From IMG/VR virus record IMGVR_UViG_3300002144_000477, positions 1 to 64,000 of that record: 64,000 bases of DNA. One strand, written 5' to 3'. This stretch comes from a virus. Below the pieces are notes generated by a model. It had not been told where the DNA came from. It saw nothing but the letters and a program-made list of their open reading frames with translations, and searched no databases. A program made the position numbers and the translations under genes. Below, piece after piece: positions 1-64,000 of this stretch (within the stretch, counting starts at the first letter, position 1; the number at the start of each line of letters is the position of its first letter).

Positions 1-1272
1 AAAGACGTATTCGGATTTTATTCAGTCGGCGACTACGAAACATACAGTAAGCTCGAAGCTATCGAAAAATCAAAAGAGGTTAACAAGCCATTTTTTTGGA
101 ATTTTAATGAGTACGAAACAAATCATTTCGATTGGACCGTAGAGCCTACAGAATCACTCGACGAATTATATCGACAACGAGCCCAGGAAATCAGAGACAA
201 ATACGATTATGTTGTGTTAATGTTTAGCGGCGGTCGAGATTCGAGTAACATATTCCATGCATTTACTAGCAACAATATTAAACTAGACGAAATCGTAAGC
301 TACAAATACGATGGTGGCATCGAGGACAGCCTTACTGATTTCGGCGATACAAAATATGTGCATCCAAAATTAAAAGCCGCATATGCTGCAGGTTATCCTT
401 ATAAAATTAAACAACGACAAGTTGACTTAAGCGAAATTGTTAAACAATACAATTTATTTTCCCACGAAGATATGATGAATCGTGCATACATGCATAATAG
501 CCATTATAGTGTTAGTCATTATGCTAAATCGTTTATGCGCGAATTTGTCCCAGAGTTTAGACAAATTATGAACAGTAGCAAACGTCTGTGCATAGTCTGG
601 GGATGCGATAAACCAGTGGTTGCACGGTGGAGAGATATGAAAGGTAAATGGCAGTGGGGAGTTTCGTATCGCGATAATCAAATTGATTCATGCATTCCTA
701 TTAATACCCAACATCGACGTATACCAGAAGAGTACGACGAGCTATTTTATTGGGGAAGCACCCCAACTTCTCTGAGAATTGTGTCAAAGCAAGCATACTC
801 TATTGCCAGGGTTGCTACTGCAATGGACTTAGCAGAGGTGCTAAATATTCCGCCTAAATCACTACTTACCAGGCTAGTTAGCGTATATCATTTCGGGCGG
901 GACGATCCTATTAAACCTGAACACTGGAATAAGATTAGTCATTTAGGGCTTCCTTTAAGCACCCTTAAAGATTTAAACGACTGGATCATCTATCCGACTA
1001 GTTATAATCCGCACACCGAGCCTGCGGTGGCTAAATCTGGGTGGACTAAAATGAAGGTAGACGGAACAGAGTTAGTTTATGCAAACAAATTTTTATCAAT
1101 GCGGGATGTCAGATGGCAGGCCGACGAAGAATATAAAAAGCATTTTAGTGTGTTAAACCACCAATTGAGTCAGCATCGAGAATACTGGAGGGACCCAGCG
1201 GTACATTTTGCAGCCGGTCAATGGCAATGGTGTATGAGCAAGATGTATACCTTAGGCTCGCTTAACCCTTGA
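1..1272 (+). CDS. PP-loop ATP pyrophosphatase-like protein, 5' end cut by window edge
   Basis: The reading frame is open from base 1, so an ATG at 214 is internal and the true start lies to the left. The nucleotide-binding PP-loop is visible as SGGRDSS right after a hydrophobic strand (VVLMFSGG), the SGGxDS signature of N-type ATP pyrophosphatases (asparagine synthetase, QueC, ThiI-like). These enzymes adenylate a carboxyl, carbonyl or tRNA/nucleoside substrate. No glutaminase domain is seen in the part present. The substrate cannot be inferred. The C-terminus (about 350 residues after the motif) matches no family I can name. It ends convergently, overlapping the next leftward gene by 11 bases. 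Fold is fairly sure, function is not. Confidence 0.7.
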   Translation, partial: KDVFGFYSVGDYETYSKLEAIEKSKEVNKPFFWNFNEYETNHFDWTVEPTESLDELYRQRAQEIRDKYDYVVLMFSGGRDSSNIFHAFTSNNIKLDEIVSYKYDGGIEDSLTDFGDTKYVHPKLKAAYAAGYPYKIKQRQVDLSEIVKQYNLFSHEDMMNRAYMHNSHYSVSHYAKSFMREFVPEFRQIMNSSKRLCIVWGCDKPVVARWRDMKGKWQWGVSYRDNQIDSCIPINTQHRRIPEEYDELFYWGSTPTSLRIVSKQAYSIARVATAMDLAEVLNIPPKSLLTRLVSVYHFGRDDPIKPEHWNKISHLGLPLSTLKDLNDWIIYPTSYNPHTEPAVAKSGWTKMKVDGTELVYANKFLSMRDVRWQADEEYKKHFSVLNHQLSQHREYWRDPAVHFAAGQWQWCMSKMYTLGSLNP

Positions 1273-2617
1273 CTTTAGCTAGGTTACTTAGTAGCGATTC
1301 TTTTTCGATGATATTACGAAAGTACTGATACGGCTTACCTGCTTTATCAACCTTGTTTTCAATTTTTGCTCGGAAAGTTAGGAACCGCTCACCTGAGTTT
1401 GCATCAACTACATGTATTTGCGGCTTGCCTGTTGAATCAGTCTTTACTGTTGCTACTAAATTAATTTTTTCAACTATACTATGTAAGCGATTAAAATCTA
1501 CCACACTGTACGTACCCTTATCGAATTGCACTAATCTAACATTAGGGTTGTTAAGTGTTCCGAAGTAGTTAATGCCTTTAAACACTTCTCGAATAAATTG
1601 TTCTTCACGCTTGTCGCCGGCCATGTGCTGAGTCATTAGTTCAGCGGCTCCGGCGTACACCATAGATAATGCCTCTGTTTTGTCAGTAGCATTAGTGTAC
1701 TCGTCCTCGTACTCACTTATATCAATACCAAATGGAGTGAACAACTCAACTAGTTTGTTAAATCCAGTCCCGCCAACTTGTCCAAACTGTTTAACCGGAC
1801 CGGCCTTAAGACTAATATCAAGTTTAGTTGTCCGCGGAGTGCTACCAATTGGGCTCTCTACCTCAACGTACACATCAGTCTTACGTGATGCTTCGCCAGT
1901 GACTCCATCGCTAATAACTTTAATCATATCGTCTTGGTGATTTTGATAAAAGTATTCTGCGTAACGAGTTGTCATGGACCCATTTGCATACTGTACTGCA
2001 CTACTAAACAAATCAGCTAGTAGATCTCGCTTGGCTGGATCCATTAAATCTTTATACGGAACTGTTTTTAATTTTAGTACAAATATTAGTATGTCTTTAT
2101 TAGCACCGTCGCGACCAGCAATGCTGGTAGTATATTCATCTTTACCACTTTTGCCTAATGCACCCAGCACCTTTGTTACATCGCCGACTGCAATTTCGCC
2201 AATACCAGTTGTTGTGCGTTTAGCAAACTTTGCAACCATTGCTGCGCCTAAGATGCCCTCAGCGATCTCACCACGGTTTGCTACTCCTGCTGCCGTAGTG
2301 CCATTACTGGTTGCACTTTTATAGTGGTTAAACCCGTCACCTAGTGACGCTGGACCAACTAGCTGAATTTGTTTGTTATTTGCGTCTTTTAACTTTACAG
2401 TAATTGCATTGCCGGTGCCGATTTGAATCTTAGGTCCAGCCCCTGCTAGCGTTTTTGTAATTGGCTGGTCAACTGCAAATCCTGGAACTATTTTAAGTAT
2501 TGCAGCCGCTACTTGTTTGCCAATTTTACTACTACTTAAAATTAGCTGGTGGCCTTCGCCGTACTTGGCGTCTTGAATACTTGCTTCTGGTAAGAGTTTA
2601 AAATCTGTAAATCGCAT
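1262..2617 (-). CDS. Predicted head-packaged protein with capsid-targeting N-terminus, 451 aa
   Basis: The protein starts MRFTDFKLLPEAS. This resembles the capsid-targeting sequence of T4 internal proteins and Alt (MKTYxEFIxEA), which is cut by the gp21 protease after [IL]xE. Here the predicted cut is L9-P10-E11/A12. The body shows no family I can name with confidence. A segment with SLKAGPVKQFGQVGG near residue 275 and a charged C-terminus are reminiscent of restriction-endonuclease-like folds, but catalytic residues were not confirmed. A late-promoter-like CATAAATA lies about 36 bases upstream. I infer an injected or internal head protein; T4 proteins of this kind act on host defence or transcription on entry. 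Confidence 0.6.
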   Translation of the reverse strand: MRFTDFKLLPEASIQDAKYGEGHQLILSSSKIGKQVAAAILKIVPGFAVDQPITKTLAGAGPKIQIGTGNAITVKLKDANNKQIQLVGPASLGDGFNHYKSATSNGTTAAGVANRGEIAEGILGAAMVAKFAKRTTTGIGEIAVGDVTKVLGALGKSGKDEYTTSIAGRDGANKDILIFVLKLKTVPYKDLMDPAKRDLLADLFSSAVQYANGSMTTRYAEYFYQNHQDDMIKVISDGVTGEASRKTDVYVEVESPIGSTPRTTKLDISLKAGPVKQFGQVGGTGFNKLVELFTPFGIDISEYEDEYTNATDKTEALSMVYAGAAELMTQHMAGDKREEQFIREVFKGINYFGTLNNPNVRLVQFDKGTYSVVDFNRLHSIVEKINLVATVKTDSTGKPQIHVVDANSGERFLTFRAKIENKVDKAGKPYQYFRNIIEKESLLSNLAKVKG

Positions 2618-2652
2618 GGTAACTTAGCATCCTGTAAAGATATATTTAACTA

Positions 2653-2660
2653 TATTTATG
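2653..2660 (-). promoter_or_regulatory. Putative late promoter (CATAAATA)
   Basis: CATAAATA on the minus strand, one mismatch from the T4 late element TATAAATA. It points into the 451-aa predicted head protein (start at 2617), leaving a leader of about 30 bases. Role inferred from motif and position. Confidence 0.5.
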
Positions 2661-2688
2661 ATAGTTTTATAGTTACAGCACTGAAGAG

Positions 2689-2958
2689 CTAGCGATACAA
2701 ATTGCTATAAATTTTAAGTTTAGATTTTTTAGCTTGTTTAGCTTGTTCAATGGTGTCTGCTGTTACATGCCCTTGGTCAATAAGAATATCAATCATTGCG
2801 GCTACGTCACCTAGCTCTTGGGCAAGCCATTCTCGTTTGTTTTTAACTGAAGTATCATTGATACCAAATCGACGAATTTTGCTAATAACCTGTACTAGTT
2901 CACCACATTCCTCTTGAAGGATTGTTAGTGCTTCGTCAAACTTATCTGTTATAAGCAT
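2689..2958 (-). CDS. mazG: MazG-like nucleotide pyrophosphohydrolase
   Basis: An 89-aa all-alpha NTP pyrophosphohydrolase. The metal-binding signature is present: EECGE at residues 16-20 and ELGD at 48-51 (EExxE...ExxD). Family members hydrolyse (d)NTPs to monophosphates and pyrophosphate. Marine phages often carry MazG, where roles in nucleotide pool salvage or ppGpp control have been proposed. The length fits the short single-domain form. It lies just downstream of the tRNA-Leu gene, in the leftward tRNA and small-gene group that starts at the perfect promoter near 4031. Confidence 0.85.
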   Translation of the reverse strand: MLITDKFDEALTILQEECGELVQVISKIRRFGINDTSVKNKREWLAQELGDVAAMIDILIDQGHVTADTIEQAKQAKKSKLKIYSNLYR

Positions 2959-2980
2959 TATTGCAGTCTCTATTTAAAAT

Positions 2981-3065
2981 TGGTGCGAGTACCCGGAGTC
3001 GAACCGGGACACCTTACGGCGAGAGATTTTAAGTCTCTTGTGTCTACCTATTTCACCATACTCGC
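2981..3065 (-). tRNA. tRNA-Leu (anticodon TAA)
   Basis: On the minus strand GCGAGTA pairs with TACTCGC, followed by discriminator A and an encoded CCA. The T arm carries GGTTCGACTCC. The anticodon stem AGAGA/TCTCT encloses the loop CTTAAAA, giving anticodon TAA. The long variable arm (CGCCGTAAGGTGT) is class II as expected for Leu. It reads TTA, a frequent codon in these AT-rich genes. Confidence 0.95.
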
Positions 3066-3073
3066 AATTTAGT

Positions 3074-3150
<77 letters not shown>

Positions 3151-3231
3151 ATACATTTCTTAACGTATGCATCTATTATAGCACTAACTGTAGAGTTGAG
3201 CAAGCATTTTTTACACCTTTTGGTAAAAACC

Positions 3232-3426
3232 TTATTTTGTTTCTTTCGAAGTGTCCGCAGTATCATCCGCTACGTCTGGTGGGAATACCAACTTAGCCGA
3301 CCCAATTGTTCCGGGCATGGGAATCGATTCTTTTTTCTTTCCGAAAGTTGCTTCCCAATTGTCGTTAAATTGCGATTGACTTACACTATAAGGTCGTGGA
3401 CTTGATCCTTTACCACCGGCTGACAT
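3232..3426 (-). CDS. Small conserved phage protein, 64 aa
   Basis: No function known. The N-terminus MSAGGKGSSPRPYSVS and the later NWEATFGKK match a pattern I recognise as a small phage protein family (GGKGSxxRPxxV...WDxIFG) present in many unrelated tailed phages. It sits between tRNA-Arg and another tiny gene. The C-terminus is acidic and probably disordered. There is no membrane segment or metal motif. Gap to the upstream gene is 3 bases, so the two are probably cotranscribed. Confidence 0.7.
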   Translation of the reverse strand: MSAGGKGSSPRPYSVSQSQFNDNWEATFGKKKESIPMPGTIGSAKLVFPPDVADDTADTSKETK

Positions 3427-3429
3427 AAT

Positions 3430-3597
3430 TTAATTCCGTTCTTTTTCACGTCTAGCTGGCATTTCGCCAGCTAATTGAGCTTGAATCATTGCTCGTTTAA
3501 AACTATTTCGTTGCTCCGCACTAGCACCTTTCATTAAGGCTATAATACGTTTTGTTGTTTTACTCAACTTAAATGTTTTAGTTGGTTTGATATCCAT
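3430..3597 (-). CDS. Small basic hypothetical protein, 55 aa
   Basis: The ATG at 3597 is preferred over a TTG 15 bases upstream; GAAAGA lies just before it. The product is lysine and arginine rich (IKPTKTFKLSKTTKRI...KGASAEQRNSFKRAMIQAQL). It looks helical in its second half and could bind nucleic acid, but no family was recognised. It lies between tRNA-Ser and the 64-aa gene. Confidence 0.55.
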   Translation of the reverse strand: MDIKPTKTFKLSKTTKRIIALMKGASAEQRNSFKRAMIQAQLAGEMPARREKERN

Positions 3598-3618
3598 TAT
3601 ATAATCTTTCAATAAATT

Positions 3619-3710
3619 TGGCGGAACGGGTGAGATTCGAACTCACGGGGCGCTTTAACACACCCGACTCCTTAGCAAGGAGCTGCCTTCGGCCACTCAG
3701 CCACCGTTCC
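3619..3710 (-). tRNA. tRNA-Ser (anticodon GCT)
   Basis: 92 bases on the minus strand, class II. Acceptor GGAACGG/CCGTTCC, discriminator G, encoded CCA. Anticodon loop TTGCTAA gives GCT, reading AGC and AGT. The variable arm is long (CGGGTGTGTTAAAGCGCCCCG) and the T loop is GTTCGAATC. AGT and AGC are common serine codons in the neighbouring genes. Confidence 0.95.
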
Positions 3711-3717
3711 AGTATTA

Positions 3718-4002
3718 TTATTTAGTTTTCGTATTTGCAGTCCCACTAGATTTTATTGTGGCTTCGGGATCAGTAGTACGATTAATTAGCTGTTGCATTT
3801 GAGACATTAAATCCACCATTAATGCAGTTGCTTCGCGACTACTAAGTGCTGGACTTCCTGCAATACAGGCCATATCGATAGTGTATGTGTCTTGTGCAAG
3901 TAATTGTATTTTTGTCGTTGCACACTCGTCGTATGTATCAAAATTAACATGACTAACTAAATTGCCTGCTACTAGAGTTATTAATGCATAAGTTGATGCC
4001 AT
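3718..4002 (-). CDS. Small hypothetical protein first in the tRNA operon, 94 aa
   Basis: The ATG at 4002 is chosen because AAAGGTG sits 7-8 bases upstream; a longer in-frame ORF would run into the sigma70 promoter. The protein begins with a hydrophobic stretch (YALITLVAGNLV) and has a Ser/Thr-rich tail. No family recognised. It is the first gene behind a perfect consensus sigma70 promoter (4031-4059), so it is probably among the earliest expressed phage proteins, and a host take-over role is possible. That is inference only. Confidence 0.6.
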   Translation of the reverse strand: MASTYALITLVAGNLVSHVNFDTYDECATTKIQLLAQDTYTIDMACIAGSPALSSREATALMVDLMSQMQQLINRTTDPEATIKSSGTANTKTK

Positions 4003-4030
4003 GCTACACACCTTTTCTAAATTATGCTGT

Positions 4031-4059
4031 ATTATAACATACTCTGTCAACGATGTCAA
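4031..4059 (-). promoter_or_regulatory. Perfect consensus sigma70 promoter, leftward
   Basis: Minus strand: -35 TTGACA (forward 4054-4059), exactly 17 bases, -10 TATAAT (forward 4031-4036). Both hexamers match the bacterial consensus 6 of 6. Start site expected near 4024. It would drive the 94-aa gene, tRNA-Ser, two small genes, tRNA-Arg, tRNA-Leu and perhaps mazG as an early transcript. Confidence 0.85.
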
Positions 4060-4065
4060 ACAGTT

Positions 4066-4091
4066 TTATCTCATGGTTTCTACTGAGATAA
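4066..4091. promoter_or_regulatory. Inverted repeat between divergent genes
   Basis: TTATCTCA (4066-4073) and TGAGATAA (4084-4091) form a perfect 8-bp inverted repeat with a 10-base centre, just upstream of the -35 box of the leftward promoter. It is followed by GCTAAATA (4092-4099), a possible rightward late element. It could be an operator or an RNA hairpin. Confidence 0.4.
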
Positions 4092-4104
4092 GCTAAATAA
4101 TCTG

Positions 4105-4119
4105 TGTTGCAATGCAACA
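4105..4119. promoter_or_regulatory. 15-bp palindrome, possible operator
   Basis: TGTTGCA-A-TGCAACA is a perfect odd palindrome in the divergent intergenic region, 35 bases before the first small rightward gene. The symmetry suits a dimeric DNA-binding protein. No regulator was identified. Confidence 0.35.
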
Positions 4120-4153
4120 TGTAATATATCACACACATTAAGGAAAACACAAA

Positions 4154-4318
4154 ATGTTTAAAAAACTAAAAGAACTCTTACAAGGAGTTATCACCAAGAC
4201 AAATCGTCAAAGCGCTCTAGAGAGTTTTATCTCTAGCAAAAACCCAACTAGCCCTGCAGAAATCGAGCACTGGGTACGCACATTTGATCGCCAATCAGGA
4301 GGTCGTTATGGCTACTAA
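4154..4318 (+). CDS. Small hypothetical protein, 54 aa
   Basis: Starts MFKKLKELLQGVITKTNRQS, an amphipathic basic helix, and ends GGRYGY. TAAGGAAAACACAAA precedes the ATG and supplies a Shine-Dalgarno (AAGGA). The stop overlaps the start of the next small gene by 11 bases. No family known. It is the first of four tiny rightward genes that oppose all surrounding leftward genes. Confidence 0.6.
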   Translation: MFKKLKELLQGVITKTNRQSALESFISSKNPTSPAEIEHWVRTFDRQSGGRYGY

Positions 4319-4430
4319 AATTAAAAACTCATTCAAAGCGTTTGGTCGTGCATTTTTTGATGCAATGATTGCTAGTGGCGAAAGACGTGCAGAACAGATA
4401 TTGCGTAATCGTTCGAGTTGGTATGCATAA
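4308..4430 (+). CDS. Very small hypothetical protein, 40 aa
   Basis: ATG at 4308 with AGGAGG nine bases upstream (in the 3' end of the previous gene), a strong ribosome site that argues it is translated. Sequence starts MATKIKNSFKAFGRAFFDAM. It is basic and probably one helix. It overlaps the next ORF by 8 bases. Function unknown. Confidence 0.6.
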   Translation: MATKIKNSFKAFGRAFFDAMIASGERRAEQILRNRSSWYA

Positions 4431-4575
4431 TTTACTAAAACAGATAGTTGTAGTATTCCGTAAAAAGGATTACGATAAGGAAATTATGCGTTTTGCCAAG
4501 TCCGAGTATTCAAAAGACTGGGAACACGCATATCATATGTTAATGCAGGGTAAAAAACCCTACACAGGAGTTTAA
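4423..4575 (+). CDS. Very small hypothetical protein, 50 aa
   Basis: ATG at 4423 overlaps the stop of the previous gene, suggesting translational coupling; the longer frame from 4369 begins at a TTG and is less likely. Contains YSKDWEHAYHMLMQGKKPY, a pattern I have seen in small proteins of T4-like phages, function unknown. Charged N-terminal half with RKKDYDKEIMRFAK. Confidence 0.55.
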   Translation: MHNLLKQIVVVFRKKDYDKEIMRFAKSEYSKDWEHAYHMLMQGKKPYTGV

Positions 4576-4576
4576 A

Positions 4577-4741
4577 ATGTTTAACGCAATTATAGAGTTT
4601 TTTGAAGCTATTGGTAAAGCACGTGCCGCTAGTCATCTAGCAAATCATGGATACTACGATTTAGCCAAAGGAATAATGCTCGACGTAGCTGAACCTCAGT
4701 ATTATGTTAAAAATACAGATGCACAAGAAGTGCATCCGTAA
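4577..4741 (+). CDS. Very small hypothetical protein, 54 aa
   Basis: The start is supported by ACAGGAG eight to nine bases upstream. Contains ARAASHLANHGYYDLAKGIM, resembling short helical motifs of DUF1127-like small proteins of proteobacteria, but that link is weak. Its stop codon abuts the stop of the convergent nucleotidyltransferase gene with no base between. Confidence 0.55.
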   Translation: MFNAIIEFFEAIGKARAASHLANHGYYDLAKGIMLDVAEPQYYVKNTDAQEVHP

Positions 4742-5506
4742 TTAACTTTTCCAGCGTTCTATATCTTCTTCATCTGTTTCGGAACCATACTGTATTTCAA
4801 CAATACTACAAGGTTCCGGAAACGGATTTACAATCTGATGCCACATAGTTACCGGAATAAAAGTACTTTGGTGCTTTGTAATAAGTTGCGGTTCTCTGTC
4901 TTTGTCGGCTGTGTTAATTACGCACATGCCCGAAGTAATTAACCAAAATTCGCTACGTTTACTATGCTGTTGCATACTTAAACTTGCGCCTGGATTTACT
5001 GTTAACTCTTTTACTTTTACACCTGGTGCTTCGTATATCACACGGTAATATCCCCATGTGCGCTCAGTCTTAGGTGCTTTAAAGTTTTCAGTTATGCTAC
5101 TGCTTGAATTTTTCTTAGTGTTGCCGCCTACTCCAAATTCGAATGTAACCTTATCGTGCTTTGACCAGAACACTTCTGGTAGCGGCAGCCTGTTGATACT
5201 ACTACGATCGCCGCCGTTGCAAAACACTACATGATCGGCTCCGTTACGTATGCACTCTAATATAGCGCCACTAGCAGAATTGTCGCTATCGTCCCACTCA
5301 ATGACTTTAGCTACGCCACGTAACGATTCTACTACCGCACGGCGCTCGTCGGCGGGCATGAATGCAAATCCTTTTTTTCGGATAAGCCACGCATCGCTAT
5401 TAATTCCTACCCATACTTCGTCGGCATATTGCCTTGCATCATTGATTAATGCGATATGCCCTGAATGTATCGGGTCAAATCCGCCTGTTACTAACGCTAT
5501 TTTCAT
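4742..5506 (-). CDS. Nucleotidyltransferase fused to mannose-6-phosphate isomerase type II cupin
   Basis: Two domains. Residues 1 to about 135 form a cytidylyltransferase-like (HldE/RfaE2, TagD) domain, with GGFDPIHSGH (H14, H17) as the nucleotide-binding HxGH and RKKG downstream. Residues about 145-250 match the type II mannose-6-phosphate isomerase cupin: TWGYYRV, PGASLSMQQHSKRSEFW, IPVTMWHQIVNP and the EIQYG...EEDIERW tail. Such proteins make or rearrange activated sugars. It is the last gene of the uvsX operon and overlaps the methyltransferase by 4 bases. A role in a modified nucleotide or glycan is inferred; the substrate is unknown. Confidence 0.8.
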   Translation of the reverse strand: MKIALVTGGFDPIHSGHIALINDARQYADEVWVGINSDAWLIRKKGFAFMPADERRAVVESLRGVAKVIEWDDSDNSASGAILECIRNGADHVVFCNGGDRSSINRLPLPEVFWSKHDKVTFEFGVGGNTKKNSSSSITENFKAPKTERTWGYYRVIYEAPGVKVKELTVNPGASLSMQQHSKRSEFWLITSGMCVINTADKDREPQLITKHQSTFIPVTMWHQIVNPFPEPCSIVEIQYGSETDEEDIERWKS

Positions 5507-6255
5507 ACTACTCTATAGAAATCTTTATCAAACCACGTTGTAAGAATCTCTTCCTGTCTGAGGTGCCCATGTCTTTCTAAACAGGCAACAGCACTAGGAT
5601 TTAATAGATTTTTATCTGCTAAATCCCACAATGTAGTAGTTGCTGGATCCAATGGGCCAGACGCTTTATACACTGCCGCATGAATCCATGGGTTCTTATC
5701 CGACGGATCACGATAAAAATATGCATCGTTGCAGTCGAATCCGCACACACCTAGCATATACATCAAGCTAACAATGTTATGATTATAATATGTATTAGAG
5801 TATACTCGGTTACTATACTGTCGATTTACGTAACTAGACAATTGCGGGAAACTAAGAATCATCATACCGTCTTGAACTAACAAGCTGTTCCAATTCCTTA
5901 ATGTTTTAATTGGATCAAGTACAAACTGAAAGCTGTCGTGACACCAAATTAGATCCACTGGAGTCGGTAGCTTAACTGTTTCAAAGTCGCTAACGATTTG
6001 TTTTACCCGATCACCTTTAACATTGTCCGGTTCAAATTTTTTGTAACGGTCAACTGCATACACCCAGTAGTTCCTGGGCTCCTGCGGATTATCTCTGGTT
6101 TGCAGTTCACTCCACCATTTAGTGTCGTAGCCTGCTCCCGCACCCATATCTGCAATTACTTTAATACTATCAAGGAAACTGTCATACTCGTACAACAAGT
6201 TTAATGTTTTTAAACTATGTAGATGACTTTGGTACTGACTTGAGAATTGGTCCAT
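5503..6255 (-). CDS. Class I SAM-dependent methyltransferase
   Basis: Motif I is IADMGAGAG (residues 34-42), motif II the acidic VYAVDRYKK, and a motif IV-like DLIWCHDSFQF follows, then the LVQDGMMILSFP strand. This is a small-molecule style Rossmann methyltransferase. A DNA-methylase DPPY/NPPY motif is absent. The substrate is unknown. Overlap with the sugar nucleotidyltransferase (ATGA) suggests both act in one pathway. Confidence 0.75.
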   Translation of the reverse strand: MDQFSSQYQSHLHSLKTLNLLYEYDSFLDSIKVIADMGAGAGYDTKWWSELQTRDNPQEPRNYWVYAVDRYKKFEPDNVKGDRVKQIVSDFETVKLPTPVDLIWCHDSFQFVLDPIKTLRNWNSLLVQDGMMILSFPQLSSYVNRQYSNRVYSNTYYNHNIVSLMYMLGVCGFDCNDAYFYRDPSDKNPWIHAAVYKASGPLDPATTTLWDLADKNLLNPSAVACLERHGHLRQEEILTTWFDKDFYRVV

Positions 6256-6508
6256 TTTTTAAAATCTCGAATGTTATTCTCTTACTATATTCAGCAAGAT
6301 TGTTTGCAAACTGGTTGCATGCAACAGAAAGTTCTGCGTTGCTTGCACCGTCAAATCGTAATGCTACTAATGCTGTTGCTTCTTTACTTAACTGATCTAT
6401 TGTACGCTGGCATTGGAATACTGATTTAAACGTACTAACATGACATTGCTTTAATTGATGCCATTCATCAATTAATAAGTCAACCATGTCGTCGTTATAC
6501 GGTAACAT
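6215..6508 (-). CDS. Hypothetical protein, about 97 aa
   Basis: The start at 6508 (MLPYNDDMVDLLIDEW) lies inside the 3' end of the UvsY-like gene; another ATG 21 bases on is possible. The protein is predicted helical, with QCQRTIDQLSKEATALVAL. It overlaps the methyltransferase by 41 bases, more than usual in this operon. No family recognised. Confidence 0.5.
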   Translation of the reverse strand: MLPYNDDMVDLLIDEWHQLKQCHVSTFKSVFQCQRTIDQLSKEATALVALRFDGASNAELSVACNQFANNLAEYSKRITFEILKNGPILKSVPKSST

Positions 6509-6947
6509 CTTCCATACCAGCTGTTCGCAACTTAACAATGTGTCCTATCATCCATTGTTTATTGTCCAGCCCTTTGTGAATACCTAGCCATCTATTACGC
6601 AGTAGGCTTACTTCGTTAATAAGCGTTTCCATATCAATTACTTCATCTTCGCCGTCTACATACTTTTCAGCATCGCGACTTGACAATGCACGATTATATT
6701 TTTCTAAGTATTTCTGAAAATGTCCGCGCCTAATTTTACGCAATTGTATATTTAAAAACTCGAGTACAGCTTCAATTTCCTGTAACTGATTAAATCGATG
6801 CTCAGTGATACCCGGCATTTCTTTAAGATTGCGCTCAACATTCCCAGATATGCGGATGTCTGCTCGTGCAGACACCGCTTCATGTTCATAATATGAAATA
6901 AAGTCTGGCAGATTACTCAGATCTTGTACGACTTTATTATACCACAT
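6495..6947 (-). CDS. Candidate UvsY-like recombination mediator, 150 aa
   Basis: A charged, all-helical 150-aa protein, three genes downstream of uvsX. The C-terminal half (YNRALSSRDAEKYVDG, then VIDMETLINEVSLLRNRW and KGLDNKQWMIGHIVKLR) follows the layout of T4 UvsY (SADKDVLKV... then the FAIKHIQDMR end) and the size is close to T4's 137 aa. UvsY loads UvsX on gp32-coated ssDNA. The assignment rests on pattern and neighbourhood, not on clear identity. Confidence 0.5.
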   Translation of the reverse strand: MWYNKVVQDLSNLPDFISYYEHEAVSARADIRISGNVERNLKEMPGITEHRFNQLQEIEAVLEFLNIQLRKIRRGHFQKYLEKYNRALSSRDAEKYVDGEDEVIDMETLINEVSLLRNRWLGIHKGLDNKQWMIGHIVKLRTAGMEDVTV

Positions 6948-7159
6948 TAAGATTCCTTGCTATTAAAAAAAGATTCAACAATAGTGGTTGCTTCTTCGAG
7001 GTTTAGTGCTAGCACCGAACATACCGCAACGTTATCATTGATTACAACATCAAATGGTACCGGACCTTTAAAATTAAACGGGGTAGGCACTGTTGTTGTT
7101 ACTTCAAATGCTTGCAGGTTCTTAACTCGCACTAGCACATCATTGCTATTACTCGTCAT
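6947..7159 (-). CDS. Hypothetical protein, 70 aa
   Basis: The ATG at 7159 overlaps the 3' end of the upstream gene and follows GAAGG; longer in-frame starts would overlap that gene further. Beta-rich sequence (VLVRVKNLQAFEVTT) with a helical end (EEATTIVESFF). No family recognised. Its stop shares a base with the start of the UvsY-like gene. Confidence 0.5.
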   Translation of the reverse strand: MTSNSNDVLVRVKNLQAFEVTTTVPTPFNFKGPVPFDVVINDNVAVCSVLALNLEEATTIVESFFNSKES

Positions 7160-7379
7160 AGTAGCCTTCGTCATCGTCGGTGTCTTCTTCAACATCGTAC
7201 TCTTTAAAAGAGCGTTTCAGATAGCTGTCTGAGTTTCCTACTAGTTCGTCCATTGCCTCTTCATCAAGTGACTCAATTAGCACACTCATTAAATGGTCAG
7301 CGGCACCTTGTGCGTCTTTACTAGGAATATATTCCATCAGAATCTTATACGTAGAGATCAAATTTTCAACTTGTTCCAT
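7149..7379 (-). CDS. Small acidic protein conserved next to uvsX in T4-like marine phages
   Basis: 76 aa. The central YIPSKDAQGAADHLMSVL and the SDSYLKRSFKEY segment match a small protein I recognise from beside uvsX in cyanophage genomes; its function is not known. The last 15 residues are almost all Asp, Glu and Tyr. AAAGG is placed ahead of the ATG. A role in recombination or replication is only suggested by location. Confidence 0.6.
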   Translation of the reverse strand: MEQVENLISTYKILMEYIPSKDAQGAADHLMSVLIESLDEEAMDELVGNSDSYLKRSFKEYDVEEDTDDDEGYYDE

Positions 7380-7395
7380 GCTATATGCCTTTCTA

Positions 7396-8484
7396 TTATT
7401 CAGCTACTAATGATGTTTCGTCAACTTGCTCTTCTTCAAGCGACATTTTTTTGTCAAACATGTGTGGGTTGTCAGTAATATTTGCCATTACTGTATCCAA
7501 GCACCCGTCATCATTGCGTTCCCAGCCCTTACGGAACTTCTTGATAATCTCGCCGTCGGCTGTGGTATAAACAAGACTGTTGCCTTCTTTCTTCAGCAAG
7601 CCCTTGGCTTCGATCAAGTCAGTTAATCCCGAGTAAGGATTCATACCTGTTTCGTACGGAATCTTAACTTGCACTGATTCAAACGGCTTAGCATAACGTG
7701 TCTTCATGATCTTACAACCTGCACGAATGCCTTTGACCTGTGTGATCTTGTTGCCGTCTTCGTCTTCCTTTAACTTCATTTTCTTCATTGCAACTACGAT
7801 ACTACTTGCATAGATGAAGCCTTGACCGCCGGAGATCTTGTCGTCTGGGTCAAACATATCTTGCGAGGCGTATGTATGATTTGTTGCAACTAGTCCTAAG
7901 TTCAAGCTGCCAAACATGTTTACACAGTTACGAACAAGTGCTGTTAATGCCTTGGGCTTACGACCCATATCACCTTTCATGTCACCTGCGTTAAACTGGT
8001 TAACGTCTGTTGGTGTCAGCAACATACCCAACGAGTCAAGAACAAACAGAACTTTAGGACGATCGTCTTCGGGCAATGTTTTGTACTGAGCAACAAACTC
8101 ACTAATCATCTTAGCAACGTCATCAATCATTGCCATGTTTAGTTTTAGCAATTTTCCTTCGCTAGTATCAACATCAAGTGCATGCAACCACTTTTCATCT
8201 AGTGCATTTTCGGTGTCGATTAGAATTGGAAAGATACCTTGTTTTTGTGCATTAGCAACTAGGTTGCCTGAGCAGATAAACGATTTACCAGCACCAGACT
8301 CGCCTGCAAATACAGTAACTTTACCTAGTGGAATGCCGCGATTAAAGTCTCCACTAATCAAATAGTTTAGTGCATAGTTATTTGTTGATACCCAATCAGT
8401 TGGGTCGTTAAAGCCCACTGATAGGCCTTCGATTGATTTCGTAATACTTTTACGAAACTTACTTACGTCAAATGGTTTAGCCAT
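7396..8484 (-). CDS. uvsX: UvsX / RecA-like recombinase
   Basis: 362 aa. Walker A is GESGAGKS (61-68); a Walker B-like strand KVLFVLDSLGML follows, and an L2-like region occurs near GQGFIYASS. Length and layout fit the phage UvsX and RecA family. It forms ATP-dependent filaments on ssDNA for strand exchange and recombination-dependent replication with gp32 and UvsY. The start is supported by GAGGAG upstream, and a sigma70-like promoter lies at 8508-8536. It heads an overlapping operon down to 4742. The acidic C-terminus (EEEQVDE) is typical. Confidence 0.93.
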   Translation of the reverse strand: MAKPFDVSKFRKSITKSIEGLSVGFNDPTDWVSTNNYALNYLISGDFNRGIPLGKVTVFAGESGAGKSFICSGNLVANAQKQGIFPILIDTENALDEKWLHALDVDTSEGKLLKLNMAMIDDVAKMISEFVAQYKTLPEDDRPKVLFVLDSLGMLLTPTDVNQFNAGDMKGDMGRKPKALTALVRNCVNMFGSLNLGLVATNHTYASQDMFDPDDKISGGQGFIYASSIVVAMKKMKLKEDEDGNKITQVKGIRAGCKIMKTRYAKPFESVQVKIPYETGMNPYSGLTDLIEAKGLLKKEGNSLVYTTADGEIIKKFRKGWERNDDGCLDTVMANITDNPHMFDKKMSLEEEQVDETSLVAE

Positions 8485-8507
8485 TGTAACTCCTCATTAA
8501 TGTTCTT

Positions 8508-8536
8508 ATTTTACACTAGTTATTCGTATATGTCTA
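8508..8536 (-). promoter_or_regulatory. Sigma70-like promoter of uvsX operon
   Basis: Minus strand TAGACA (forward 8531-8536), 17 bases, TAAAAT (forward 8508-8513). Five of six matches in each box. Predicted start near 8501, just before uvsX (8484). It lies after the gp32 terminator, so uvsX can be transcribed on its own. Confidence 0.65.
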
Positions 8537-8543
8537 GAGTATT

Positions 8544-8576
8544 AAAAAAGGTATTAACCTGGTTAATACCTTTTTT
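8544..8576 (-). terminator. Rho-independent terminator after gp32
   Basis: AAAAAAGGTATTAAC and GTTAATACCTTTTTT form a perfect 15-bp stem with a 3-base loop. Read leftward it lies 8 bases after the gp32 stop and ends in T6. Confidence 0.9.
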
Positions 8577-8583
8577 GTTGCGT

Positions 8584-9570
8584 TTACTTCTGACGATTAC
8601 GAATCATTGCCAAGATGTCCTCGGCACGTTTGCCAGAGTCGCTGCCTGTAGCTGGAGCAGAAGTAGCTGGGGCAGACTCAACTGGTGCGTCATCACTGTC
8701 TACATCGTTACTTGCACTCTGCGTAGGCGTTGGCACTGGTGTAGGCGTCGGCGCTGATGCTACTGGTTTTGCATTGCCGCTACCTGTAAATCCGCTTGGC
8801 TTGTAGTAAGCGGCCCAGCGGTCTGGATCATATGCTTGCCCGTCAACACTAGCTTCGAACATTTCATGAATGATTTTAAGTTCAACATCAGTTGGCTTCT
8901 TAGGTAAGAAGTCAGACAAGTTATGGAGTCCATGTTGCTCCATTGCAGCCAATTCAATACTAGTCAACGCACTCTCTTTGCGTGAGTATTTAGATGTTGA
9001 ATAGTCAGCGTAGCCGCCCTTGCTTGTTTTAACGACATTAAAGTCTAGTCCGCGTTCGAGATCAGTTGGGAGTTCTTCCATCTCAGGATCCATTAGTGCC
9101 GCTTTAACAATGTTAAAAATTTGCGGACTGATAATAAATCTACGGATTGGGTTTTCTGGTGTGCTATCTTCATTTAATGAACTTTCGCGCACAAAGCCCT
9201 GGAACAAGTAACTGCGTTTTTTCCAGTACTTACGACCCATTTCTTCTAGCGAAGAGTCTTTAAACCATGCACGTACTTCTGCTAGAATAGGGCATGACTC
9301 CCCATACATTTCTACGCACGGTACTTGTACAATTTGGGGTTTACTGTTTACGTCGCCTTTGATACCATTGAATGGTAGGCGAATCATTGCTCGCTCAACC
9401 CAATAGAAATCATTCTTTGAGTCTGCGTCAGGAAGGAAACGGATTCTGGAAGTTGTACCCTCTGGGATGTTCCAGTGAGCAAAGATAGCGTTGTCTCCGC
9501 CACCTTGATTAGAACCTGTGCGGTTCTCTTGAGCGTTTAGTTTTGCACGAATTTCAGCCAATGTAGCCAT
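8584..9570 (-). CDS. 32: Single-stranded DNA-binding protein gp32
   Basis: 328 aa from the ATG at 9570, which has AAGGAG upstream; the longer ORF start is rejected. The N-terminal ATLAEIRAKLNAQ is the cooperativity (LAST-like) region, followed by an OB-fold core with SRIRFLPDAD, VQVPCVEMYGESCPI (two Cys of the zinc site region) and KKRSYLFQGFV. A Pro/Thr linker (TPTPVPTPTQ) leads to a C-terminal tail ending KRAEDILAMIRNRQK. gp32 coats ssDNA and recruits replication and recombination partners. It has its own sigma70-like promoter and terminator, so is monocistronic. The basic last residues are unlike the acidic T4 tail. Confidence 0.9.
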   Translation of the reverse strand: MATLAEIRAKLNAQENRTGSNQGGGDNAIFAHWNIPEGTTSRIRFLPDADSKNDFYWVERAMIRLPFNGIKGDVNSKPQIVQVPCVEMYGESCPILAEVRAWFKDSSLEEMGRKYWKKRSYLFQGFVRESSLNEDSTPENPIRRFIISPQIFNIVKAALMDPEMEELPTDLERGLDFNVVKTSKGGYADYSTSKYSRKESALTSIELAAMEQHGLHNLSDFLPKKPTDVELKIIHEMFEASVDGQAYDPDRWAAYYKPSGFTGSGNAKPVASAPTPTPVPTPTQSASNDVDSDDAPVESAPATSAPATGSDSGKRAEDILAMIRNRQK

Positions 9571-9627
9571 AATAATTTTCTCCTTGTAAAGTGTGCCATA
9601 ATGTGTTATTTGCCTTAGCACATACAT

Positions 9628-9656
9628 AGTATATGCTAATTCTATTTAGCAGTCAA
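9628..9656 (-). promoter_or_regulatory. Sigma70-like promoter of gp32
   Basis: Minus strand TTGACT (forward 9651-9656), 17 bases, TATACT (forward 9628-9633). Predicted start near 9621, giving a leader of about 50 bases before gp32. Confidence 0.75.
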
Positions 9657-9687
9657 GCACTTTTTTAGGAGAAAATGTATATTTTGG

Positions 9688-11247
9688 TTAAATTCCTGCT
9701 AGTCGTTTAATTGCACTGAAGTCTAGTACATCAGAATCTTCGTCAAGTTCTTCCGAAACATCTTTACCAGTTGGAACACCAGGTGACGTAGCCGGTGCTG
9801 ATTTTAGTGCGGCTATAACTTCGCTTTTAGCTAGATTTTCTGCACTTGACGATTCGTCGGTTGATGTAACTGCATCTTGTTGCGGCTTCCAGTTGCGTAA
9901 ACCATTTGCAATAGCATCAATATGTTTACGTGAGGCGCCGTCGAAATTATCACGTACTAGATTTTTATAAAACCCTGTAAACCATTTAACAATAGTTGGA
10001 CGAGCATCACTTGCTGGTGCTTGGTTTTGAGATTCGGCATACAGTTCGTCAAACAGCTCATCGTCGCCAAAAATATCGTATAATGCACTAGCAGCGTTAT
10101 CACCATCCGGTCCGAACTCGAGTGGTTTAGCCATTATTTCGTTAAACTTGCGGACAGCATTCTCGTCAGACGGTAATGCCCACGTGCCTTCTGTTAGCTC
10201 GTCGGATGCTAAAACTTCTTCTACCCACTGTTCGAATGCTAGTGCTAAATTACTTCTACTATCTAAGCGGCTTTGTCGAGCCTCGTGTGCGGCGTAGACA
10301 TACGGTAGCGCTTCTTCAATGCGTTGGTCCAAAAACTTTTTAGTGAATCTTTCTCTAAGGGCGTCGCCATCTTCGCCAATCTCAACTGCATCGCTTGATA
10401 CATAGTTTTCCCAAAATCTTGCATACCCTTTTGGACCGCGCATTGCTTTAAGTCCTTTACGTACTTCGAAGAATCGGTCGCGAGCTGCATCAACCATTGC
10501 TGGGACTTCAGTGTCCTCAAAGGCTTGACCGTTGCGAGTAGCACGTAGGAATTTACCTAACTGCTGTACTTCCTCAACCATCGCAAAGATTTCGCTGGAC
10601 CTGTCGTCGACAATTGTACCACCACTGGCTACGTGTTGGCCAATTGCCCTGGCGCCGTGCAAACTAGTAAATGGTAATTTAAAACGCTCACCGTCGGCTG
10701 TTTCAACAAAAATACTTTCAATGTTACGTGTACGTGCTCCACGCTTTTCGTCATCTACTAAACTGCTATGTCTAACAATTAAACGAGTTTCGCCTACTGT
10801 GTCGTAGCTTTTTGTTCGTGTTCCGTACATTTTACTTTCCTGAATCTTAATTTCATCACCATCCCATTGCGATGATGATTTAGTTTGTTGCATAATGTCT
10901 CTAATATCAAGTGAATTGCGGTTTATATCTCTAGTATCAAACGCTAGCATATTCTTCTTAGAGAATCTCCTAATGTCTTTAAGGAAATCGTACCAGGTGT
11001 CCTGATCTTCACGTTCAAGTTTATCTGCAATATCCTTGTTAAAATATACTTTTAAGCTGGTGCCATCTATTAAACTTATAGTAACGTTACCAAAGTTTTT
11101 GTCGTTAACCACAAAGTCAAAATTAAAAAATCTTGCTTTTTCTGGGTCAGTGGCATTTTTGCCCGTGTCATCGCCAAGCGACACGTCGTTAAACCGACCT
11201 CTAATTTTGTCAAATAACAAAGATGAAATTTTATCTAATTCTTGCAT
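9688..11247 (-). CDS. Conserved T4-like marine phage protein of unknown function, 519 aa
   Basis: I recognise this as a large protein conserved in T4-like cyanophages with no assigned role. Features: an N-terminal region with FNFDFVVNDKNFGNVTISL and LKVYFNK, a middle part with GERFKLPFTSLHGARAIGQH and RAFEDTEVP-like helices, and an acidic linker that ends in DFSAIKRLAGI at the extreme C-terminus. That last motif recurs in the scaffold gp22 and two small head-region proteins. AAAGGTAA precedes the start. A virion or head-assembly role is inferred from this motif and from the position after gp17. Confidence 0.65.
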   Translation of the reverse strand: MQELDKISSLLFDKIRGRFNDVSLGDDTGKNATDPEKARFFNFDFVVNDKNFGNVTISLIDGTSLKVYFNKDIADKLEREDQDTWYDFLKDIRRFSKKNMLAFDTRDINRNSLDIRDIMQQTKSSSQWDGDEIKIQESKMYGTRTKSYDTVGETRLIVRHSSLVDDEKRGARTRNIESIFVETADGERFKLPFTSLHGARAIGQHVASGGTIVDDRSSEIFAMVEEVQQLGKFLRATRNGQAFEDTEVPAMVDAARDRFFEVRKGLKAMRGPKGYARFWENYVSSDAVEIGEDGDALRERFTKKFLDQRIEEALPYVYAAHEARQSRLDSRSNLALAFEQWVEEVLASDELTEGTWALPSDENAVRKFNEIMAKPLEFGPDGDNAASALYDIFGDDELFDELYAESQNQAPASDARPTIVKWFTGFYKNLVRDNFDGASRKHIDAIANGLRNWKPQQDAVTSTDESSSAENLAKSEVIAALKSAPATSPGVPTGKDVSEELDEDSDVLDFSAIKRLAGI

Positions 11248-11264
11248 AGTAATACTATTTACCT

Positions 11265-11795
11265 TTATCTAAAATATGTGTAACTTGTAATTCTTAATTT
11301 AGTCGTTGGTACTAGCATTGCATGCCATAGGCTATTTGTTTCCGGGTCCGGATTACGCATATAATAGCCTGTGTTGTCAATTGCTTTAAAGATGTACCGT
11401 ACGTCTTCTTCGTTATTACTGTTATAAAAGCTAGTTCCGCATTCAGCTTCGCCATGCCAAAAACATTGCATGGCGCTGGGCAATGTACCATCTAGGTGCA
11501 TTGGTACTGTAAACCCTGCGGTATCGATCCATATCCGGGTACCTTCTGCAAACTGGTAGTTAGTATCGCCTACTTCGTTAATTTGATATAATTTATCATT
11601 TATTTGGGATTCAAACTCGGTGATCAATACATGGTTGTCTACCATGTAACGGTCCCATGACTCTTGACCTTCTTGTTTTTTTAACACACTTTCTGCTAAC
11701 CAATTATGTGTTGTAATACGCAATGCCAAGTCTGGTGTCACTATATTGGCTAGCAAAAATAAATTTGGGGCCGGAGGTATTTGTTCAATAATCAT
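11265..11795 (-). CDS. Possible 2-oxoglutarate/Fe(II) oxygenase-like protein
   Basis: 176 aa. The jelly-roll iron site is suggested by HLDG (HxD), a distal WHAM histidine and a following KLRITSYTYF, whose Arg would bind 2-oxoglutarate. GTSFYNSNNEEDVRYIF between them fits the family. Such oxygenases are common in marine T4-like phages and hydroxylate proteins or nucleotides; no substrate can be named. It overlaps the gp17 stop by 4 bases, so it is cotranslated with the terminase. Confidence 0.6.
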   Translation of the reverse strand: MIIEQIPPAPNLFLLANIVTPDLALRITTHNWLAESVLKKQEGQESWDRYMVDNHVLITEFESQINDKLYQINEVGDTNYQFAEGTRIWIDTAGFTVPMHLDGTLPSAMQCFWHGEAECGTSFYNSNNEEDVRYIFKAIDNTGYYMRNPDPETNSLWHAMLVPTTKLRITSYTYFR

Positions 11796-13363
11796 AGCAT
11801 TATAAATGGCATTGGTTCTATATAATCGTCAAGACTATCTTTTAGTTTGTTATCTAACTCCGCATCGTAGTTTTGTAACATCATAACCATTCTGACAATT
11901 AACAAAGTTGACATTACTAAGTCGTCTTTTTCTCCAGGCTTAGCCGCAAAGGACACTCCGATTGACACAAAATTCTTAAGCTCTGTTACTAGTGCTTTAC
12001 TGTTTATAGTTAGACGGTCTGACTCTAATAGCGTTTTAAACTTTGAACAAGCAATTAGCTTACTTTTTGCAGTGGTATTAAATCCTTTGCGATACCGACG
12101 TCCGGACCCAGCCTTGGGAGGTTCGCTTAAAAATACTCCGCGGATGTTTTCTTCACCAATGTCAGCAATGCTCATTAGCCCTGCCTCTCCTAGTGTATTA
12201 TTTTCAATGCTATAATAAATTTTGTTAGGCGAGTTAACGGTATCGTTAATATGATCAACTATTTCTTTAAGAATAGCAATCTGCCGCTGTATTACTGTTC
12301 TATTGTGTTTCCATTCTGCTACTTGGATTAGACTAGGTACTTCGAATACTTGAATTGCAGCGTTATCTCCGCCTGTTCCTAAACTAGGATCTAGTGCAAT
12401 AACATACTGGCAGTTGCGGTCAGGCTTTTTAAACCAACGTACTTGTCCTTGTTTTTCAACTGGCTCTATACCTGTTATGTCCATTAATTTAGAAGGAGAA
12501 ATTAATGTTTCGTCGTATATGATAGGTTCGCATTCATGCTCTCGCTTAAAGCGCTCTATGCCAATACTAGCACGTTCTTGATCTGCCCATGCCACATCAC
12601 GTTCAGGGTGCCTATCCCACGTTGCAACATACCCACGGAATCCGTTTTCTCCTCGACCATCTGGGCGCTCGTTACCAAACTCGTCTGTTGTGCGATTTGC
12701 GCCTTTCCAAATTAACCAGAACTGATCTTCGTCGCTGTTTGGCGTAGATGTAATAATTGCCTTACCGCCTGTTGCTAACGTAGGACTAATCGACGTCCAA
12801 AACTCTTTTGCAATAGTATTTCTAACAAATGCAAACTCGTCGGCGTATAGTAACGAAATTGACATACCTCGTCCAGTTGTTTCTGTTGTAGTAGCACTAA
12901 CAATGCGACTACCGTTTTCGAAATCAATTGACCCTTTGTTGTAACTAGTTACACCAGCACGAATATGGTTAGGGCACAACTCATACGCATATCTTATACG
13001 TTGCATAATCTCCTGTGCTCCAGTATATTTGTGCGCGGCAATAAGGATAGTACTGTCGGGGACAAACATAGCATACCAAAGTAAATACCCTGCGGCTGTT
13101 GTGGTTTTACCCATTTGTCGACCTAATAGGTTAATACTAAATCTATTGTTATGGTAAACATCAATTAGTTCATCTTGATAGTCAAACGGTTGGTATGTTA
13201 GTCGTCCTTTAGTCGGGTGTTGAATAAAAAAGTGTCTTGACAAGAAATGCCGTGGACCGCTAATAGGATCTGCGCACCTAGCAAAGTCGATTAACTGGGA
13301 TTGGGTGTAAGATTCTTTAACGTGCGCTGGTTTAACCAACACACCTTCTAAACTTTTAGCCAT
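11792..13363 (-). CDS. 17: Terminase large subunit gp17
   Basis: 523 aa (T4: 610). The N-terminal ATPase has Walker A GRQMGKTT (81-88) and Walker B LLYADE (171-176), with a coupling motif near TSTPNSDEDQFW. The C-terminal RNase H-like nuclease has ALDPSLGTGGD (catalytic Asp near 325) and a later EKDDLV. It cuts concatemeric DNA and pumps it into the prohead through the gp20 portal. Its gp16 partner lies about 2.5 kb away in the same direction. A TGTAAATA element at 13385-13392 may be its late promoter. Confidence 0.95.
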   Translation of the reverse strand: MAKSLEGVLVKPAHVKESYTQSQLIDFARCADPISGPRHFLSRHFFIQHPTKGRLTYQPFDYQDELIDVYHNNRFSINLLGRQMGKTTTAAGYLLWYAMFVPDSTILIAAHKYTGAQEIMQRIRYAYELCPNHIRAGVTSYNKGSIDFENGSRIVSATTTETTGRGMSISLLYADEFAFVRNTIAKEFWTSISPTLATGGKAIITSTPNSDEDQFWLIWKGANRTTDEFGNERPDGRGENGFRGYVATWDRHPERDVAWADQERASIGIERFKREHECEPIIYDETLISPSKLMDITGIEPVEKQGQVRWFKKPDRNCQYVIALDPSLGTGGDNAAIQVFEVPSLIQVAEWKHNRTVIQRQIAILKEIVDHINDTVNSPNKIYYSIENNTLGEAGLMSIADIGEENIRGVFLSEPPKAGSGRRYRKGFNTTAKSKLIACSKFKTLLESDRLTINSKALVTELKNFVSIGVSFAAKPGEKDDLVMSTLLIVRMVMMLQNYDAELDNKLKDSLDDYIEPMPFIML

Positions 13364-13386
13364 AGATAAATTTATTCCACATGGTA

Positions 13387-13415
13387 TTTACAATCATTGA
13401 ATATATTGCTATAAT
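13387..13415 (+). promoter_or_regulatory. Sigma70-like promoter of HNH gene
   Basis: TTTACA (13387-13392), 17 bases, TATAAT (13410-13415). Start expected near 13422. This makes any ATG upstream of it unusable for the HNH gene and supports the start at 13474. Confidence 0.65.
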
Positions 13416-13473
13416 ACTTATCACCGTATACGTTTGGTGTTGCAAGAATAACCCACTGCTAAGTACATATATC

Positions 13474-14019
13474 ATGAGTGATACCTTACTTTTAAACGCT
13501 AATTTCGAACCTATTAGTATCCTGCCGCTAAGTGTGATTGGATGGCAGCAGGCCATTAAGCTAATTTTCTTAGATAAAGTTACTGTGCTAGCCAACCACG
13601 ATGACCGTGTTGCTAGAAGCAGTCATATCACAATGCCTATCCCTAGTGTTTGCGTTACTAAGGAATACTTTAACCCAATGAAGCATGTTAAGTTTACACG
13701 TACTAACTTATACTTGCGGGATATGTACCAATGTCAGTATTGCGAAGATGTGTTTGATAAGAAGGATTTAACAATCGATCACGTAATTCCTAAAATGGCT
13801 AACGGAAACACCTCGTGGGAAAACTGTGTAACTGCATGCAAGCCGTGCAATCATAAAAAAGGCTCCAAACTAATGAAGCCATTGCGTGAACCATTTCGCC
13901 CAGAATACTTTAACTTAGTTGCAAAGTGGAAGAAGCGCCCTACTAAAATCCATTACTACCAGGAGTGGTTGCCTTACCTCGGGATAGAAGAATCGCAAAT
14001 AAAAGCCGGCGTAGGTTAA
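13474..14019 (+). CDS. HNH endonuclease
   Basis: 181 aa from ATG 13474 (MSDTLLLNANFEPISILPL), the usual beginning of this HNH group; the longer ORF would add a spurious hydrophobic leader upstream of the predicted transcript start. The core is CQYC (87-90), IDHVIP (D102-H103), WENCVTACKPC (Cys 122 and 125) and NHKKG. These form a zinc-supported beta-beta-alpha-metal nuclease. It opposes all neighbours and has its own promoter, typical of a free-standing mobile nuclease, though a packaging role like HNH proteins beside terminases is possible. Confidence 0.88.
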   Translation: MSDTLLLNANFEPISILPLSVIGWQQAIKLIFLDKVTVLANHDDRVARSSHITMPIPSVCVTKEYFNPMKHVKFTRTNLYLRDMYQCQYCEDVFDKKDLTIDHVIPKMANGNTSWENCVTACKPCNHKKGSKLMKPLREPFRPEYFNLVAKWKKRPTKIHYYQEWLPYLGIEESQIKAGVG

Positions 14020-14222
14020 TAAGGTTTTTCGCCAGTTAAATATGGTCTAGCAAACCAAAGGCGAAACCATTCTTCTGTTCCTGGCTTAATATCGTTAGTC
14101 TTCTGATAGTTAGCTTTTTCGCTAGCAGTATCAGTGAGGTTGTCAGAAGAGGTGTGTTTAGTAATACCTGCTAGTCGCACCAATTCGTCAATTTCTTGCC
14201 CGAACATATCATCTAGCTTCAT
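14016..14222 (-). CDS. Small protein with RLAGI motif, 68 aa
   Basis: Starts MKLDDMFGQEIDELVRLAGI: the motif RLAGI is at residues 16-20, as in the C-terminus of the 519-aa protein. The end, PGTEEWFRLWFARPYLTGEKPY, is aromatic and looks like a conserved phage tail piece. It overlaps the upstream gene by 4 bases and the convergent HNH gene by 4. No function known; packaged or assembly-related by motif and place. Confidence 0.6.
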   Translation of the reverse strand: MKLDDMFGQEIDELVRLAGITKHTSSDNLTDTASEKANYQKTNDIKPGTEEWFRLWFARPYLTGEKPY

Positions 14223-14575
14223 TTGTTTTTACGCTTGACTGGGCCCTTTGGTGTCATTGGACTAACTGTATTAACACCAGGCATTTCGGTGCTACTATTG
14301 CCTTTGCTAATTTTTTTACTCTTAATGCCCATTTTCTTTTTAGCTGCATCAATTATAGCTCGATCGCCGTCGCTATACGGCAAAATAGTAAATCTACCTT
14401 GAGTTGGCCCGGCTTCATGAAAATCAGGACCAGTTGGTGATCCTGCAACACTAACAGCGAATCTATACGCAGTGTACGGATCAGCATCTAGAATTTCAGC
14501 GTGAGGCAAGCTATGTCGTGCGCTTTTACGCAACTTCTTAGTCTTAGCCTCGCTGATAATTTCGCTATAACGCAT
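14219..14575 (-). CDS. Predicted internal head protein with capsid-targeting sequence, 118 aa
   Basis: Starts MRYSEIISEAKTKK, close to the T4 internal-protein leader MKTYxEFIxEA; predicted gp21 cut I7-S8-E9/A10. The mature part is rich in Lys and Arg at both ends (KTKKLRKSARH, and KKKMGIKSKK, KGPVKRKNK), as expected for DNA-associated internal proteins. The middle has YTAYRFAVSVAGSP and GRFTILPYSDGD. I infer that it enters the prohead, is trimmed and may be injected. It adjoins the next gene with no gap. Confidence 0.6.
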   Translation of the reverse strand: MRYSEIISEAKTKKLRKSARHSLPHAEILDADPYTAYRFAVSVAGSPTGPDFHEAGPTQGRFTILPYSDGDRAIIDAAKKKMGIKSKKISKGNSSTEMPGVNTVSPMTPKGPVKRKNK

Positions 14576-15358
14576 TTATTGCTTATTACGAAGTAGCGTT
14601 TCGTATGCTTTCATAAAAGCTGAACCCATTCCATCGTCGTCTTCTTTAACTCGAGAACCAGACTCATACATGCTAGCACCAATTGAACGATACATGTCGC
14701 TTACTTCATCCATTACGTCGGTATCTAATCCAAGTGGCTCTTCACCGTGAATCATTTTAACCATGTCGTGAAGGTCGCTTAATCGATCTGTATAATAACG
14801 ACTATCCTCGGAAGAGGCAGTTGTCAGGGCTTGTTCCATTTCACGAATTTGTTTTTTAACCATTGCCAGGACTTTGTTGTCAGCATCAGTAAGTTCACGT
14901 GTTGCTGTTTCTTTGATATCATCTTCATCATCCATATGATTTGCTATTGATTTTACGTGTCCACGTTTTAATCCTGTTTCTTGTGCGATCATGTCAATAC
15001 GATGGTCACCTAATTCCTCTGGGTTACACGCATCCAGACCACATGCTCTATCTATTAAATCACGTGCCTTCTGAATACGATCTTGCTTGCCTTCTTCAAT
15101 TTGTTCTTCACTAACTGGCGAATGAGCAGATCCGCAATGCGGGCAGGTGCATGTATCGGCGCTCGCTGGTACTTCGGTTGGTTGTTGTGCAGACGGCATA
15201 CTATCCATTCCAGCAAGTCGTAGAATATCGCTTAACGAAATAACCGCTGGTTGTTCATTCATATTGCCGCCGCATGATTCGCATACAGCAGTGTTATCCG
15301 TAGTAACATTAGGCTCTTCTTGAGCAAATGTTTTTAGTAATGATAAAATCTCGTTCAT
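14576..15358 (-). CDS. Acidic zinc-motif protein with RLAGM motif, 260 aa
   Basis: Start at 15358 (MNEILSLLKTFAQEE) has AAGGAACTT upstream; the longer ORF overlaps the previous gene. Two CxxC knuckles (CESC 26-29 and CPHC near 75) may bind one zinc. Between them lies SLSDILRLAGM (41-51), the motif shared with gp22 and others. The rest is helical and acidic, with a helix-turn-helix-like AQETGLKRGHVKSIANH. Function unknown; a head core or accessory protein is suggested by the motif and by the gp16-gp17 neighbourhood. Confidence 0.6.
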   Translation of the reverse strand: MNEILSLLKTFAQEEPNVTTDNTAVCESCGGNMNEQPAVISLSDILRLAGMDSMPSAQQPTEVPASADTCTCPHCGSAHSPVSEEQIEEGKQDRIQKARDLIDRACGLDACNPEELGDHRIDMIAQETGLKRGHVKSIANHMDDEDDIKETATRELTDADNKVLAMVKKQIREMEQALTTASSEDSRYYTDRLSDLHDMVKMIHGEEPLGLDTDVMDEVSDMYRSIGASMYESGSRVKEDDDGMGSAFMKAYETLLRNKQ

Positions 15359-15368
15359 AATAAGTTCC

Positions 15369-15821
15369 TTAGTTTGCTTTAGCAGTTTTAAATTTTGTTG
15401 AATTTTTTTCAAAATCCTTGAGCATGCTGTCTATACGCTTTTGCCCAACTGTGTCTTGTTTACCAGCATCGTCTTCGGCGTCTTGATCTTCGACGTCGAA
15501 CGCATCACCGGCTCTAGCAATAGCAATAAACTGCGCAGGAATCATTGCACGAGTAGTAATTAATCGTTGCAACACTTCGGCTGTAGCAGGGTACTTCATC
15601 TCAATGTTAAATGTTTCTGTTTCGATTGCACCTAGACGGCGAAATTCTGGATGCTCACCAATTGGTGCCGACTTAGGCTTGCTCATCGTTTCAACTTGAA
15701 ATACATCGCATGCGTTTTTAATGCGGTCAATGATATCTTTTGTTAACTTGATGTTAGCAATTTTAATTTTAAATTCGTAAATCTTGTCAGACTCGAAATA
15801 ATAGGTTGCAAATGTTTTCAT
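15369..15821 (-). CDS. Conserved hypothetical, possibly virion protein, 150 aa
   Basis: Starts MKTFATYYFESDKIYEFKIKIA. The first ten residues loosely resemble a capsid-targeting leader, but the cut site would be YFE rather than [IL]xE. SKPKSAPIGEHPEFRRLG and FNIEMKYPATAEVLQRLI recall a virion-associated protein of T4-like cyanophages. The C-terminus is acidic then basic. A GATAAATA late element lies about 40 bases upstream. Confidence 0.5.
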   Translation of the reverse strand: MKTFATYYFESDKIYEFKIKIANIKLTKDIIDRIKNACDVFQVETMSKPKSAPIGEHPEFRRLGAIETETFNIEMKYPATAEVLQRLITTRAMIPAQFIAIARAGDAFDVEDQDAEDDAGKQDTVGQKRIDSMLKDFEKNSTKFKTAKAN

Positions 15822-15858
15822 GTAAGTTATTAGCCTTTTTACTAGCGTATTTGTATAA

Positions 15859-15866
15859 TATTTATC
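15859..15866 (-). promoter_or_regulatory. Putative late promoter (GATAAATA)
   Basis: GATAAATA on the minus strand, about 38 bases before the 150-aa gene and just upstream of a chain of head-related genes running to gp17. Confidence 0.5.
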
Positions 15867-15869
15867 AGA

Positions 15870-16418
15870 TTAATCTTTTTTACTTGCGTCAAGGATTTGC
15901 TTCAACAATGTATCCCTATCAATTATCATGCCTGTGCCACTTAGTGGCTCGTCGGCATCATTTTCGTTTGCTTTATTTTCTTTTTTAATCTGCTGGTCTA
16001 GTTTTGCTTTTTGTAATTGCAACTGTACCATTTTTAATTTTTTATCTATCTTTGCTGTCTTTGCGGTGATTGCATGCCCTAGTAAAGTGCTAGCTGTCTG
16101 TAGTATAACTCCGCTGAATCTCGGCTCTACGTTCATGCCTAGATCCATTAAGTCCTGAAATTTTTCTTGAGCTAGTTTAGCAAGGTCGTCCATCTCTGCA
16201 TCACTAGCATCTAGATCTCGAATAGTAGGCAATGCAACGTCGATCTTTTCAATGGCTGCATCTACTTCTCTTATAGTCGCTGAACTAACTGTCACTGAAC
16301 GTTGCACCTGTTCGAGTTGATCGGTGGTTAGCGGACCGTCATCGTCTGGGTAGGCTGGCTCAATATCGTCTGGTTGTGTATTATCGATATTAAAGAAATC
16401 TTCGAGTTTTTTAGTCAT
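15870..16418 (-). CDS. 16: Terminase small subunit gp16-like
   Basis: 182 aa. An acidic N-terminus (EPAYPDDDGPL) is followed by a long helical hairpin: VEPRFSGVILQTASTLLGHAITAKTAK..., then KKLKMVQLQLQKAKLDQQIKK. This is the core that T4 gp16 uses to form its ring and that marine T4-like gp16 proteins share. It regulates gp17 and helps recognise DNA for packaging. AAGG lies ahead of the ATG and a TGTAAATA late element at 16447. Confidence 0.75.
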   Translation of the reverse strand: MTKKLEDFFNIDNTQPDDIEPAYPDDDGPLTTDQLEQVQRSVTVSSATIREVDAAIEKIDVALPTIRDLDASDAEMDDLAKLAQEKFQDLMDLGMNVEPRFSGVILQTASTLLGHAITAKTAKIDKKLKMVQLQLQKAKLDQQIKKENKANENDADEPLSGTGMIIDRDTLLKQILDASKKD

Positions 16419-16446
16419 ACTGCTATACCTTATGGTTTTATTACTG

Positions 16447-16454
16447 TATTTACA
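16447..16454 (-). promoter_or_regulatory. Putative late promoter (TGTAAATA)
   Basis: TGTAAATA on the minus strand between the terminator of the solute-binding protein gene (16473-16503) and gp16 (start 16418). Placement directly after a terminator repeats elsewhere in the window. Confidence 0.45.
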
Positions 16455-16472
16455 TCAATAGTGTGCCGCCGT

Positions 16473-16503
16473 AAAAAAAGGCACCTTGCGGTGCCTTTTT
16501 TTT
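16473..16503 (-). terminator. Rho-independent terminator after solute-binding protein gene
   Basis: AAAAAAAGGCACC and GGTGCCTTTTTTT form a 13-bp stem with a 4-base loop, 14 bases beyond the stop of the TRAP-type gene read leftward, followed by a T run. Confidence 0.92.
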
Positions 16504-16516
16504 AAGTTTTAATCAA

Positions 16517-17470
16517 TTAAGCACGCTTAATTGCATCAACAACTGTTGGGTTAATGCCGTATGACTCAACTTGGGTATACAGATGTGCTGTTGCATCAGC
16601 AAAGCGAGCTTGCTCTTCTTTGCTTAGGCGTACAACTTCAATACCGTCTTGCTCGCAACGTGCCTGTGTTAGTGCAACGTCAGCGATACTGATTTCACGT
16701 TCGTGTCTTGCGGCAACTTTAGCAGCATCGGCAACAATTGCTTGCTCTTCTGCAGATAAAGATTCCCAAACTTTGCTACCAACTAGGATAGAAGTTAGGA
16801 ACAAACTGTGCTCAGTGTGGTTAACAACTTTAGATACTTTGTTCTGACCTAGTGCGTAAACACGTGGGTATGTGCTTTCACCGATTGTTACATCAGCGTT
16901 TGCAATACCTTCAGATAGCTCTTCAAGTTCCATTGGAACTACATCAGCGCCAAGTGCTTTGAATGTATCAATAGCAACTGGTGAGAATGATGTGCGAACT
17001 TTCATACCACGTAGATCTTCGATCTTGTTAACAGCTTCTTGTCCTGGGACAATACGGAAGCCGCCGCTGTATGTAAATGCTAGACCTTTAACGCCTTTAC
17101 CAGACTGCTCTAGGCCGTCTAGTAGACTTGCACCAACTTCGCCTTCGAATACGCGGCTAGCATGGTCGTGATCTTTAAACAAGAATGGTAGATCTAATGC
17201 ACGGAAGTCTGGGCAGATCTGACCTAGTGAAACTGTGTATGTCTGTGACATTTCAATTTTACCAGCGTCTAATAGATCAACTAGTTCGTGCTTAGTAACG
17301 ATTTTACCATCGTTGTATTTTGCAGAGTACTCAGCAAGAGTCATTACTTCGATTTCAAACTTACCAGCGGCTTTTTCAGCAATTTCTGCTTCAAAAACTT
17401 TAGCGGCACGAATGAAAAGCTCGATTGGCTCATGTGCTAGCACCCAACGGATTTTCTTTACTTGTGACAT
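16517..17470 (-). CDS. TRAP-type (DctP) solute-binding protein without signal peptide
   Basis: 317 aa, near the usual length of a mature DctP. The family pattern is clear: LDLPFLFKDHDHASRVFEGEVG, GVKGLAFTYSGGFRIV, and EDLRGMKVRTS with the ligand-binding Arg at 159, then SKVWESLSAEEQAIV. In bacteria this periplasmic protein delivers C4-dicarboxylates, keto acids or similar carboxylates to a DctQM membrane pump. Here the protein begins MSQVKKIRWVLAHEPIE with no signal peptide, and no DctQM genes occur nearby. It has the AGGAGATAA ribosome site used by gp23 and gp19, and its own terminator. It may be a cytoplasmic carboxylate binder or a virion component; both are inference. Confidence 0.88.
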   Translation of the reverse strand: MSQVKKIRWVLAHEPIELFIRAAKVFEAEIAEKAAGKFEIEVMTLAEYSAKYNDGKIVTKHELVDLLDAGKIEMSQTYTVSLGQICPDFRALDLPFLFKDHDHASRVFEGEVGASLLDGLEQSGKGVKGLAFTYSGGFRIVPGQEAVNKIEDLRGMKVRTSFSPVAIDTFKALGADVVPMELEELSEGIANADVTIGESTYPRVYALGQNKVSKVVNHTEHSLFLTSILVGSKVWESLSAEEQAIVADAAKVAARHEREISIADVALTQARCEQDGIEVVRLSKEEQARFADATAHLYTQVESYGINPTVVDAIKRA

Positions 17471-17495
17471 TTATTTTTATCTCCTAGTGATTTTT

Positions 17496-17507
17496 TTTTC
17501 CGGAAAA
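17496..17507. promoter_or_regulatory. 12-bp palindrome upstream of solute-binding protein gene
   Basis: TTTTCCGGAAAA is a perfect palindrome 26 bases before the ATG, within an A/T-rich flank that extends the partial symmetry. It might be an operator. No regulator is known. Confidence 0.3.
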
Positions 17508-17562
17508 GAAAGGTAGATAACCTCATCTGATTAACATAGTTGTCGAAACTACGTCTTCAGTA

Positions 17563-17997
17563 TTATTTACCTTTTCCTTGGTGAAATATCTGATCTTCGG
17601 TAATAATTCTGAAGTTTAAACCCTGTTGCTTGCACCAAGCACGAGCTGCTTCCCATTTTACCATATTCAATACTGCGTATGCTTTGTCTCGTGGACTTTT
17701 TGCCTCCTCGAGGTTAGTTTCTTTCCGAGGCTTAACTTCTATTACATCAGCATGATGGTGCCCACCTTTGTCAATATAATAAATCAAGAAATCCGGAACG
17801 TATATTGTGTTCTTCCCAGTAAACGGATTTCTATAGTTAATACGTACTGCTTCGCTAGCCCATTTAAGTATGTTGGGATTATTGTCGCAAAATGTCATAA
17901 ACACATGCTCCCAACTGCTACGGTAAGTTGGGCTATGCTTACCAACATACTTTTCGGAATTTTTTATCTGAAACTTGCCTTGGGCATACTTGCTCAT
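17563..17997 (-). CDS. 4: Head completion nuclease gp4
   Basis: 144 aa, as T4 gp4 (also called gp50), about 150 aa. Key features: YRSSWEHVFMTFCDNNPNIL (conserved YRSxWExxF), IYVPDFLIYY and DVIEVKPRKE, the PD-(D/E)xK catalytic core. It trims or seals the packaged head before tail joining. ATGA overlap with the upstream gene. Confidence 0.85.
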   Translation of the reverse strand: MSKYAQGKFQIKNSEKYVGKHSPTYRSSWEHVFMTFCDNNPNILKWASEAVRINYRNPFTGKNTIYVPDFLIYYIDKGGHHHADVIEVKPRKETNLEEAKSPRDKAYAVLNMVKWEAARAWCKQQGLNFRIITEDQIFHQGKGK

Positions 17998-18377
17998 GAA
18001 ATTATGTTTCTTTTTACATATTTATTTCGTACTTGGCGATTGTTTATACCTAATAAGCTAGTACCTACTCTATTTAAGTTTAAAAACATACAAAGGTACG
18101 AATTTAACTTACCAACTTCAAGTGTTGTAAAGTACTCTAGCACTTGAATAGGATCTTGTCGTTGATTTTGTGCAGTGTATATAATAGCACTAGCTAGAGC
18201 TTCAGCGGCAACTTTGTTATTTGTAAATTTTTCAAAATAAGATAAAATGACGTCGTGTTGCCCCGACGAAATATCAACAATACGATTAAAATAGTTTGTA
18301 AAATATGTTCTTATATCTTTATCCGCTTGACTAATACTAATCGAGGATATATTACTTGGTAGTGAATCGTACGACAT
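17994..18377 (-). CDS. T4-like virion structural protein, 127 aa
   Basis: Contains FTNNKVAAEALASAIIYTAQ, DPIQVLEYF and FLNLNRVGTSLLG followed by NKYVKRNI, a pattern I recall from a small structural protein near gp4 in cyanophages. Exact role unknown. Its start overlaps the stop of the gp54-like gene (TAATG) and its end overlaps gp4, so the three are coupled. Confidence 0.6.
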   Translation of the reverse strand: MSYDSLPSNISSISISQADKDIRTYFTNYFNRIVDISSGQHDVILSYFEKFTNNKVAAEALASAIIYTAQNQRQDPIQVLEYFTTLEVGKLNSYLCMFLNLNRVGTSLLGINNRQVRNKYVKRNIIS

Positions 18378-19723
18378 TAAGAAAAGTCCCCATCGTCTAG
18401 TTCGTTAACAGGAGGTAGCCCTAATCGTGCTCTAATAATTGGATCGTCGCCTGTATAAGGAGGAGCATTTGGATCCTGTAGTGCTCTAATTCCGCCTTCT
18501 ACTGCTTTGGATAGCCCCAGTGGATTACTCCACGATCCCAGACTAGTTGGTAACGACGGTGCAAAATTGCTTACTGACTTTAACAAATCAGATCCGAATG
18601 CAGAAGCGTTGCTTAAGAAATCACCGTTACTCGATACATTAGGGCTTAAGCCACCTATCATTCGTGCATTTTGAGCTAGCGCATTATCATCCATACCAGC
18701 AGTGGCTCCGCCTTGGGTCATACCAATGGCACTAGTTACTGTCTTAGACAATGCCGACAACGAAGGCACCTGCATACGATCCAATGGATTTTGCCCTGAC
18801 AGGATATCCTTACCAGCTTGCATTAACTCGGCACCAGCAATTGCGCTGAGATCAGCATTTTTAAAGTTTTGTAACCCTCTACCGCCTTTGAATAATGCAC
18901 TTGCAAAGTTACCTTCGGATAGGTCAGTGACAACACTACTTGCAGTATCTAGCAATCCACCCGGACCAGCAATACTATTAGTCCCGCCGCCTGCCGGGGT
19001 TAGAGGACTCGGCTGATTATCGTAGTGTAATGTAGCAAATCCCTTGACACTTTCTTCTGTTACATAACCTGTTGCATACTTAACTGTTTCGTATGCAATA
19101 GTCATTTCGTGTGTCATTAAATCACTTGCATCCGATCGATGCTCACCGTGCTTAAAACTAGTGATGATCGGGTTAATTAAAATATATTCGCTAAACTGCT
19201 TCTGATGTAAGCTGTATAATCGTATAGCATTAATAAATTGTAATTGCCCATTGGTTGACGGGTAGTCTCTTGGGGTATATCCAAACGTTTGCGCTTGCCT
19301 CGGTTGGTACTTATGGCCTGCACGGTAAACATTTTCGGTATAGTCACTATCGCGATAAAAATACGAATAGTAATCATACCAAAAATTTCTAACTACATCT
19401 GCAGAGTCATCATGAAACGTAATGCGTACTTCATCGTAATTTACTTTTGTTTGCGAAAAGCTAGGTCTGTTGTATGCGTTTGTTTTTTTAACATCAATCT
19501 TAAACGACGGTAATGTTGCGGCTTTCACTAACATACCTAACTCCATCTGCTGTGTACTTGGAGTCTTGGCTATTTCAGGAGCTAAATCAAATGCAACATG
19601 GTACAGAAAACCATACTTTGGACTCAGCTTGTAGGTATCCGCAACAAACAACTTACTTGCATGTTGATAATCCTTTACTGTGTCTCCAGTGGTTAACTGC
19701 TTTAAGAATTGATTAATATTCAT
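18377..19723 (-). CDS. gp54/gp19-like tail tube initiator or baseplate protein, 448 aa
   Basis: The N-terminal 250 residues look like a tail-tube fold (T4 gp19/gp54 group): VKAATLPSFKIDVKKTNAYNR, VRITFHDDSADVVRNFWYDYY, FRDSDYT, then EMTIAYETVKYATGYV. The rest is Gly/Ser/Ala rich and low in structure. T4 gp54 starts tube polymerisation on the baseplate, and this gene lies beside gp19. No Shine-Dalgarno is seen; instead CATAAATA ends 5 bases before the ATG, which predicts a leaderless late mRNA. Confidence 0.65.
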   Translation of the reverse strand: MNINQFLKQLTTGDTVKDYQHASKLFVADTYKLSPKYGFLYHVAFDLAPEIAKTPSTQQMELGMLVKAATLPSFKIDVKKTNAYNRPSFSQTKVNYDEVRITFHDDSADVVRNFWYDYYSYFYRDSDYTENVYRAGHKYQPRQAQTFGYTPRDYPSTNGQLQFINAIRLYSLHQKQFSEYILINPIITSFKHGEHRSDASDLMTHEMTIAYETVKYATGYVTEESVKGFATLHYDNQPSPLTPAGGGTNSIAGPGGLLDTASSVVTDLSEGNFASALFKGGRGLQNFKNADLSAIAGAELMQAGKDILSGQNPLDRMQVPSLSALSKTVTSAIGMTQGGATAGMDDNALAQNARMIGGLSPNVSSNGDFLSNASAFGSDLLKSVSNFAPSLPTSLGSWSNPLGLSKAVEGGIRALQDPNAPPYTGDDPIIRARLGLPPVNELDDGDFS

Positions 19724-19728
19724 AACAT

Positions 19729-19736
19729 TATTTATG
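19729..19736 (-). promoter_or_regulatory. Late promoter abutting the start codon (CATAAATA)
   Basis: CATAAATA on the minus strand, then ATGTT, then the ATG of the gp54-like gene. T4 late transcription starts about 6 bases after this element, which here is the A of the ATG. A terminator hairpin lies 9 bases upstream. Confidence 0.6.
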
Positions 19737-19745
19737 CCAAAAAGA

Positions 19746-19769
19746 AACCCGGGTTTTTATACCCGGGTT
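19746..19769 (-). terminator. Terminator after tail tube gene gp19
   Basis: AACCCGGGT and ACCCGGGTT form a 9-bp stem with a 6-base loop. Read leftward it is followed by TCTTTTT, and it lies about 60 bases after the gp19 stop. Confidence 0.85.
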
Positions 19770-19831
19770 CAAATTTACATGCACAGTAGCAATAGATGCT
19801 AAACTAATATTATTATAAAGCGTCGTCTGGA

Positions 19832-20449
19832 TTATCCAGTGATAGCGCCTGCTACTGTACGTCCTACTAGAGTGCCAACGCCAACACCAACCGGAGATTG
19901 GATAGCATTATCGAATCGAATAGTTAGTTGGATAGTTAAAGGTTCGTTATTATCATATGACATTTCGCCATAATTTACGTTAGACAACATGCAACCATAC
20001 ATTTCCCATGTTTCTAAAATATTAGGTGCTTGGGCACCGTTGCCACCGTCTAATACTTCATAACGAAGCAAGAACTTATAGTCAATGCCACTTGCTGCAC
20101 TAGCTTGTTCCATAAAGTCAAATTGCTTCTGGATCTGTTCACCTACTAGGCGTGCAACTGCACCGCTTGCATCGTCACGCAATGTAACGTTAACTTCTTG
20201 CCACTCCGGTTTACCTTGTAAGTAAACTTTACTGTTGTACGTATCAATTGTAATCGGGTTAAAGCTAACTTGCGGACGACTAATACTTACTACTTGTTTG
20301 GTTAATTCTGATTTCGGCTGACCAACGCCAAAGTTATCGAAACTTGCACGGAATCGATAGCTTAGTTTTGGCATTAACAAACCTTGCGACGATGCACTTT
20401 GGTCTGTAGCCAATGGAACTGTAAATTTTGTTAAACTTGCAACTGACAT
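19832..20449 (-). CDS. 19: Tail tube protein gp19
   Basis: 205 aa (T4: 163). The tube fold is seen in LPKLSYRFRASFDNFG, VSISRPQVSFNPITIDTYN, VNVTLRDDASGAVARLV and LLRYEVLDG, then SNVNYGEMSYDNNEPLTIQLTIRFDNA at the end of the fold. It polymerises into the inner tail tube inside the gp18 sheath. Strong ribosome site AGGAGATAA with a GATAAATA late promoter just upstream; bounded by a terminator, so transcribed alone at high level. Confidence 0.92.
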   Translation of the reverse strand: MSVASLTKFTVPLATDQSASSQGLLMPKLSYRFRASFDNFGVGQPKSELTKQVVSISRPQVSFNPITIDTYNSKVYLQGKPEWQEVNVTLRDDASGAVARLVGEQIQKQFDFMEQASAASGIDYKFLLRYEVLDGGNGAQAPNILETWEMYGCMLSNVNYGEMSYDNNEPLTIQLTIRFDNAIQSPVGVGVGTLVGRTVAGAITG

Positions 20450-20470
20450 GTTTTTATCTCCTGTTACAGA

Positions 20471-20478
20471 TATTTATC
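20471..20478 (-). promoter_or_regulatory. Late promoter of gp19 (GATAAATA)
   Basis: GATAAATA on the minus strand, 21 bases before the gp19 ATG, inside a near-palindrome CAGATA-TT-TATCTG (20468-20481). Confidence 0.65.
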
Positions 20479-20536
20479 TGTATTACTGTAGTTAATGAAA
20501 GCCTTTCAACTTTCATTAACTGTACAGTTAATTACT

Positions 20537-23500
20537 TTATACACCTGCGGCAATATCGCCTGGGTTCTTTAAGCGGATTGGAATATAGATAAACTCAACC
20601 GCCTTCATCGGCTCAATAGCTACATCAACGTACAACTCATTACGTGCAATACGTGTCGGTGTATTATTAGAATCGTCACATACAACTAGGTAATCGTAAA
20701 TACCACGTTTAGCAACTAAATCGTTTAATGCACCTTCAATGATGTTCTTAATTTGATCGCGTGTGATTTTATCATTCGGTTCAAACAAGAATGCATTGCC
20801 TGCGTTAGCAAGGATTGTACGAATGTAGTTTACTAGTCGCGCTACGTTTACACGATCCAATGAACTTGCTACTGGGTTGCGTGTCTTTTGACCCCAACAT
20901 ACTAAACCAACGCCTGGTAGGATAGTAAATGGGTTAACACGGTTTTCGTATAATGCATCACGTAATCCATTGTTAATGCCGTTGCGTACAAAGCCGCCTG
21001 TTTTGCTGTTAACATAACCAATATCAGCGGCGTTATCAATCAATCCGCGACGTACGCCAGCTGGTGCGAACCACTGATAGCTTACGTTGTCGTTGCGTAC
21101 AAATGTACGTAGCGCCATATGACTTGGAGGAACGACTACTGTGTTTCCGCTCAAATCATTTGTCCTGCCACTTGGGTAATAAACTGCTAAGTACGGATCA
21201 GCAGTGCTTAAGCCTGTACCATCTGTATTATTTGCCCAATTTGCAATAGACACGCTGTTAGCAGGGAGTGTCATTGGTGTATCACCGATAACAAACGCAG
21301 TATTCCTACGATCGTTGTTTAGTGCGACCATATTAGGGATAACCTCAGGGAAGCCTGGTGCAGTAATTAAGTTAAACGCAAACTGTTCTTCGCGAATCTG
21401 GGTATTTGCATCAACCGCTGCTTTCATAGCCTTAACAACCATGTTGCGCTGAGCCAGCGATCCCATAAATGGTGCGCCGCTATCCTTTAAGCCACTGACA
21501 CTAATCCATGCATCAGTTACACTTGGCATATCCTCGCCTGGGAAACTATCTTCGTTGAAGTAGCTGCTAACGAATTTCTTAACATTGTAACCACTACGAC
21601 GAGTGTTCCACAACAGTGTCCCACGTGGGTATAGCTTGTAGTTAGGTGCATCTAAGTCTAAGTAGTTGCTTGTTGTTAAGTCTTTGATACTTGGTAAATT
21701 ACCAGCAACAACATCGGTTGTGCCGTCAGTGTCCCATCGTGCATCAGCAAATACGATACCGTTTTGGCTAAAACGGTCAGTTGCATCAATTGCAACCCAC
21801 TGTTTAGCATCATTGTAACGATATACCTTAGGGAAGTTCTCTAAATCGCTAGTGTCCAGCCACAAATCACCTGCAACTAGTGCGGTGTTATCACTTTGTG
21901 ATGTTGGCTTAGTTGCTGTTACAATAACGCCGCCTGGATCAGTATTTGTTAAGTTGTAGCCGCGAGCATCGTTTGCAAGATTGCGGTAGCCTTTCCAGCC
22001 GTTATCATTAACCATGATGTCAACTGTTGTTGCATCGCCGTAGTACCAATATGTGTTGTCAGCTGGAGCTTTGTACGGTGTTGTAAACCCTACTTCGTAC
22101 TCTAACCACGACCATGGAGATAAGCTAATGTTACCTTTGCCATCGTCCATGTGTGTAGCAGGAGTAAATCCGGCACCATAAACCATTGTACCAGTTGTGT
22201 CACGCAGTACAATAATACCACCTGTTTCGTGTGTTAGCGTAATAGTATTGCCTTTGGCTGACGCACTAACTTCAGGAATACCAACTGCTGAGAAACGAGT
22301 TACCCAGTCTGCAGCAGTAGTTACAGTTTCGTTAAAGGTTAGTTGGTATCCAAACAACGTATCAAATCCGCTACGTGAGACGTTTACAGTGAATACGCCA
22401 CCACCTGCTAATCCAGTAACTGTGCCTGATTGAATCGTTTTGCCCTGGACGTTACGGACTGCTAGTCGTATAGATGACTGATATCCAGTGGATGTTACAT
22501 CGGTATCGTCAGCTGACGCAATTCCAACAACAGTGCCGTACGGAATGCTAAAGCCGTTTGCAAACGGATCAAGTGCGTAACTTGCTTTTACCATATCTGC
22601 AGCAACAACGACTGCCTGGGCCACCCAAGTGTTAGCGTCGCTGTTATATTTCTTAACTGCTAAGTTTACACCTGCCCCAATTGAGGTAGTCTTGACATAT
22701 ACAGATCCAGTTGGACGAGGCACACTGTCAGATGCTCTCCATGCCGGAATATCAATATACGATGCATACGAAACTGTTGGACTGTTATAATCACCAGCAA
22801 CAATGCCTAACTCTCCGAGCAAGTCGCCACTTAAGTTTACAATCGAAATTACACCATCAGCTGTGAATCCATCGCTTGTGGCGGTTGAATCTGCAAATAG
22901 TTGCAATGTACCAGATGCTGTTACTTTTGCAACAACTCCGGTTAATCCCGCAGCGAGTGTAATGTCTTGTGCTAGGTCAGTAACTGACGTTCCAGATACC
23001 GTCTGCACAGTAACACCGTTTAACGAAATAGACGAGCCAAGTGTTAACACTGGGTTTAACTCTGTAGATTCAACGGTTGGGTGATGTAGCTGCCATGAAT
23101 CGTCGCCAACTGGATTCCAATATCCAGTTGGCCCTTTGTGGAATAATTGGTTAGCAGCTAAGCCGTAGTCGGCGTTGACTGTAACAATTGCAAAGTCGCC
23201 GTTTTCGCCAATATAGCCATTTGGATAGTTGCCTGCTCCGGATACATCTGCTAGGTCTGTTACAAGAATTGGTGTACGCTTAATAAATTGCCCGGTTGCG
23301 GCTTGCCATTCATACACGCCCCAATCAGTTGTGTTTAAATCTAACCAATGGGTTCCGTTGTCTGCTTTACCAACTGGTCGAATGCTTGTTGCTTCTAACT
23401 CAGCTAAGTTAACATCGGCACGGATTGAGTATAAACGATTAGTTAAACCTAATGTGCTATACGCCGCTAATAAGCCGTATTCATTCAATGCTGTTCCATG

Positions 23501-23746
23501 GATCGGAGTTCCACTTGCAGACTGCTTAAAGATCGGTGCGCCTAACTGTGTTACTAGCTCACGTTGGCTAGTAAATACCTGCAATGCAGCCGCATTCTCT
23601 TTTGTTGTGCCAGCGGCGGTAGCACCGTTCGCTGTTTTATCTTGTTCTGTTGCTAGGAATACTAGAGGTACTGTTCCAACTGCGCCAGGTATATAGGCGC
23701 TTTCGTCTGTTACAGATAACTCTAAACCTGGTGAGATCAATGCCAT
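20537..23746 (-). CDS. 18: Contractile tail sheath protein gp18, unusually long
   Basis: 1069 aa versus 659 in T4. The N-terminus ISPGLELSVTDESAYIPGAVGTVPLVF and the C-terminus YVDVAIEPMKAVEFIYIPIRL are classic sheath ends. The conserved assembly part lies near RNMVVKAMKAAVD to RVNVARLVNYIRTIL. The extra length is in the middle (about residues 200-700), where beta-rich Thr/Val/Gly segments with FADARWDTDG and WYYGDATTVDIMVNDNGW suggest inserted Ig-like or carbohydrate-binding domains on the outer face. The sheath contracts to drive the tube through the envelope. A Shine-Dalgarno AAGGAAG is present. Confidence 0.93.
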   Translation of the reverse strand: MALISPGLELSVTDESAYIPGAVGTVPLVFLATEQDKTANGATAAGTTKENAAALQVFTSQRELVTQLGAPIFKQSASGTPIHGTALNEYGLLAAYSTLGLTNRLYSIRADVNLAELEATSIRPVGKADNGTHWLDLNTTDWGVYEWQAATGQFIKRTPILVTDLADVSGAGNYPNGYIGENGDFAIVTVNADYGLAANQLFHKGPTGYWNPVGDDSWQLHHPTVESTELNPVLTLGSSISLNGVTVQTVSGTSVTDLAQDITLAAGLTGVVAKVTASGTLQLFADSTATSDGFTADGVISIVNLSGDLLGELGIVAGDYNSPTVSYASYIDIPAWRASDSVPRPTGSVYVKTTSIGAGVNLAVKKYNSDANTWVAQAVVVAADMVKASYALDPFANGFSIPYGTVVGIASADDTDVTSTGYQSSIRLAVRNVQGKTIQSGTVTGLAGGGVFTVNVSRSGFDTLFGYQLTFNETVTTAADWVTRFSAVGIPEVSASAKGNTITLTHETGGIIVLRDTTGTMVYGAGFTPATHMDDGKGNISLSPWSWLEYEVGFTTPYKAPADNTYWYYGDATTVDIMVNDNGWKGYRNLANDARGYNLTNTDPGGVIVTATKPTSQSDNTALVAGDLWLDTSDLENFPKVYRYNDAKQWVAIDATDRFSQNGIVFADARWDTDGTTDVVAGNLPSIKDLTTSNYLDLDAPNYKLYPRGTLLWNTRRSGYNVKKFVSSYFNEDSFPGEDMPSVTDAWISVSGLKDSGAPFMGSLAQRNMVVKAMKAAVDANTQIREEQFAFNLITAPGFPEVIPNMVALNNDRRNTAFVIGDTPMTLPANSVSIANWANNTDGTGLSTADPYLAVYYPSGRTNDLSGNTVVVPPSHMALRTFVRNDNVSYQWFAPAGVRRGLIDNAADIGYVNSKTGGFVRNGINNGLRDALYENRVNPFTILPGVGLVCWGQKTRNPVASSLDRVNVARLVNYIRTILANAGNAFLFEPNDKITRDQIKNIIEGALNDLVAKRGIYDYLVVCDDSNNTPTRIARNELYVDVAIEPMKAVEFIYIPIRLKNPGDIAAGV

Positions 23747-23818
23747 CTTTTTTCTTCCTTATCATAAGTAATATCTTTGAATGCAACGCAGAATGCCAAC
23801 ACCCAATTCACTTAAATG

Positions 23819-23826
23819 TATTTATT
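23819..23826 (-). promoter_or_regulatory. Putative late promoter of gp18 (AATAAATA)
   Basis: AATAAATA on the minus strand, about 70 bases before gp18, placed just after a terminator-like hairpin (23837-23856). Confidence 0.5.
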
Positions 23827-23836
23827 TGGGGCAGGC

Positions 23837-23856
23837 AAAAAACCGTCAGTTACGGT
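23837..23856 (-). terminator. Terminator-like hairpin upstream of gp18
   Basis: Read leftward, ACCGT-AACTG-ACGGT is followed by T6. Stem only 5 bp but GC-rich. It would end leftward transcripts from the dNMP kinase side. A neighbouring CCTTAATTAAGG palindrome and outer GGGGCA/TGCCCC pairing could build a larger fold. Confidence 0.55.
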
Positions 23857-23887
23857 GCCCTTAATTAAGGTTTGCCCCGTAAGACGT

Positions 23888-23895
23888 GGTAAATA
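23888..23895 (+). promoter_or_regulatory. Late promoter abutting the start codon (GGTAAATA)
   Basis: GGTAAATA, then GTAGT, then the ATG of the zinc-motif gene at 23901. Same 5-base spacing as at 19729 and 46033. No Shine-Dalgarno is visible. Confidence 0.45.
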
Positions 23896-23900
23896 GTAGT

Positions 23901-24251
23901 ATGAATTACCGACCTCTTTGCCCTATTTGCGACGATAGACCCGTAGCAGTAAATTGCCGTAAGGGCGATCGGGTATATTATCGTAAGCTATGCGACCCTT
24001 GTAGCCGGAAGGGAAAAAAGCTAAAGCCTGCGGCACCGCAATGGTACCGATTCGGGTATCGTAAAAAACCGCATTGTGATAAGTGCGGCTTTAAGGCTAG
24101 ATACAACAAACAACTAACGGTGTTTCATGTCGACGGGAATCTGTCCAATGTAGACGAATTCAATCTCCGTACAATCTGTGCAAACTGTAAAATAGAGTTA
24201 CACGAGTCTAAAACTCAATGGAAATCAAGCACTAACATTAGCAATTTCTAA
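23901..24251 (+). CDS. Zinc-motif HNH-like protein, 116 aa
   Basis: Start ATG 23901 (MNYRPLCPICDDRPVAVN); a GTG 15 bases earlier is less likely. Four zinc-knuckle pairs: CPIC, CDPC, CDKC and CANC. The end, TVFHVDGNLSNVDEFNLRTICANC, has the HxDGN...NL..xCxxC layout of HNH-type nucleases, and the family is one I recall from T4-like cyanophages without a proven role. It runs against its neighbours and overlaps the dNMP kinase 3' end by 27 bases. Confidence 0.65.
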   Translation: MNYRPLCPICDDRPVAVNCRKGDRVYYRKLCDPCSRKGKKLKPAAPQWYRFGYRKKPHCDKCGFKARYNKQLTVFHVDGNLSNVDEFNLRTICANCKIELHESKTQWKSSTNISNF

Positions 24252-24899
24252 TTGGGTAAGTTTTAAATTAATAAGTTGATGTAACTCATTTAACGTTCCG
24301 TTATTGTTAATAGTGATATCAAATTCGCTGGTGTGCCTTGCCCAACTCCACTCGCTAGCATGTACCTCAGGATAAGCAACTTCCATATGATCACCTGAGT
24401 CAAAAACAATACGCTCCCCATCTTTACCGGCTGCATTAGTTTTAACTGCATTAGCCCACCATGTTGGCATTTCGCCTCTGCGTACAAATATTATCTTTCC
24501 GCTGATATCACGGATTGCATTAATTTCATTCGGAAACCGCACATCCGGCACTACAAAGTTTGTAGTAGGATTTGCTAGGACTCGTTGTTTTAGCAAACTT
24601 ACCCATATCCCATCGTAAAATCCATTACGCATACAGTCGGTGCCGAATAGTTGTAGCACTAGACGTGGTGTAATTTCTTTGCTAGTTTCTGCGGTCCAAA
24701 AGGTGTCGGGCTCTTCCCTCCACAATCGTGACTCTGGCGTATCGCCTTCAAGTAACGTTCTATCCCAGTCGAATAGTGTTGCTACTGCATCTTTAAGTTT
24801 ATCCGCAAAGCTAATTTTTTGATAAGCATGCTCACTAACCAAATAGTCAGCCACTGTGCCTTTACCGCTACCAATTAATCCGCAAATTCCGATAATCAT
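24225..24899 (-). CDS. 1: Deoxynucleoside monophosphate kinase gp1
   Basis: 224 aa (T4 gp1: 241). P-loop GLIGSGKGT at 7-15; KISFADKLKDAVATLF, then LVLQLFGTDCMRNGFYDGIWV and VVPDVRFPNEINAI are typical of T4 gp1, which phosphorylates dGMP, dTMP and hydroxymethyl-dCMP. GGAG lies before the ATG, with a sigma70-like promoter right upstream, fitting early nucleotide metabolism embedded in a late region. Confidence 0.9.
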   Translation of the reverse strand: MIIGICGLIGSGKGTVADYLVSEHAYQKISFADKLKDAVATLFDWDRTLLEGDTPESRLWREEPDTFWTAETSKEITPRLVLQLFGTDCMRNGFYDGIWVSLLKQRVLANPTTNFVVPDVRFPNEINAIRDISGKIIFVRRGEMPTWWANAVKTNAAGKDGERIVFDSGDHMEVAYPEVHASEWSWARHTSEFDITINNNGTLNELHQLINLKLTQLEIANVSA

Positions 24900-24925
24900 A
24901 AAAAAACTCCATGTGTAATACAGTT

Positions 24926-24954
24926 AGTATACAACATAGAGTTTGTATTGTCAA
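24926..24954 (-). promoter_or_regulatory. Sigma70-like promoter of dNMP kinase gene
   Basis: Minus strand TTGACA (forward 24949-24954), 17 bases, TATACT (forward 24926-24931). Start expected near 24919, 20 bases before the ATG. Confidence 0.8.
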
Positions 24955-24962
24955 GCAGTACG

Positions 24963-25259
24963 TTATCGTTTTTTAATAGCGTTTAGCATCTGAATTAATC
25001 TGCTAGTAGGGTTTACCCTTTTTGTTTTTTTAGCTTTTCTTGCTTGTTTAAGTTTAGTATTTGCACGAGTAACTTTCATCTTGGCACGTTTAGCTAGATC
25101 AATAGGCTGACTGCAATCGAGTACATGAGGAACCACCCTACCTTGGCGCTGGCCAGTGGTGCAACGCCACTTCATCACTGGTCCTTTTTTGGACTTGGCC
25201 CATACTAGCTCGTGCTCGTTTAAGCCATTATCTTCAGGTAAAAACTCGTATGCCCGCAT
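24963..25259 (-). CDS. Predicted internal head protein with capsid-targeting sequence, 98 aa
   Basis: ATG 25259 gives MRAYEFLPEDNGLNEHE, matching the T4 internal-protein leader pattern; predicted gp21 cut L7-P8-E9/D10. The mature chain is extremely basic in its second half (KRAKMKVTRANTKLKQARK, then KKTKRVNPTSR), as in T4 IP proteins. ACAGGG precedes the ATG. It follows the neck-like gene by 5 bases. Predicted to be packaged with DNA; what it does after injection is unknown. Confidence 0.6.
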   Translation of the reverse strand: MRAYEFLPEDNGLNEHELVWAKSKKGPVMKWRCTTGQRQGRVVPHVLDCSQPIDLAKRAKMKVTRANTKLKQARKAKKTKRVNPTSRLIQMLNAIKKR

Positions 25260-25264
25260 TGTTA

Positions 25265-26134
25265 TTACCCTGTAATCCATGTCAACGGCATGCCGCCATC
25301 AACGTAATCTTTTAGTTCTTGCTCAAGTGCCGCTATCTCAGTAATCGCTTCACTTACTAGTGACGGGCCGTTTAGCGCTGTGCCTCCAGACGGGCCTGCA
25401 ATACTAGCAAATTTACTACGGGCTTCGCCTAGTATACGTTTAGCAACAGAGTATGCATATTCTTGGATCCATGGGTATACCATGTGATCGTTTAACAACA
25501 TAATATCTGGTTTGTAGTTATCAATTAACAAGCCAATTGTTTCCTCAGACCCAACTGGAATCTTACGTAAGATTGTTAATTTTTTAGTTGAGTTGTTCCA
25601 CTGGAACTGCATATATCCGCCAAACATCGTCATTGCTAATTCTTGGTACTGCGAATATAGTTCATAACTTAGTAGTCCGCCGACACGACCTGCAACTAGC
25701 ATGTAGGTGTTCATATATCCTGCAGAGAATGGCTCAAATTGAGTAGCAGTATTACCGGTGACACTACCAATTCCCCGACGGTAAATGCTCCGAACATGCA
25801 TTATCTCTTTCGGTAACACGTACTCTTGTGTTTCTGGTAATAGTGTTAAAAACGCATGGCTTTGTTCTACTGCATTCGAACTACGCTGTCTGTACTTCTG
25901 CAATGCTGTAGTAACTGCTAAGTCGTAATGTTCTTTATCGAGTTCTACATCCACTAGCCCGTCGCCTAGTTTTAATCGGATGTATGTTTCAATTTGGGCA
26001 CGTAACGAATTAGCGGTAGTCATACCAGACTGATCAAACTCAATTTGACCTGCGCCTGTACCGGTTAGTGGGTCATATAGTGTATCAGCAACTAGGGTGC
26101 CGTCTGCGTTTAAACCAGTTTTAAGTGTAGCCAT
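25265..26134 (-). CDS. Neck or head-tail connector protein (gp13/gp14-like)
   Basis: 289 aa. LRAQIETYIRLKLGDGLVDVEL, then a helical YDLAVTTALQKYRQRSS and, near the end, YPWIQEYAYSVAKRILGEARSKF...GPSGGTALNGPSLVSEA...LEQELKDYVDGGMPLTWITG. I know this ending from a neck-type structural protein of T4-like cyanophages, close in size to T4 gp13 (309 aa). Which T4 neck protein it equals is uncertain. AGGA is ahead of the ATG. Confidence 0.6.
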   Translation of the reverse strand: MATLKTGLNADGTLVADTLYDPLTGTGAGQIEFDQSGMTTANSLRAQIETYIRLKLGDGLVDVELDKEHYDLAVTTALQKYRQRSSNAVEQSHAFLTLLPETQEYVLPKEIMHVRSIYRRGIGSVTGNTATQFEPFSAGYMNTYMLVAGRVGGLLSYELYSQYQELAMTMFGGYMQFQWNNSTKKLTILRKIPVGSEETIGLLIDNYKPDIMLLNDHMVYPWIQEYAYSVAKRILGEARSKFASIAGPSGGTALNGPSLVSEAITEIAALEQELKDYVDGGMPLTWITG

Positions 26135-26182
26135 TAGTAAATCCTGCTAAATGTTCTATTGTATTTAGCAGGATTCAAATCG

Positions 26183-27445
26183 TTATTGGACTTTAAGAAG
26201 GAGAGTATCTGTGTTAATTCGTCCGGTAAGTTTAGTGTCAGTGGTCTTAACCGATTCCATAAATTTGCGCAATTGTATTTTGCCTACTTTAGCAAACTCC
26301 GCTAGTTGTTCATTAGGTTTACGCAACGTCTTCTGTACACTACCTACTTCCGTGAAGTTTTCGATAGTTGTTCCTTTAACACTAAGCCCACTGGAGTTCA
26401 ACGAAACATACTTGCCAAGTTTACGAGTTTTTACATTGAAAACCCACAGCTCGCTCGCGCCTAGAATATCAACCGGGTTAATGCTTGCAACCTTTAAACT
26501 TGTGTCATCTTTAAGATACTTAAGTTTAGTCACTAGCTTTTCTTTACTCGGTGCTTTCTTAATACGTGCTTTACGAGCAGTCTTTTTAAGTGCTGAGAAG
26601 CTGTCACAATCGGCTAATACAGAGTCATACCAATTAATTGCCCGCTTAAAATCAGAGGCTTTCATATGACTATATGCTTCTTTACACTGCTCGTCACCTT
26701 TTTTAGCTAGTGCCCAGTCATCCTCTAAACTAGTTTTAAATTTAGAAAAATGATCTGCTACCATACTAATTTTTGCTTGCGGTAGATTCTCGTCCTGAAA
26801 CAGCTTGTATGCCTCAGGAGGGGTGTTACCGCCTAAGATAATATTATCGTACCGCCCTTCGAGTTCGCCGATTATTTCACTTACTTTTTCATTGAGCCGA
26901 TCCTGGATAGTAGGCTTCTTGTAAACAACTGCATTGCCAGCTTGGCGTGCGAGCTCTTTTTCTTCTGCTTCTTTTCGAGCAACTAACGGCATGCCTACTT
27001 TAATTACTTCTTGTAGCACTTTATGCAGGTGCTCGCTAACAGGTTTAATCTCGCCGGACGTGCCAGCTAAACTTTCCCAATACTCAGCATGAGCTTTATG
27101 ATAGTCCGGCATACCGTTTACTAACATGCGAGCAAGGTAACAGGTTGAGATATTAATTTTGTGATTTGGTGCGGCTTTTGCGGCTTTAATATCCACAGGT
27201 GTATAATCATTGTCCTTCATCCATGTCCATAGATGCGGCATAAGGTCTGCTGATTTAAAATACTCGTAGTAAAAGTCTGCGGCTCTACGTCGACTGCTAT
27301 GGAATGTTGCACCATCCCACTCCAACGCACCTTCCCATGAAGGTTCTATTATTTTCGCGCCGCGCCTGGGTGCTGAATATTTAATCTTAGGCTTCTTCGG
27401 CGCTTTAACGATAGTCTTACGTGTTGTTTTTGCTGACGTGGCCAT
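26183..27445 (-). CDS. Conserved T4-like marine phage protein, 420 aa, unknown function
   Basis: Begins with a Lys-rich basic arm (KTTRKTIVKAPKKPKIKYS). The C-terminal half (KLVTKLKYLKDDTSLKVASINPVDILGASELWVFN, then RKLGKYV, GTTIENF, KTLRKPNEQL, GRINTDTLLLKV) matches a conserved but unnamed cyanophage protein. GGAG precedes the start, and a perfect sigma70 promoter (27480-27508) suggests strong early expression. DNA or RNA binding is plausible from charge only. Confidence 0.65.
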   Translation of the reverse strand: MATSAKTTRKTIVKAPKKPKIKYSAPRRGAKIIEPSWEGALEWDGATFHSSRRRAADFYYEYFKSADLMPHLWTWMKDNDYTPVDIKAAKAAPNHKINISTCYLARMLVNGMPDYHKAHAEYWESLAGTSGEIKPVSEHLHKVLQEVIKVGMPLVARKEAEEKELARQAGNAVVYKKPTIQDRLNEKVSEIIGELEGRYDNIILGGNTPPEAYKLFQDENLPQAKISMVADHFSKFKTSLEDDWALAKKGDEQCKEAYSHMKASDFKRAINWYDSVLADCDSFSALKKTARKARIKKAPSKEKLVTKLKYLKDDTSLKVASINPVDILGASELWVFNVKTRKLGKYVSLNSSGLSVKGTTIENFTEVGSVQKTLRKPNEQLAEFAKVGKIQLRKFMESVKTTDTKLTGRINTDTLLLKVQ

Positions 27446-27479
27446 ACAAACTACTCCAAAATTATGTTGAACTCATACT

Positions 27480-27508
27480 ATTATAACAGTAGTTACCTCA
27501 GGTGTCAA
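27480..27508 (-). promoter_or_regulatory. Perfect consensus sigma70 promoter
   Basis: Minus strand TTGACA (forward 27503-27508), 17 bases, TATAAT (forward 27480-27485). Points at the 420-aa gene, start expected near 27473. Confidence 0.85.
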
Positions 27509-27565
27509 CTAGTTACTTTAGTTGTACCGATTTGGCTAGGCTCCGTTGGGGTACTCTAACTCGCA

Positions 27566-27769
27566 TTAGACTAACTCCGATTCAACCTTATCACATGCTT
27601 TTTCAAAGCATTCATAGTATACACCGACGCACTGTTTAGTTGGATTGACACGCATAAACACATCAGCATCCACAAAATTCCAGTTAATAAACCCGTTGTC
27701 GTCAATGTTATCGGTAGTGTTAACCGCTTCACGCACATACTGCTCAACTACCCGGTAAAAATCATTCAT
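27566..27769 (-). CDS. Small acidic hypothetical protein, 67 aa
   Basis: Contains DDNGFINWNFVDADVFM and YYECFEKACDKVESE. The INWNFVDADVFM segment recalls small proteins of T4-like phages. AAGGTA precedes the ATG and a strong sigma70 promoter lies at 27803-27831. Early expression likely; function unknown. Confidence 0.6.
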   Translation of the reverse strand: MNDFYRVVEQYVREAVNTTDNIDDNGFINWNFVDADVFMRVNPTKQCVGVYYECFEKACDKVESELV

Positions 27770-27802
27770 AGTGTATACCTTGTTTTGTTAGTGTATGTGT
27801 AT

Positions 27803-27831
27803 ATTATACTGCTATCTTACCAAAAGGTCAA
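27803..27831 (-). promoter_or_regulatory. Sigma70 promoter of 67-aa gene
   Basis: Minus strand TTGACC (forward 27826-27831), 17 bases, TATAAT (forward 27803-27808). The -35 overlaps the last codon and stop of the upstream membrane protein gene and a short AAAAGGT/ACCTTTT inverted repeat. Confidence 0.8.
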
Positions 27832-28055
27832 CCTTTTTTTGGCGGATTTTTAGTTTTTTTGTACATTAGCTCGTAGTGAGCATCTTTGTAGCTCTTATCT
27901 GCAATTAGATAGAGTATAAGGATTACAATTAATAATCCAAATCCTGCAATATATTCGCTGAATATCCATTTACCCAATATAATAATGCTAACAATTACAA
28001 CTAATAACAATATGCAAATGGATAAATTTTTTAAAAAATGTTTAATGAATATCAT
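27828..28055 (-). CDS. Small membrane protein, 75 aa
   Basis: ATG 28055 (MIFIKHFLKNLSICILLLVVIVS) is preferred to a longer frame. Two hydrophobic segments (LSICILLLVVIVSIIILG and IAGFGLLIVILILYLIA) predict two membrane helices with a basic C-terminal tail (YKKTKNPPKKG). It may act in membrane take-over, exclusion or lysis control, but no family was recognised. Weak ribosome site. Confidence 0.5.
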   Translation of the reverse strand: MIFIKHFLKNLSICILLLVVIVSIIILGKWIFSEYIAGFGLLIVILILYLIADKSYKDAHYELMYKKTKNPPKKG

Positions 28056-28104
28056 CTTGTATGTAATACACAATATAAGGAAAGTCTGCCTGCACGGGCT
28101 TAAT

Positions 28105-28135
28105 GTCAACTACTTAGCAATATTAAGTAGTCGAC
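28105..28135. promoter_or_regulatory. Inverted repeat between divergent genes
   Basis: GTC-A-ACTACTTA and TAAGTAGT-C-GAC pair over 11 bp with one mismatch and a 7-base loop, between the leftward membrane protein gene and the rightward structural operon. No T run follows, so an operator or 5' structure is more likely than a terminator. Confidence 0.35.
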
Positions 28136-28178
28136 AGATTAAATTCTGGTAAAGAAGAACAGATGCATCCAATTTGGC

Positions 28179-28186
28179 GATAAATA
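28179..28186 (+). promoter_or_regulatory. Late promoter of rightward structural genes (GATAAATA)
   Basis: GATAAATA, with start expected near 28192 and the ATG at 28214 after an AGGGA ribosome site. Drives the 392-aa structural protein, gp15 and the Nudix gene. Confidence 0.65.
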
Positions 28187-28213
28187 ATAGCATTATTACA
28201 GGGATATTAGATC

Positions 28214-29392
28214 ATGCCTAGACTTAGCCTTTGGAAAGACGGAAAACATAGCAACGATTACAAATTTATGGATCGTCGGATCAGTGAGATGTTTACAGTC
28301 GGTGGTACTGGAGTTCATGTCCACAAATATATCGGGACTAAAGACCAAGGCGACAAAGGCGATGCAACTCAACCGCAATACTTAAACCAAAGCGAGCAAA
28401 ATATACAAGATTTATTGTTTGTAGAAAACCGCGATCGCAAATACGACGAAAATGTCTACAATCTCCGCGGGCACTACACTCGAGGCGATAATGATTTTGA
28501 TTTAACTCAATTTGGAATTTTCCTAAGCGGAAATACTATTATCATGACATTCCATATCAATGATATGGTTAAGTTGCTAGGCCGGCGTATTGTGTCAGGC
28601 GATGTCATTGAACTACAACACCTTAAAGATTTTGATAGTTTAGACGAAGATGTACCTGCGGCACTAAAGCGATATTATGTTGCCGGTGACGCTAGTTTTG
28701 CTAGCGAAGGATTTACACCAACTTGGTGGCCGCACTTGTGGCGTGTTAAGTTTGAGCCGTTAGTTGATGCACAAGAATACAAAGATATTATTAACAAAAT
28801 TAAAATATCAGATGACAGCAATACACCTATTGCCCAGATACTAAGTACATACGATAAATCGATTGCAATCAATGATGCAGTAATTGCACAAGCAGAATTC
28901 GAAGTTCCTAAAAGCGGTTACGATACATCTAGTTTATATACTCCAAAATTACCCGACGCATTAGGAATTGATTTACCTAGTGCAGACGATACTATATTCA
29001 ATGCCGGTGACGAAGAAATTCTTGCCAGTGATGATAGTGCTACTGCACAAAACTCGAACACTCGAGTTACTGGGTATTTAACAGGCGCCGTGTTTGGCGG
29101 ACATACCGGCAGCGGAACTACGTTCCCTGTTTCTCCGAGTATAAACGATATGTTCCTTAGACTTGACTATTTGCCTAATCGAATGTTTAAGTACGACGGA
29201 GCGAGATGGGTTAAACAAGTTGACGTAGTACGATCAGGACTAACTCCAAATACGTTAGATAATACTACATTCAGAGACAACTGGATCAACACCAATGAGT
29301 CGTATGTTGATCCTGCTGATGCAAATAACACAGTACCGACCCGTCAGGCATTAAGCAAAGCATTTACACCCAAAGCAGATAATAACGGATAA
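28214..29392 (+). CDS. T4-like virion structural protein, 392 aa
   Basis: Starts MPRLSLWKDGKHSNDYKFMDRRISEMFTVGGTGVHVHKY, which I recognise from a virion protein of T4-like cyanophages (RISEMFTVGGTGxxxHKYLG...NRDRKYD). LEVPALKRYYVAGDAS-like and TWWPHLWRVKFEPLVDAQEY segments are also typical. The C-terminal part (GYLTGAVFGGHTGSGTTFP, PNRMFKYDGARWVKQVD) looks like a display or fibre-joining domain. Position before gp15 suggests a neck or tail-completion part. Confidence 0.7.
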   Translation: MPRLSLWKDGKHSNDYKFMDRRISEMFTVGGTGVHVHKYIGTKDQGDKGDATQPQYLNQSEQNIQDLLFVENRDRKYDENVYNLRGHYTRGDNDFDLTQFGIFLSGNTIIMTFHINDMVKLLGRRIVSGDVIELQHLKDFDSLDEDVPAALKRYYVAGDASFASEGFTPTWWPHLWRVKFEPLVDAQEYKDIINKIKISDDSNTPIAQILSTYDKSIAINDAVIAQAEFEVPKSGYDTSSLYTPKLPDALGIDLPSADDTIFNAGDEEILASDDSATAQNSNTRVTGYLTGAVFGGHTGSGTTFPVSPSINDMFLRLDYLPNRMFKYDGARWVKQVDVVRSGLTPNTLDNTTFRDNWINTNESYVDPADANNTVPTRQALSKAFTPKADNNG

Positions 29393-29397
29393 TCAAA

Positions 29398-30846
29398 ATG
29401 GCAGACACTTACCACCAAAACTTCTTTTATGACGGACAAATAAGACGATTTGTCCAACAGTTTATACGCATGGTTAGCAACGTGTATGTAGAGTTCGGAA
29501 GTGAGGATTCTTCTAGCCCAACTGCAATACAACGTGTTCCAGTGATGTACGGCGACCCAAGCAGGCAGGCAGCACAGATTATACGCAACGGTAGCGAAAA
29601 CAGCATGTCTAGTGTGCCAGCTATGAGCGTATACATAACCTCGTTTGATTACGATCGTGCTAGGGTGCAGGAACCGTTTCATGTAAGTAAAATGCAAATC
29701 CGTCAGCGTAGATGGAATCCAGCAACCAATGAATATGACAGCGAGCAGTTTGATAATTTTAACGTAGAGCGGCCAATGCCGGTTCCGTATAGACTAACAT
29801 TATCGTTAGACATATGGACTAGCAATACTGAACAAAAACTACAATTACTAGAACAATTGTCTACATTGTTTAACCCTAGTTTAGAAATTCAAAGCACCGA
29901 CAACTACATTGATTGGACTAGCTTAAGCACAGTACTACTAACTAACACTCGGTGGGATAGTAGAACTGTCCCAATGGGCGGGAATAACGACATAAGCATA
30001 TCTACTATGACTTTTGAGTTACCGATTTGGATTAGTGCGCCAGCTAGAGTTAACCGTCTCGGTGTTATCTATAAAGCTATTAATAGCGTATATGATGCTA
30101 ACGGTAATATCAATTCGTCGATCATTGACGACCAAACGTACATTGCTAGGAGAGTGACTCAACCGTACGGATATGCTGTTATGTACAGTGGTAATACAGT
30201 TACACTAATTAAATCAAACCATGTTGCTAGCATCAACGACTCAGTGCTGTCAAACAATGCTGGAGCAAATTGGAAAGGCTTAGTAGAGCTATTCGGATCA
30301 CTAAACGACGGATTATCCGAAATTCGATTAATCAGTTTAGCAGGCGACGAATCTATATTGCGGGTTTCGTACAATACCGCTGACCCAACACAGCTAATCG
30401 TAAGCGAACGTGTCGATGATACATTCCCTGCTAACACCATTAGCGGAGGTATTGACGCTATTATCGACCCTTACAATAAAAACATTATTGATTTAATGTT
30501 TGATTCAAGCGGTAACTACGCTCCCGGGCAAAATAGAGATATTTCAAGAACCGGGCAAAATGTTAGGTATTTAACGTTAGGAAATATTGGCAGCGGCGAC
30601 AATGCAGACAGTGCTGAAGTTTGGGGAGGCGGAGAAAACCGCAACTTTATTGCTGAAGAAAACGACATAATCGAGTACGACTTACTGACAGGTAGATGGA
30701 GGGTAGTATTCGATTCCAGCACAGAAAACAATCTCGAGTATGTTACTAACTTAAATACAAATATACAATATAAATGGTTTGATGGACAATGGACAAAAAG
30801 CGTCGAGGGCATTTACCAGGAAGGCGAATGGAGCATTGTGCTTTAA
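29398..30846 (+). CDS. 15: Tail sheath stabiliser/completion protein gp15-like
   Basis: 482 aa (T4 gp15: 272). Matching blocks: DGQIRRFVQQFIRMVSNVYVEFG, IQRVPVMYGDPSRQAAQII, PYRLTLSLDIWTSNTEQKLQLLEQL, FNPSLEIQ and MTFELPIWISAPARVNRLG, in the same order as T4 gp15 (RRY..., IRVPITY, YELSIFTR, QIVEQILPYF, LTFEVNGWMYPP). gp15 caps the tail and locks the last sheath ring for joining to the head. The extra C-terminal 200 residues are unlike T4 and end with a fibre-like GRWRVVFDSSTENN...WFDGQW. Confidence 0.8.
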   Translation: MADTYHQNFFYDGQIRRFVQQFIRMVSNVYVEFGSEDSSSPTAIQRVPVMYGDPSRQAAQIIRNGSENSMSSVPAMSVYITSFDYDRARVQEPFHVSKMQIRQRRWNPATNEYDSEQFDNFNVERPMPVPYRLTLSLDIWTSNTEQKLQLLEQLSTLFNPSLEIQSTDNYIDWTSLSTVLLTNTRWDSRTVPMGGNNDISISTMTFELPIWISAPARVNRLGVIYKAINSVYDANGNINSSIIDDQTYIARRVTQPYGYAVMYSGNTVTLIKSNHVASINDSVLSNNAGANWKGLVELFGSLNDGLSEIRLISLAGDESILRVSYNTADPTQLIVSERVDDTFPANTISGGIDAIIDPYNKNIIDLMFDSSGNYAPGQNRDISRTGQNVRYLTLGNIGSGDNADSAEVWGGGENRNFIAEENDIIEYDLLTGRWRVVFDSSTENNLEYVTNLNTNIQYKWFDGQWTKSVEGIYQEGEWSIVL

Positions 30847-31304
30847 CTGGTGTTGGGTGTGTACTATACGCACAGGACACCAAACGATTTTTATTCCTGC
30901 TACGCAGTAACGATACTAAGCACAGTAAAACTTGGGGATTGCCTGGGGGTAAAGTTGAACCTAACGAAACTCCAATTGATGGATTACGTAGAGAGATTTA
31001 CGAAGAAATTGGATTAACTGATGTTACTCGCTTCGTTCATTTAGAAACGTTCACTAGTGATAACGAAAAGTTTGTATTCCACACCTACTTTGGAACAGTG
31101 GTTAACGAGTTCATACCAACATTAAACCACGAGCATGTTGGGTATTGCTGGGTTCCTATAAAAGAATACCCCCGGCCTATGCATCCGGGGGTATGGCGTA
31201 GTTTTCAGTTCGACCGTGTAGTCGACAAACTTGAAACTATTCAATCATTAACCGATATCAGCTTCCAGGATAAACTGCTGAACGCTAATATGTCGAACAT
31301 TTGA
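30828..31304 (+). CDS. Nudix hydrolase
   Basis: 158 aa from ATG 30828, which has AGGAAGG upstream inside the gp15 3' end. The Nudix box is complete: G41 x5 E47 x7 R55-E56 xx E59-E60 x G62. Such enzymes hydrolyse nucleoside diphosphate-linked compounds (NDP-sugars, dNTPs, ADP-ribose, capped RNA). The substrate is unknown. The 3' end overlaps the opposing 226-aa gene by 57 bases. Confidence 0.85.
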   Translation: MEHCALTGVGCVLYAQDTKRFLFLLRSNDTKHSKTWGLPGGKVEPNETPIDGLRREIYEEIGLTDVTRFVHLETFTSDNEKFVFHTYFGTVVNEFIPTLNHEHVGYCWVPIKEYPRPMHPGVWRSFQFDRVVDKLETIQSLTDISFQDKLLNANMSNI

Positions 31305-31928
31305 CATTGCATTCCACTCTGCAGGGAATGTTCCACCTGATTCCTGTGTAATATACACAAACTCAGTGTCTGGGTATGTCTTAAAGATAATACCAGCACT
31401 TTGCACCCAGAATGGACGCTCTTTGTCTTCTGTTTCGCAACCTAGCATAAAGATTTTAGTATGGCCATCAAATGCCGCAATGTAAATAGCAAGAGTACCA
31501 GCGTTAAACGGTGGATCTTGTGGGACTAGATACATTTTACCTGGATACTTTAAAAGTTGTTTGCTGTTTGTATAAACAACACTCTTTTTATGATAGCCAG
31601 ACGCTACTAACTCTTCAACATTGTCTGGGCCAACAGCGACGTGAAAATCGGTAACAATGTTTTTAAACATATCGTTGCATCCATACGTTTGCAACTTGTT
31701 GCTACCTAATAGGCCACCGCGGTGATCTTTAAGTTTGTTCAATGGGAATTTCTTAGCTGTTTCGCCACCACCAATGACAACTGCTTGAGTTGTGATGTAG
31801 TTATTAAAAACGCTGTTTGGAACCCATTCCTTAACTGGCTCTTGCTGTTGTCCGTCACGGAATTCTAGAAATGTTGCAACGTCTTCACCGGTGTATGTTG
31901 CTCTAAATTTTTGTTCTATTTTATACAT
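31248..31928 (-). CDS. DUF115/MptE-like or glycosyltransferase-like protein, 226 aa
   Basis: VVIGGGETAKKFPLNKLKD is a Rossmann-like nucleotide-binding start; LQTYGCNDMFKN, FHVAVGPDNVEEL and PFNAGTLAIYIAAFDGHTKIFMLGCE resemble the DUF115 (6-hydroxymethylpterin pyrophosphokinase-like, also found in sugar transferases) fold. In marine phages such proteins are common beside fibre genes and might decorate fibres or surface glycans. The match is by pattern only. Confidence 0.5.
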   Translation of the reverse strand: MYKIEQKFRATYTGEDVATFLEFRDGQQQEPVKEWVPNSVFNNYITTQAVVIGGGETAKKFPLNKLKDHRGGLLGSNKLQTYGCNDMFKNIVTDFHVAVGPDNVEELVASGYHKKSVVYTNSKQLLKYPGKMYLVPQDPPFNAGTLAIYIAAFDGHTKIFMLGCETEDKERPFWVQSAGIIFKTYPDTEFVYITQESGGTFPAEWNAMSNVRHISVQQFILEADIG

Positions 31929-31983
31929 TTTGCAGTGGCTCCTATAAAATTGTTCTGCATGCTCATCATATACTTATGCATTT

Positions 31984-33162
31984 TTAGTTTGAAATATACG
32001 TAGCATACACTTTTACACTATTGTTATTGCCTGACCCTGTATATAATAGGCGGACTACATCGTTAACTATGTCGGTACTAAACTCTCCTAGCGATGTTAA
32101 TGTTGCAACTTCGCCGTATATTGATATAGTCGATTCGGATCCGTTATGCACGACTAATGCCTCAATTACATTATAATTAGTTGCATTGCTAACTGTAATA
32201 ATGTACTTGGCAGCCCTATAATCCGATAATGCAAATGTATCCACTGGGCTTGTACTAGTATCAACTTGAGTTGCTAGTGGCATAGAGATTACCGTGCCAC
32301 TAACTGCAATATCACCGGTTAATTCAATATTTCCAGATCCGCTAATAGTATTACTGTTTAAGTTTAGATTGCCGCCTAGCTCAGGTGTTAAATCATATAC
32401 TAAATCGGTTAAGCCAGTGAGCACACTTGCGCCAACATACCCATTGGTAGTGCTACTACCAAGTGACATTCGCTGTACAGTAACTTTACAACTAACGCTG
32501 TCACCAACTGCCGATAATACAATATTACCATCAGTAATCGAAACTGTTGATGTTATTACTTCGTGCGCAGAGTCTGACAAAAGTATACTGTGCTCGCTGT
32601 AATTAACAGTAGTCCCATTGGTAACTGCATCAATAACCGACGTACGGTACGTCCCATTTATTAAATCCCTAGCCGATACTATCCATTGGACTGTAGTAAT
32701 TCCAGACGCATTAATATAATCAACTTGCACAGGCGAAGTAGCAACACTAACTTCCTTAATATAGATGTTACTATTTTGAATGTTTGAAACAAATGCAAGG
32801 GCAGTTGACCCTATAACAATTGGGTCAGGAGTCGTTAGTCGCCATAACTTGGATCCATAGTCTGTCCCTTCTGTTGTAGCTAACATAATACCCGATGTGA
32901 TATTTGCATTAGAATTAAAGTCTAACGCTCGCACCCATGTACCGTTATCGCCGGACCCAAGTGAAGATACAAAGTATACTCCGTTTTCGCTTGCATCTGC
33001 TTGCCCAACTGCTAATACTCTGTCGCCAACTTGAAGGTTAACATAATCAACTGTTGCAGGAGCTCCGCCAGACATAGTAATGTTCGTAGATTGTACTACA
33101 CGACAACTGTTTTTAAAGTCAGAGTCTTGAAGCTGGTTTAAGCGTGGTCTGGTTAATCCCAT
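31984..33162 (-). CDS. Tail fibre or adhesin protein, 392 aa
   Basis: An N-terminal domain seen in many fibres (LQVGDRVLAVGQADASENGVYFVSSLG...GTWVRALDFNS) is followed by DLTPELGGNLNLNSNTI, a module also in the 468-aa and 173-aa neighbours. The C-terminal domain (YRAAKYIITVSNATNYNVIEALVVHNGSESTISIYG) is also the end of the 1405-aa fibre. Likely a host-contact or fibre-tip part. Confidence 0.7.
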   Translation of the reverse strand: MGLTRPRLNQLQDSDFKNSCRVVQSTNITMSGGAPATVDYVNLQVGDRVLAVGQADASENGVYFVSSLGSGDNGTWVRALDFNSNANITSGIMLATTEGTDYGSKLWRLTTPDPIVIGSTALAFVSNIQNSNIYIKEVSVATSPVQVDYINASGITTVQWIVSARDLINGTYRTSVIDAVTNGTTVNYSEHSILLSDSAHEVITSTVSITDGNIVLSAVGDSVSCKVTVQRMSLGSSTTNGYVGASVLTGLTDLVYDLTPELGGNLNLNSNTISGSGNIELTGDIAVSGTVISMPLATQVDTSTSPVDTFALSDYRAAKYIITVSNATNYNVIEALVVHNGSESTISIYGEVATLTSLGEFSTDIVNDVVRLLYTGSGNNNSVKVYATYISN

Positions 33163-33185
33163 TTGTTAAATTCCCTAGTATAGCA

Positions 33186-33193
33186 TATTTATC
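33186..33193 (-). promoter_or_regulatory. Putative late promoter (GATAAATA)
   Basis: GATAAATA on the minus strand, 23 bases before the 392-aa fibre gene. Confidence 0.5.
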
Positions 33194-33299
33194 CCAGAGT
33201 TGATTTAAGTTCCGGTGGTAGAGTATTATACAGTTCCACTAGTTGGGCTGTATCAAATTTTTCTAATGTAGGTATACTAGTAAAATCCCACGAAAGTAT
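33189..33299 (-). other. Open stretch without start codon, possible gene remnant
   Basis: 36 sense codons then TAA, with coding-like content (LEKFDTAQLVELYNTLPPEL), but no ATG and only one internal GTG. It begins right after the fibre terminator. It may be the tail of a decayed gene or a small ORF with an unusual start. Confidence 0.3.
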
Positions 33300-33308
33300 T
33301 TACTCGTA

Positions 33309-33334
33309 AAAAAAGCACCCGAAGGTGCTTTTTT
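33309..33334 (-). terminator. Rho-independent terminator after 576-aa fibre gene
   Basis: AAAAAAGCACC and GGTGCTTTTTT pair over 11 bp around CGAA; leftward it is followed by further T bases and lies about 17 bases after the fibre stop. Confidence 0.9.
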
Positions 33335-33351
33335 AGGTAGGTGTTAATTAA

Positions 33352-35082
33352 TTAACGACCAACTGCTACTTCGATTACGCCATTTTGGCCATCAAAGTTT
33401 GCAAGTGCCTTACCAATAACCATTCCGGCTTTCGGCTCGCTTGGTGCTCTCATTGCGTGTCCGTTAGGACCAGCAATCATAAGATCACCCTTACGTACTG
33501 GACCAGATACTTTACATGGTACACGACCAGTAAATGCAACTGCCATTACGGTTGCACCTTTTAAACCAGTGTTCATTAAGAATCCTGGAGCTGTTGAAAT
33601 TACACCAGCAATACGTGTTGAGCCACTGGCAGCAACAGTAATTTCTTCTGCACCACCAAACTCAACTACGGTACCTGCTTCGTAGACTCTATCACCAACA
33701 TAGTTTTCTGCCAAGTCAGCATAACGTGCATTAGTTGCTGTACCAGTCATTACGCCAGCACTGAAGTTGCCACTAGCATCACGGAATACTATTGTACTTC
33801 CGGTGTTAGCACTAGTAGCGTTTGATGTCACAGTAAATGTGCCACTATCTGCAGAACCACTGATACCGCTACCGGAAGTAGCGCCGGCAGTTAGTTTGCC
33901 GTCAAGTTCGGCTTGCAGACCATCGATGTTAGCAATAGTGTGGTTGTGTGAGTCGTCTGCAATTGTTGCTGTCAATGTTACGTTAGCACTTCCATCAACA
34001 CTTACAGAACCACTTAGATCACCACCTAGTGTAATTGTACGAGCTGTAGACCACTGGTTAGCATTCTGAACTGTTGTGATTGCTCCAATTGCCGCTGACA
34101 ATTCAGCATCAGTTGCCATTGCATCTTGAATTTCCTTCAAAGTGTCAAAGGCTGCACTTGCACCATTGGTTAGGTCGCTAATACTAGTACTGATTGCTGA
34201 ATCAACATAAGACTTAGCAACGATAGTACCGTACGCGGCGCCATCTGTTGTAAATTCCCAAACGTCATTGGCTTCATTCCAACGCACCTGTACTGCGGCT
34301 TCATCGCCACGAACAACACGGAAACCAGCATTTTCAGTCGGTGTACCAGTTGTAAAGTTACTGTTCAAGTCAATGATGTTATCAGCTAGGCTAATTGTTT
34401 CACTGTTGATAGTAGTTACTGTTCCAGCAATAGTTAAATCACCGCCAACACGTAATGCGCCAGTGACGTTAACATAACCCGATCCGTTAGCAGATAAGTT
34501 TAAGTTGCTGTTTGTTGTTTTAGAAATAATAGAATCAGTTGTTACACCAACTGCAACAGCAACTGGGTTGCCTGCGCTGTTAGTAATGTTAGTACCATCC
34601 TGAATCTGGAATGTACCTTTTGCAAGGATAACACCTGATCCTGTTGGATCTAATTCTAAGTTACCCGAACCGGATGTCTGAAACACTAGGTTTTGATTTG
34701 CATCTGCTGAAACAACGATGTTACCAGAATCTTCTTGAAGAACTTTCTGACCGTTAACATACAAAGAACCGGACGATACGAAAACGTCCTTCCATGCAAA
34801 TGAAGGGCTACCCAATGAGTAACCAGTTGTACCGTCGGAGTTAATCGTTGGAATGATACCGTCTGCGGTAATATTAAAAATTGTACTGCCGTCAATTGTT
34901 ACTGAGACATCGCTGCCGGAACCAGTATCAGTTAGTGCAATACTTGTATCGTTTTTAGCGATACTTGCTGTGCTTAGGTTACCACTAATGGTACCTGTTG
35001 TTGTTATGTTACCAGTTGCGGCATCAATTTCTAATGCACCAACTGTAAGACCATTTTTTACTACAAAATTGCTGTTTGCCAT
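33352..35082 (-). CDS. Tail fibre protein with C-terminal processing-type domain, 576 aa
   Basis: Beta-rich repeats (NGLTVGALEIDAATGNITTTG, then GTVTTINSETISLADNIIDLNSNFTTG) lead to a C-terminal domain ADLAENYVGDRVYEAGTVVEFGG...GVISTAPGFLMNTGL...GRVPCKVSGPVRKGDLMIAGPNGHA. That domain is common at the ends of marine phage fibres and resembles the self-cleaving peptidase G2/chaperone type. GGGAGAATG precedes the start, and a terminator follows. Confidence 0.75.
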   Translation of the reverse strand: MANSNFVVKNGLTVGALEIDAATGNITTTGTISGNLSTASIAKNDTSIALTDTGSGSDVSVTIDGSTIFNITADGIIPTINSDGTTGYSLGSPSFAWKDVFVSSGSLYVNGQKVLQEDSGNIVVSADANQNLVFQTSGSGNLELDPTGSGVILAKGTFQIQDGTNITNSAGNPVAVAVGVTTDSIISKTTNSNLNLSANGSGYVNVTGALRVGGDLTIAGTVTTINSETISLADNIIDLNSNFTTGTPTENAGFRVVRGDEAAVQVRWNEANDVWEFTTDGAAYGTIVAKSYVDSAISTSISDLTNGASAAFDTLKEIQDAMATDAELSAAIGAITTVQNANQWSTARTITLGGDLSGSVSVDGSANVTLTATIADDSHNHTIANIDGLQAELDGKLTAGATSGSGISGSADSGTFTVTSNATSANTGSTIVFRDASGNFSAGVMTGTATNARYADLAENYVGDRVYEAGTVVEFGGAEEITVAASGSTRIAGVISTAPGFLMNTGLKGATVMAVAFTGRVPCKVSGPVRKGDLMIAGPNGHAMRAPSEPKAGMVIGKALANFDGQNGVIEVAVGR

Positions 35083-35145
35083 AGTTCATTCTCCCTATGT
35101 AAGGCATTGTGTGACTGGGCATTATGCCCAGTCACTGTTTCTAAA

Positions 35146-38100
35146 TTACACTGCGATGTACTGTTTTGCTACACGCACTGTTGCTGATCCGCTTGCTGGC
35201 TCTGCTTGTACAAGCACATTGGAACCACTCATTGTTGCTGAGTATTCCATGAACTCGCCGTTCGTAGCAGTTTGACCGTAAACGGTTACCGTTGCTGTTG
35301 TACCATCATGTATTACCAACAATTCAGCTACTTCGTAGTCTGTACCGTTAGTTGATTGTACCACTAGTTTAGCACTACGGATTGCGTTTCCGTCAATTGT
35401 TACAAGAGTCGATGGAGCACCAGCTGCTATAACTACGCCGGCCTTGTTCTCAACTAATGCACCATCTGTATTCCAGTATGATGTAATAGTACCAGCACTT
35501 GTACCAGTGTAGATGTTAATAGCACCGTTAACTGGCTCCAACTTCATAACACCGTTGCCACTAGCAACACCACTCAATGAGCTAGTTGTTACTAAGATTC
35601 TAACGTCAATAACGTCGCCTGTTGCAGGTGCTTCAGTGAACGTGAGTGTTGTGCTACTTACAGAGTAAGCACTTGTTGGTAATTGAACAACACCGTTAAT
35701 ACTTACAACTACGCCGGCTGTAGTAGCGTCTTGGCTTAATGTAAATGCTACAGTTGAATTATCACCGCTGAAACTGTCTGCTGTAATTAGAGTAAAGTCG
35801 CCTGCTAGGTTCTTCCACTCTGCACCAGTGTAAATTTCAGCAGAACCAACTGTACTGTTGTAACGTAGCATACCTTGTTCAGGAGCAGCCGGACGCTGTG
35901 CATTTGAACCAGATGGAATCATTATCGAATCTGTACCAATAACTTTCAATCTTGCTTCAGTTGTTAAGTCACCTGATGTGCCGTCACCACCAATGATCAC
36001 TTGGTCGTATGTTGCACTTGCTACTACACGGAATAGACCGTCTAATGATGCACCTAATGTAGTTAGGTAGTTACCTGCTGTGTTGTCTGGGTTTACTGTT
36101 ACTGCGGTAAATGTTGCAGTATCAGGAGCGTTAGCACCAATAACACCGTCTAAGTCACCAGTTACATTACCAGTTACATCACCAGTTAAGTCGCCGGTTA
36201 CGTTACCTGTTACGTTACCTGTTAGGTCACCAGTTACATCACCTGTTACGTTACCTGTTACGTTACCTGTTAGGTCACCAGTTACATCACCTGTTACATC
36301 GCCAGTTACATTACCAGTTACGTTACCTGTTAGATCGCCGGTTACATCACCTGTTAGGTCACCAGTTACATTACCTGTAACATTGCCTGTTAGGTCACCA
36401 GTTACATTACCTGTTACGTTACCAGTGTGGATACCTGTACTGTTACCAGTTAAGTTACCAGTTACATTACCAGTTACTGCACCTATTAAGTCACCAGTAA
36501 AGCCACCGCTTGCTGTTACTGTTGTACCTGCTACTGCACCAGTTAAGTCGCCAGTTACATTACCAGTTACATTACCTACAACATTGCCAGTATGTAGACC
36601 TGTGCTATTACCAGTTAAGTTACCAGTTACGTTACCAGTTAGTGCGCCAGTAAAGCCACCGCTTGCGGATACTGTTGTACCTGCTACTGCACCAGTGTGT
36701 AGGCCTGTACTGTCACCAGTTAGATCGCCTGTTACATCACCTACAACATTACCTGTTACGTTACCTGTTACGTTACCAGTTACGTTACCAGTGTGTACAC
36801 CTGTACTGTTACCAGTTAAGTCACCAGTTACATTACCTGTTACGTTACCTGTTAGGTCACCAGTTACATCACCAGTTACATCACCAGTTACATTTCCTGT
36901 TAGTGCGCCTGTAAAGCCACCGCTTGCTGAAACTGTTGTACCTACAACTGAACCAGTGTGGATACCTGTACTGTTACCAGTTAGGTCGCCAGTAAATCCT
37001 GCTGAGGTTATACTTGTTAATCCTGCAAATGTTGTTACCGCAGTACCTAGCACAACATCGGTTGTACCAATTGTAACTTTGCTGTTAATTAGCTTGGCAT
37101 TAGCAATTGAACCTGCTAACATTGTGTTGGTTACTGTACCAGCGTCTGTTGTATAAACACCATTGGTAACTGTACCAGCGTTGCCAGTTACGTTACCAGT
37201 TACATCACCAGTTAAATCACCAACTACGTCACCTGTTACGTCACCTGTCAAATCGCCAGTTACGTTACCTGTTACATTACCAGTTACGTTACCAGTTACA
37301 TCACCAGTTAGGTCGCCTGTTACGTTAGCGTAAACTTCTTTATTGAAGTCCCAACTATCAGTGCCTGAAGCGTAAGTAATTGTAGCGCCTGCACCATCAA
37401 CTGTTAAACCAGCACCATTAGCTGCGGTTGCATCGGCTGCACCTTTAGCAACAGTAATGTTGATGTCTGCAATATCAACTGTGTTAGAGTTAATTGCGGT
37501 TAATGTACCGTTAACTGTTAAGTCACCACCAACAGTTAAGTCACCAACTGTAGTTACGTCTGTTGGTAAACCAATTGTAACTGTATTGTCAGTAACGACG
37601 ACTGTTGTTTCGCCTGCTGTACCAGCAAACGTTACTGTATCAGTAGCTAGGTTAACAACATCGGTAGTAGTACCGTCTGTCATTGTCATTGTACTAGAAA
37701 CACTTACCTGACTAGCACTAGTGATACGACCTTTTGCATCTACTGTAATAGCGGCTGCGTGTGTTGAGTCACCGTATGTACCTGGAGTAACACCAGATGT
37801 AGCTAATGTCAATGCTAAGTCAACTGCGCCAGTACCATCGAATGATACGGCAGCGGCTGTTGCGTCACCGGAAGCGCTAAAGTTTTGTGCTGTGGCTAGT
37901 GCTGTTGCTGTATCGGCATTACCAGTTACATCACCAGTTAAATCACCAGTTACATCACCAGTTACATCGCCAGTTACGTTACCTGTTAAGTCGCCTGTGA
38001 AGCCAGCACTTGCTGATACTGACGCACCAACAACGTTACCTGTTAGGTCACCAGTTACATTACCTGTTAGGTCGCCAGTTACATCGCCAGTTACATCACC

Positions 38101-39363
38101 AGTTAGGTCGCCTGTTACATTACCTGTTAGGTTGCCTGTTACATTACCTGTTACGTTACCAACAACGTTACCAGTTAGATCACCTGTTACATCGCCAGTT
38201 ACATTACCAGTTACGTTACCAGTTAGAGCACCAACTACGTCACCAGTTAAATCGCCAACTACGTCACCAGTTACATTACCAGTTAAGTCGCCAGTTACGT
38301 TACCAGTTACATCACCAGTTAAGTCGCCAGTTACGTTACCTGTAACATTGCCTGTAACATTGCCTGTTACTGCACCTATTAGGTCGCCAGTGAAGCCACC
38401 GCTTGCTGATACTGTTGTACCTGTTACTGCACCGGTTAAGTTGCCTGTAACATTACCTGTTACGTTACCTGTAACATTACCTGTTACATCGCCTGTTAGG
38501 TCGCCAGTTACATCGCCAGTTACATCACCAGTTAGTGCGCCAGTTACATTACCTGTAACATTGCCTGTTACGTTACCGGTCAAGTCGCCAGTTACATCGC
38601 CTGTTACATCACCAGTTAGTGCGCCAGTTACATTACCTGTAACATTGCCTGTTACATTACCTGTTAAATCACCAGTTACATCGCCTGTTACGTCGCCTGT
38701 AACATTGCCTGTTACATTACCTGTTAAATCACCAGTTACATCGCCTGTTACGTCGCCGGTAACTGCACCTGTGAATACTGCGTCTGAACCATCTGTGCCG
38801 GCTGCTAGTACTAAAGAAGTACCATTGCTTGCATAAACATCACCAGTTAAGTCACCGATGAACATGCCTGCAGAAATAGTTGAGCCTGCGCCGCCCGAAA
38901 TTCCACTGTTGTCAATTGACAATGTACCAAAATCAATAGAAGTTGCTGCAATGTCGGCTGCATGGAATCTTGCATAAGATGTAATCCCAACTGCTCCAGT
39001 TGTGTTACCTGTCTCAGAAGTTGTAATTACTGCGAATTCTCCGAGACTTTCGTCCCAAATAACCGCGGTGTTTACGTTTGCGCCATCTAGTGCCGCAAGG
39101 TTTCGGTTTACAAGAATACCAATGTCATAAGTTGGTGTTCCGGTATAGCCGTTGTTAAATACCACTAACGGATCGTTAATGTATGTGTTAGTACTTTGTA
39201 CAGTACTAGTTGTACCAGAAATAGACAAATTACCACTGATTGTAACGTTACTACTTAAAGTCAAGTCTGCGGCGAACAAACTTCCTGTAAGAGTACCGGA
39301 TGCAATCTTTTGCGCGGTAATTGTACTGTCTGTAATCTGGTTATTCTTAATTCTTGTAGTCAT
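35146..39363 (-). CDS. Giant tail fibre of xVTG tetrapeptide repeats, 1405 aa
   Basis: Start at 39363 (MTTRIKNNQITDSTITAQKIASG) has AGGA upstream. After an N-terminal joining region the chain is dominated by tandem tetrapeptides of type GDVT/GNVT/GDLT, on the order of a hundred or more copies in several blocks, broken by GGFTG and GTTVSASGG spacers that suggest beta-helix turns. Near the end come an NGTLTAINSNTVDIADI module (repeat-internal), SINGVVQLPTSAYSVSSTTLTF and a C-terminal domain shared with the 392-aa fibre. Predicted long trimeric fibre for host contact. Confidence 0.85.
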   Translation of the reverse strand: MTTRIKNNQITDSTITAQKIASGTLTGSLFAADLTLSSNVTISGNLSISGTTSTVQSTNTYINDPLVVFNNGYTGTPTYDIGILVNRNLAALDGANVNTAVIWDESLGEFAVITTSETGNTTGAVGITSYARFHAADIAATSIDFGTLSIDNSGISGGAGSTISAGMFIGDLTGDVYASNGTSLVLAAGTDGSDAVFTGAVTGDVTGDVTGDLTGNVTGNVTGDVTGDVTGDLTGNVTGNVTGNVTGALTGDVTGDVTGDLTGNVTGNVTGNVTGALTGDVTGDVTGDLTGDVTGNVTGNVTGNVTGNLTGAVTGTTVSASGGFTGDLIGAVTGNVTGNVTGNVTGDLTGDVTGNVTGDLTGNVTGDVVGDLTGDVVGALTGNVTGNVTGDVTGDLTGNVVGNVTGNVTGNLTGNVTGDLTGDVTGDVTGDLTGNVTGDLTGNVVGASVSASAGFTGDLTGNVTGDVTGDVTGDLTGDVTGNADTATALATAQNFSASGDATAAAVSFDGTGAVDLALTLATSGVTPGTYGDSTHAAAITVDAKGRITSASQVSVSSTMTMTDGTTTDVVNLATDTVTFAGTAGETTVVVTDNTVTIGLPTDVTTVGDLTVGGDLTVNGTLTAINSNTVDIADINITVAKGAADATAANGAGLTVDGAGATITYASGTDSWDFNKEVYANVTGDLTGDVTGNVTGNVTGNVTGDLTGDVTGDVVGDLTGDVTGNVTGNAGTVTNGVYTTDAGTVTNTMLAGSIANAKLINSKVTIGTTDVVLGTAVTTFAGLTSITSAGFTGDLTGNSTGIHTGSVVGTTVSASGGFTGALTGNVTGDVTGDVTGDLTGNVTGNVTGDLTGNSTGVHTGNVTGNVTGNVTGNVVGDVTGDLTGDSTGLHTGAVAGTTVSASGGFTGALTGNVTGNLTGNSTGLHTGNVVGNVTGNVTGDLTGAVAGTTVTASGGFTGDLIGAVTGNVTGNLTGNSTGIHTGNVTGNVTGDLTGNVTGNVTGDLTGDVTGDLTGNVTGNVTGDVTGDVTGDLTGNVTGNVTGDVTGDLTGNVTGNVTGDLTGDVTGNVTGDLDGVIGANAPDTATFTAVTVNPDNTAGNYLTTLGASLDGLFRVVASATYDQVIIGGDGTSGDLTTEARLKVIGTDSIMIPSGSNAQRPAAPEQGMLRYNSTVGSAEIYTGAEWKNLAGDFTLITADSFSGDNSTVAFTLSQDATTAGVVVSINGVVQLPTSAYSVSSTTLTFTEAPATGDVIDVRILVTTSSLSGVASGNGVMKLEPVNGAINIYTGTSAGTITSYWNTDGALVENKAGVVIAAGAPSTLVTIDGNAIRSAKLVVQSTNGTDYEVAELLVIHDGTTATVTVYGQTATNGEFMEYSATMSGSNVLVQAEPASGSATVRVAKQYIAV
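36148..37330 (-). repeat. 12-bp coding repeat block 1
   Basis: Tandem 12-base units on the minus strand (for example GGTAACGTAACA, TGATGTAACTGG) coding for xVTG tetrapeptides, with unique spacers. Units differ mainly at third codon positions and at the first residue (Asp, Asn or Ala), so the protein repeat is conserved while the DNA has drifted. Boundaries approximate. Confidence 0.85.
37915..38770 (-). repeat. 12-bp coding repeat block 2
   Basis: Second large block of the same units. Near 38620-38750 two stretches are almost identical at DNA level, pointing to recent duplication. Boundaries approximate. Confidence 0.8.
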
Positions 39364-39428
39364 ATTGGTCCTGGTTCCTAAAAATAACAAACGAGAAAGG
39401 AGTAAATAAATAAACCTCTACATAATGT

Positions 39429-39436
39429 TATTTATC
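39429..39436 (-). promoter_or_regulatory. Putative late promoter of giant fibre gene (GATAAATA)
   Basis: GATAAATA on the minus strand, 65 bases before the giant fibre ATG. A second GATAAATA lies at 39560-39567. Between them, CACTTCGG/CCGAAGTG (39452-39480) and GTCTAA/TTAGAC can form hairpins. Confidence 0.5.
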
Positions 39437-39569
39437 GCAGTCGTAGGTAAACACTTCGGGTGAGCCCATTTTCCGAAGTGGTACAAATGTGTGCGGGAGG
39501 TTGTCTAATCCAGTTAGACGACTAAGAAATTTAAATAATAAACTATATATGCTACAGTTTATTTATCGT

Positions 39570-40976
39570 TTACGGCACTAAGCTAGGACTATTGTGTGAA
39601 TACCAATTAGATCCGTTGTGTATGTACAATACTCCTGTATCGCTAACCCAATAATCACCTCGTGTAGCAGGAGTAGCTGATGTGGGCGCTACTACTAGGT
39701 CACTCCGAAACTTATTTTCTTTAAGAGTATTTGCTGATAAGAATCTTATATCAATTATATCAGTTGTCAGCGGCGCTTCGTTAAACGAAATATCAGTACC
39801 AGATACAGTGTATCTACCTACGTGCTGTAACACACCGTTTATTGTTACCATTACTGTTTCGTCAGCGGCAGGTTGATCTAATGTATAGGTTGCTGACTCT
39901 CCATCAGGCACAATTGCCTGACTTGCAACACTACTTTCAGTAACTGCTACCCATGTACTATTATTAAAGTACTCAAGCACGTTATTAGTTGTATTATACC
40001 GTGTTTGGCCAGCAACAGGTGTAACCGGTCTTTCGTCATTTGTACCTTTTGCTAATAATACCGCACTAGTTGTTTCTAGTGTTAATGTTTCGTTTGCAAT
40101 AGCTGGAGCTATACCAGTTGTTGTAATTGTTAAAACACCAACACTATTCACTGTTAGCTGCAACTCTGCTGCGGTTGCAATTATTGATGTATTATCTTTA
40201 ACAATTCTGTCATCGTCGAAGTTTATAAAGTATTGATCTACATAATTCTTAGTGGCAGCGTCTTGTAAGTCAACAGGGTCAGCTAAGTTAATAAGCAACG
40301 AACCACTTGCATCAATACTACCTGTACCATTTGGGTTTATTGTAACATTTTCATTATTATCTGTTACAATACTAAATCCGGTTACATTAAGATTACCACC
40401 AAGGGTCGGTGCTGGATCTTCTACTAGATATCCGCCAACACCTAATTTAGCAATGTATCTTGCACCCGACACGTAAATGCTCTTACCAGTAAACTCAGCA
40501 GATAGCGATGTTGGTAGATTATCACCAATAAAATGTAATATACCACTTTGGTAATCAAAGAACCATTCGTCATTATTTCCACTACCAGCTGCAAATAGCT
40601 GTACCCCTGTCGATTCCGGCGAGGTTGATCCTATGTCGTCAATGTATACTTTAACCAGATATGTTGCTCCAAATTCGGGCGGAATCCAATCTGTTAGTTG
40701 CGTAATCCAGGTACGGTTGTCGGATGATGTGATATCTTCTGTACACTCAACTGTGTTCCCATTTGCATCGTCGTATAATCTAATCACTGATGCTACCGCA
40801 GTTTTAACCGCTGGGATTAATTCGGCATACTGCCAAACTTTGTCTGAGCGCAATAATAGCGGCGAACTTATACTTTCGTTGAATGCTCGTTTAAATGCAA
40901 TAGAGTCAGTCTTAGTTACACCGTAACCGAGCTTCTTCCATAAGTAATCAACTTTTTGCGAATCTTGAATTGCCAT
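39570..40976 (-). CDS. T4-like marine phage structural/fibre protein, 468 aa
   Basis: Starts MAIQDSQKVDYLWKKLGYGVTKTD, a well-conserved opening of a cyanophage virion protein. The middle has PAPTLGGNLNVTGFSI and AATKNYVDQYF; the end has DETVMVTINGVLQHVGRYTVSGTDISFNEAP and DYWVSDTGVLYIHNGSNW. The ATG follows directly on the stop of the 1118-aa gene, so translation is coupled. Probably part of a fibre or neck appendage. Confidence 0.7.
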   Translation of the reverse strand: MAIQDSQKVDYLWKKLGYGVTKTDSIAFKRAFNESISSPLLLRSDKVWQYAELIPAVKTAVASVIRLYDDANGNTVECTEDITSSDNRTWITQLTDWIPPEFGATYLVKVYIDDIGSTSPESTGVQLFAAGSGNNDEWFFDYQSGILHFIGDNLPTSLSAEFTGKSIYVSGARYIAKLGVGGYLVEDPAPTLGGNLNVTGFSIVTDNNENVTINPNGTGSIDASGSLLINLADPVDLQDAATKNYVDQYFINFDDDRIVKDNTSIIATAAELQLTVNSVGVLTITTTGIAPAIANETLTLETTSAVLLAKGTNDERPVTPVAGQTRYNTTNNVLEYFNNSTWVAVTESSVASQAIVPDGESATYTLDQPAADETVMVTINGVLQHVGRYTVSGTDISFNEAPLTTDIIDIRFLSANTLKENKFRSDLVVAPTSATPATRGDYWVSDTGVLYIHNGSNWYSHNSPSLVP

Positions 40977-43900
40977 TATGACGCTACTCCTATACTAATT
41001 GCACTAATATAATCGTTACGTTCTAACCGTATTCGCACTAAACAGTTTTTGCCTACTGCATTAGAGAAGTTTTCACTACCAATCGTCATAGTATAACTTT
41101 GATTGTCAATGACCGTACCCAATGGTATCCTATCGTTGCTAGTTACTGCGCATCCAGATAATCCGTTACCACCTGCCGCTGTATTTGTTCCGGGTAAGCC
41201 TGCACCAGCATAACTTGCATTGCAGTCTAACCAACCATTAGTCGAATCGGCTGAGCTGTCAATTCCTGTACCAGGCGCTGCAATCCACATTCCACTGATT
41301 TTGCCAGTTAGTGTAATATCAAAGTTTGCTAACAACGATCGTCTAAATGCGAATGTAAAGTATTGTGCCCCTGCGCGGTCAGTGACTAAATCTGGCCCAG
41401 CTGGCAAGTACCCTACACTAAAATCCTCATCGTCAAAATGGGTTAATACTCCCCAACGAACAATTGCCTCAGGTGTACCGGCAACTAGTTCAGCTCCATC
41501 CCATGCATTATCAACGTAAAAATTTGCTGGAGTGTATGCTGGATTATCACCTAATAGCCCTAACGATACTCGCCTTCCGTTGTCAGAGAAGCCGCCGCCT
41601 AAGCTAGGCGCCACTGGAATTAATAACTCATTAACTCCAGTTGATGCTTGACTATATACGTTAATTTTAGTAGGCAGTTCAACTGGTACACTGGATCCAT
41701 TTACATTATCTAATGTAATAGATAATGTCGAAACTGCATGAGCAGTACCATTGATTAATACATCAAGTTCGCCAAATTGGTACGAAGATGTGTTTCCGGT
41801 ATTTGCTACTGGAATACCATTGTTTAAATATGTACTAGCACCGTCGATGTCAGCATAAGAGTAATTTTGTAATTGTACAATCGATCCAACTGTTGATTCA
41901 AAATTATTAGCACTAGCTACACGCAACGGCGCTACTGTATCAGTATAGGTTTGCCCAATCCAGTTAGTAACTGCTACTCCGTTGAGCGAAACAACTCCGC
42001 CATTTGAGTAATACGGAATGCCACTGATGTAAGTAACATCTCCAGCGTTCTTTTGTGTTACGTCAGCACTACTAATATCTATAGTAGGAACTGCGGTTAA
42101 CGAATCCTTAACAAATCCAATTTCATTTGTACTTCCGCTTGTGGTATGTGACATCTGTAAATTGTTGTATCCATCTGATACATCTACAAATGAGTGCGTT
42201 ATACTAGCGGCAAATACTTTATACAACCCAGATGGGTACTCGCTCGGTGATATTGCATCGTGTGCATCACCATCTGCAATGATTGATAGCGAGTCGTATA
42301 CCCCTACCTTAGATGTTTGGCTATCGAATATAACTTGGCCAGCAACCTGCCCGCTTACTAGAGCCGACAATGTACCACTCTTACTAGAACTTACGCCAGT
42401 AACTGGAGTCGATACTAAATTATCTAGCGTTGCAATACGAGTCACTGCTGTACCTGCATCTGGGATAGCACCTAACGTGTTGTTAGTTGCTGAATATGCT
42501 AGCAGTGGACTAGAACCTTGCGACTCGTTTGAAATTACGATCTGTTTCGAACTCAGTGAGCCTGGTTCGATTGGTAATGCCTTGATGGTAATATATGCAT
42601 TTTTACTAGTAACCGTTGTTTGCGGTATAGTGTCAGGTTGTCCGCTGACTTCTAAAGAAACTGTTTTGTTTCCAGCATTTAAATATGCATGTGTTATAGG
42701 TCCGCCAGCTACTGTGCCGTTTAATCCGTCAGTTAACGGTCCAGCAGTTTCGTTGTCGCCGAAACTCCACGTATAGGTAGTAGCATGTTGACTTAATGCG
42801 GTAAATTCAAACTCAGCCCTGTTAGCACCGGTGCGGTAATCTGTAAATACATATCCATCTTGGGCAGTATCCCCGATTCGGTCGCTTACTGTTAGTGATG
42901 TAGCGCTAAATTCGCTTCTAACTTCTGGCTCAACTACAATTGTAATCGGTTGCGGTTTAGTAAACGGGCTAGATGAGTGTCCGTTCAATACTGACAAACG
43001 TACATCAAATGTCTGTGTAGTCCCACTTAACTGGTTAGATTCTGTTAATGCAAAAGCATGTGTTAAGGTGGCACCCGGATTACCTGCTAGCCCAGGTTGG
43101 ATGGTAATAGAGTTAATGTCACCATTGCCCCAATCCCACACGTAGGCATTAAGTGGAAATGTAGATGTATTACCTGGATTCGATGAAGTGATATTTGTAA
43201 ATATTACTTCGCCACCGCTTGTTGCTTGTTGGTTAACCACCCTCAGGGTATTTGCTGTAAAGTCAGGATCATGAATACTGTACACTCGTACATTTGCATC
43301 TGCCCCGACTACAGTAACGGGCGTAGGACCTGCTGTGTCACTTGTTGCAGTTAATGCAACAGCATATAATTCATCACCGCCTGCGTTAATATAAGTATGG
43401 TCCAATGACGACCAATCACTTGCAGGGGTTGCAATTGTCCCATCTCCCCAATCAATCGAATACGATGTGCTATACTGACTTAAATTAGTTACAGTGGTTG
43501 TTGTGGTTGTATCGATGCTAGAGTCACCAATAACAATACTAGGTATCGGAGTAGGCGTATAAAGTAAAATATAGTCTGACTTTGTATTATCATCCCAGCT
43601 ACCAATTGCGCCTTGAGTAGAATCGCCTGCTAATGTTCCGTTGGCATTATATGCTTTAAAGATAACAGTAAAATTGCCGCCTGCAAGATTATCATACAAA
43701 TGAGTAGGATATTCGTCTGTGCTAGTTGTGCCATCACCAAAATCCCATAAAAAATCAGTAGGTGTTCCGACATACGATGGAGTAAATGCTACTGATAACG
43801 GACTTGGGCCTGCGGTAGCATTTGATGCGAAATCTACTGCACCTACGTATGTACCTTTAGCAATGTTAAGCGCAGTCTGATTTAATTCGTTAATTGCATT

Positions 43901-44332
43901 AGTGACTAAAGTTTGATCAGTGAACTGGTCCCATGCAACATTTACATTTGTGGGAGCAGTAGCAAATCCTAAATCAACCTGCATACCTGTGACATTTGTC
44001 TCAGCCATTAGATCGCCAACGCTTGCCCAACTTAATACTCCGTTTCCGTCAGTAGTTAATACGTAGCCGTCAAGTCCGCCGTCAATTTTAATATCGCTCG
44101 GTAAGCCTAACTGTACCTTAGAGTCGCCTGAAATCGAATCACCACTAATTGTTATGGTGCCAATTTTTCCGCCTGCTGGAGCATGTAAAGAATGCTCTGG
44201 CGTATTTGTGTTTACACCGATTCGGCCATTGGCAACATCAAGGTAGAGTAAATCAGTTTCAAATGCTAGATCGTTACCGTCCCGTTCTAAATTAGACGAT
44301 AACATTCCACCGGAAATTTTACCTAAGGCCAT
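40976..44332 (-). CDS. Large virion protein with PKD-type domains, 1118 aa
   Basis: N-terminus ALGKISGGMLSSNLERDGNDLAFETDLLYLDVANGRIGVNT is a fibre-joining region shared with cyanophage structural proteins. At least four PKD-like Ig domains follow, with the diagnostic DFGDGTTSTDEYPTHLY, SIDWGDGTI, WDWGNGDI and SFGDNETAG plus HTY/HAY turns. PKD domains serve in carbohydrate or surface contact. The C-terminus is beta-rich with a GIDSSADSTNGWLDCNAS segment. Predicted host-contact appendage. A Shine-Dalgarno TAAGGAG is present. Confidence 0.8.
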   Translation of the reverse strand: MALGKISGGMLSSNLERDGNDLAFETDLLYLDVANGRIGVNTNTPEHSLHAPAGGKIGTITISGDSISGDSKVQLGLPSDIKIDGGLDGYVLTTDGNGVLSWASVGDLMAETNVTGMQVDLGFATAPTNVNVAWDQFTDQTLVTNAINELNQTALNIAKGTYVGAVDFASNATAGPSPLSVAFTPSYVGTPTDFLWDFGDGTTSTDEYPTHLYDNLAGGNFTVIFKAYNANGTLAGDSTQGAIGSWDDNTKSDYILLYTPTPIPSIVIGDSSIDTTTTTTVTNLSQYSTSYSIDWGDGTIATPASDWSSLDHTYINAGGDELYAVALTATSDTAGPTPVTVVGADANVRVYSIHDPDFTANTLRVVNQQATSGGEVIFTNITSSNPGNTSTFPLNAYVWDWGNGDINSITIQPGLAGNPGATLTHAFALTESNQLSGTTQTFDVRLSVLNGHSSSPFTKPQPITIVVEPEVRSEFSATSLTVSDRIGDTAQDGYVFTDYRTGANRAEFEFTALSQHATTYTWSFGDNETAGPLTDGLNGTVAGGPITHAYLNAGNKTVSLEVSGQPDTIPQTTVTSKNAYITIKALPIEPGSLSSKQIVISNESQGSSPLLAYSATNNTLGAIPDAGTAVTRIATLDNLVSTPVTGVSSSKSGTLSALVSGQVAGQVIFDSQTSKVGVYDSLSIIADGDAHDAISPSEYPSGLYKVFAASITHSFVDVSDGYNNLQMSHTTSGSTNEIGFVKDSLTAVPTIDISSADVTQKNAGDVTYISGIPYYSNGGVVSLNGVAVTNWIGQTYTDTVAPLRVASANNFESTVGSIVQLQNYSYADIDGASTYLNNGIPVANTGNTSSYQFGELDVLINGTAHAVSTLSITLDNVNGSSVPVELPTKINVYSQASTGVNELLIPVAPSLGGGFSDNGRRVSLGLLGDNPAYTPANFYVDNAWDGAELVAGTPEAIVRWGVLTHFDDEDFSVGYLPAGPDLVTDRAGAQYFTFAFRRSLLANFDITLTGKISGMWIAAPGTGIDSSADSTNGWLDCNASYAGAGLPGTNTAAGGNGLSGCAVTSNDRIPLGTVIDNQSYTMTIGSENFSNAVGKNCLVRIRLERNDYISAISIGVAS

Positions 44333-44345
44333 ATATGTTTACTCC

Positions 44346-44783
44346 TTAGTCAGCGTCGGTACTATTAATGTTATAAATTACAACAATTCTATTAGGGTTA
44401 GATCCTGGCGCCGGTGGCGGGCTAGTAAAAGTAATAGTTGAAGTTCCTACGCTAGTAGATAATGTATAGCTTATCAGCGGCTGTTGGTAGACTCCGCCAA
44501 CAAACACTATAATGTCAGACTCCGTAGCTACCGTGTAATCTAGCACAAAGTCAGTCGTTGTTCCATCGCCGACAGTATCCTGTAATTGCAATAATGTGGT
44601 ACCCACTCTTGCCATTGAGCGCCAAACATTATTAATTGCATACTCTATCTTACCGCTAGCTAAGTTTAATCGAACCATCCCGTCGACTAAAAAGTCAGGC
44701 GAATCACTAAGATCAGTGGACAATGGCAATACTACTGCTTTTTTCTGATTGCCAAGTTTTGGTGCTTTCATCGAACGTGCCAT
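44346..44783 (-). CDS. Fibre-module structural protein, 145 aa
   Basis: Basic start (MARSMKAPKLGNQKKAVVLP), then FLVDGMVRLNLASGKIEYAINNVWRSMARVG and a module VFVGGVYQQPLISYTL...TITFTSPPP that resembles the INGVxQ...TLTFTEAP unit of two larger fibres. AAGGTAG precedes the ATG. Short gaps on both sides place it in the same late operon. Confidence 0.65.
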   Translation of the reverse strand: MARSMKAPKLGNQKKAVVLPLSTDLSDSPDFLVDGMVRLNLASGKIEYAINNVWRSMARVGTTLLQLQDTVGDGTTTDFVLDYTVATESDIIVFVGGVYQQPLISYTLSTSVGTSTITFTSPPPAPGSNPNRIVVIYNINSTDAD

Positions 44784-44795
44784 GTTTTTTCTACC

Positions 44796-45107
44796 TTAAA
44801 TTTCTGCGTAACTGCAAGTAGCAAATACTACGTTGTCTACGCTAGCAGTTGCCTGGACTTTATCACCGTTATCTAATAACATTTTTTCAGTGCCGTCAAT
44901 AATCAATGTGTCGTTTGCATTAATTGAGACCTGTCCATAAATCATATTTGTACTTCCAGCAGTATCTCCTGACGGGACTGCATAGATATCAACAGTTACT
45001 GCTGAACTATGCGTATTGTGAAAGTACACAACAGTTATTGCTCTGCCATTGCTGTCTGGTAAAATAGATGTTGCTGTGCTTGTTAGCGTTGTGCTTTTGA
45101 GTGCCAT
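44796..45107 (-). CDS. Small beta-rich structural protein, 103 aa
   Basis: Pattern TVVYFHNTHSSAVTVDIYAVPSGDTAGSTNMIYGQVSI...DTLIIDGTEKMLLDNGDKVQATAS suggests a single beta-sandwich, as in small accessory proteins of fibre clusters in marine T4-like phages. AAGGATAA is ahead of the ATG. No catalytic motif. Confidence 0.6.
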   Translation of the reverse strand: MALKSTTLTSTATSILPDSNGRAITVVYFHNTHSSAVTVDIYAVPSGDTAGSTNMIYGQVSINANDTLIIDGTEKMLLDNGDKVQATASVDNVVFATCSYAEI

Positions 45108-45117
45108 CTGGTTATCC

Positions 45118-45639
45118 TTAAAAAATCAATGAGTAAATAAACGCTGTGCGTTTTGTTGCTAACTCTTCATTTGTTGCTGTGTCATTGGTTACGTATACCC
45201 CGCTACCGCCTGCGCCAACTGTAGCAAATGTTAGTGTTACATTAGCAGGAACATTAACAATGGAAAATCCAGCAATACTTAAATTGCCTCCTAGTTCCGG
45301 TGTTAAATCATCAACTACTGCTTGCAAACCATTTGACGCTAAAAGTATGTCGCTCCACGACGCCCCGGCATCGGTTGTTACTTTGAATTTGTCGTCTGTT
45401 TCGTCAAACACTAAAGATGCGTTTGGTAGCGATCCTCTATCAACTTCAATTCCGGCTTTTTGTTGGCCTGTTATACCAGCACTTGCTTCTCCATCATTGA
45501 GCACAATAATGCGGTCGGTTATAACCGAATCCGTTGACGAAATAGTTGCTTGTGTGCCTGCAACGGTCAAGTTACCAGTAATGGTAACTTCTGGAGCAGT
45601 AATAAAATAATGATCGCTTACTTGTTTAACTGATGGCAT
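45118..45639 (-). CDS. Fibre-module structural protein, 173 aa
   Basis: GNLTVAGTQATISSTDSVITDRIIVLNDG and FDETDDKFKVTTDAGASWSDILLA match a module of the 576-aa fibre; DLTPELGGNLSIAGFSIVNVP matches the 392-aa and 468-aa proteins. It seems a short single-module paralogue. AAGGTG lies before the start and CATAAATA 28 bases upstream. Confidence 0.65.
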   Translation of the reverse strand: MPSVKQVSDHYFITAPEVTITGNLTVAGTQATISSTDSVITDRIIVLNDGEASAGITGQQKAGIEVDRGSLPNASLVFDETDDKFKVTTDAGASWSDILLASNGLQAVVDDLTPELGGNLSIAGFSIVNVPANVTLTFATVGAGGSGVYVTNDTATNEELATKRTAFIYSLIF

Positions 45640-45666
45640 TTGGGTATCACCTTATGTTTCTTGTAG

Positions 45667-45674
45667 TATTTATG
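45667..45674 (-). promoter_or_regulatory. Putative late promoter (CATAAATA)
   Basis: CATAAATA on the minus strand, 27 bases before the 173-aa gene; expected to drive the 45.6 to 39.6 kb fibre genes. Confidence 0.55.
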
Positions 45675-45685
45675 CTTAGATGATC

Positions 45686-46027
45686 TTACGGAGAAACTAA
45701 ACCTACTGTATCACCGAATACTTTTGATGCCCCTACTACCCAACTAAACTTGCTTCCATTTGGGTGCATTACCCAATCAGGGTGAATTTCAAGTATATTA
45801 AACGTACCTAATGTAATGTGAGTTGCAGTGATGGTCATTTCCCCGGGGTTTTTAATTCTCCTGACTAGCACACACTCGCTTGTTCCGTGTGCAGTTTTTA
45901 CACTAAATGTAGTAGTATTAATTTGCTTAATTATATCTCCCACTAATGGTCCGTTACCGTTTAGCACATACGCGGTACTAGATATTAAGTCAACACCGTT
46001 AAAATATTTTAAATCAATTAGCATCAT
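45686..46027 (-). CDS. Small hypothetical protein after gp23, 113 aa
   Basis: Predicted start 46027 (MMLIDLKYFNGVDLISSTAYV); an ATG 3 bases later is possible. Beta-rich with LVGDIIKQINTTTFSVKT, TSECVLVRRIKNPGEMTI and WVMHPNGSKFSWVVGASK. No family named. The perfect TATAAATA ends 5 bases before the ATG and no Shine-Dalgarno exists, so a leaderless mRNA is predicted. Confidence 0.55.
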   Translation of the reverse strand: MMLIDLKYFNGVDLISSTAYVLNGNGPLVGDIIKQINTTTFSVKTAHGTSECVLVRRIKNPGEMTITATHITLGTFNILEIHPDWVMHPNGSKFSWVVGASKVFGDTVGLVSP

Positions 46028-46032
46028 AGTTA

Positions 46033-46040
46033 TATTTATA
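46033..46040 (-). promoter_or_regulatory. Late promoter abutting the start codon (perfect TATAAATA)
   Basis: TATAAATA, TAACT, ATG on the minus strand, directly after the gp23 terminator. The expected start site is the A of the ATG at 46027. Confidence 0.65.
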
Positions 46041-46048
46041 GTCATAAG

Positions 46049-46070
46049 AAAAGGGTCCGAAGACCCTTTT
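46049..46070 (-). terminator. Terminator after major capsid gene
   Basis: AAAAGGGTC and GACCCTTTT pair over 9 bp around CGAA (TTCG read leftward, the stable UUCG tetraloop). It lies 27 bases after the gp23 stop. Confidence 0.88.
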
Positions 46071-46096
46071 CTGTTTTATCAACTTCTAATTTAAAA

Positions 46097-47269
46097 TTAG
46101 ATGAATGATAGGTTGCTTACAGCAATGCTTTCTAGGTAGTCGGCAGCGTTACCTAAGCTAGATGCTGTGTTTGTTAACTCAACATAGCCGTAACGTGTCA
46201 TAAAGCCAACTACTGGCTCTAGAGTGTTTGGATCTAGAACAACACCAGAACTCATCAATGGAACGTATGGGCAGTAAAATGCTGCTGCATCGCTCTCAGC
46301 TGAGCCTTTGTAACCAACTAGTACTGGAGCAAGATCGCTAGCGAAACTGTCAACAAATACCTTCATTGCACCGTTCAATGTACCAACCATCTTAGTGTTA
46401 GTTGGTGCTTCGAATGTACCTTCTGTAGTGCGAGCAAAAGCAGAAGTAGTAGCAGACTGAAGAACAGTTAGTGCAGCTGGGCTTACAACGGCCCAGTTAC
46501 CAGCACCGCGACGTGTACGCTGAGCGATACGGTTAGCGGCACGGTTAACGATAACTGCTAATGCAGCATGCTCGTCACCAACGAAAGTTGCTGTACCAGA
46601 TACAGCGGCTTGGTCGTAGCTGAAGCCTGTAGAAGCTAGTGAACGTAGTGAACCTAGGATCTCTTGGTCGATTTCAACCGTGATTTCCTGTGCTAAAGCA
46701 GCCATAATTTCTGCTTCAACATCGATACCGTGCATTGCTTGTGCATCTTGCGCGGCTTCGAATGTCCAACGTGCTGATAACTTACGTGTCTTAGCTTCAA
46801 CAACTTGCTTCATGATCTGTACGTTGATCTTATTACCTGCGTAACCTTCCATTGCAGTTGCAGAACCAGGAGCAACACCAGCGGCTGTGCCAGAGTAGGC
46901 AGTAGCAACTTTAAATGGGCTCAATGCTTCTTCACCAGCAGTAGCGCCGGTTGCACCTGAACCTACGTTATCCGCATAGCGAACACGTAGAGTATGGATT
47001 TGGCTAACTGGACCTGTCATTGGCTGAACACCAATGATGTCGTTAGCAATAACTGTCGGCATAACGCGACGGATAACCGGTAGAATTACACGGTTTAGTG
47101 TTGCGACGTTACCTACAGATGTTGCGCCACCTGTAGCAGATTCGCTAACTAGGTGCTTACGTGTGTTTTCAAGAATAACACTCATGTTGTTACGCTTGGA
47201 ACCGTTTAAGCCTTCTAGTAGGGCATCTTTTGTTTCGCCCCAACGGCTTTCTAATAATGCTTGTTTCAT
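46097..47269 (-). CDS. 23: Major capsid protein gp23
   Basis: 390 aa, shorter than T4's 521, so likely without the T4 insertion domain. The propeptide (to about residue 43) ends HLVSES, the probable gp21 cut after E43. The HK97-type core opens NVATLNRVILPVIRRVMPTVIANDIIGVQPMTGPVSQIHTLRVRY, a standard gp23 block. The ending is VLDPNTLEPVVGFMTRYGYVEL. It forms the hexamers of the head. Ribosome site AGGAGATAA, terminator downstream. Confidence 0.95.
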   Translation of the reverse strand: MKQALLESRWGETKDALLEGLNGSKRNNMSVILENTRKHLVSESATGGATSVGNVATLNRVILPVIRRVMPTVIANDIIGVQPMTGPVSQIHTLRVRYADNVGSGATGATAGEEALSPFKVATAYSGTAAGVAPGSATAMEGYAGNKINVQIMKQVVEAKTRKLSARWTFEAAQDAQAMHGIDVEAEIMAALAQEITVEIDQEILGSLRSLASTGFSYDQAAVSGTATFVGDEHAALAVIVNRAANRIAQRTRRGAGNWAVVSPAALTVLQSATTSAFARTTEGTFEAPTNTKMVGTLNGAMKVFVDSFASDLAPVLVGYKGSAESDAAAFYCPYVPLMSSGVVLDPNTLEPVVGFMTRYGYVELTNTASSLGNAADYLESIAVSNLSFI

Positions 47270-47299
47270 TTTTACCTTATCTCCTATGGGTATAGTAAT

Positions 47300-48409
47300 T
47301 TATTTAAGCCCTGCTAGCTTCTTCAACTCAATGACATTAGCATCGTCGTTTTGAGTTGCGGCTGTTTTAGTAGCAGTTTTCTTATCTCCAGTTACTGCGG
47401 AACTTTCTGTTACCAAACGCTTTTCAGATTTTGGTTGTACAGATGAGTTACCGCCTAGTACTGCTGGTAGATACTTTTCGTATGCCTTCTGCAAATTTGC
47501 AGTTTGCACAGATTCTAAAAGCTCGCTCATTACAGCGGCTTTTTCCTTGTTTAAAGGCTTTAGTAGTGCGGACATTGACTTAGTACGCTCTACACTTTCC
47601 TTTATAACTTGGATTTCTTTGTTTTTCAACTCAGCGATAGATTTTGCTTCGTGAATAGCCTTGTCAGCTTCAGCTAATTTAGTATGGCCTTCATCGATTT
47701 GTTTCTTTAGTTTTGCAACTTCAGCATTTTCATTTAAATGCGTACCTGCAAATTCACTAACAAACGCTTCGAAGATTTTACGACCAAACATGTTCTCACG
47801 AGCAAGTGTGATATCTTCTTTGAGTTGAGTCAATTCGGACTCTAGGTTGGAAGCAACCATTTCCTTAACAAGTTTTGCACTCTTAGAAACAAAAGCTTCT
47901 TGTAGTTGAACCATTTTAGATTTGGCTTCAGCTATTAAGCGTACTTTAGTTTCTACAACTGCTTGCTTGTCTTTTTCGAATTCTTGAAGTTCTTCGGCTA
48001 ATGCCTTAACTACGAATTCTTCTAGCTTACCAATACTGTTTTCGTATTGTTTGCGGTCGGAACGTAGTTCTTTGATTTCTTCGGCAAGTTTAGTAACCAT
48101 AAAGCTATCAAACTTGTTAGCACCTTCCATCATGCGAGCAGTATACTTCGCACGGTCGGCTGCCATTTGTTTCTTCTCAGTATTGAACTCTGCGATTTCT
48201 TCAGATAAGGATTCGGTAACCATCTTGTCTAGAGCCTCTACCATTACGCTTTTATCGTGGGTGTATTTCTGAGAAAATTCATCACGCAATTCGCTACGAA
48301 TTTCTTCGCGAGCTTCAGTTAGCTTAGTTTCCCAAGCTTCATTAATTGCTTGACGAGTTTCATCATTTACAATGCCACTTTCTAACAATGGTTTTAAAGC
48401 ATCAAACAT
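47300..48409 (-). CDS. 22: Prohead core scaffold gp22
   Basis: 369 aa, rich in Glu, Lys and Ala with long coiled coils (RKQYENSIGKLEEFVVKALAEELQEFEKDK and similar repeats). Place between gp21 and gp23 is as in T4. The scaffold is degraded by gp21 after assembly. The extreme C-terminus NVIELKKLAGLK carries the LAG motif found in other head-region proteins. MFDALKPLLESGIV begins the chain. Confidence 0.85.
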   Translation of the reverse strand: MFDALKPLLESGIVNDETRQAINEAWETKLTEAREEIRSELRDEFSQKYTHDKSVMVEALDKMVTESLSEEIAEFNTEKKQMAADRAKYTARMMEGANKFDSFMVTKLAEEIKELRSDRKQYENSIGKLEEFVVKALAEELQEFEKDKQAVVETKVRLIAEAKSKMVQLQEAFVSKSAKLVKEMVASNLESELTQLKEDITLARENMFGRKIFEAFVSEFAGTHLNENAEVAKLKKQIDEGHTKLAEADKAIHEAKSIAELKNKEIQVIKESVERTKSMSALLKPLNKEKAAVMSELLESVQTANLQKAYEKYLPAVLGGNSSVQPKSEKRLVTESSAVTGDKKTATKTAATQNDDANVIELKKLAGLK

Positions 48410-48424
48410 TGACTTTCTCCTGTC

Positions 48425-49060
48425 TTATAGTTTCAGTTCGTTGATAAGGCGTGTCACTGCCTCTTTTAGGTACTTTTGTACTTTTTGATCATGTACTGCG
48501 TCTTTGGCCGTTTCAAGGGCTTGATGGCCCCCGCGCATATTAAGTAGACTTTCATAAATCGCTCTTGGATATGCATGTGGAGCACTTGGTTGTGCTACAA
48601 TGTCAACTGTAACAATATCGAAATTGCTGACATGACCTGACGCTTCACTTACGTCGCCTGAACCACGTGAACTAACACCTAGTTTAACACCTGCTTCAAG
48701 CATACTCTTTACCATTTCTCCCATTGGAGTTGGTAAAATCTTTAACTTACCATGTCCGCATGGGCCATCCATCCACATATCTGTGATCATATGGCTCACA
48801 CGGTCTAGGTTAATTTTTAAATCATCTGGGTGATCTACTTCGCCGAGAACACTATAACCACCTTTGATTTGATCATTGATAGTTGAAACGGCTTGTTCGA
48901 TCTCCTTGACTGGGTAAACACGTTGGTTAGCATTTTTGACGCCTCCCTCGATGAAAATACCCTTCATGTAAAGACTCTTACGCCCGTCTGTGCTTTCATC
49001 GGATTCAATGACCATGTTAGCGCGGTCGAACGTTAGATTTTCTTTGAGATACAAAGCCAT
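48425..49060 (-). CDS. 21: Prohead protease gp21
   Basis: 211 aa (T4: 212). Catalytic His lies in GEVDHPDD and the Ser in LGVSSRGSGDV, typical of the S77 family; SLYMKGIFIEGGVKNANQRVYP is the usual start. It cuts gp23, the core and internal proteins after [IL]xE. GGAGC precedes the ATG. Confidence 0.93.
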   Translation of the reverse strand: MALYLKENLTFDRANMVIESDESTDGRKSLYMKGIFIEGGVKNANQRVYPVKEIEQAVSTINDQIKGGYSVLGEVDHPDDLKINLDRVSHMITDMWMDGPCGHGKLKILPTPMGEMVKSMLEAGVKLGVSSRGSGDVSEASGHVSNFDIVTVDIVAQPSAPHAYPRAIYESLLNMRGGHQALETAKDAVHDQKVQKYLKEAVTRLINELKL

Positions 49061-49073
49061 ATTGTGCTCCTAT

Positions 49074-49907
49074 TTACTCAGCGGATTTAGCTTTTGGTGC
49101 AGACTCTAAACCCTGATTGCCACCCGGAACGTTTTTGTTTCCAGTTGCAATTAGTTTAGCAGTTGGTGCTTTACCACCAGCTTCGTCGCCACCTTTAACG
49201 ATATTAGCAGTTGTGCCGCCCATGTCGTTCTTACCAGCAACTACGCTAGACTTGTTGTCAGCGCCATCTATGTTTTTTACACCAGCAACTTTTTCTACGT
49301 ATTCACGTAGTTTTGCTAGTTCTTCGTCGCCTGTGTCTGTGTCTTCTTCGTCGTCCATTTCTTCGTCAGATTCAGAAACTGTATCTTCTTCGGCAACTTC
49401 TTCTTCGAACTGGATGCCTTCTTCTGCTGGAAGCTCTTCAACTTCGTCGCTTAGGTCAGCCATGTCATGGTCTTGCATGTCGTGATCGCCATCGGCGTCA
49501 GCATCTACCATGCCCATGATTTTGTCAAATTCTGCTTTTAATTCGTCGATGGCAGATTCGATATCCATGATGTCGCCTTTAGTAGCAGGCTCTTCATCGT
49601 CTTCGTCGCCTGTGTCCATTGCCATGTCATCTTCTTCATCGTCTTCGTCGCCCATAAACGCAAATTCTTTTTCAGACTCATCGTCTTCGTCTTCTTCTTC
49701 GTTTACGCCTTCTTCGTCAGCCGATACATCGTTAGCTAAATCGCCAACTTCGTCTGTACTGATTTCAGCTTCGTCCGTGACTTCTTCGTCCATTAAGGAT
49801 TCGTAAATGCTACGGCTTTTTTCTAAGACAATGTCGTGAAATAATTCACGGGCTTTGTCCTCTTGTTCATTAATAATGAACTCAATTAACTTTTCATACT
49901 TGTTCAT
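49074..49907 (-). CDS. Acidic prohead core protein (gp67/gp68-like), 277 aa
   Basis: ATG 49907 (MNKYEKLIEFIINEQEDKARELFHDIVLEKSRSIYESL) with a strong GAGGAG upstream. The N-terminal helix type and position gp20-core-gp21 match T4 gp67/gp68. The middle is extraordinarily acidic, runs of Asp and Glu over about 150 residues, with EYVEKVAGVKN after it. Core proteins fill the prohead and are removed by gp21. The upstream in-frame extension comes from an 18-bp tandem repeat and is not coding. Confidence 0.7.
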   Translation of the reverse strand: MNKYEKLIEFIINEQEDKARELFHDIVLEKSRSIYESLMDEEVTDEAEISTDEVGDLANDVSADEEGVNEEEDEDDESEKEFAFMGDEDDEEDDMAMDTGDEDDEEPATKGDIMDIESAIDELKAEFDKIMGMVDADADGDHDMQDHDMADLSDEVEELPAEEGIQFEEEVAEEDTVSESDEEMDDEEDTDTGDEELAKLREYVEKVAGVKNIDGADNKSSVVAGKNDMGGTTANIVKGGDEAGGKAPTAKLIATGNKNVPGGNQGLESAPKAKSAE

Positions 49908-49931
49908 AGGAACTCCTCTCGTGATTAGTAA

Positions 49932-49969
49932 ATAGTAATAAGGCTTTGCATAGTAATAAGGCTTTGCAT
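49932..49969. repeat. 18-bp tandem duplication in leader
   Basis: Unit ATAGTAATAAGGCTTTGC occurs twice head to tail plus two further bases, 25 bases before the prohead core ATG. Confidence 0.9.
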
Positions 49970-49988
49970 CCAATTACCTTTGTACTAT

Positions 49989-49996
49989 TATTTACA
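49989..49996 (-). promoter_or_regulatory. Putative late promoter (TGTAAATA)
   Basis: TGTAAATA on the minus strand, upstream of the prohead core gene and downstream of two hairpins. Would feed core, gp21, gp22 and gp23. Confidence 0.4.
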
Positions 49997-50001
49997 TATA
50001 T

Positions 50002-50026
50002 ACCGTTATTACTTTATAATAACGGT
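50002..50026. terminator. Hairpin, second of two after the 76-aa gene
   Basis: ACCGTTATT/AATAACGGT, 9-bp stem with 7-base loop; on the plus strand it is followed by GTTTTTT. May stop rightward readthrough or add to the leftward terminator. Confidence 0.5.
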
Positions 50027-50044
50027 GTTTTTTAAGCTCAAATT

Positions 50045-50071
50045 AAAAAAATACCCGTTTACAACGGGTAT
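50045..50071 (-). terminator. Rho-independent terminator after gp20 and 76-aa gene
   Basis: ATACCCGT and ACGGGTAT pair over 8 bp with a 5-base loop; read leftward T6 follows. It is 22 bases after the 76-aa gene stop. Confidence 0.85.
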
Positions 50072-50092
50072 CGCATTAAGATAAGTGTAGGA

Positions 50093-50323
50093 TTACGCTA
50101 AAGCTGCCGCATCGCCAGCATCACTTGGAGTGTACTGTTGAGCAATTTCGGTGGCTTTTTGTTCATTTTCAAATTTTCTAATGTCGTTGGAACTACGTAG
50201 GCGGTTTAAATGCCTTAGCGTTAATCGGACTTTCCGTGTGTCATCAACTGATAATACACTTTGATCGTCTTTTTCATTGAACTGCGGAGTTTCGGTAGAG
50301 TTAAAGAATTCAGTAATAAACAT
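50093..50323 (-). CDS. Small head-region protein between gp20 and core, 76 aa
   Basis: Start 50323 (MFITEFFNSTETPQFNEKDDQ) has AAGG ten bases upstream; the longer frame overlaps the portal gene. RKVRLTLRHLNRLRSSNDIRKFENEQK matches a short protein I know from this site in cyanophages. Position resembles T4 gp67. It is helical and basic. A role in prohead core formation is inferred. Confidence 0.6.
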   Translation of the reverse strand: MFITEFFNSTETPQFNEKDDQSVLSVDDTRKVRLTLRHLNRLRSSNDIRKFENEQKATEIAQQYTPSDAGDAAALA

Positions 50324-50336
50324 GTTTATATTTACC

Positions 50337-64000: not shown

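What the first reader, a model, noticed from the sequence alone, without database searches (positions are those of the whole stretch)
1262..25259. Three proteins share a T4-type capsid-targeting propeptide
MRFTDFKLLPE/A (1262-2617), MRYSEIISE/A (14219-14575) and MRAYEFLPE/D (24963-25259) all follow the T4 internal-protein leader MKTYxEFIxE/A, with a gp21 cut site [IL]xE at the same place. Two of them are very basic like T4 IPs. They are scattered, not a cluster. They are predicted to be packed in the head, trimmed by gp21 (48425-49060) and injected with DNA, where T4 counterparts block host defences or alter transcription. The 451-aa protein would be an unusually large injected effector.
Basis: partly seen in the sequence, partly recalled or inferred. 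Interest (0 to 1): 0.75.

Follow-up and report, generated by a model that had tools for sequence, protein, structure and literature searches.

The report
Capsid-packaged phage proteins, including a nuclease
A T4-type phage carries several unrelated proteins that share a short removable front tag like the one T4 uses to load proteins into its head, and one of them looks like a DNA-cutting restriction enzyme that may be injected with the viral DNA.

Summary
The three proteins exist (all on the minus strand) and carry T4-like head-targeting leaders. Every distinct homolog of the 98-aa protein (45 of 45) and of the 118-aa protein (21 of 21) keeps [ILV]xE at the leader's end. In the 451-aa family, homologs either carry a leader of 8-16 residues ending [ILVM]xE|[AV][STP], or belong to one cyanophage-type clade that starts at the mature end. 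A strict leader motif occurs 3 times in 168 genes against 0.008 expected; the third hit (161695-162150) lies outside the window. The 451-aa protein is predicted to be a PD-(D/E)xK nuclease: invariant E120, D248, S269, K271, with restriction enzyme HinP1I as the one clear fold match. Leader removal by gp21 and packaging are very likely. Injection and an intracellular target are inferred. A leader-bearing restriction-enzyme-fold protein packed with the genome appears undescribed in the papers I could search. T4 packaging of EcoRI and staphylococcal nuclease through this leader is the engineered precedent.

The parts
1262..2617 (-). P1: 451-aa protein, predicted PD-(D/E)xK nuclease with head-targeting leader
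   Evidence: ORF; homologs L130-L206; fold model mean pLDDT 85.9; HinP1I best match; phrog_3560 1.4e-41, unknown function
2585..2617 (-). P1 leader MRFTDFKLLPE, predicted gp21 cut after E11 (P1' A)
   Evidence: 30 distinct leaders of 8-16 aa ending [ILVM]xE before A[ST], VT or AP in homologs; residues 1-12 have pLDDT below 50
1265..2290 (-). P1 nuclease core, residues 110-451 (E120, D248, S269-x-K271, Q280 invariant)
   Evidence: 31-sequence alignments; core model pLDDT 88.8, pTM 0.86; HinP1I Foldseek E 1.9e-4, prob 0.99, Z 7.7
2689..2958 (-). MazG-like pyrophosphohydrolase just upstream of P1 (context; mazG also lies near leaderless homologs in Syn19 and S-RIM8)
   Evidence: phrog_4856 1.2e-20
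14219..14575 (-). P2: 118-aa basic leader-bearing protein
   Evidence: ORF; homologs L111, L116, L117, L119, L121, L129 and L214-L235
14549..14575 (-). P2 leader MRYSEIISE, predicted gp21 cut after E9
   Evidence: E9, [ILV]7, [FI]6, [ED]5 and [RK]2 present in 21 of 21 distinct homologs
24963..25259 (-). P3: 98-aa very basic leader-bearing protein in the neck-gene cluster
   Evidence: ORF; 45 distinct full-length homologs; conserved synteny
25215..25259 (-). P3 leader MRAYEFLPEDNGLNE with two possible cuts, E9 and the conserved E15|H16
   Evidence: [ILVM]xE at the boundary in 45 of 45 distinct homologs, leader length 9-18; Salicola phage SCTP-2 homolog lacks the leader
25265..26134 (-). Head-tail adaptor (neck) gene upstream of P3, syntenic in relatives (context)
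   Evidence: phrog_211 4.1e-34
48425..49060 (-). gp21-type prohead protease, presumed to remove the leaders
   Evidence: PF03420 4.2e-26; phrog_207 3.1e-57; 35% identity to T4 gp21
46097..47269 (-). gp23-type major capsid protein with candidate propeptide cut HLVSE|SATGG
   Evidence: PF07068 3.9e-95; sequence; T4 gp23 has FLTE|AEIGG

Best explanation
The N-terminal 9-15 residues of these proteins are removable head-targeting propeptides of the T4 capsid-targeting-sequence type. Steps: (1) late in infection the leader binds the scaffolding core and draws each protein into the growing prohead (inferred from T4); (2) the phage's gp21 protease cuts after [ILV]xE, freeing the mature protein inside the shell (site conservation shown, cleavage inferred); (3) DNA is packed around it (inferred); (4) the mature proteins leave with the DNA at infection (inferred). 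P3 and P2 are small basic proteins, most likely DNA-associated internal proteins. P1 is a PD-(D/E)xK nuclease of restriction-endonuclease fold carried as head cargo; after injection it most likely cuts host or resident foreign DNA before phage genes are expressed, a job the leaderless cyanophage relatives would do after expression in the cell.
For: Same leader shape on unrelated proteins of one genome, 3 hits against 0.008 expected and 0 of 870 internal Met. Cut site kept while leader length varies: P3 45/45 distinct proteins (leader 9-18 aa), P2 21/21, P1 30 distinct leaders of 8-16 aa before A[ST], VT or AP. In P3, homologs that lost the first Glu (MRVEEFVTKPEIINE|HEMVF) keep the second; T4 IPI behaves likewise, MKTFKEFTSTTTPVSTITE|A, its mature form being 76 residues (PMC3012670). 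Leaderless homologs start at the mature end: SCTP-2 gp12 for P3 and a 13-row clade for P1 (MA[AV]LSSTSPGQ) separated by one branch, support 100/99. P1 leader residues are unfolded in the model while residues from about 20 fold well. gp21 is present. P3 always lies in the neck-gene cluster in the T4-type relatives checked. P1 nuclease: invariant E120, D248, S269, K271, Q280 in 31 sequences; HinP1I is the single clear fold match. The T4 leader is known to package EcoRI endonuclease, staphylococcal nuclease and other foreign proteins and deliver them (PMC9026906).
Against: No proteomics: presence in virions, cleavage and injection are all untested. P1' is H in P3 and often R or E in P2, whereas the T4 sites read here are followed by A. 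Leaders here are one residue shorter than T4's. HinP1I match is moderate (Z 7.7-8.0, rmsd about 5), and no Pfam, NCBIfam or PADLOC family names P1 a nuclease. No DNA methylase of three families was found in this genome, so how packed phage DNA would escape P1 is unexplained. A clade of P1 homologs works without a leader, so packaging is not essential to the enzyme.
Confidence: 0.8

Rival explanations
1. The proteins are packaged and trimmed but act in head assembly or DNA condensation, not as injected effectors: P3 would be a head-completion or DNA-binding structural protein, P2 a core component, and P1 a nuclease that tidies DNA during packaging.
For: P3 is always in the neck-gene cluster and is very basic with an invariant K/R-rich tail; P2 relatives lie beside other late, probably core-associated genes; P1 would meet packaged DNA in the prohead.
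Against: P1 has leaderless relatives beside mazG, primase-helicase and, in one lineage, a Dam methylase rather than packaging genes; no conserved link of P1 to terminase was seen.
Confidence: 0.3
2. The leader targets the prohead but is not always cut; its [ILV]xE is part of the docking helix and the proteins stay attached to the core.
For: The Glu could be conserved for binding; in T4 targeting and cutting residues lie within the same ten positions (PMC9026906).
Against: [ILV]xE stays next to the mature start when leader length doubles, and leaderless homologs begin right there, which fits a cut site better than a docking residue.
Confidence: 0.07
3. Chance: many genes begin MR or MK, and [IL]xE within a dozen residues is common.
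For: A loose form of the motif gives 9 gene starts against 2.5 expected, so the loose form alone proves little.
Against: Strict form 3 against 0.008; conservation in all three families and at cut sites across homologs as low as 28% identity.
Confidence: 0.02

Closest known systems
T4 internal proteins IPI, IPII, IPIII and their capsid targeting sequence
   Same: Short N-terminal leader M[KR]..(E/D)(F/I)(I/L)xE shared by otherwise unrelated, often basic proteins; gp21-type protease present; extended leader with a lost first site as in IPI.
   Different: Leader one residue shorter at its minimum; the residue after the cut is H, R or E in many homologs; one cargo is a nuclease rather than a nuclease inhibitor; different phage group, with homologs in cyanophage-like and jumbo contigs.
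HinP1I type II restriction endonuclease (PDB 2FKC, 1YNM)
   Same: Predicted fold of P1 residues 110-451; invariant acidic residue and x-K pair on neighbouring strands, with S269-x-K271 where HinP1I has Q-x-K (HinP1I residues from my own knowledge).
   Different: About 10% identity over some 205 aligned residues; P1 has an extra N-terminal domain (residues 20-100), a leader and no partner methylase found in this genome.
T4 Alt and polyvalent proteins injected by phages (PMC5512222)
   Same: Enzymes loaded in the head and delivered with DNA; predicted head-borne DNases and RNases are known among polyvalent proteins.
   Different: P1 is a single-activity protein with a classic short leader, not a multidomain giant, and was not linked to the ParB-like or PBECR domains described there.
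phiKZ/SPN3US head proteins cut by gp175/gp245 (PMC5694885)
   Same: Propeptide removal after a short motif ending in Glu, with spare sites in propeptides.
   Different: Their motif is S/A-x-E and propeptides are mostly over 100 residues; here I/L/V-x-E and 8-18 residues.

Membership tests
T4-type capsid-targeting propeptide / internal protein | Short N-terminal leader with M[KR] and an [IL]xE gp21 site, shared by unrelated proteins | tested here: met
T4-type capsid-targeting propeptide / internal protein | Cut site conserved in homologs independently of leader length | tested here: met
   P3 45/45, P2 21/21, P1 30 distinct leaders
T4-type capsid-targeting propeptide / internal protein | Phage encodes a gp21-type protease | tested here: met
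   PF03420 4.2e-26; alignment to T4 gp21
T4-type capsid-targeting propeptide / internal protein | Leader directs packaging and is removed in the virion | not testable with these tools
   Needs fusion assays and virion mass spectrometry
T4-type capsid-targeting propeptide / internal protein | Mature protein enters the host cell | not testable with these tools
T4 IPI/IPII/IPIII by homology of the mature part | Sequence similarity of mature regions to T4 IPs | tested here: inconclusive
   tblastn against phages listed no T4-type IP among the hits, but T4 IPs themselves share no similarity outside the leader (PMC12373910), so absence is not informative
PD-(D/E)xK nuclease (HinP1I-like), for P1 | Catalytic acidic residue and (D/E/Q/S)xK on adjacent strands, plus helix Glu | tested here: met
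   D248, S269-x-K271, E120 invariant in 31 sequences, placed beside strands 249-254 and 267-272 and helix 115-132
PD-(D/E)xK nuclease (HinP1I-like), for P1 | Fold match to a solved nuclease | tested here: met
   HinP1I only hit with E below 1e-3 in Foldseek, prob 0.97-0.99; Z 8.0 and 7.7 against 4.3-4.4 for the next unrelated entry
PD-(D/E)xK nuclease (HinP1I-like), for P1 | Named family hit by profile search | tested here: inconclusive
   No Pfam, NCBIfam or PADLOC family names it a nuclease; profile search of PDB sequences found no nuclease
PD-(D/E)xK nuclease (HinP1I-like), for P1 | DNA cleavage activity | not testable with these tools
   Needs biochemistry

The most novel reading that the evidence does not exclude
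Environmental T4-type phages naturally load a restriction-endonuclease-like enzyme, and probably a wider enzyme set (kinase, HAD phosphatase, DUF6267 and cytidylyltransferase-like proteins with the same kind of leader in relatives), into their heads with a T4-type removable leader, so that host or rival DNA is attacked at the moment of injection.
Probability: 0.4. Interest if true: 0.8.

Novelty: new variant of a known kind. Interest (0 to 1): 0.62.

Why it matters
T4's head-targeting leader is well studied in coliphages, and engineers have used it to pack EcoRI and other foreign enzymes. These families suggest that nature uses the same leader widely outside coliphages, and for a DNA-cutting enzyme. 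If true, injected cargo can be predicted directly from sequence by a leader, a conserved cut site and leaderless relatives that start at the cut. It also raises a testable question: how a packed nuclease spares the genome beside it.

Tried and rejected
tblastn with P2 alone found no relatives in named phages even at E 10; relatives came from a leader DNA pattern search. An alignment of all seven P2 sequences was too diverse to scan with, so a closer subset was used. The first impression that P1 homologs lack a leader (cyanophage and Desulfovibrio phage hits) was wrong for the family: most IMG/VR homologs carry one. Weak Pfam hits of P1 members (Mut7-C, Card1 and others, E above 0.006) and PADLOC hits (KwaB, 8.9e-4 in 2 of 31 members) are scattered and were not used. 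PDB profile hits to acyl carrier proteins are chance. A phage-encoded protective DNA methylase was looked for with PF02086, PF01555 and PF00145 and not found in this record. The nucleotidyltransferase at 162479-163873 (MFVADLFEE) keeps E8 in relatives but not always a hydrophobic residue at P3; left as a candidate only. The reversed leader pattern gave 3 hits where the forward pattern gave 25 in 16 records. My notebook entry 2 numbers the conserved P3 site E16|H17; the correct numbering is E15|H16.
Full report
What is there. The window is 64 kb of a 170,893-base virus record of T4 type, with gp21 protease, gp23 capsid protein and a scaffold-like gene at 46-49 kb. The three proteins are real ORFs, all on the minus strand. 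I call them P1 (1262-2617, 451 aa), P2 (14219-14575, 118 aa) and P3 (24963-25259, 98 aa). T4 internal proteins read from the T4 record begin MKTYQEFIAE|A (IPII, IPIII) and MKTFKEFTSTTTPVSTITE|A (IPI).

Is it more than chance. On 168 genes of at least 60 aa from my simple gene calling, M[RK]xx[ED][FI][ILV]xE fits three starts (P2, P3 and 161695-162150), against 0.008 expected from composition and 0 of 870 internal methionines; a wider form that admits P1 gives four against 0.14, again with 0 internal. Because the motif shape was chosen after the fact, the tests that matter use relatives.

P3. IMG/VR holds many relatives. In all 45 distinct proteins used, the mature part starts directly after [ILVM]xE, although the leader runs from 9 to 18 residues. 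Examples are MRAEEFITE|HEMVF, MRSTEFIPE|HKMVW, MKISEIITE|GVVY and MRVEEFVTKPEIINE|HEMVF. In the last form the first Glu is lost and the second kept, so in the window protein the conserved cut is E15|H16, not E9. A few contigs with a different or truncated N-terminus (L037, L082, L085-L087) were left out of the count. A homolog in Salicola phage SCTP-2 lacks the leader and starts at the mature end. P3 lies after a neck gene (phrog_211) in every T4-type relative checked. Its mature part is very basic, with invariant C33 and C49.

P2. It had no named relatives, but the leader pattern search turned up proteins in related records that proved to be its homologs at 28-60% identity. The search selected for the leader, so those first hits cannot count as independent. 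The further contigs were found from conserved peptides in the mature part instead. In all, 21 of 21 distinct proteins keep [RK]2, [ED]5, [FI]6, [ILV]7 and E9.

P1. Relatives are phrog_3560/33928, unknown function, in cyanophages and a Desulfovibrio phage and 79 IMG/VR loci. Of 53 sequences examined, 39 carry a leader of 8-16 residues ending [ILVM]xE before A[ST], VT or AP. The other 14 start MA-x-LSSTSPGQ or similar, except L188, whose start appears cut off by the contig end. The class was assigned with a pattern that includes the Glu, but no intermediate forms were seen. On a tree of the core domain the 13 leaderless rows are one side of one branch (100/99), so one gain or loss explains the pattern. 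Long branches make deeper joins unsure.

What P1 is. The model (mean pLDDT 85.9) leaves residues 1-12 unfolded and folds the rest. HinP1I restriction endonuclease is the only Foldseek match below 1e-3 (E 4.3e-4; core alone 1.9e-4, probability 0.99) and stands at Z 8.0 and 7.7 over 205-212 residues, against 4.3-4.4 for unrelated entries. Z near 8 is not decisive alone, but invariant E120, D248, S269, K271 and Q280 sit where a PD-(D/E)xK site needs them. I put the nuclease call at about 0.85. In ACG-2014f the leaderless relative is followed by a Dam methylase; no methylase of three families was found in this record.

Mechanism. Shown: leaders, conserved cut sites, a gp21 homolog with the T4 GE[LV][ND]HP and GVSSRG blocks, and modular presence or absence of the leader. 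Inferred from T4: core docking, gp21 cutting, co-packaging and injection. The T4 leader suffices to package foreign proteins, EcoRI endonuclease and staphylococcal nuclease among them (PMC9026906), and packed staphylococcal nuclease digests DNA upon addition of calcium (PMC3012670). So a dormant nuclease inside a head is feasible. What P1 cuts is a guess: host or resident foreign DNA at entry.

Wider pattern. Relatives carry more leader-bearing proteins near P1 homologs: L206 holds a P-loop kinase (AAA_33, MLNFKRYLDE|G) and a DUF6267 protein (MIKFRKYLEE|A); L170 a HAD-like phosphatase; L181 a DUF6321 protein (MRAREFITE|D); L144 and L158 a P2-like protein. Start methionines carry the wide motif far more often than internal ones in these loci (19 of 891 against 3 of 1810; 52 of 1013 against 11 of 1729), though these counts include the three families themselves.

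Novelty. Leader and protease are a known kind. The restriction-endonuclease-fold cargo, the moving cut site and the spread beyond coliphages are a new variant. Searches of held papers for capsid targeting sequences with cyanophages or for injected nucleases found no description, but subscription journals are mostly not held.

Noticed in passing
window 47300-48409, 9688-11247, 14016-14222, 14576-15412; L172, L181, L214-L235: A short motif like L[KR][KR]LAG[ILM] recurs at protein ends or in linkers of head-region proteins, including the C-terminus of the scaffold-like protein and of two P1 homologs. A simple form occurs 6 times against 1.4 in shuffles (maximum 5 of 200). It may be a second core-docking motif.
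   Followed up: partly
G000 161695-162150 (L005 17695-18150): A fourth leader-bearing protein, MKPQDFITE|RSD, acidic; homologs L208-L213 keep E9 (MNSKDFLTE, MKSSHFVAE).
   Followed up: partly
G000 160308-163873: A cluster around the fourth leader protein: a cytidylyltransferase-like protein (MFVADLFEE) and a 301-aa protein with several internal [ILV]xE|[AGS] sequences that might be cut by gp21 at several places. Distant homologs of the 301-aa gene lie beside P2 in relatives (MSLKKYITE|S).
   Followed up: partly
L144 960-1358, L158 1962-2354: In related contigs a P2-like leader protein (MRLLELLNE|D) sits near the P1 homolog, so the scattered genes of the window are grouped elsewhere.
   Followed up: no
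L023 3550-4449 (ACG-2014f): A Dam-type DNA methylase gene directly follows the leaderless P1 homolog, resembling a restriction-modification pair.
   Followed up: no
L206 2069-6082: A kinase/zeta-toxin-like P-loop protein, the P1 homolog and a DUF6267 protein all carry MxxFxxxLxE-type leaders.
   Followed up: partly
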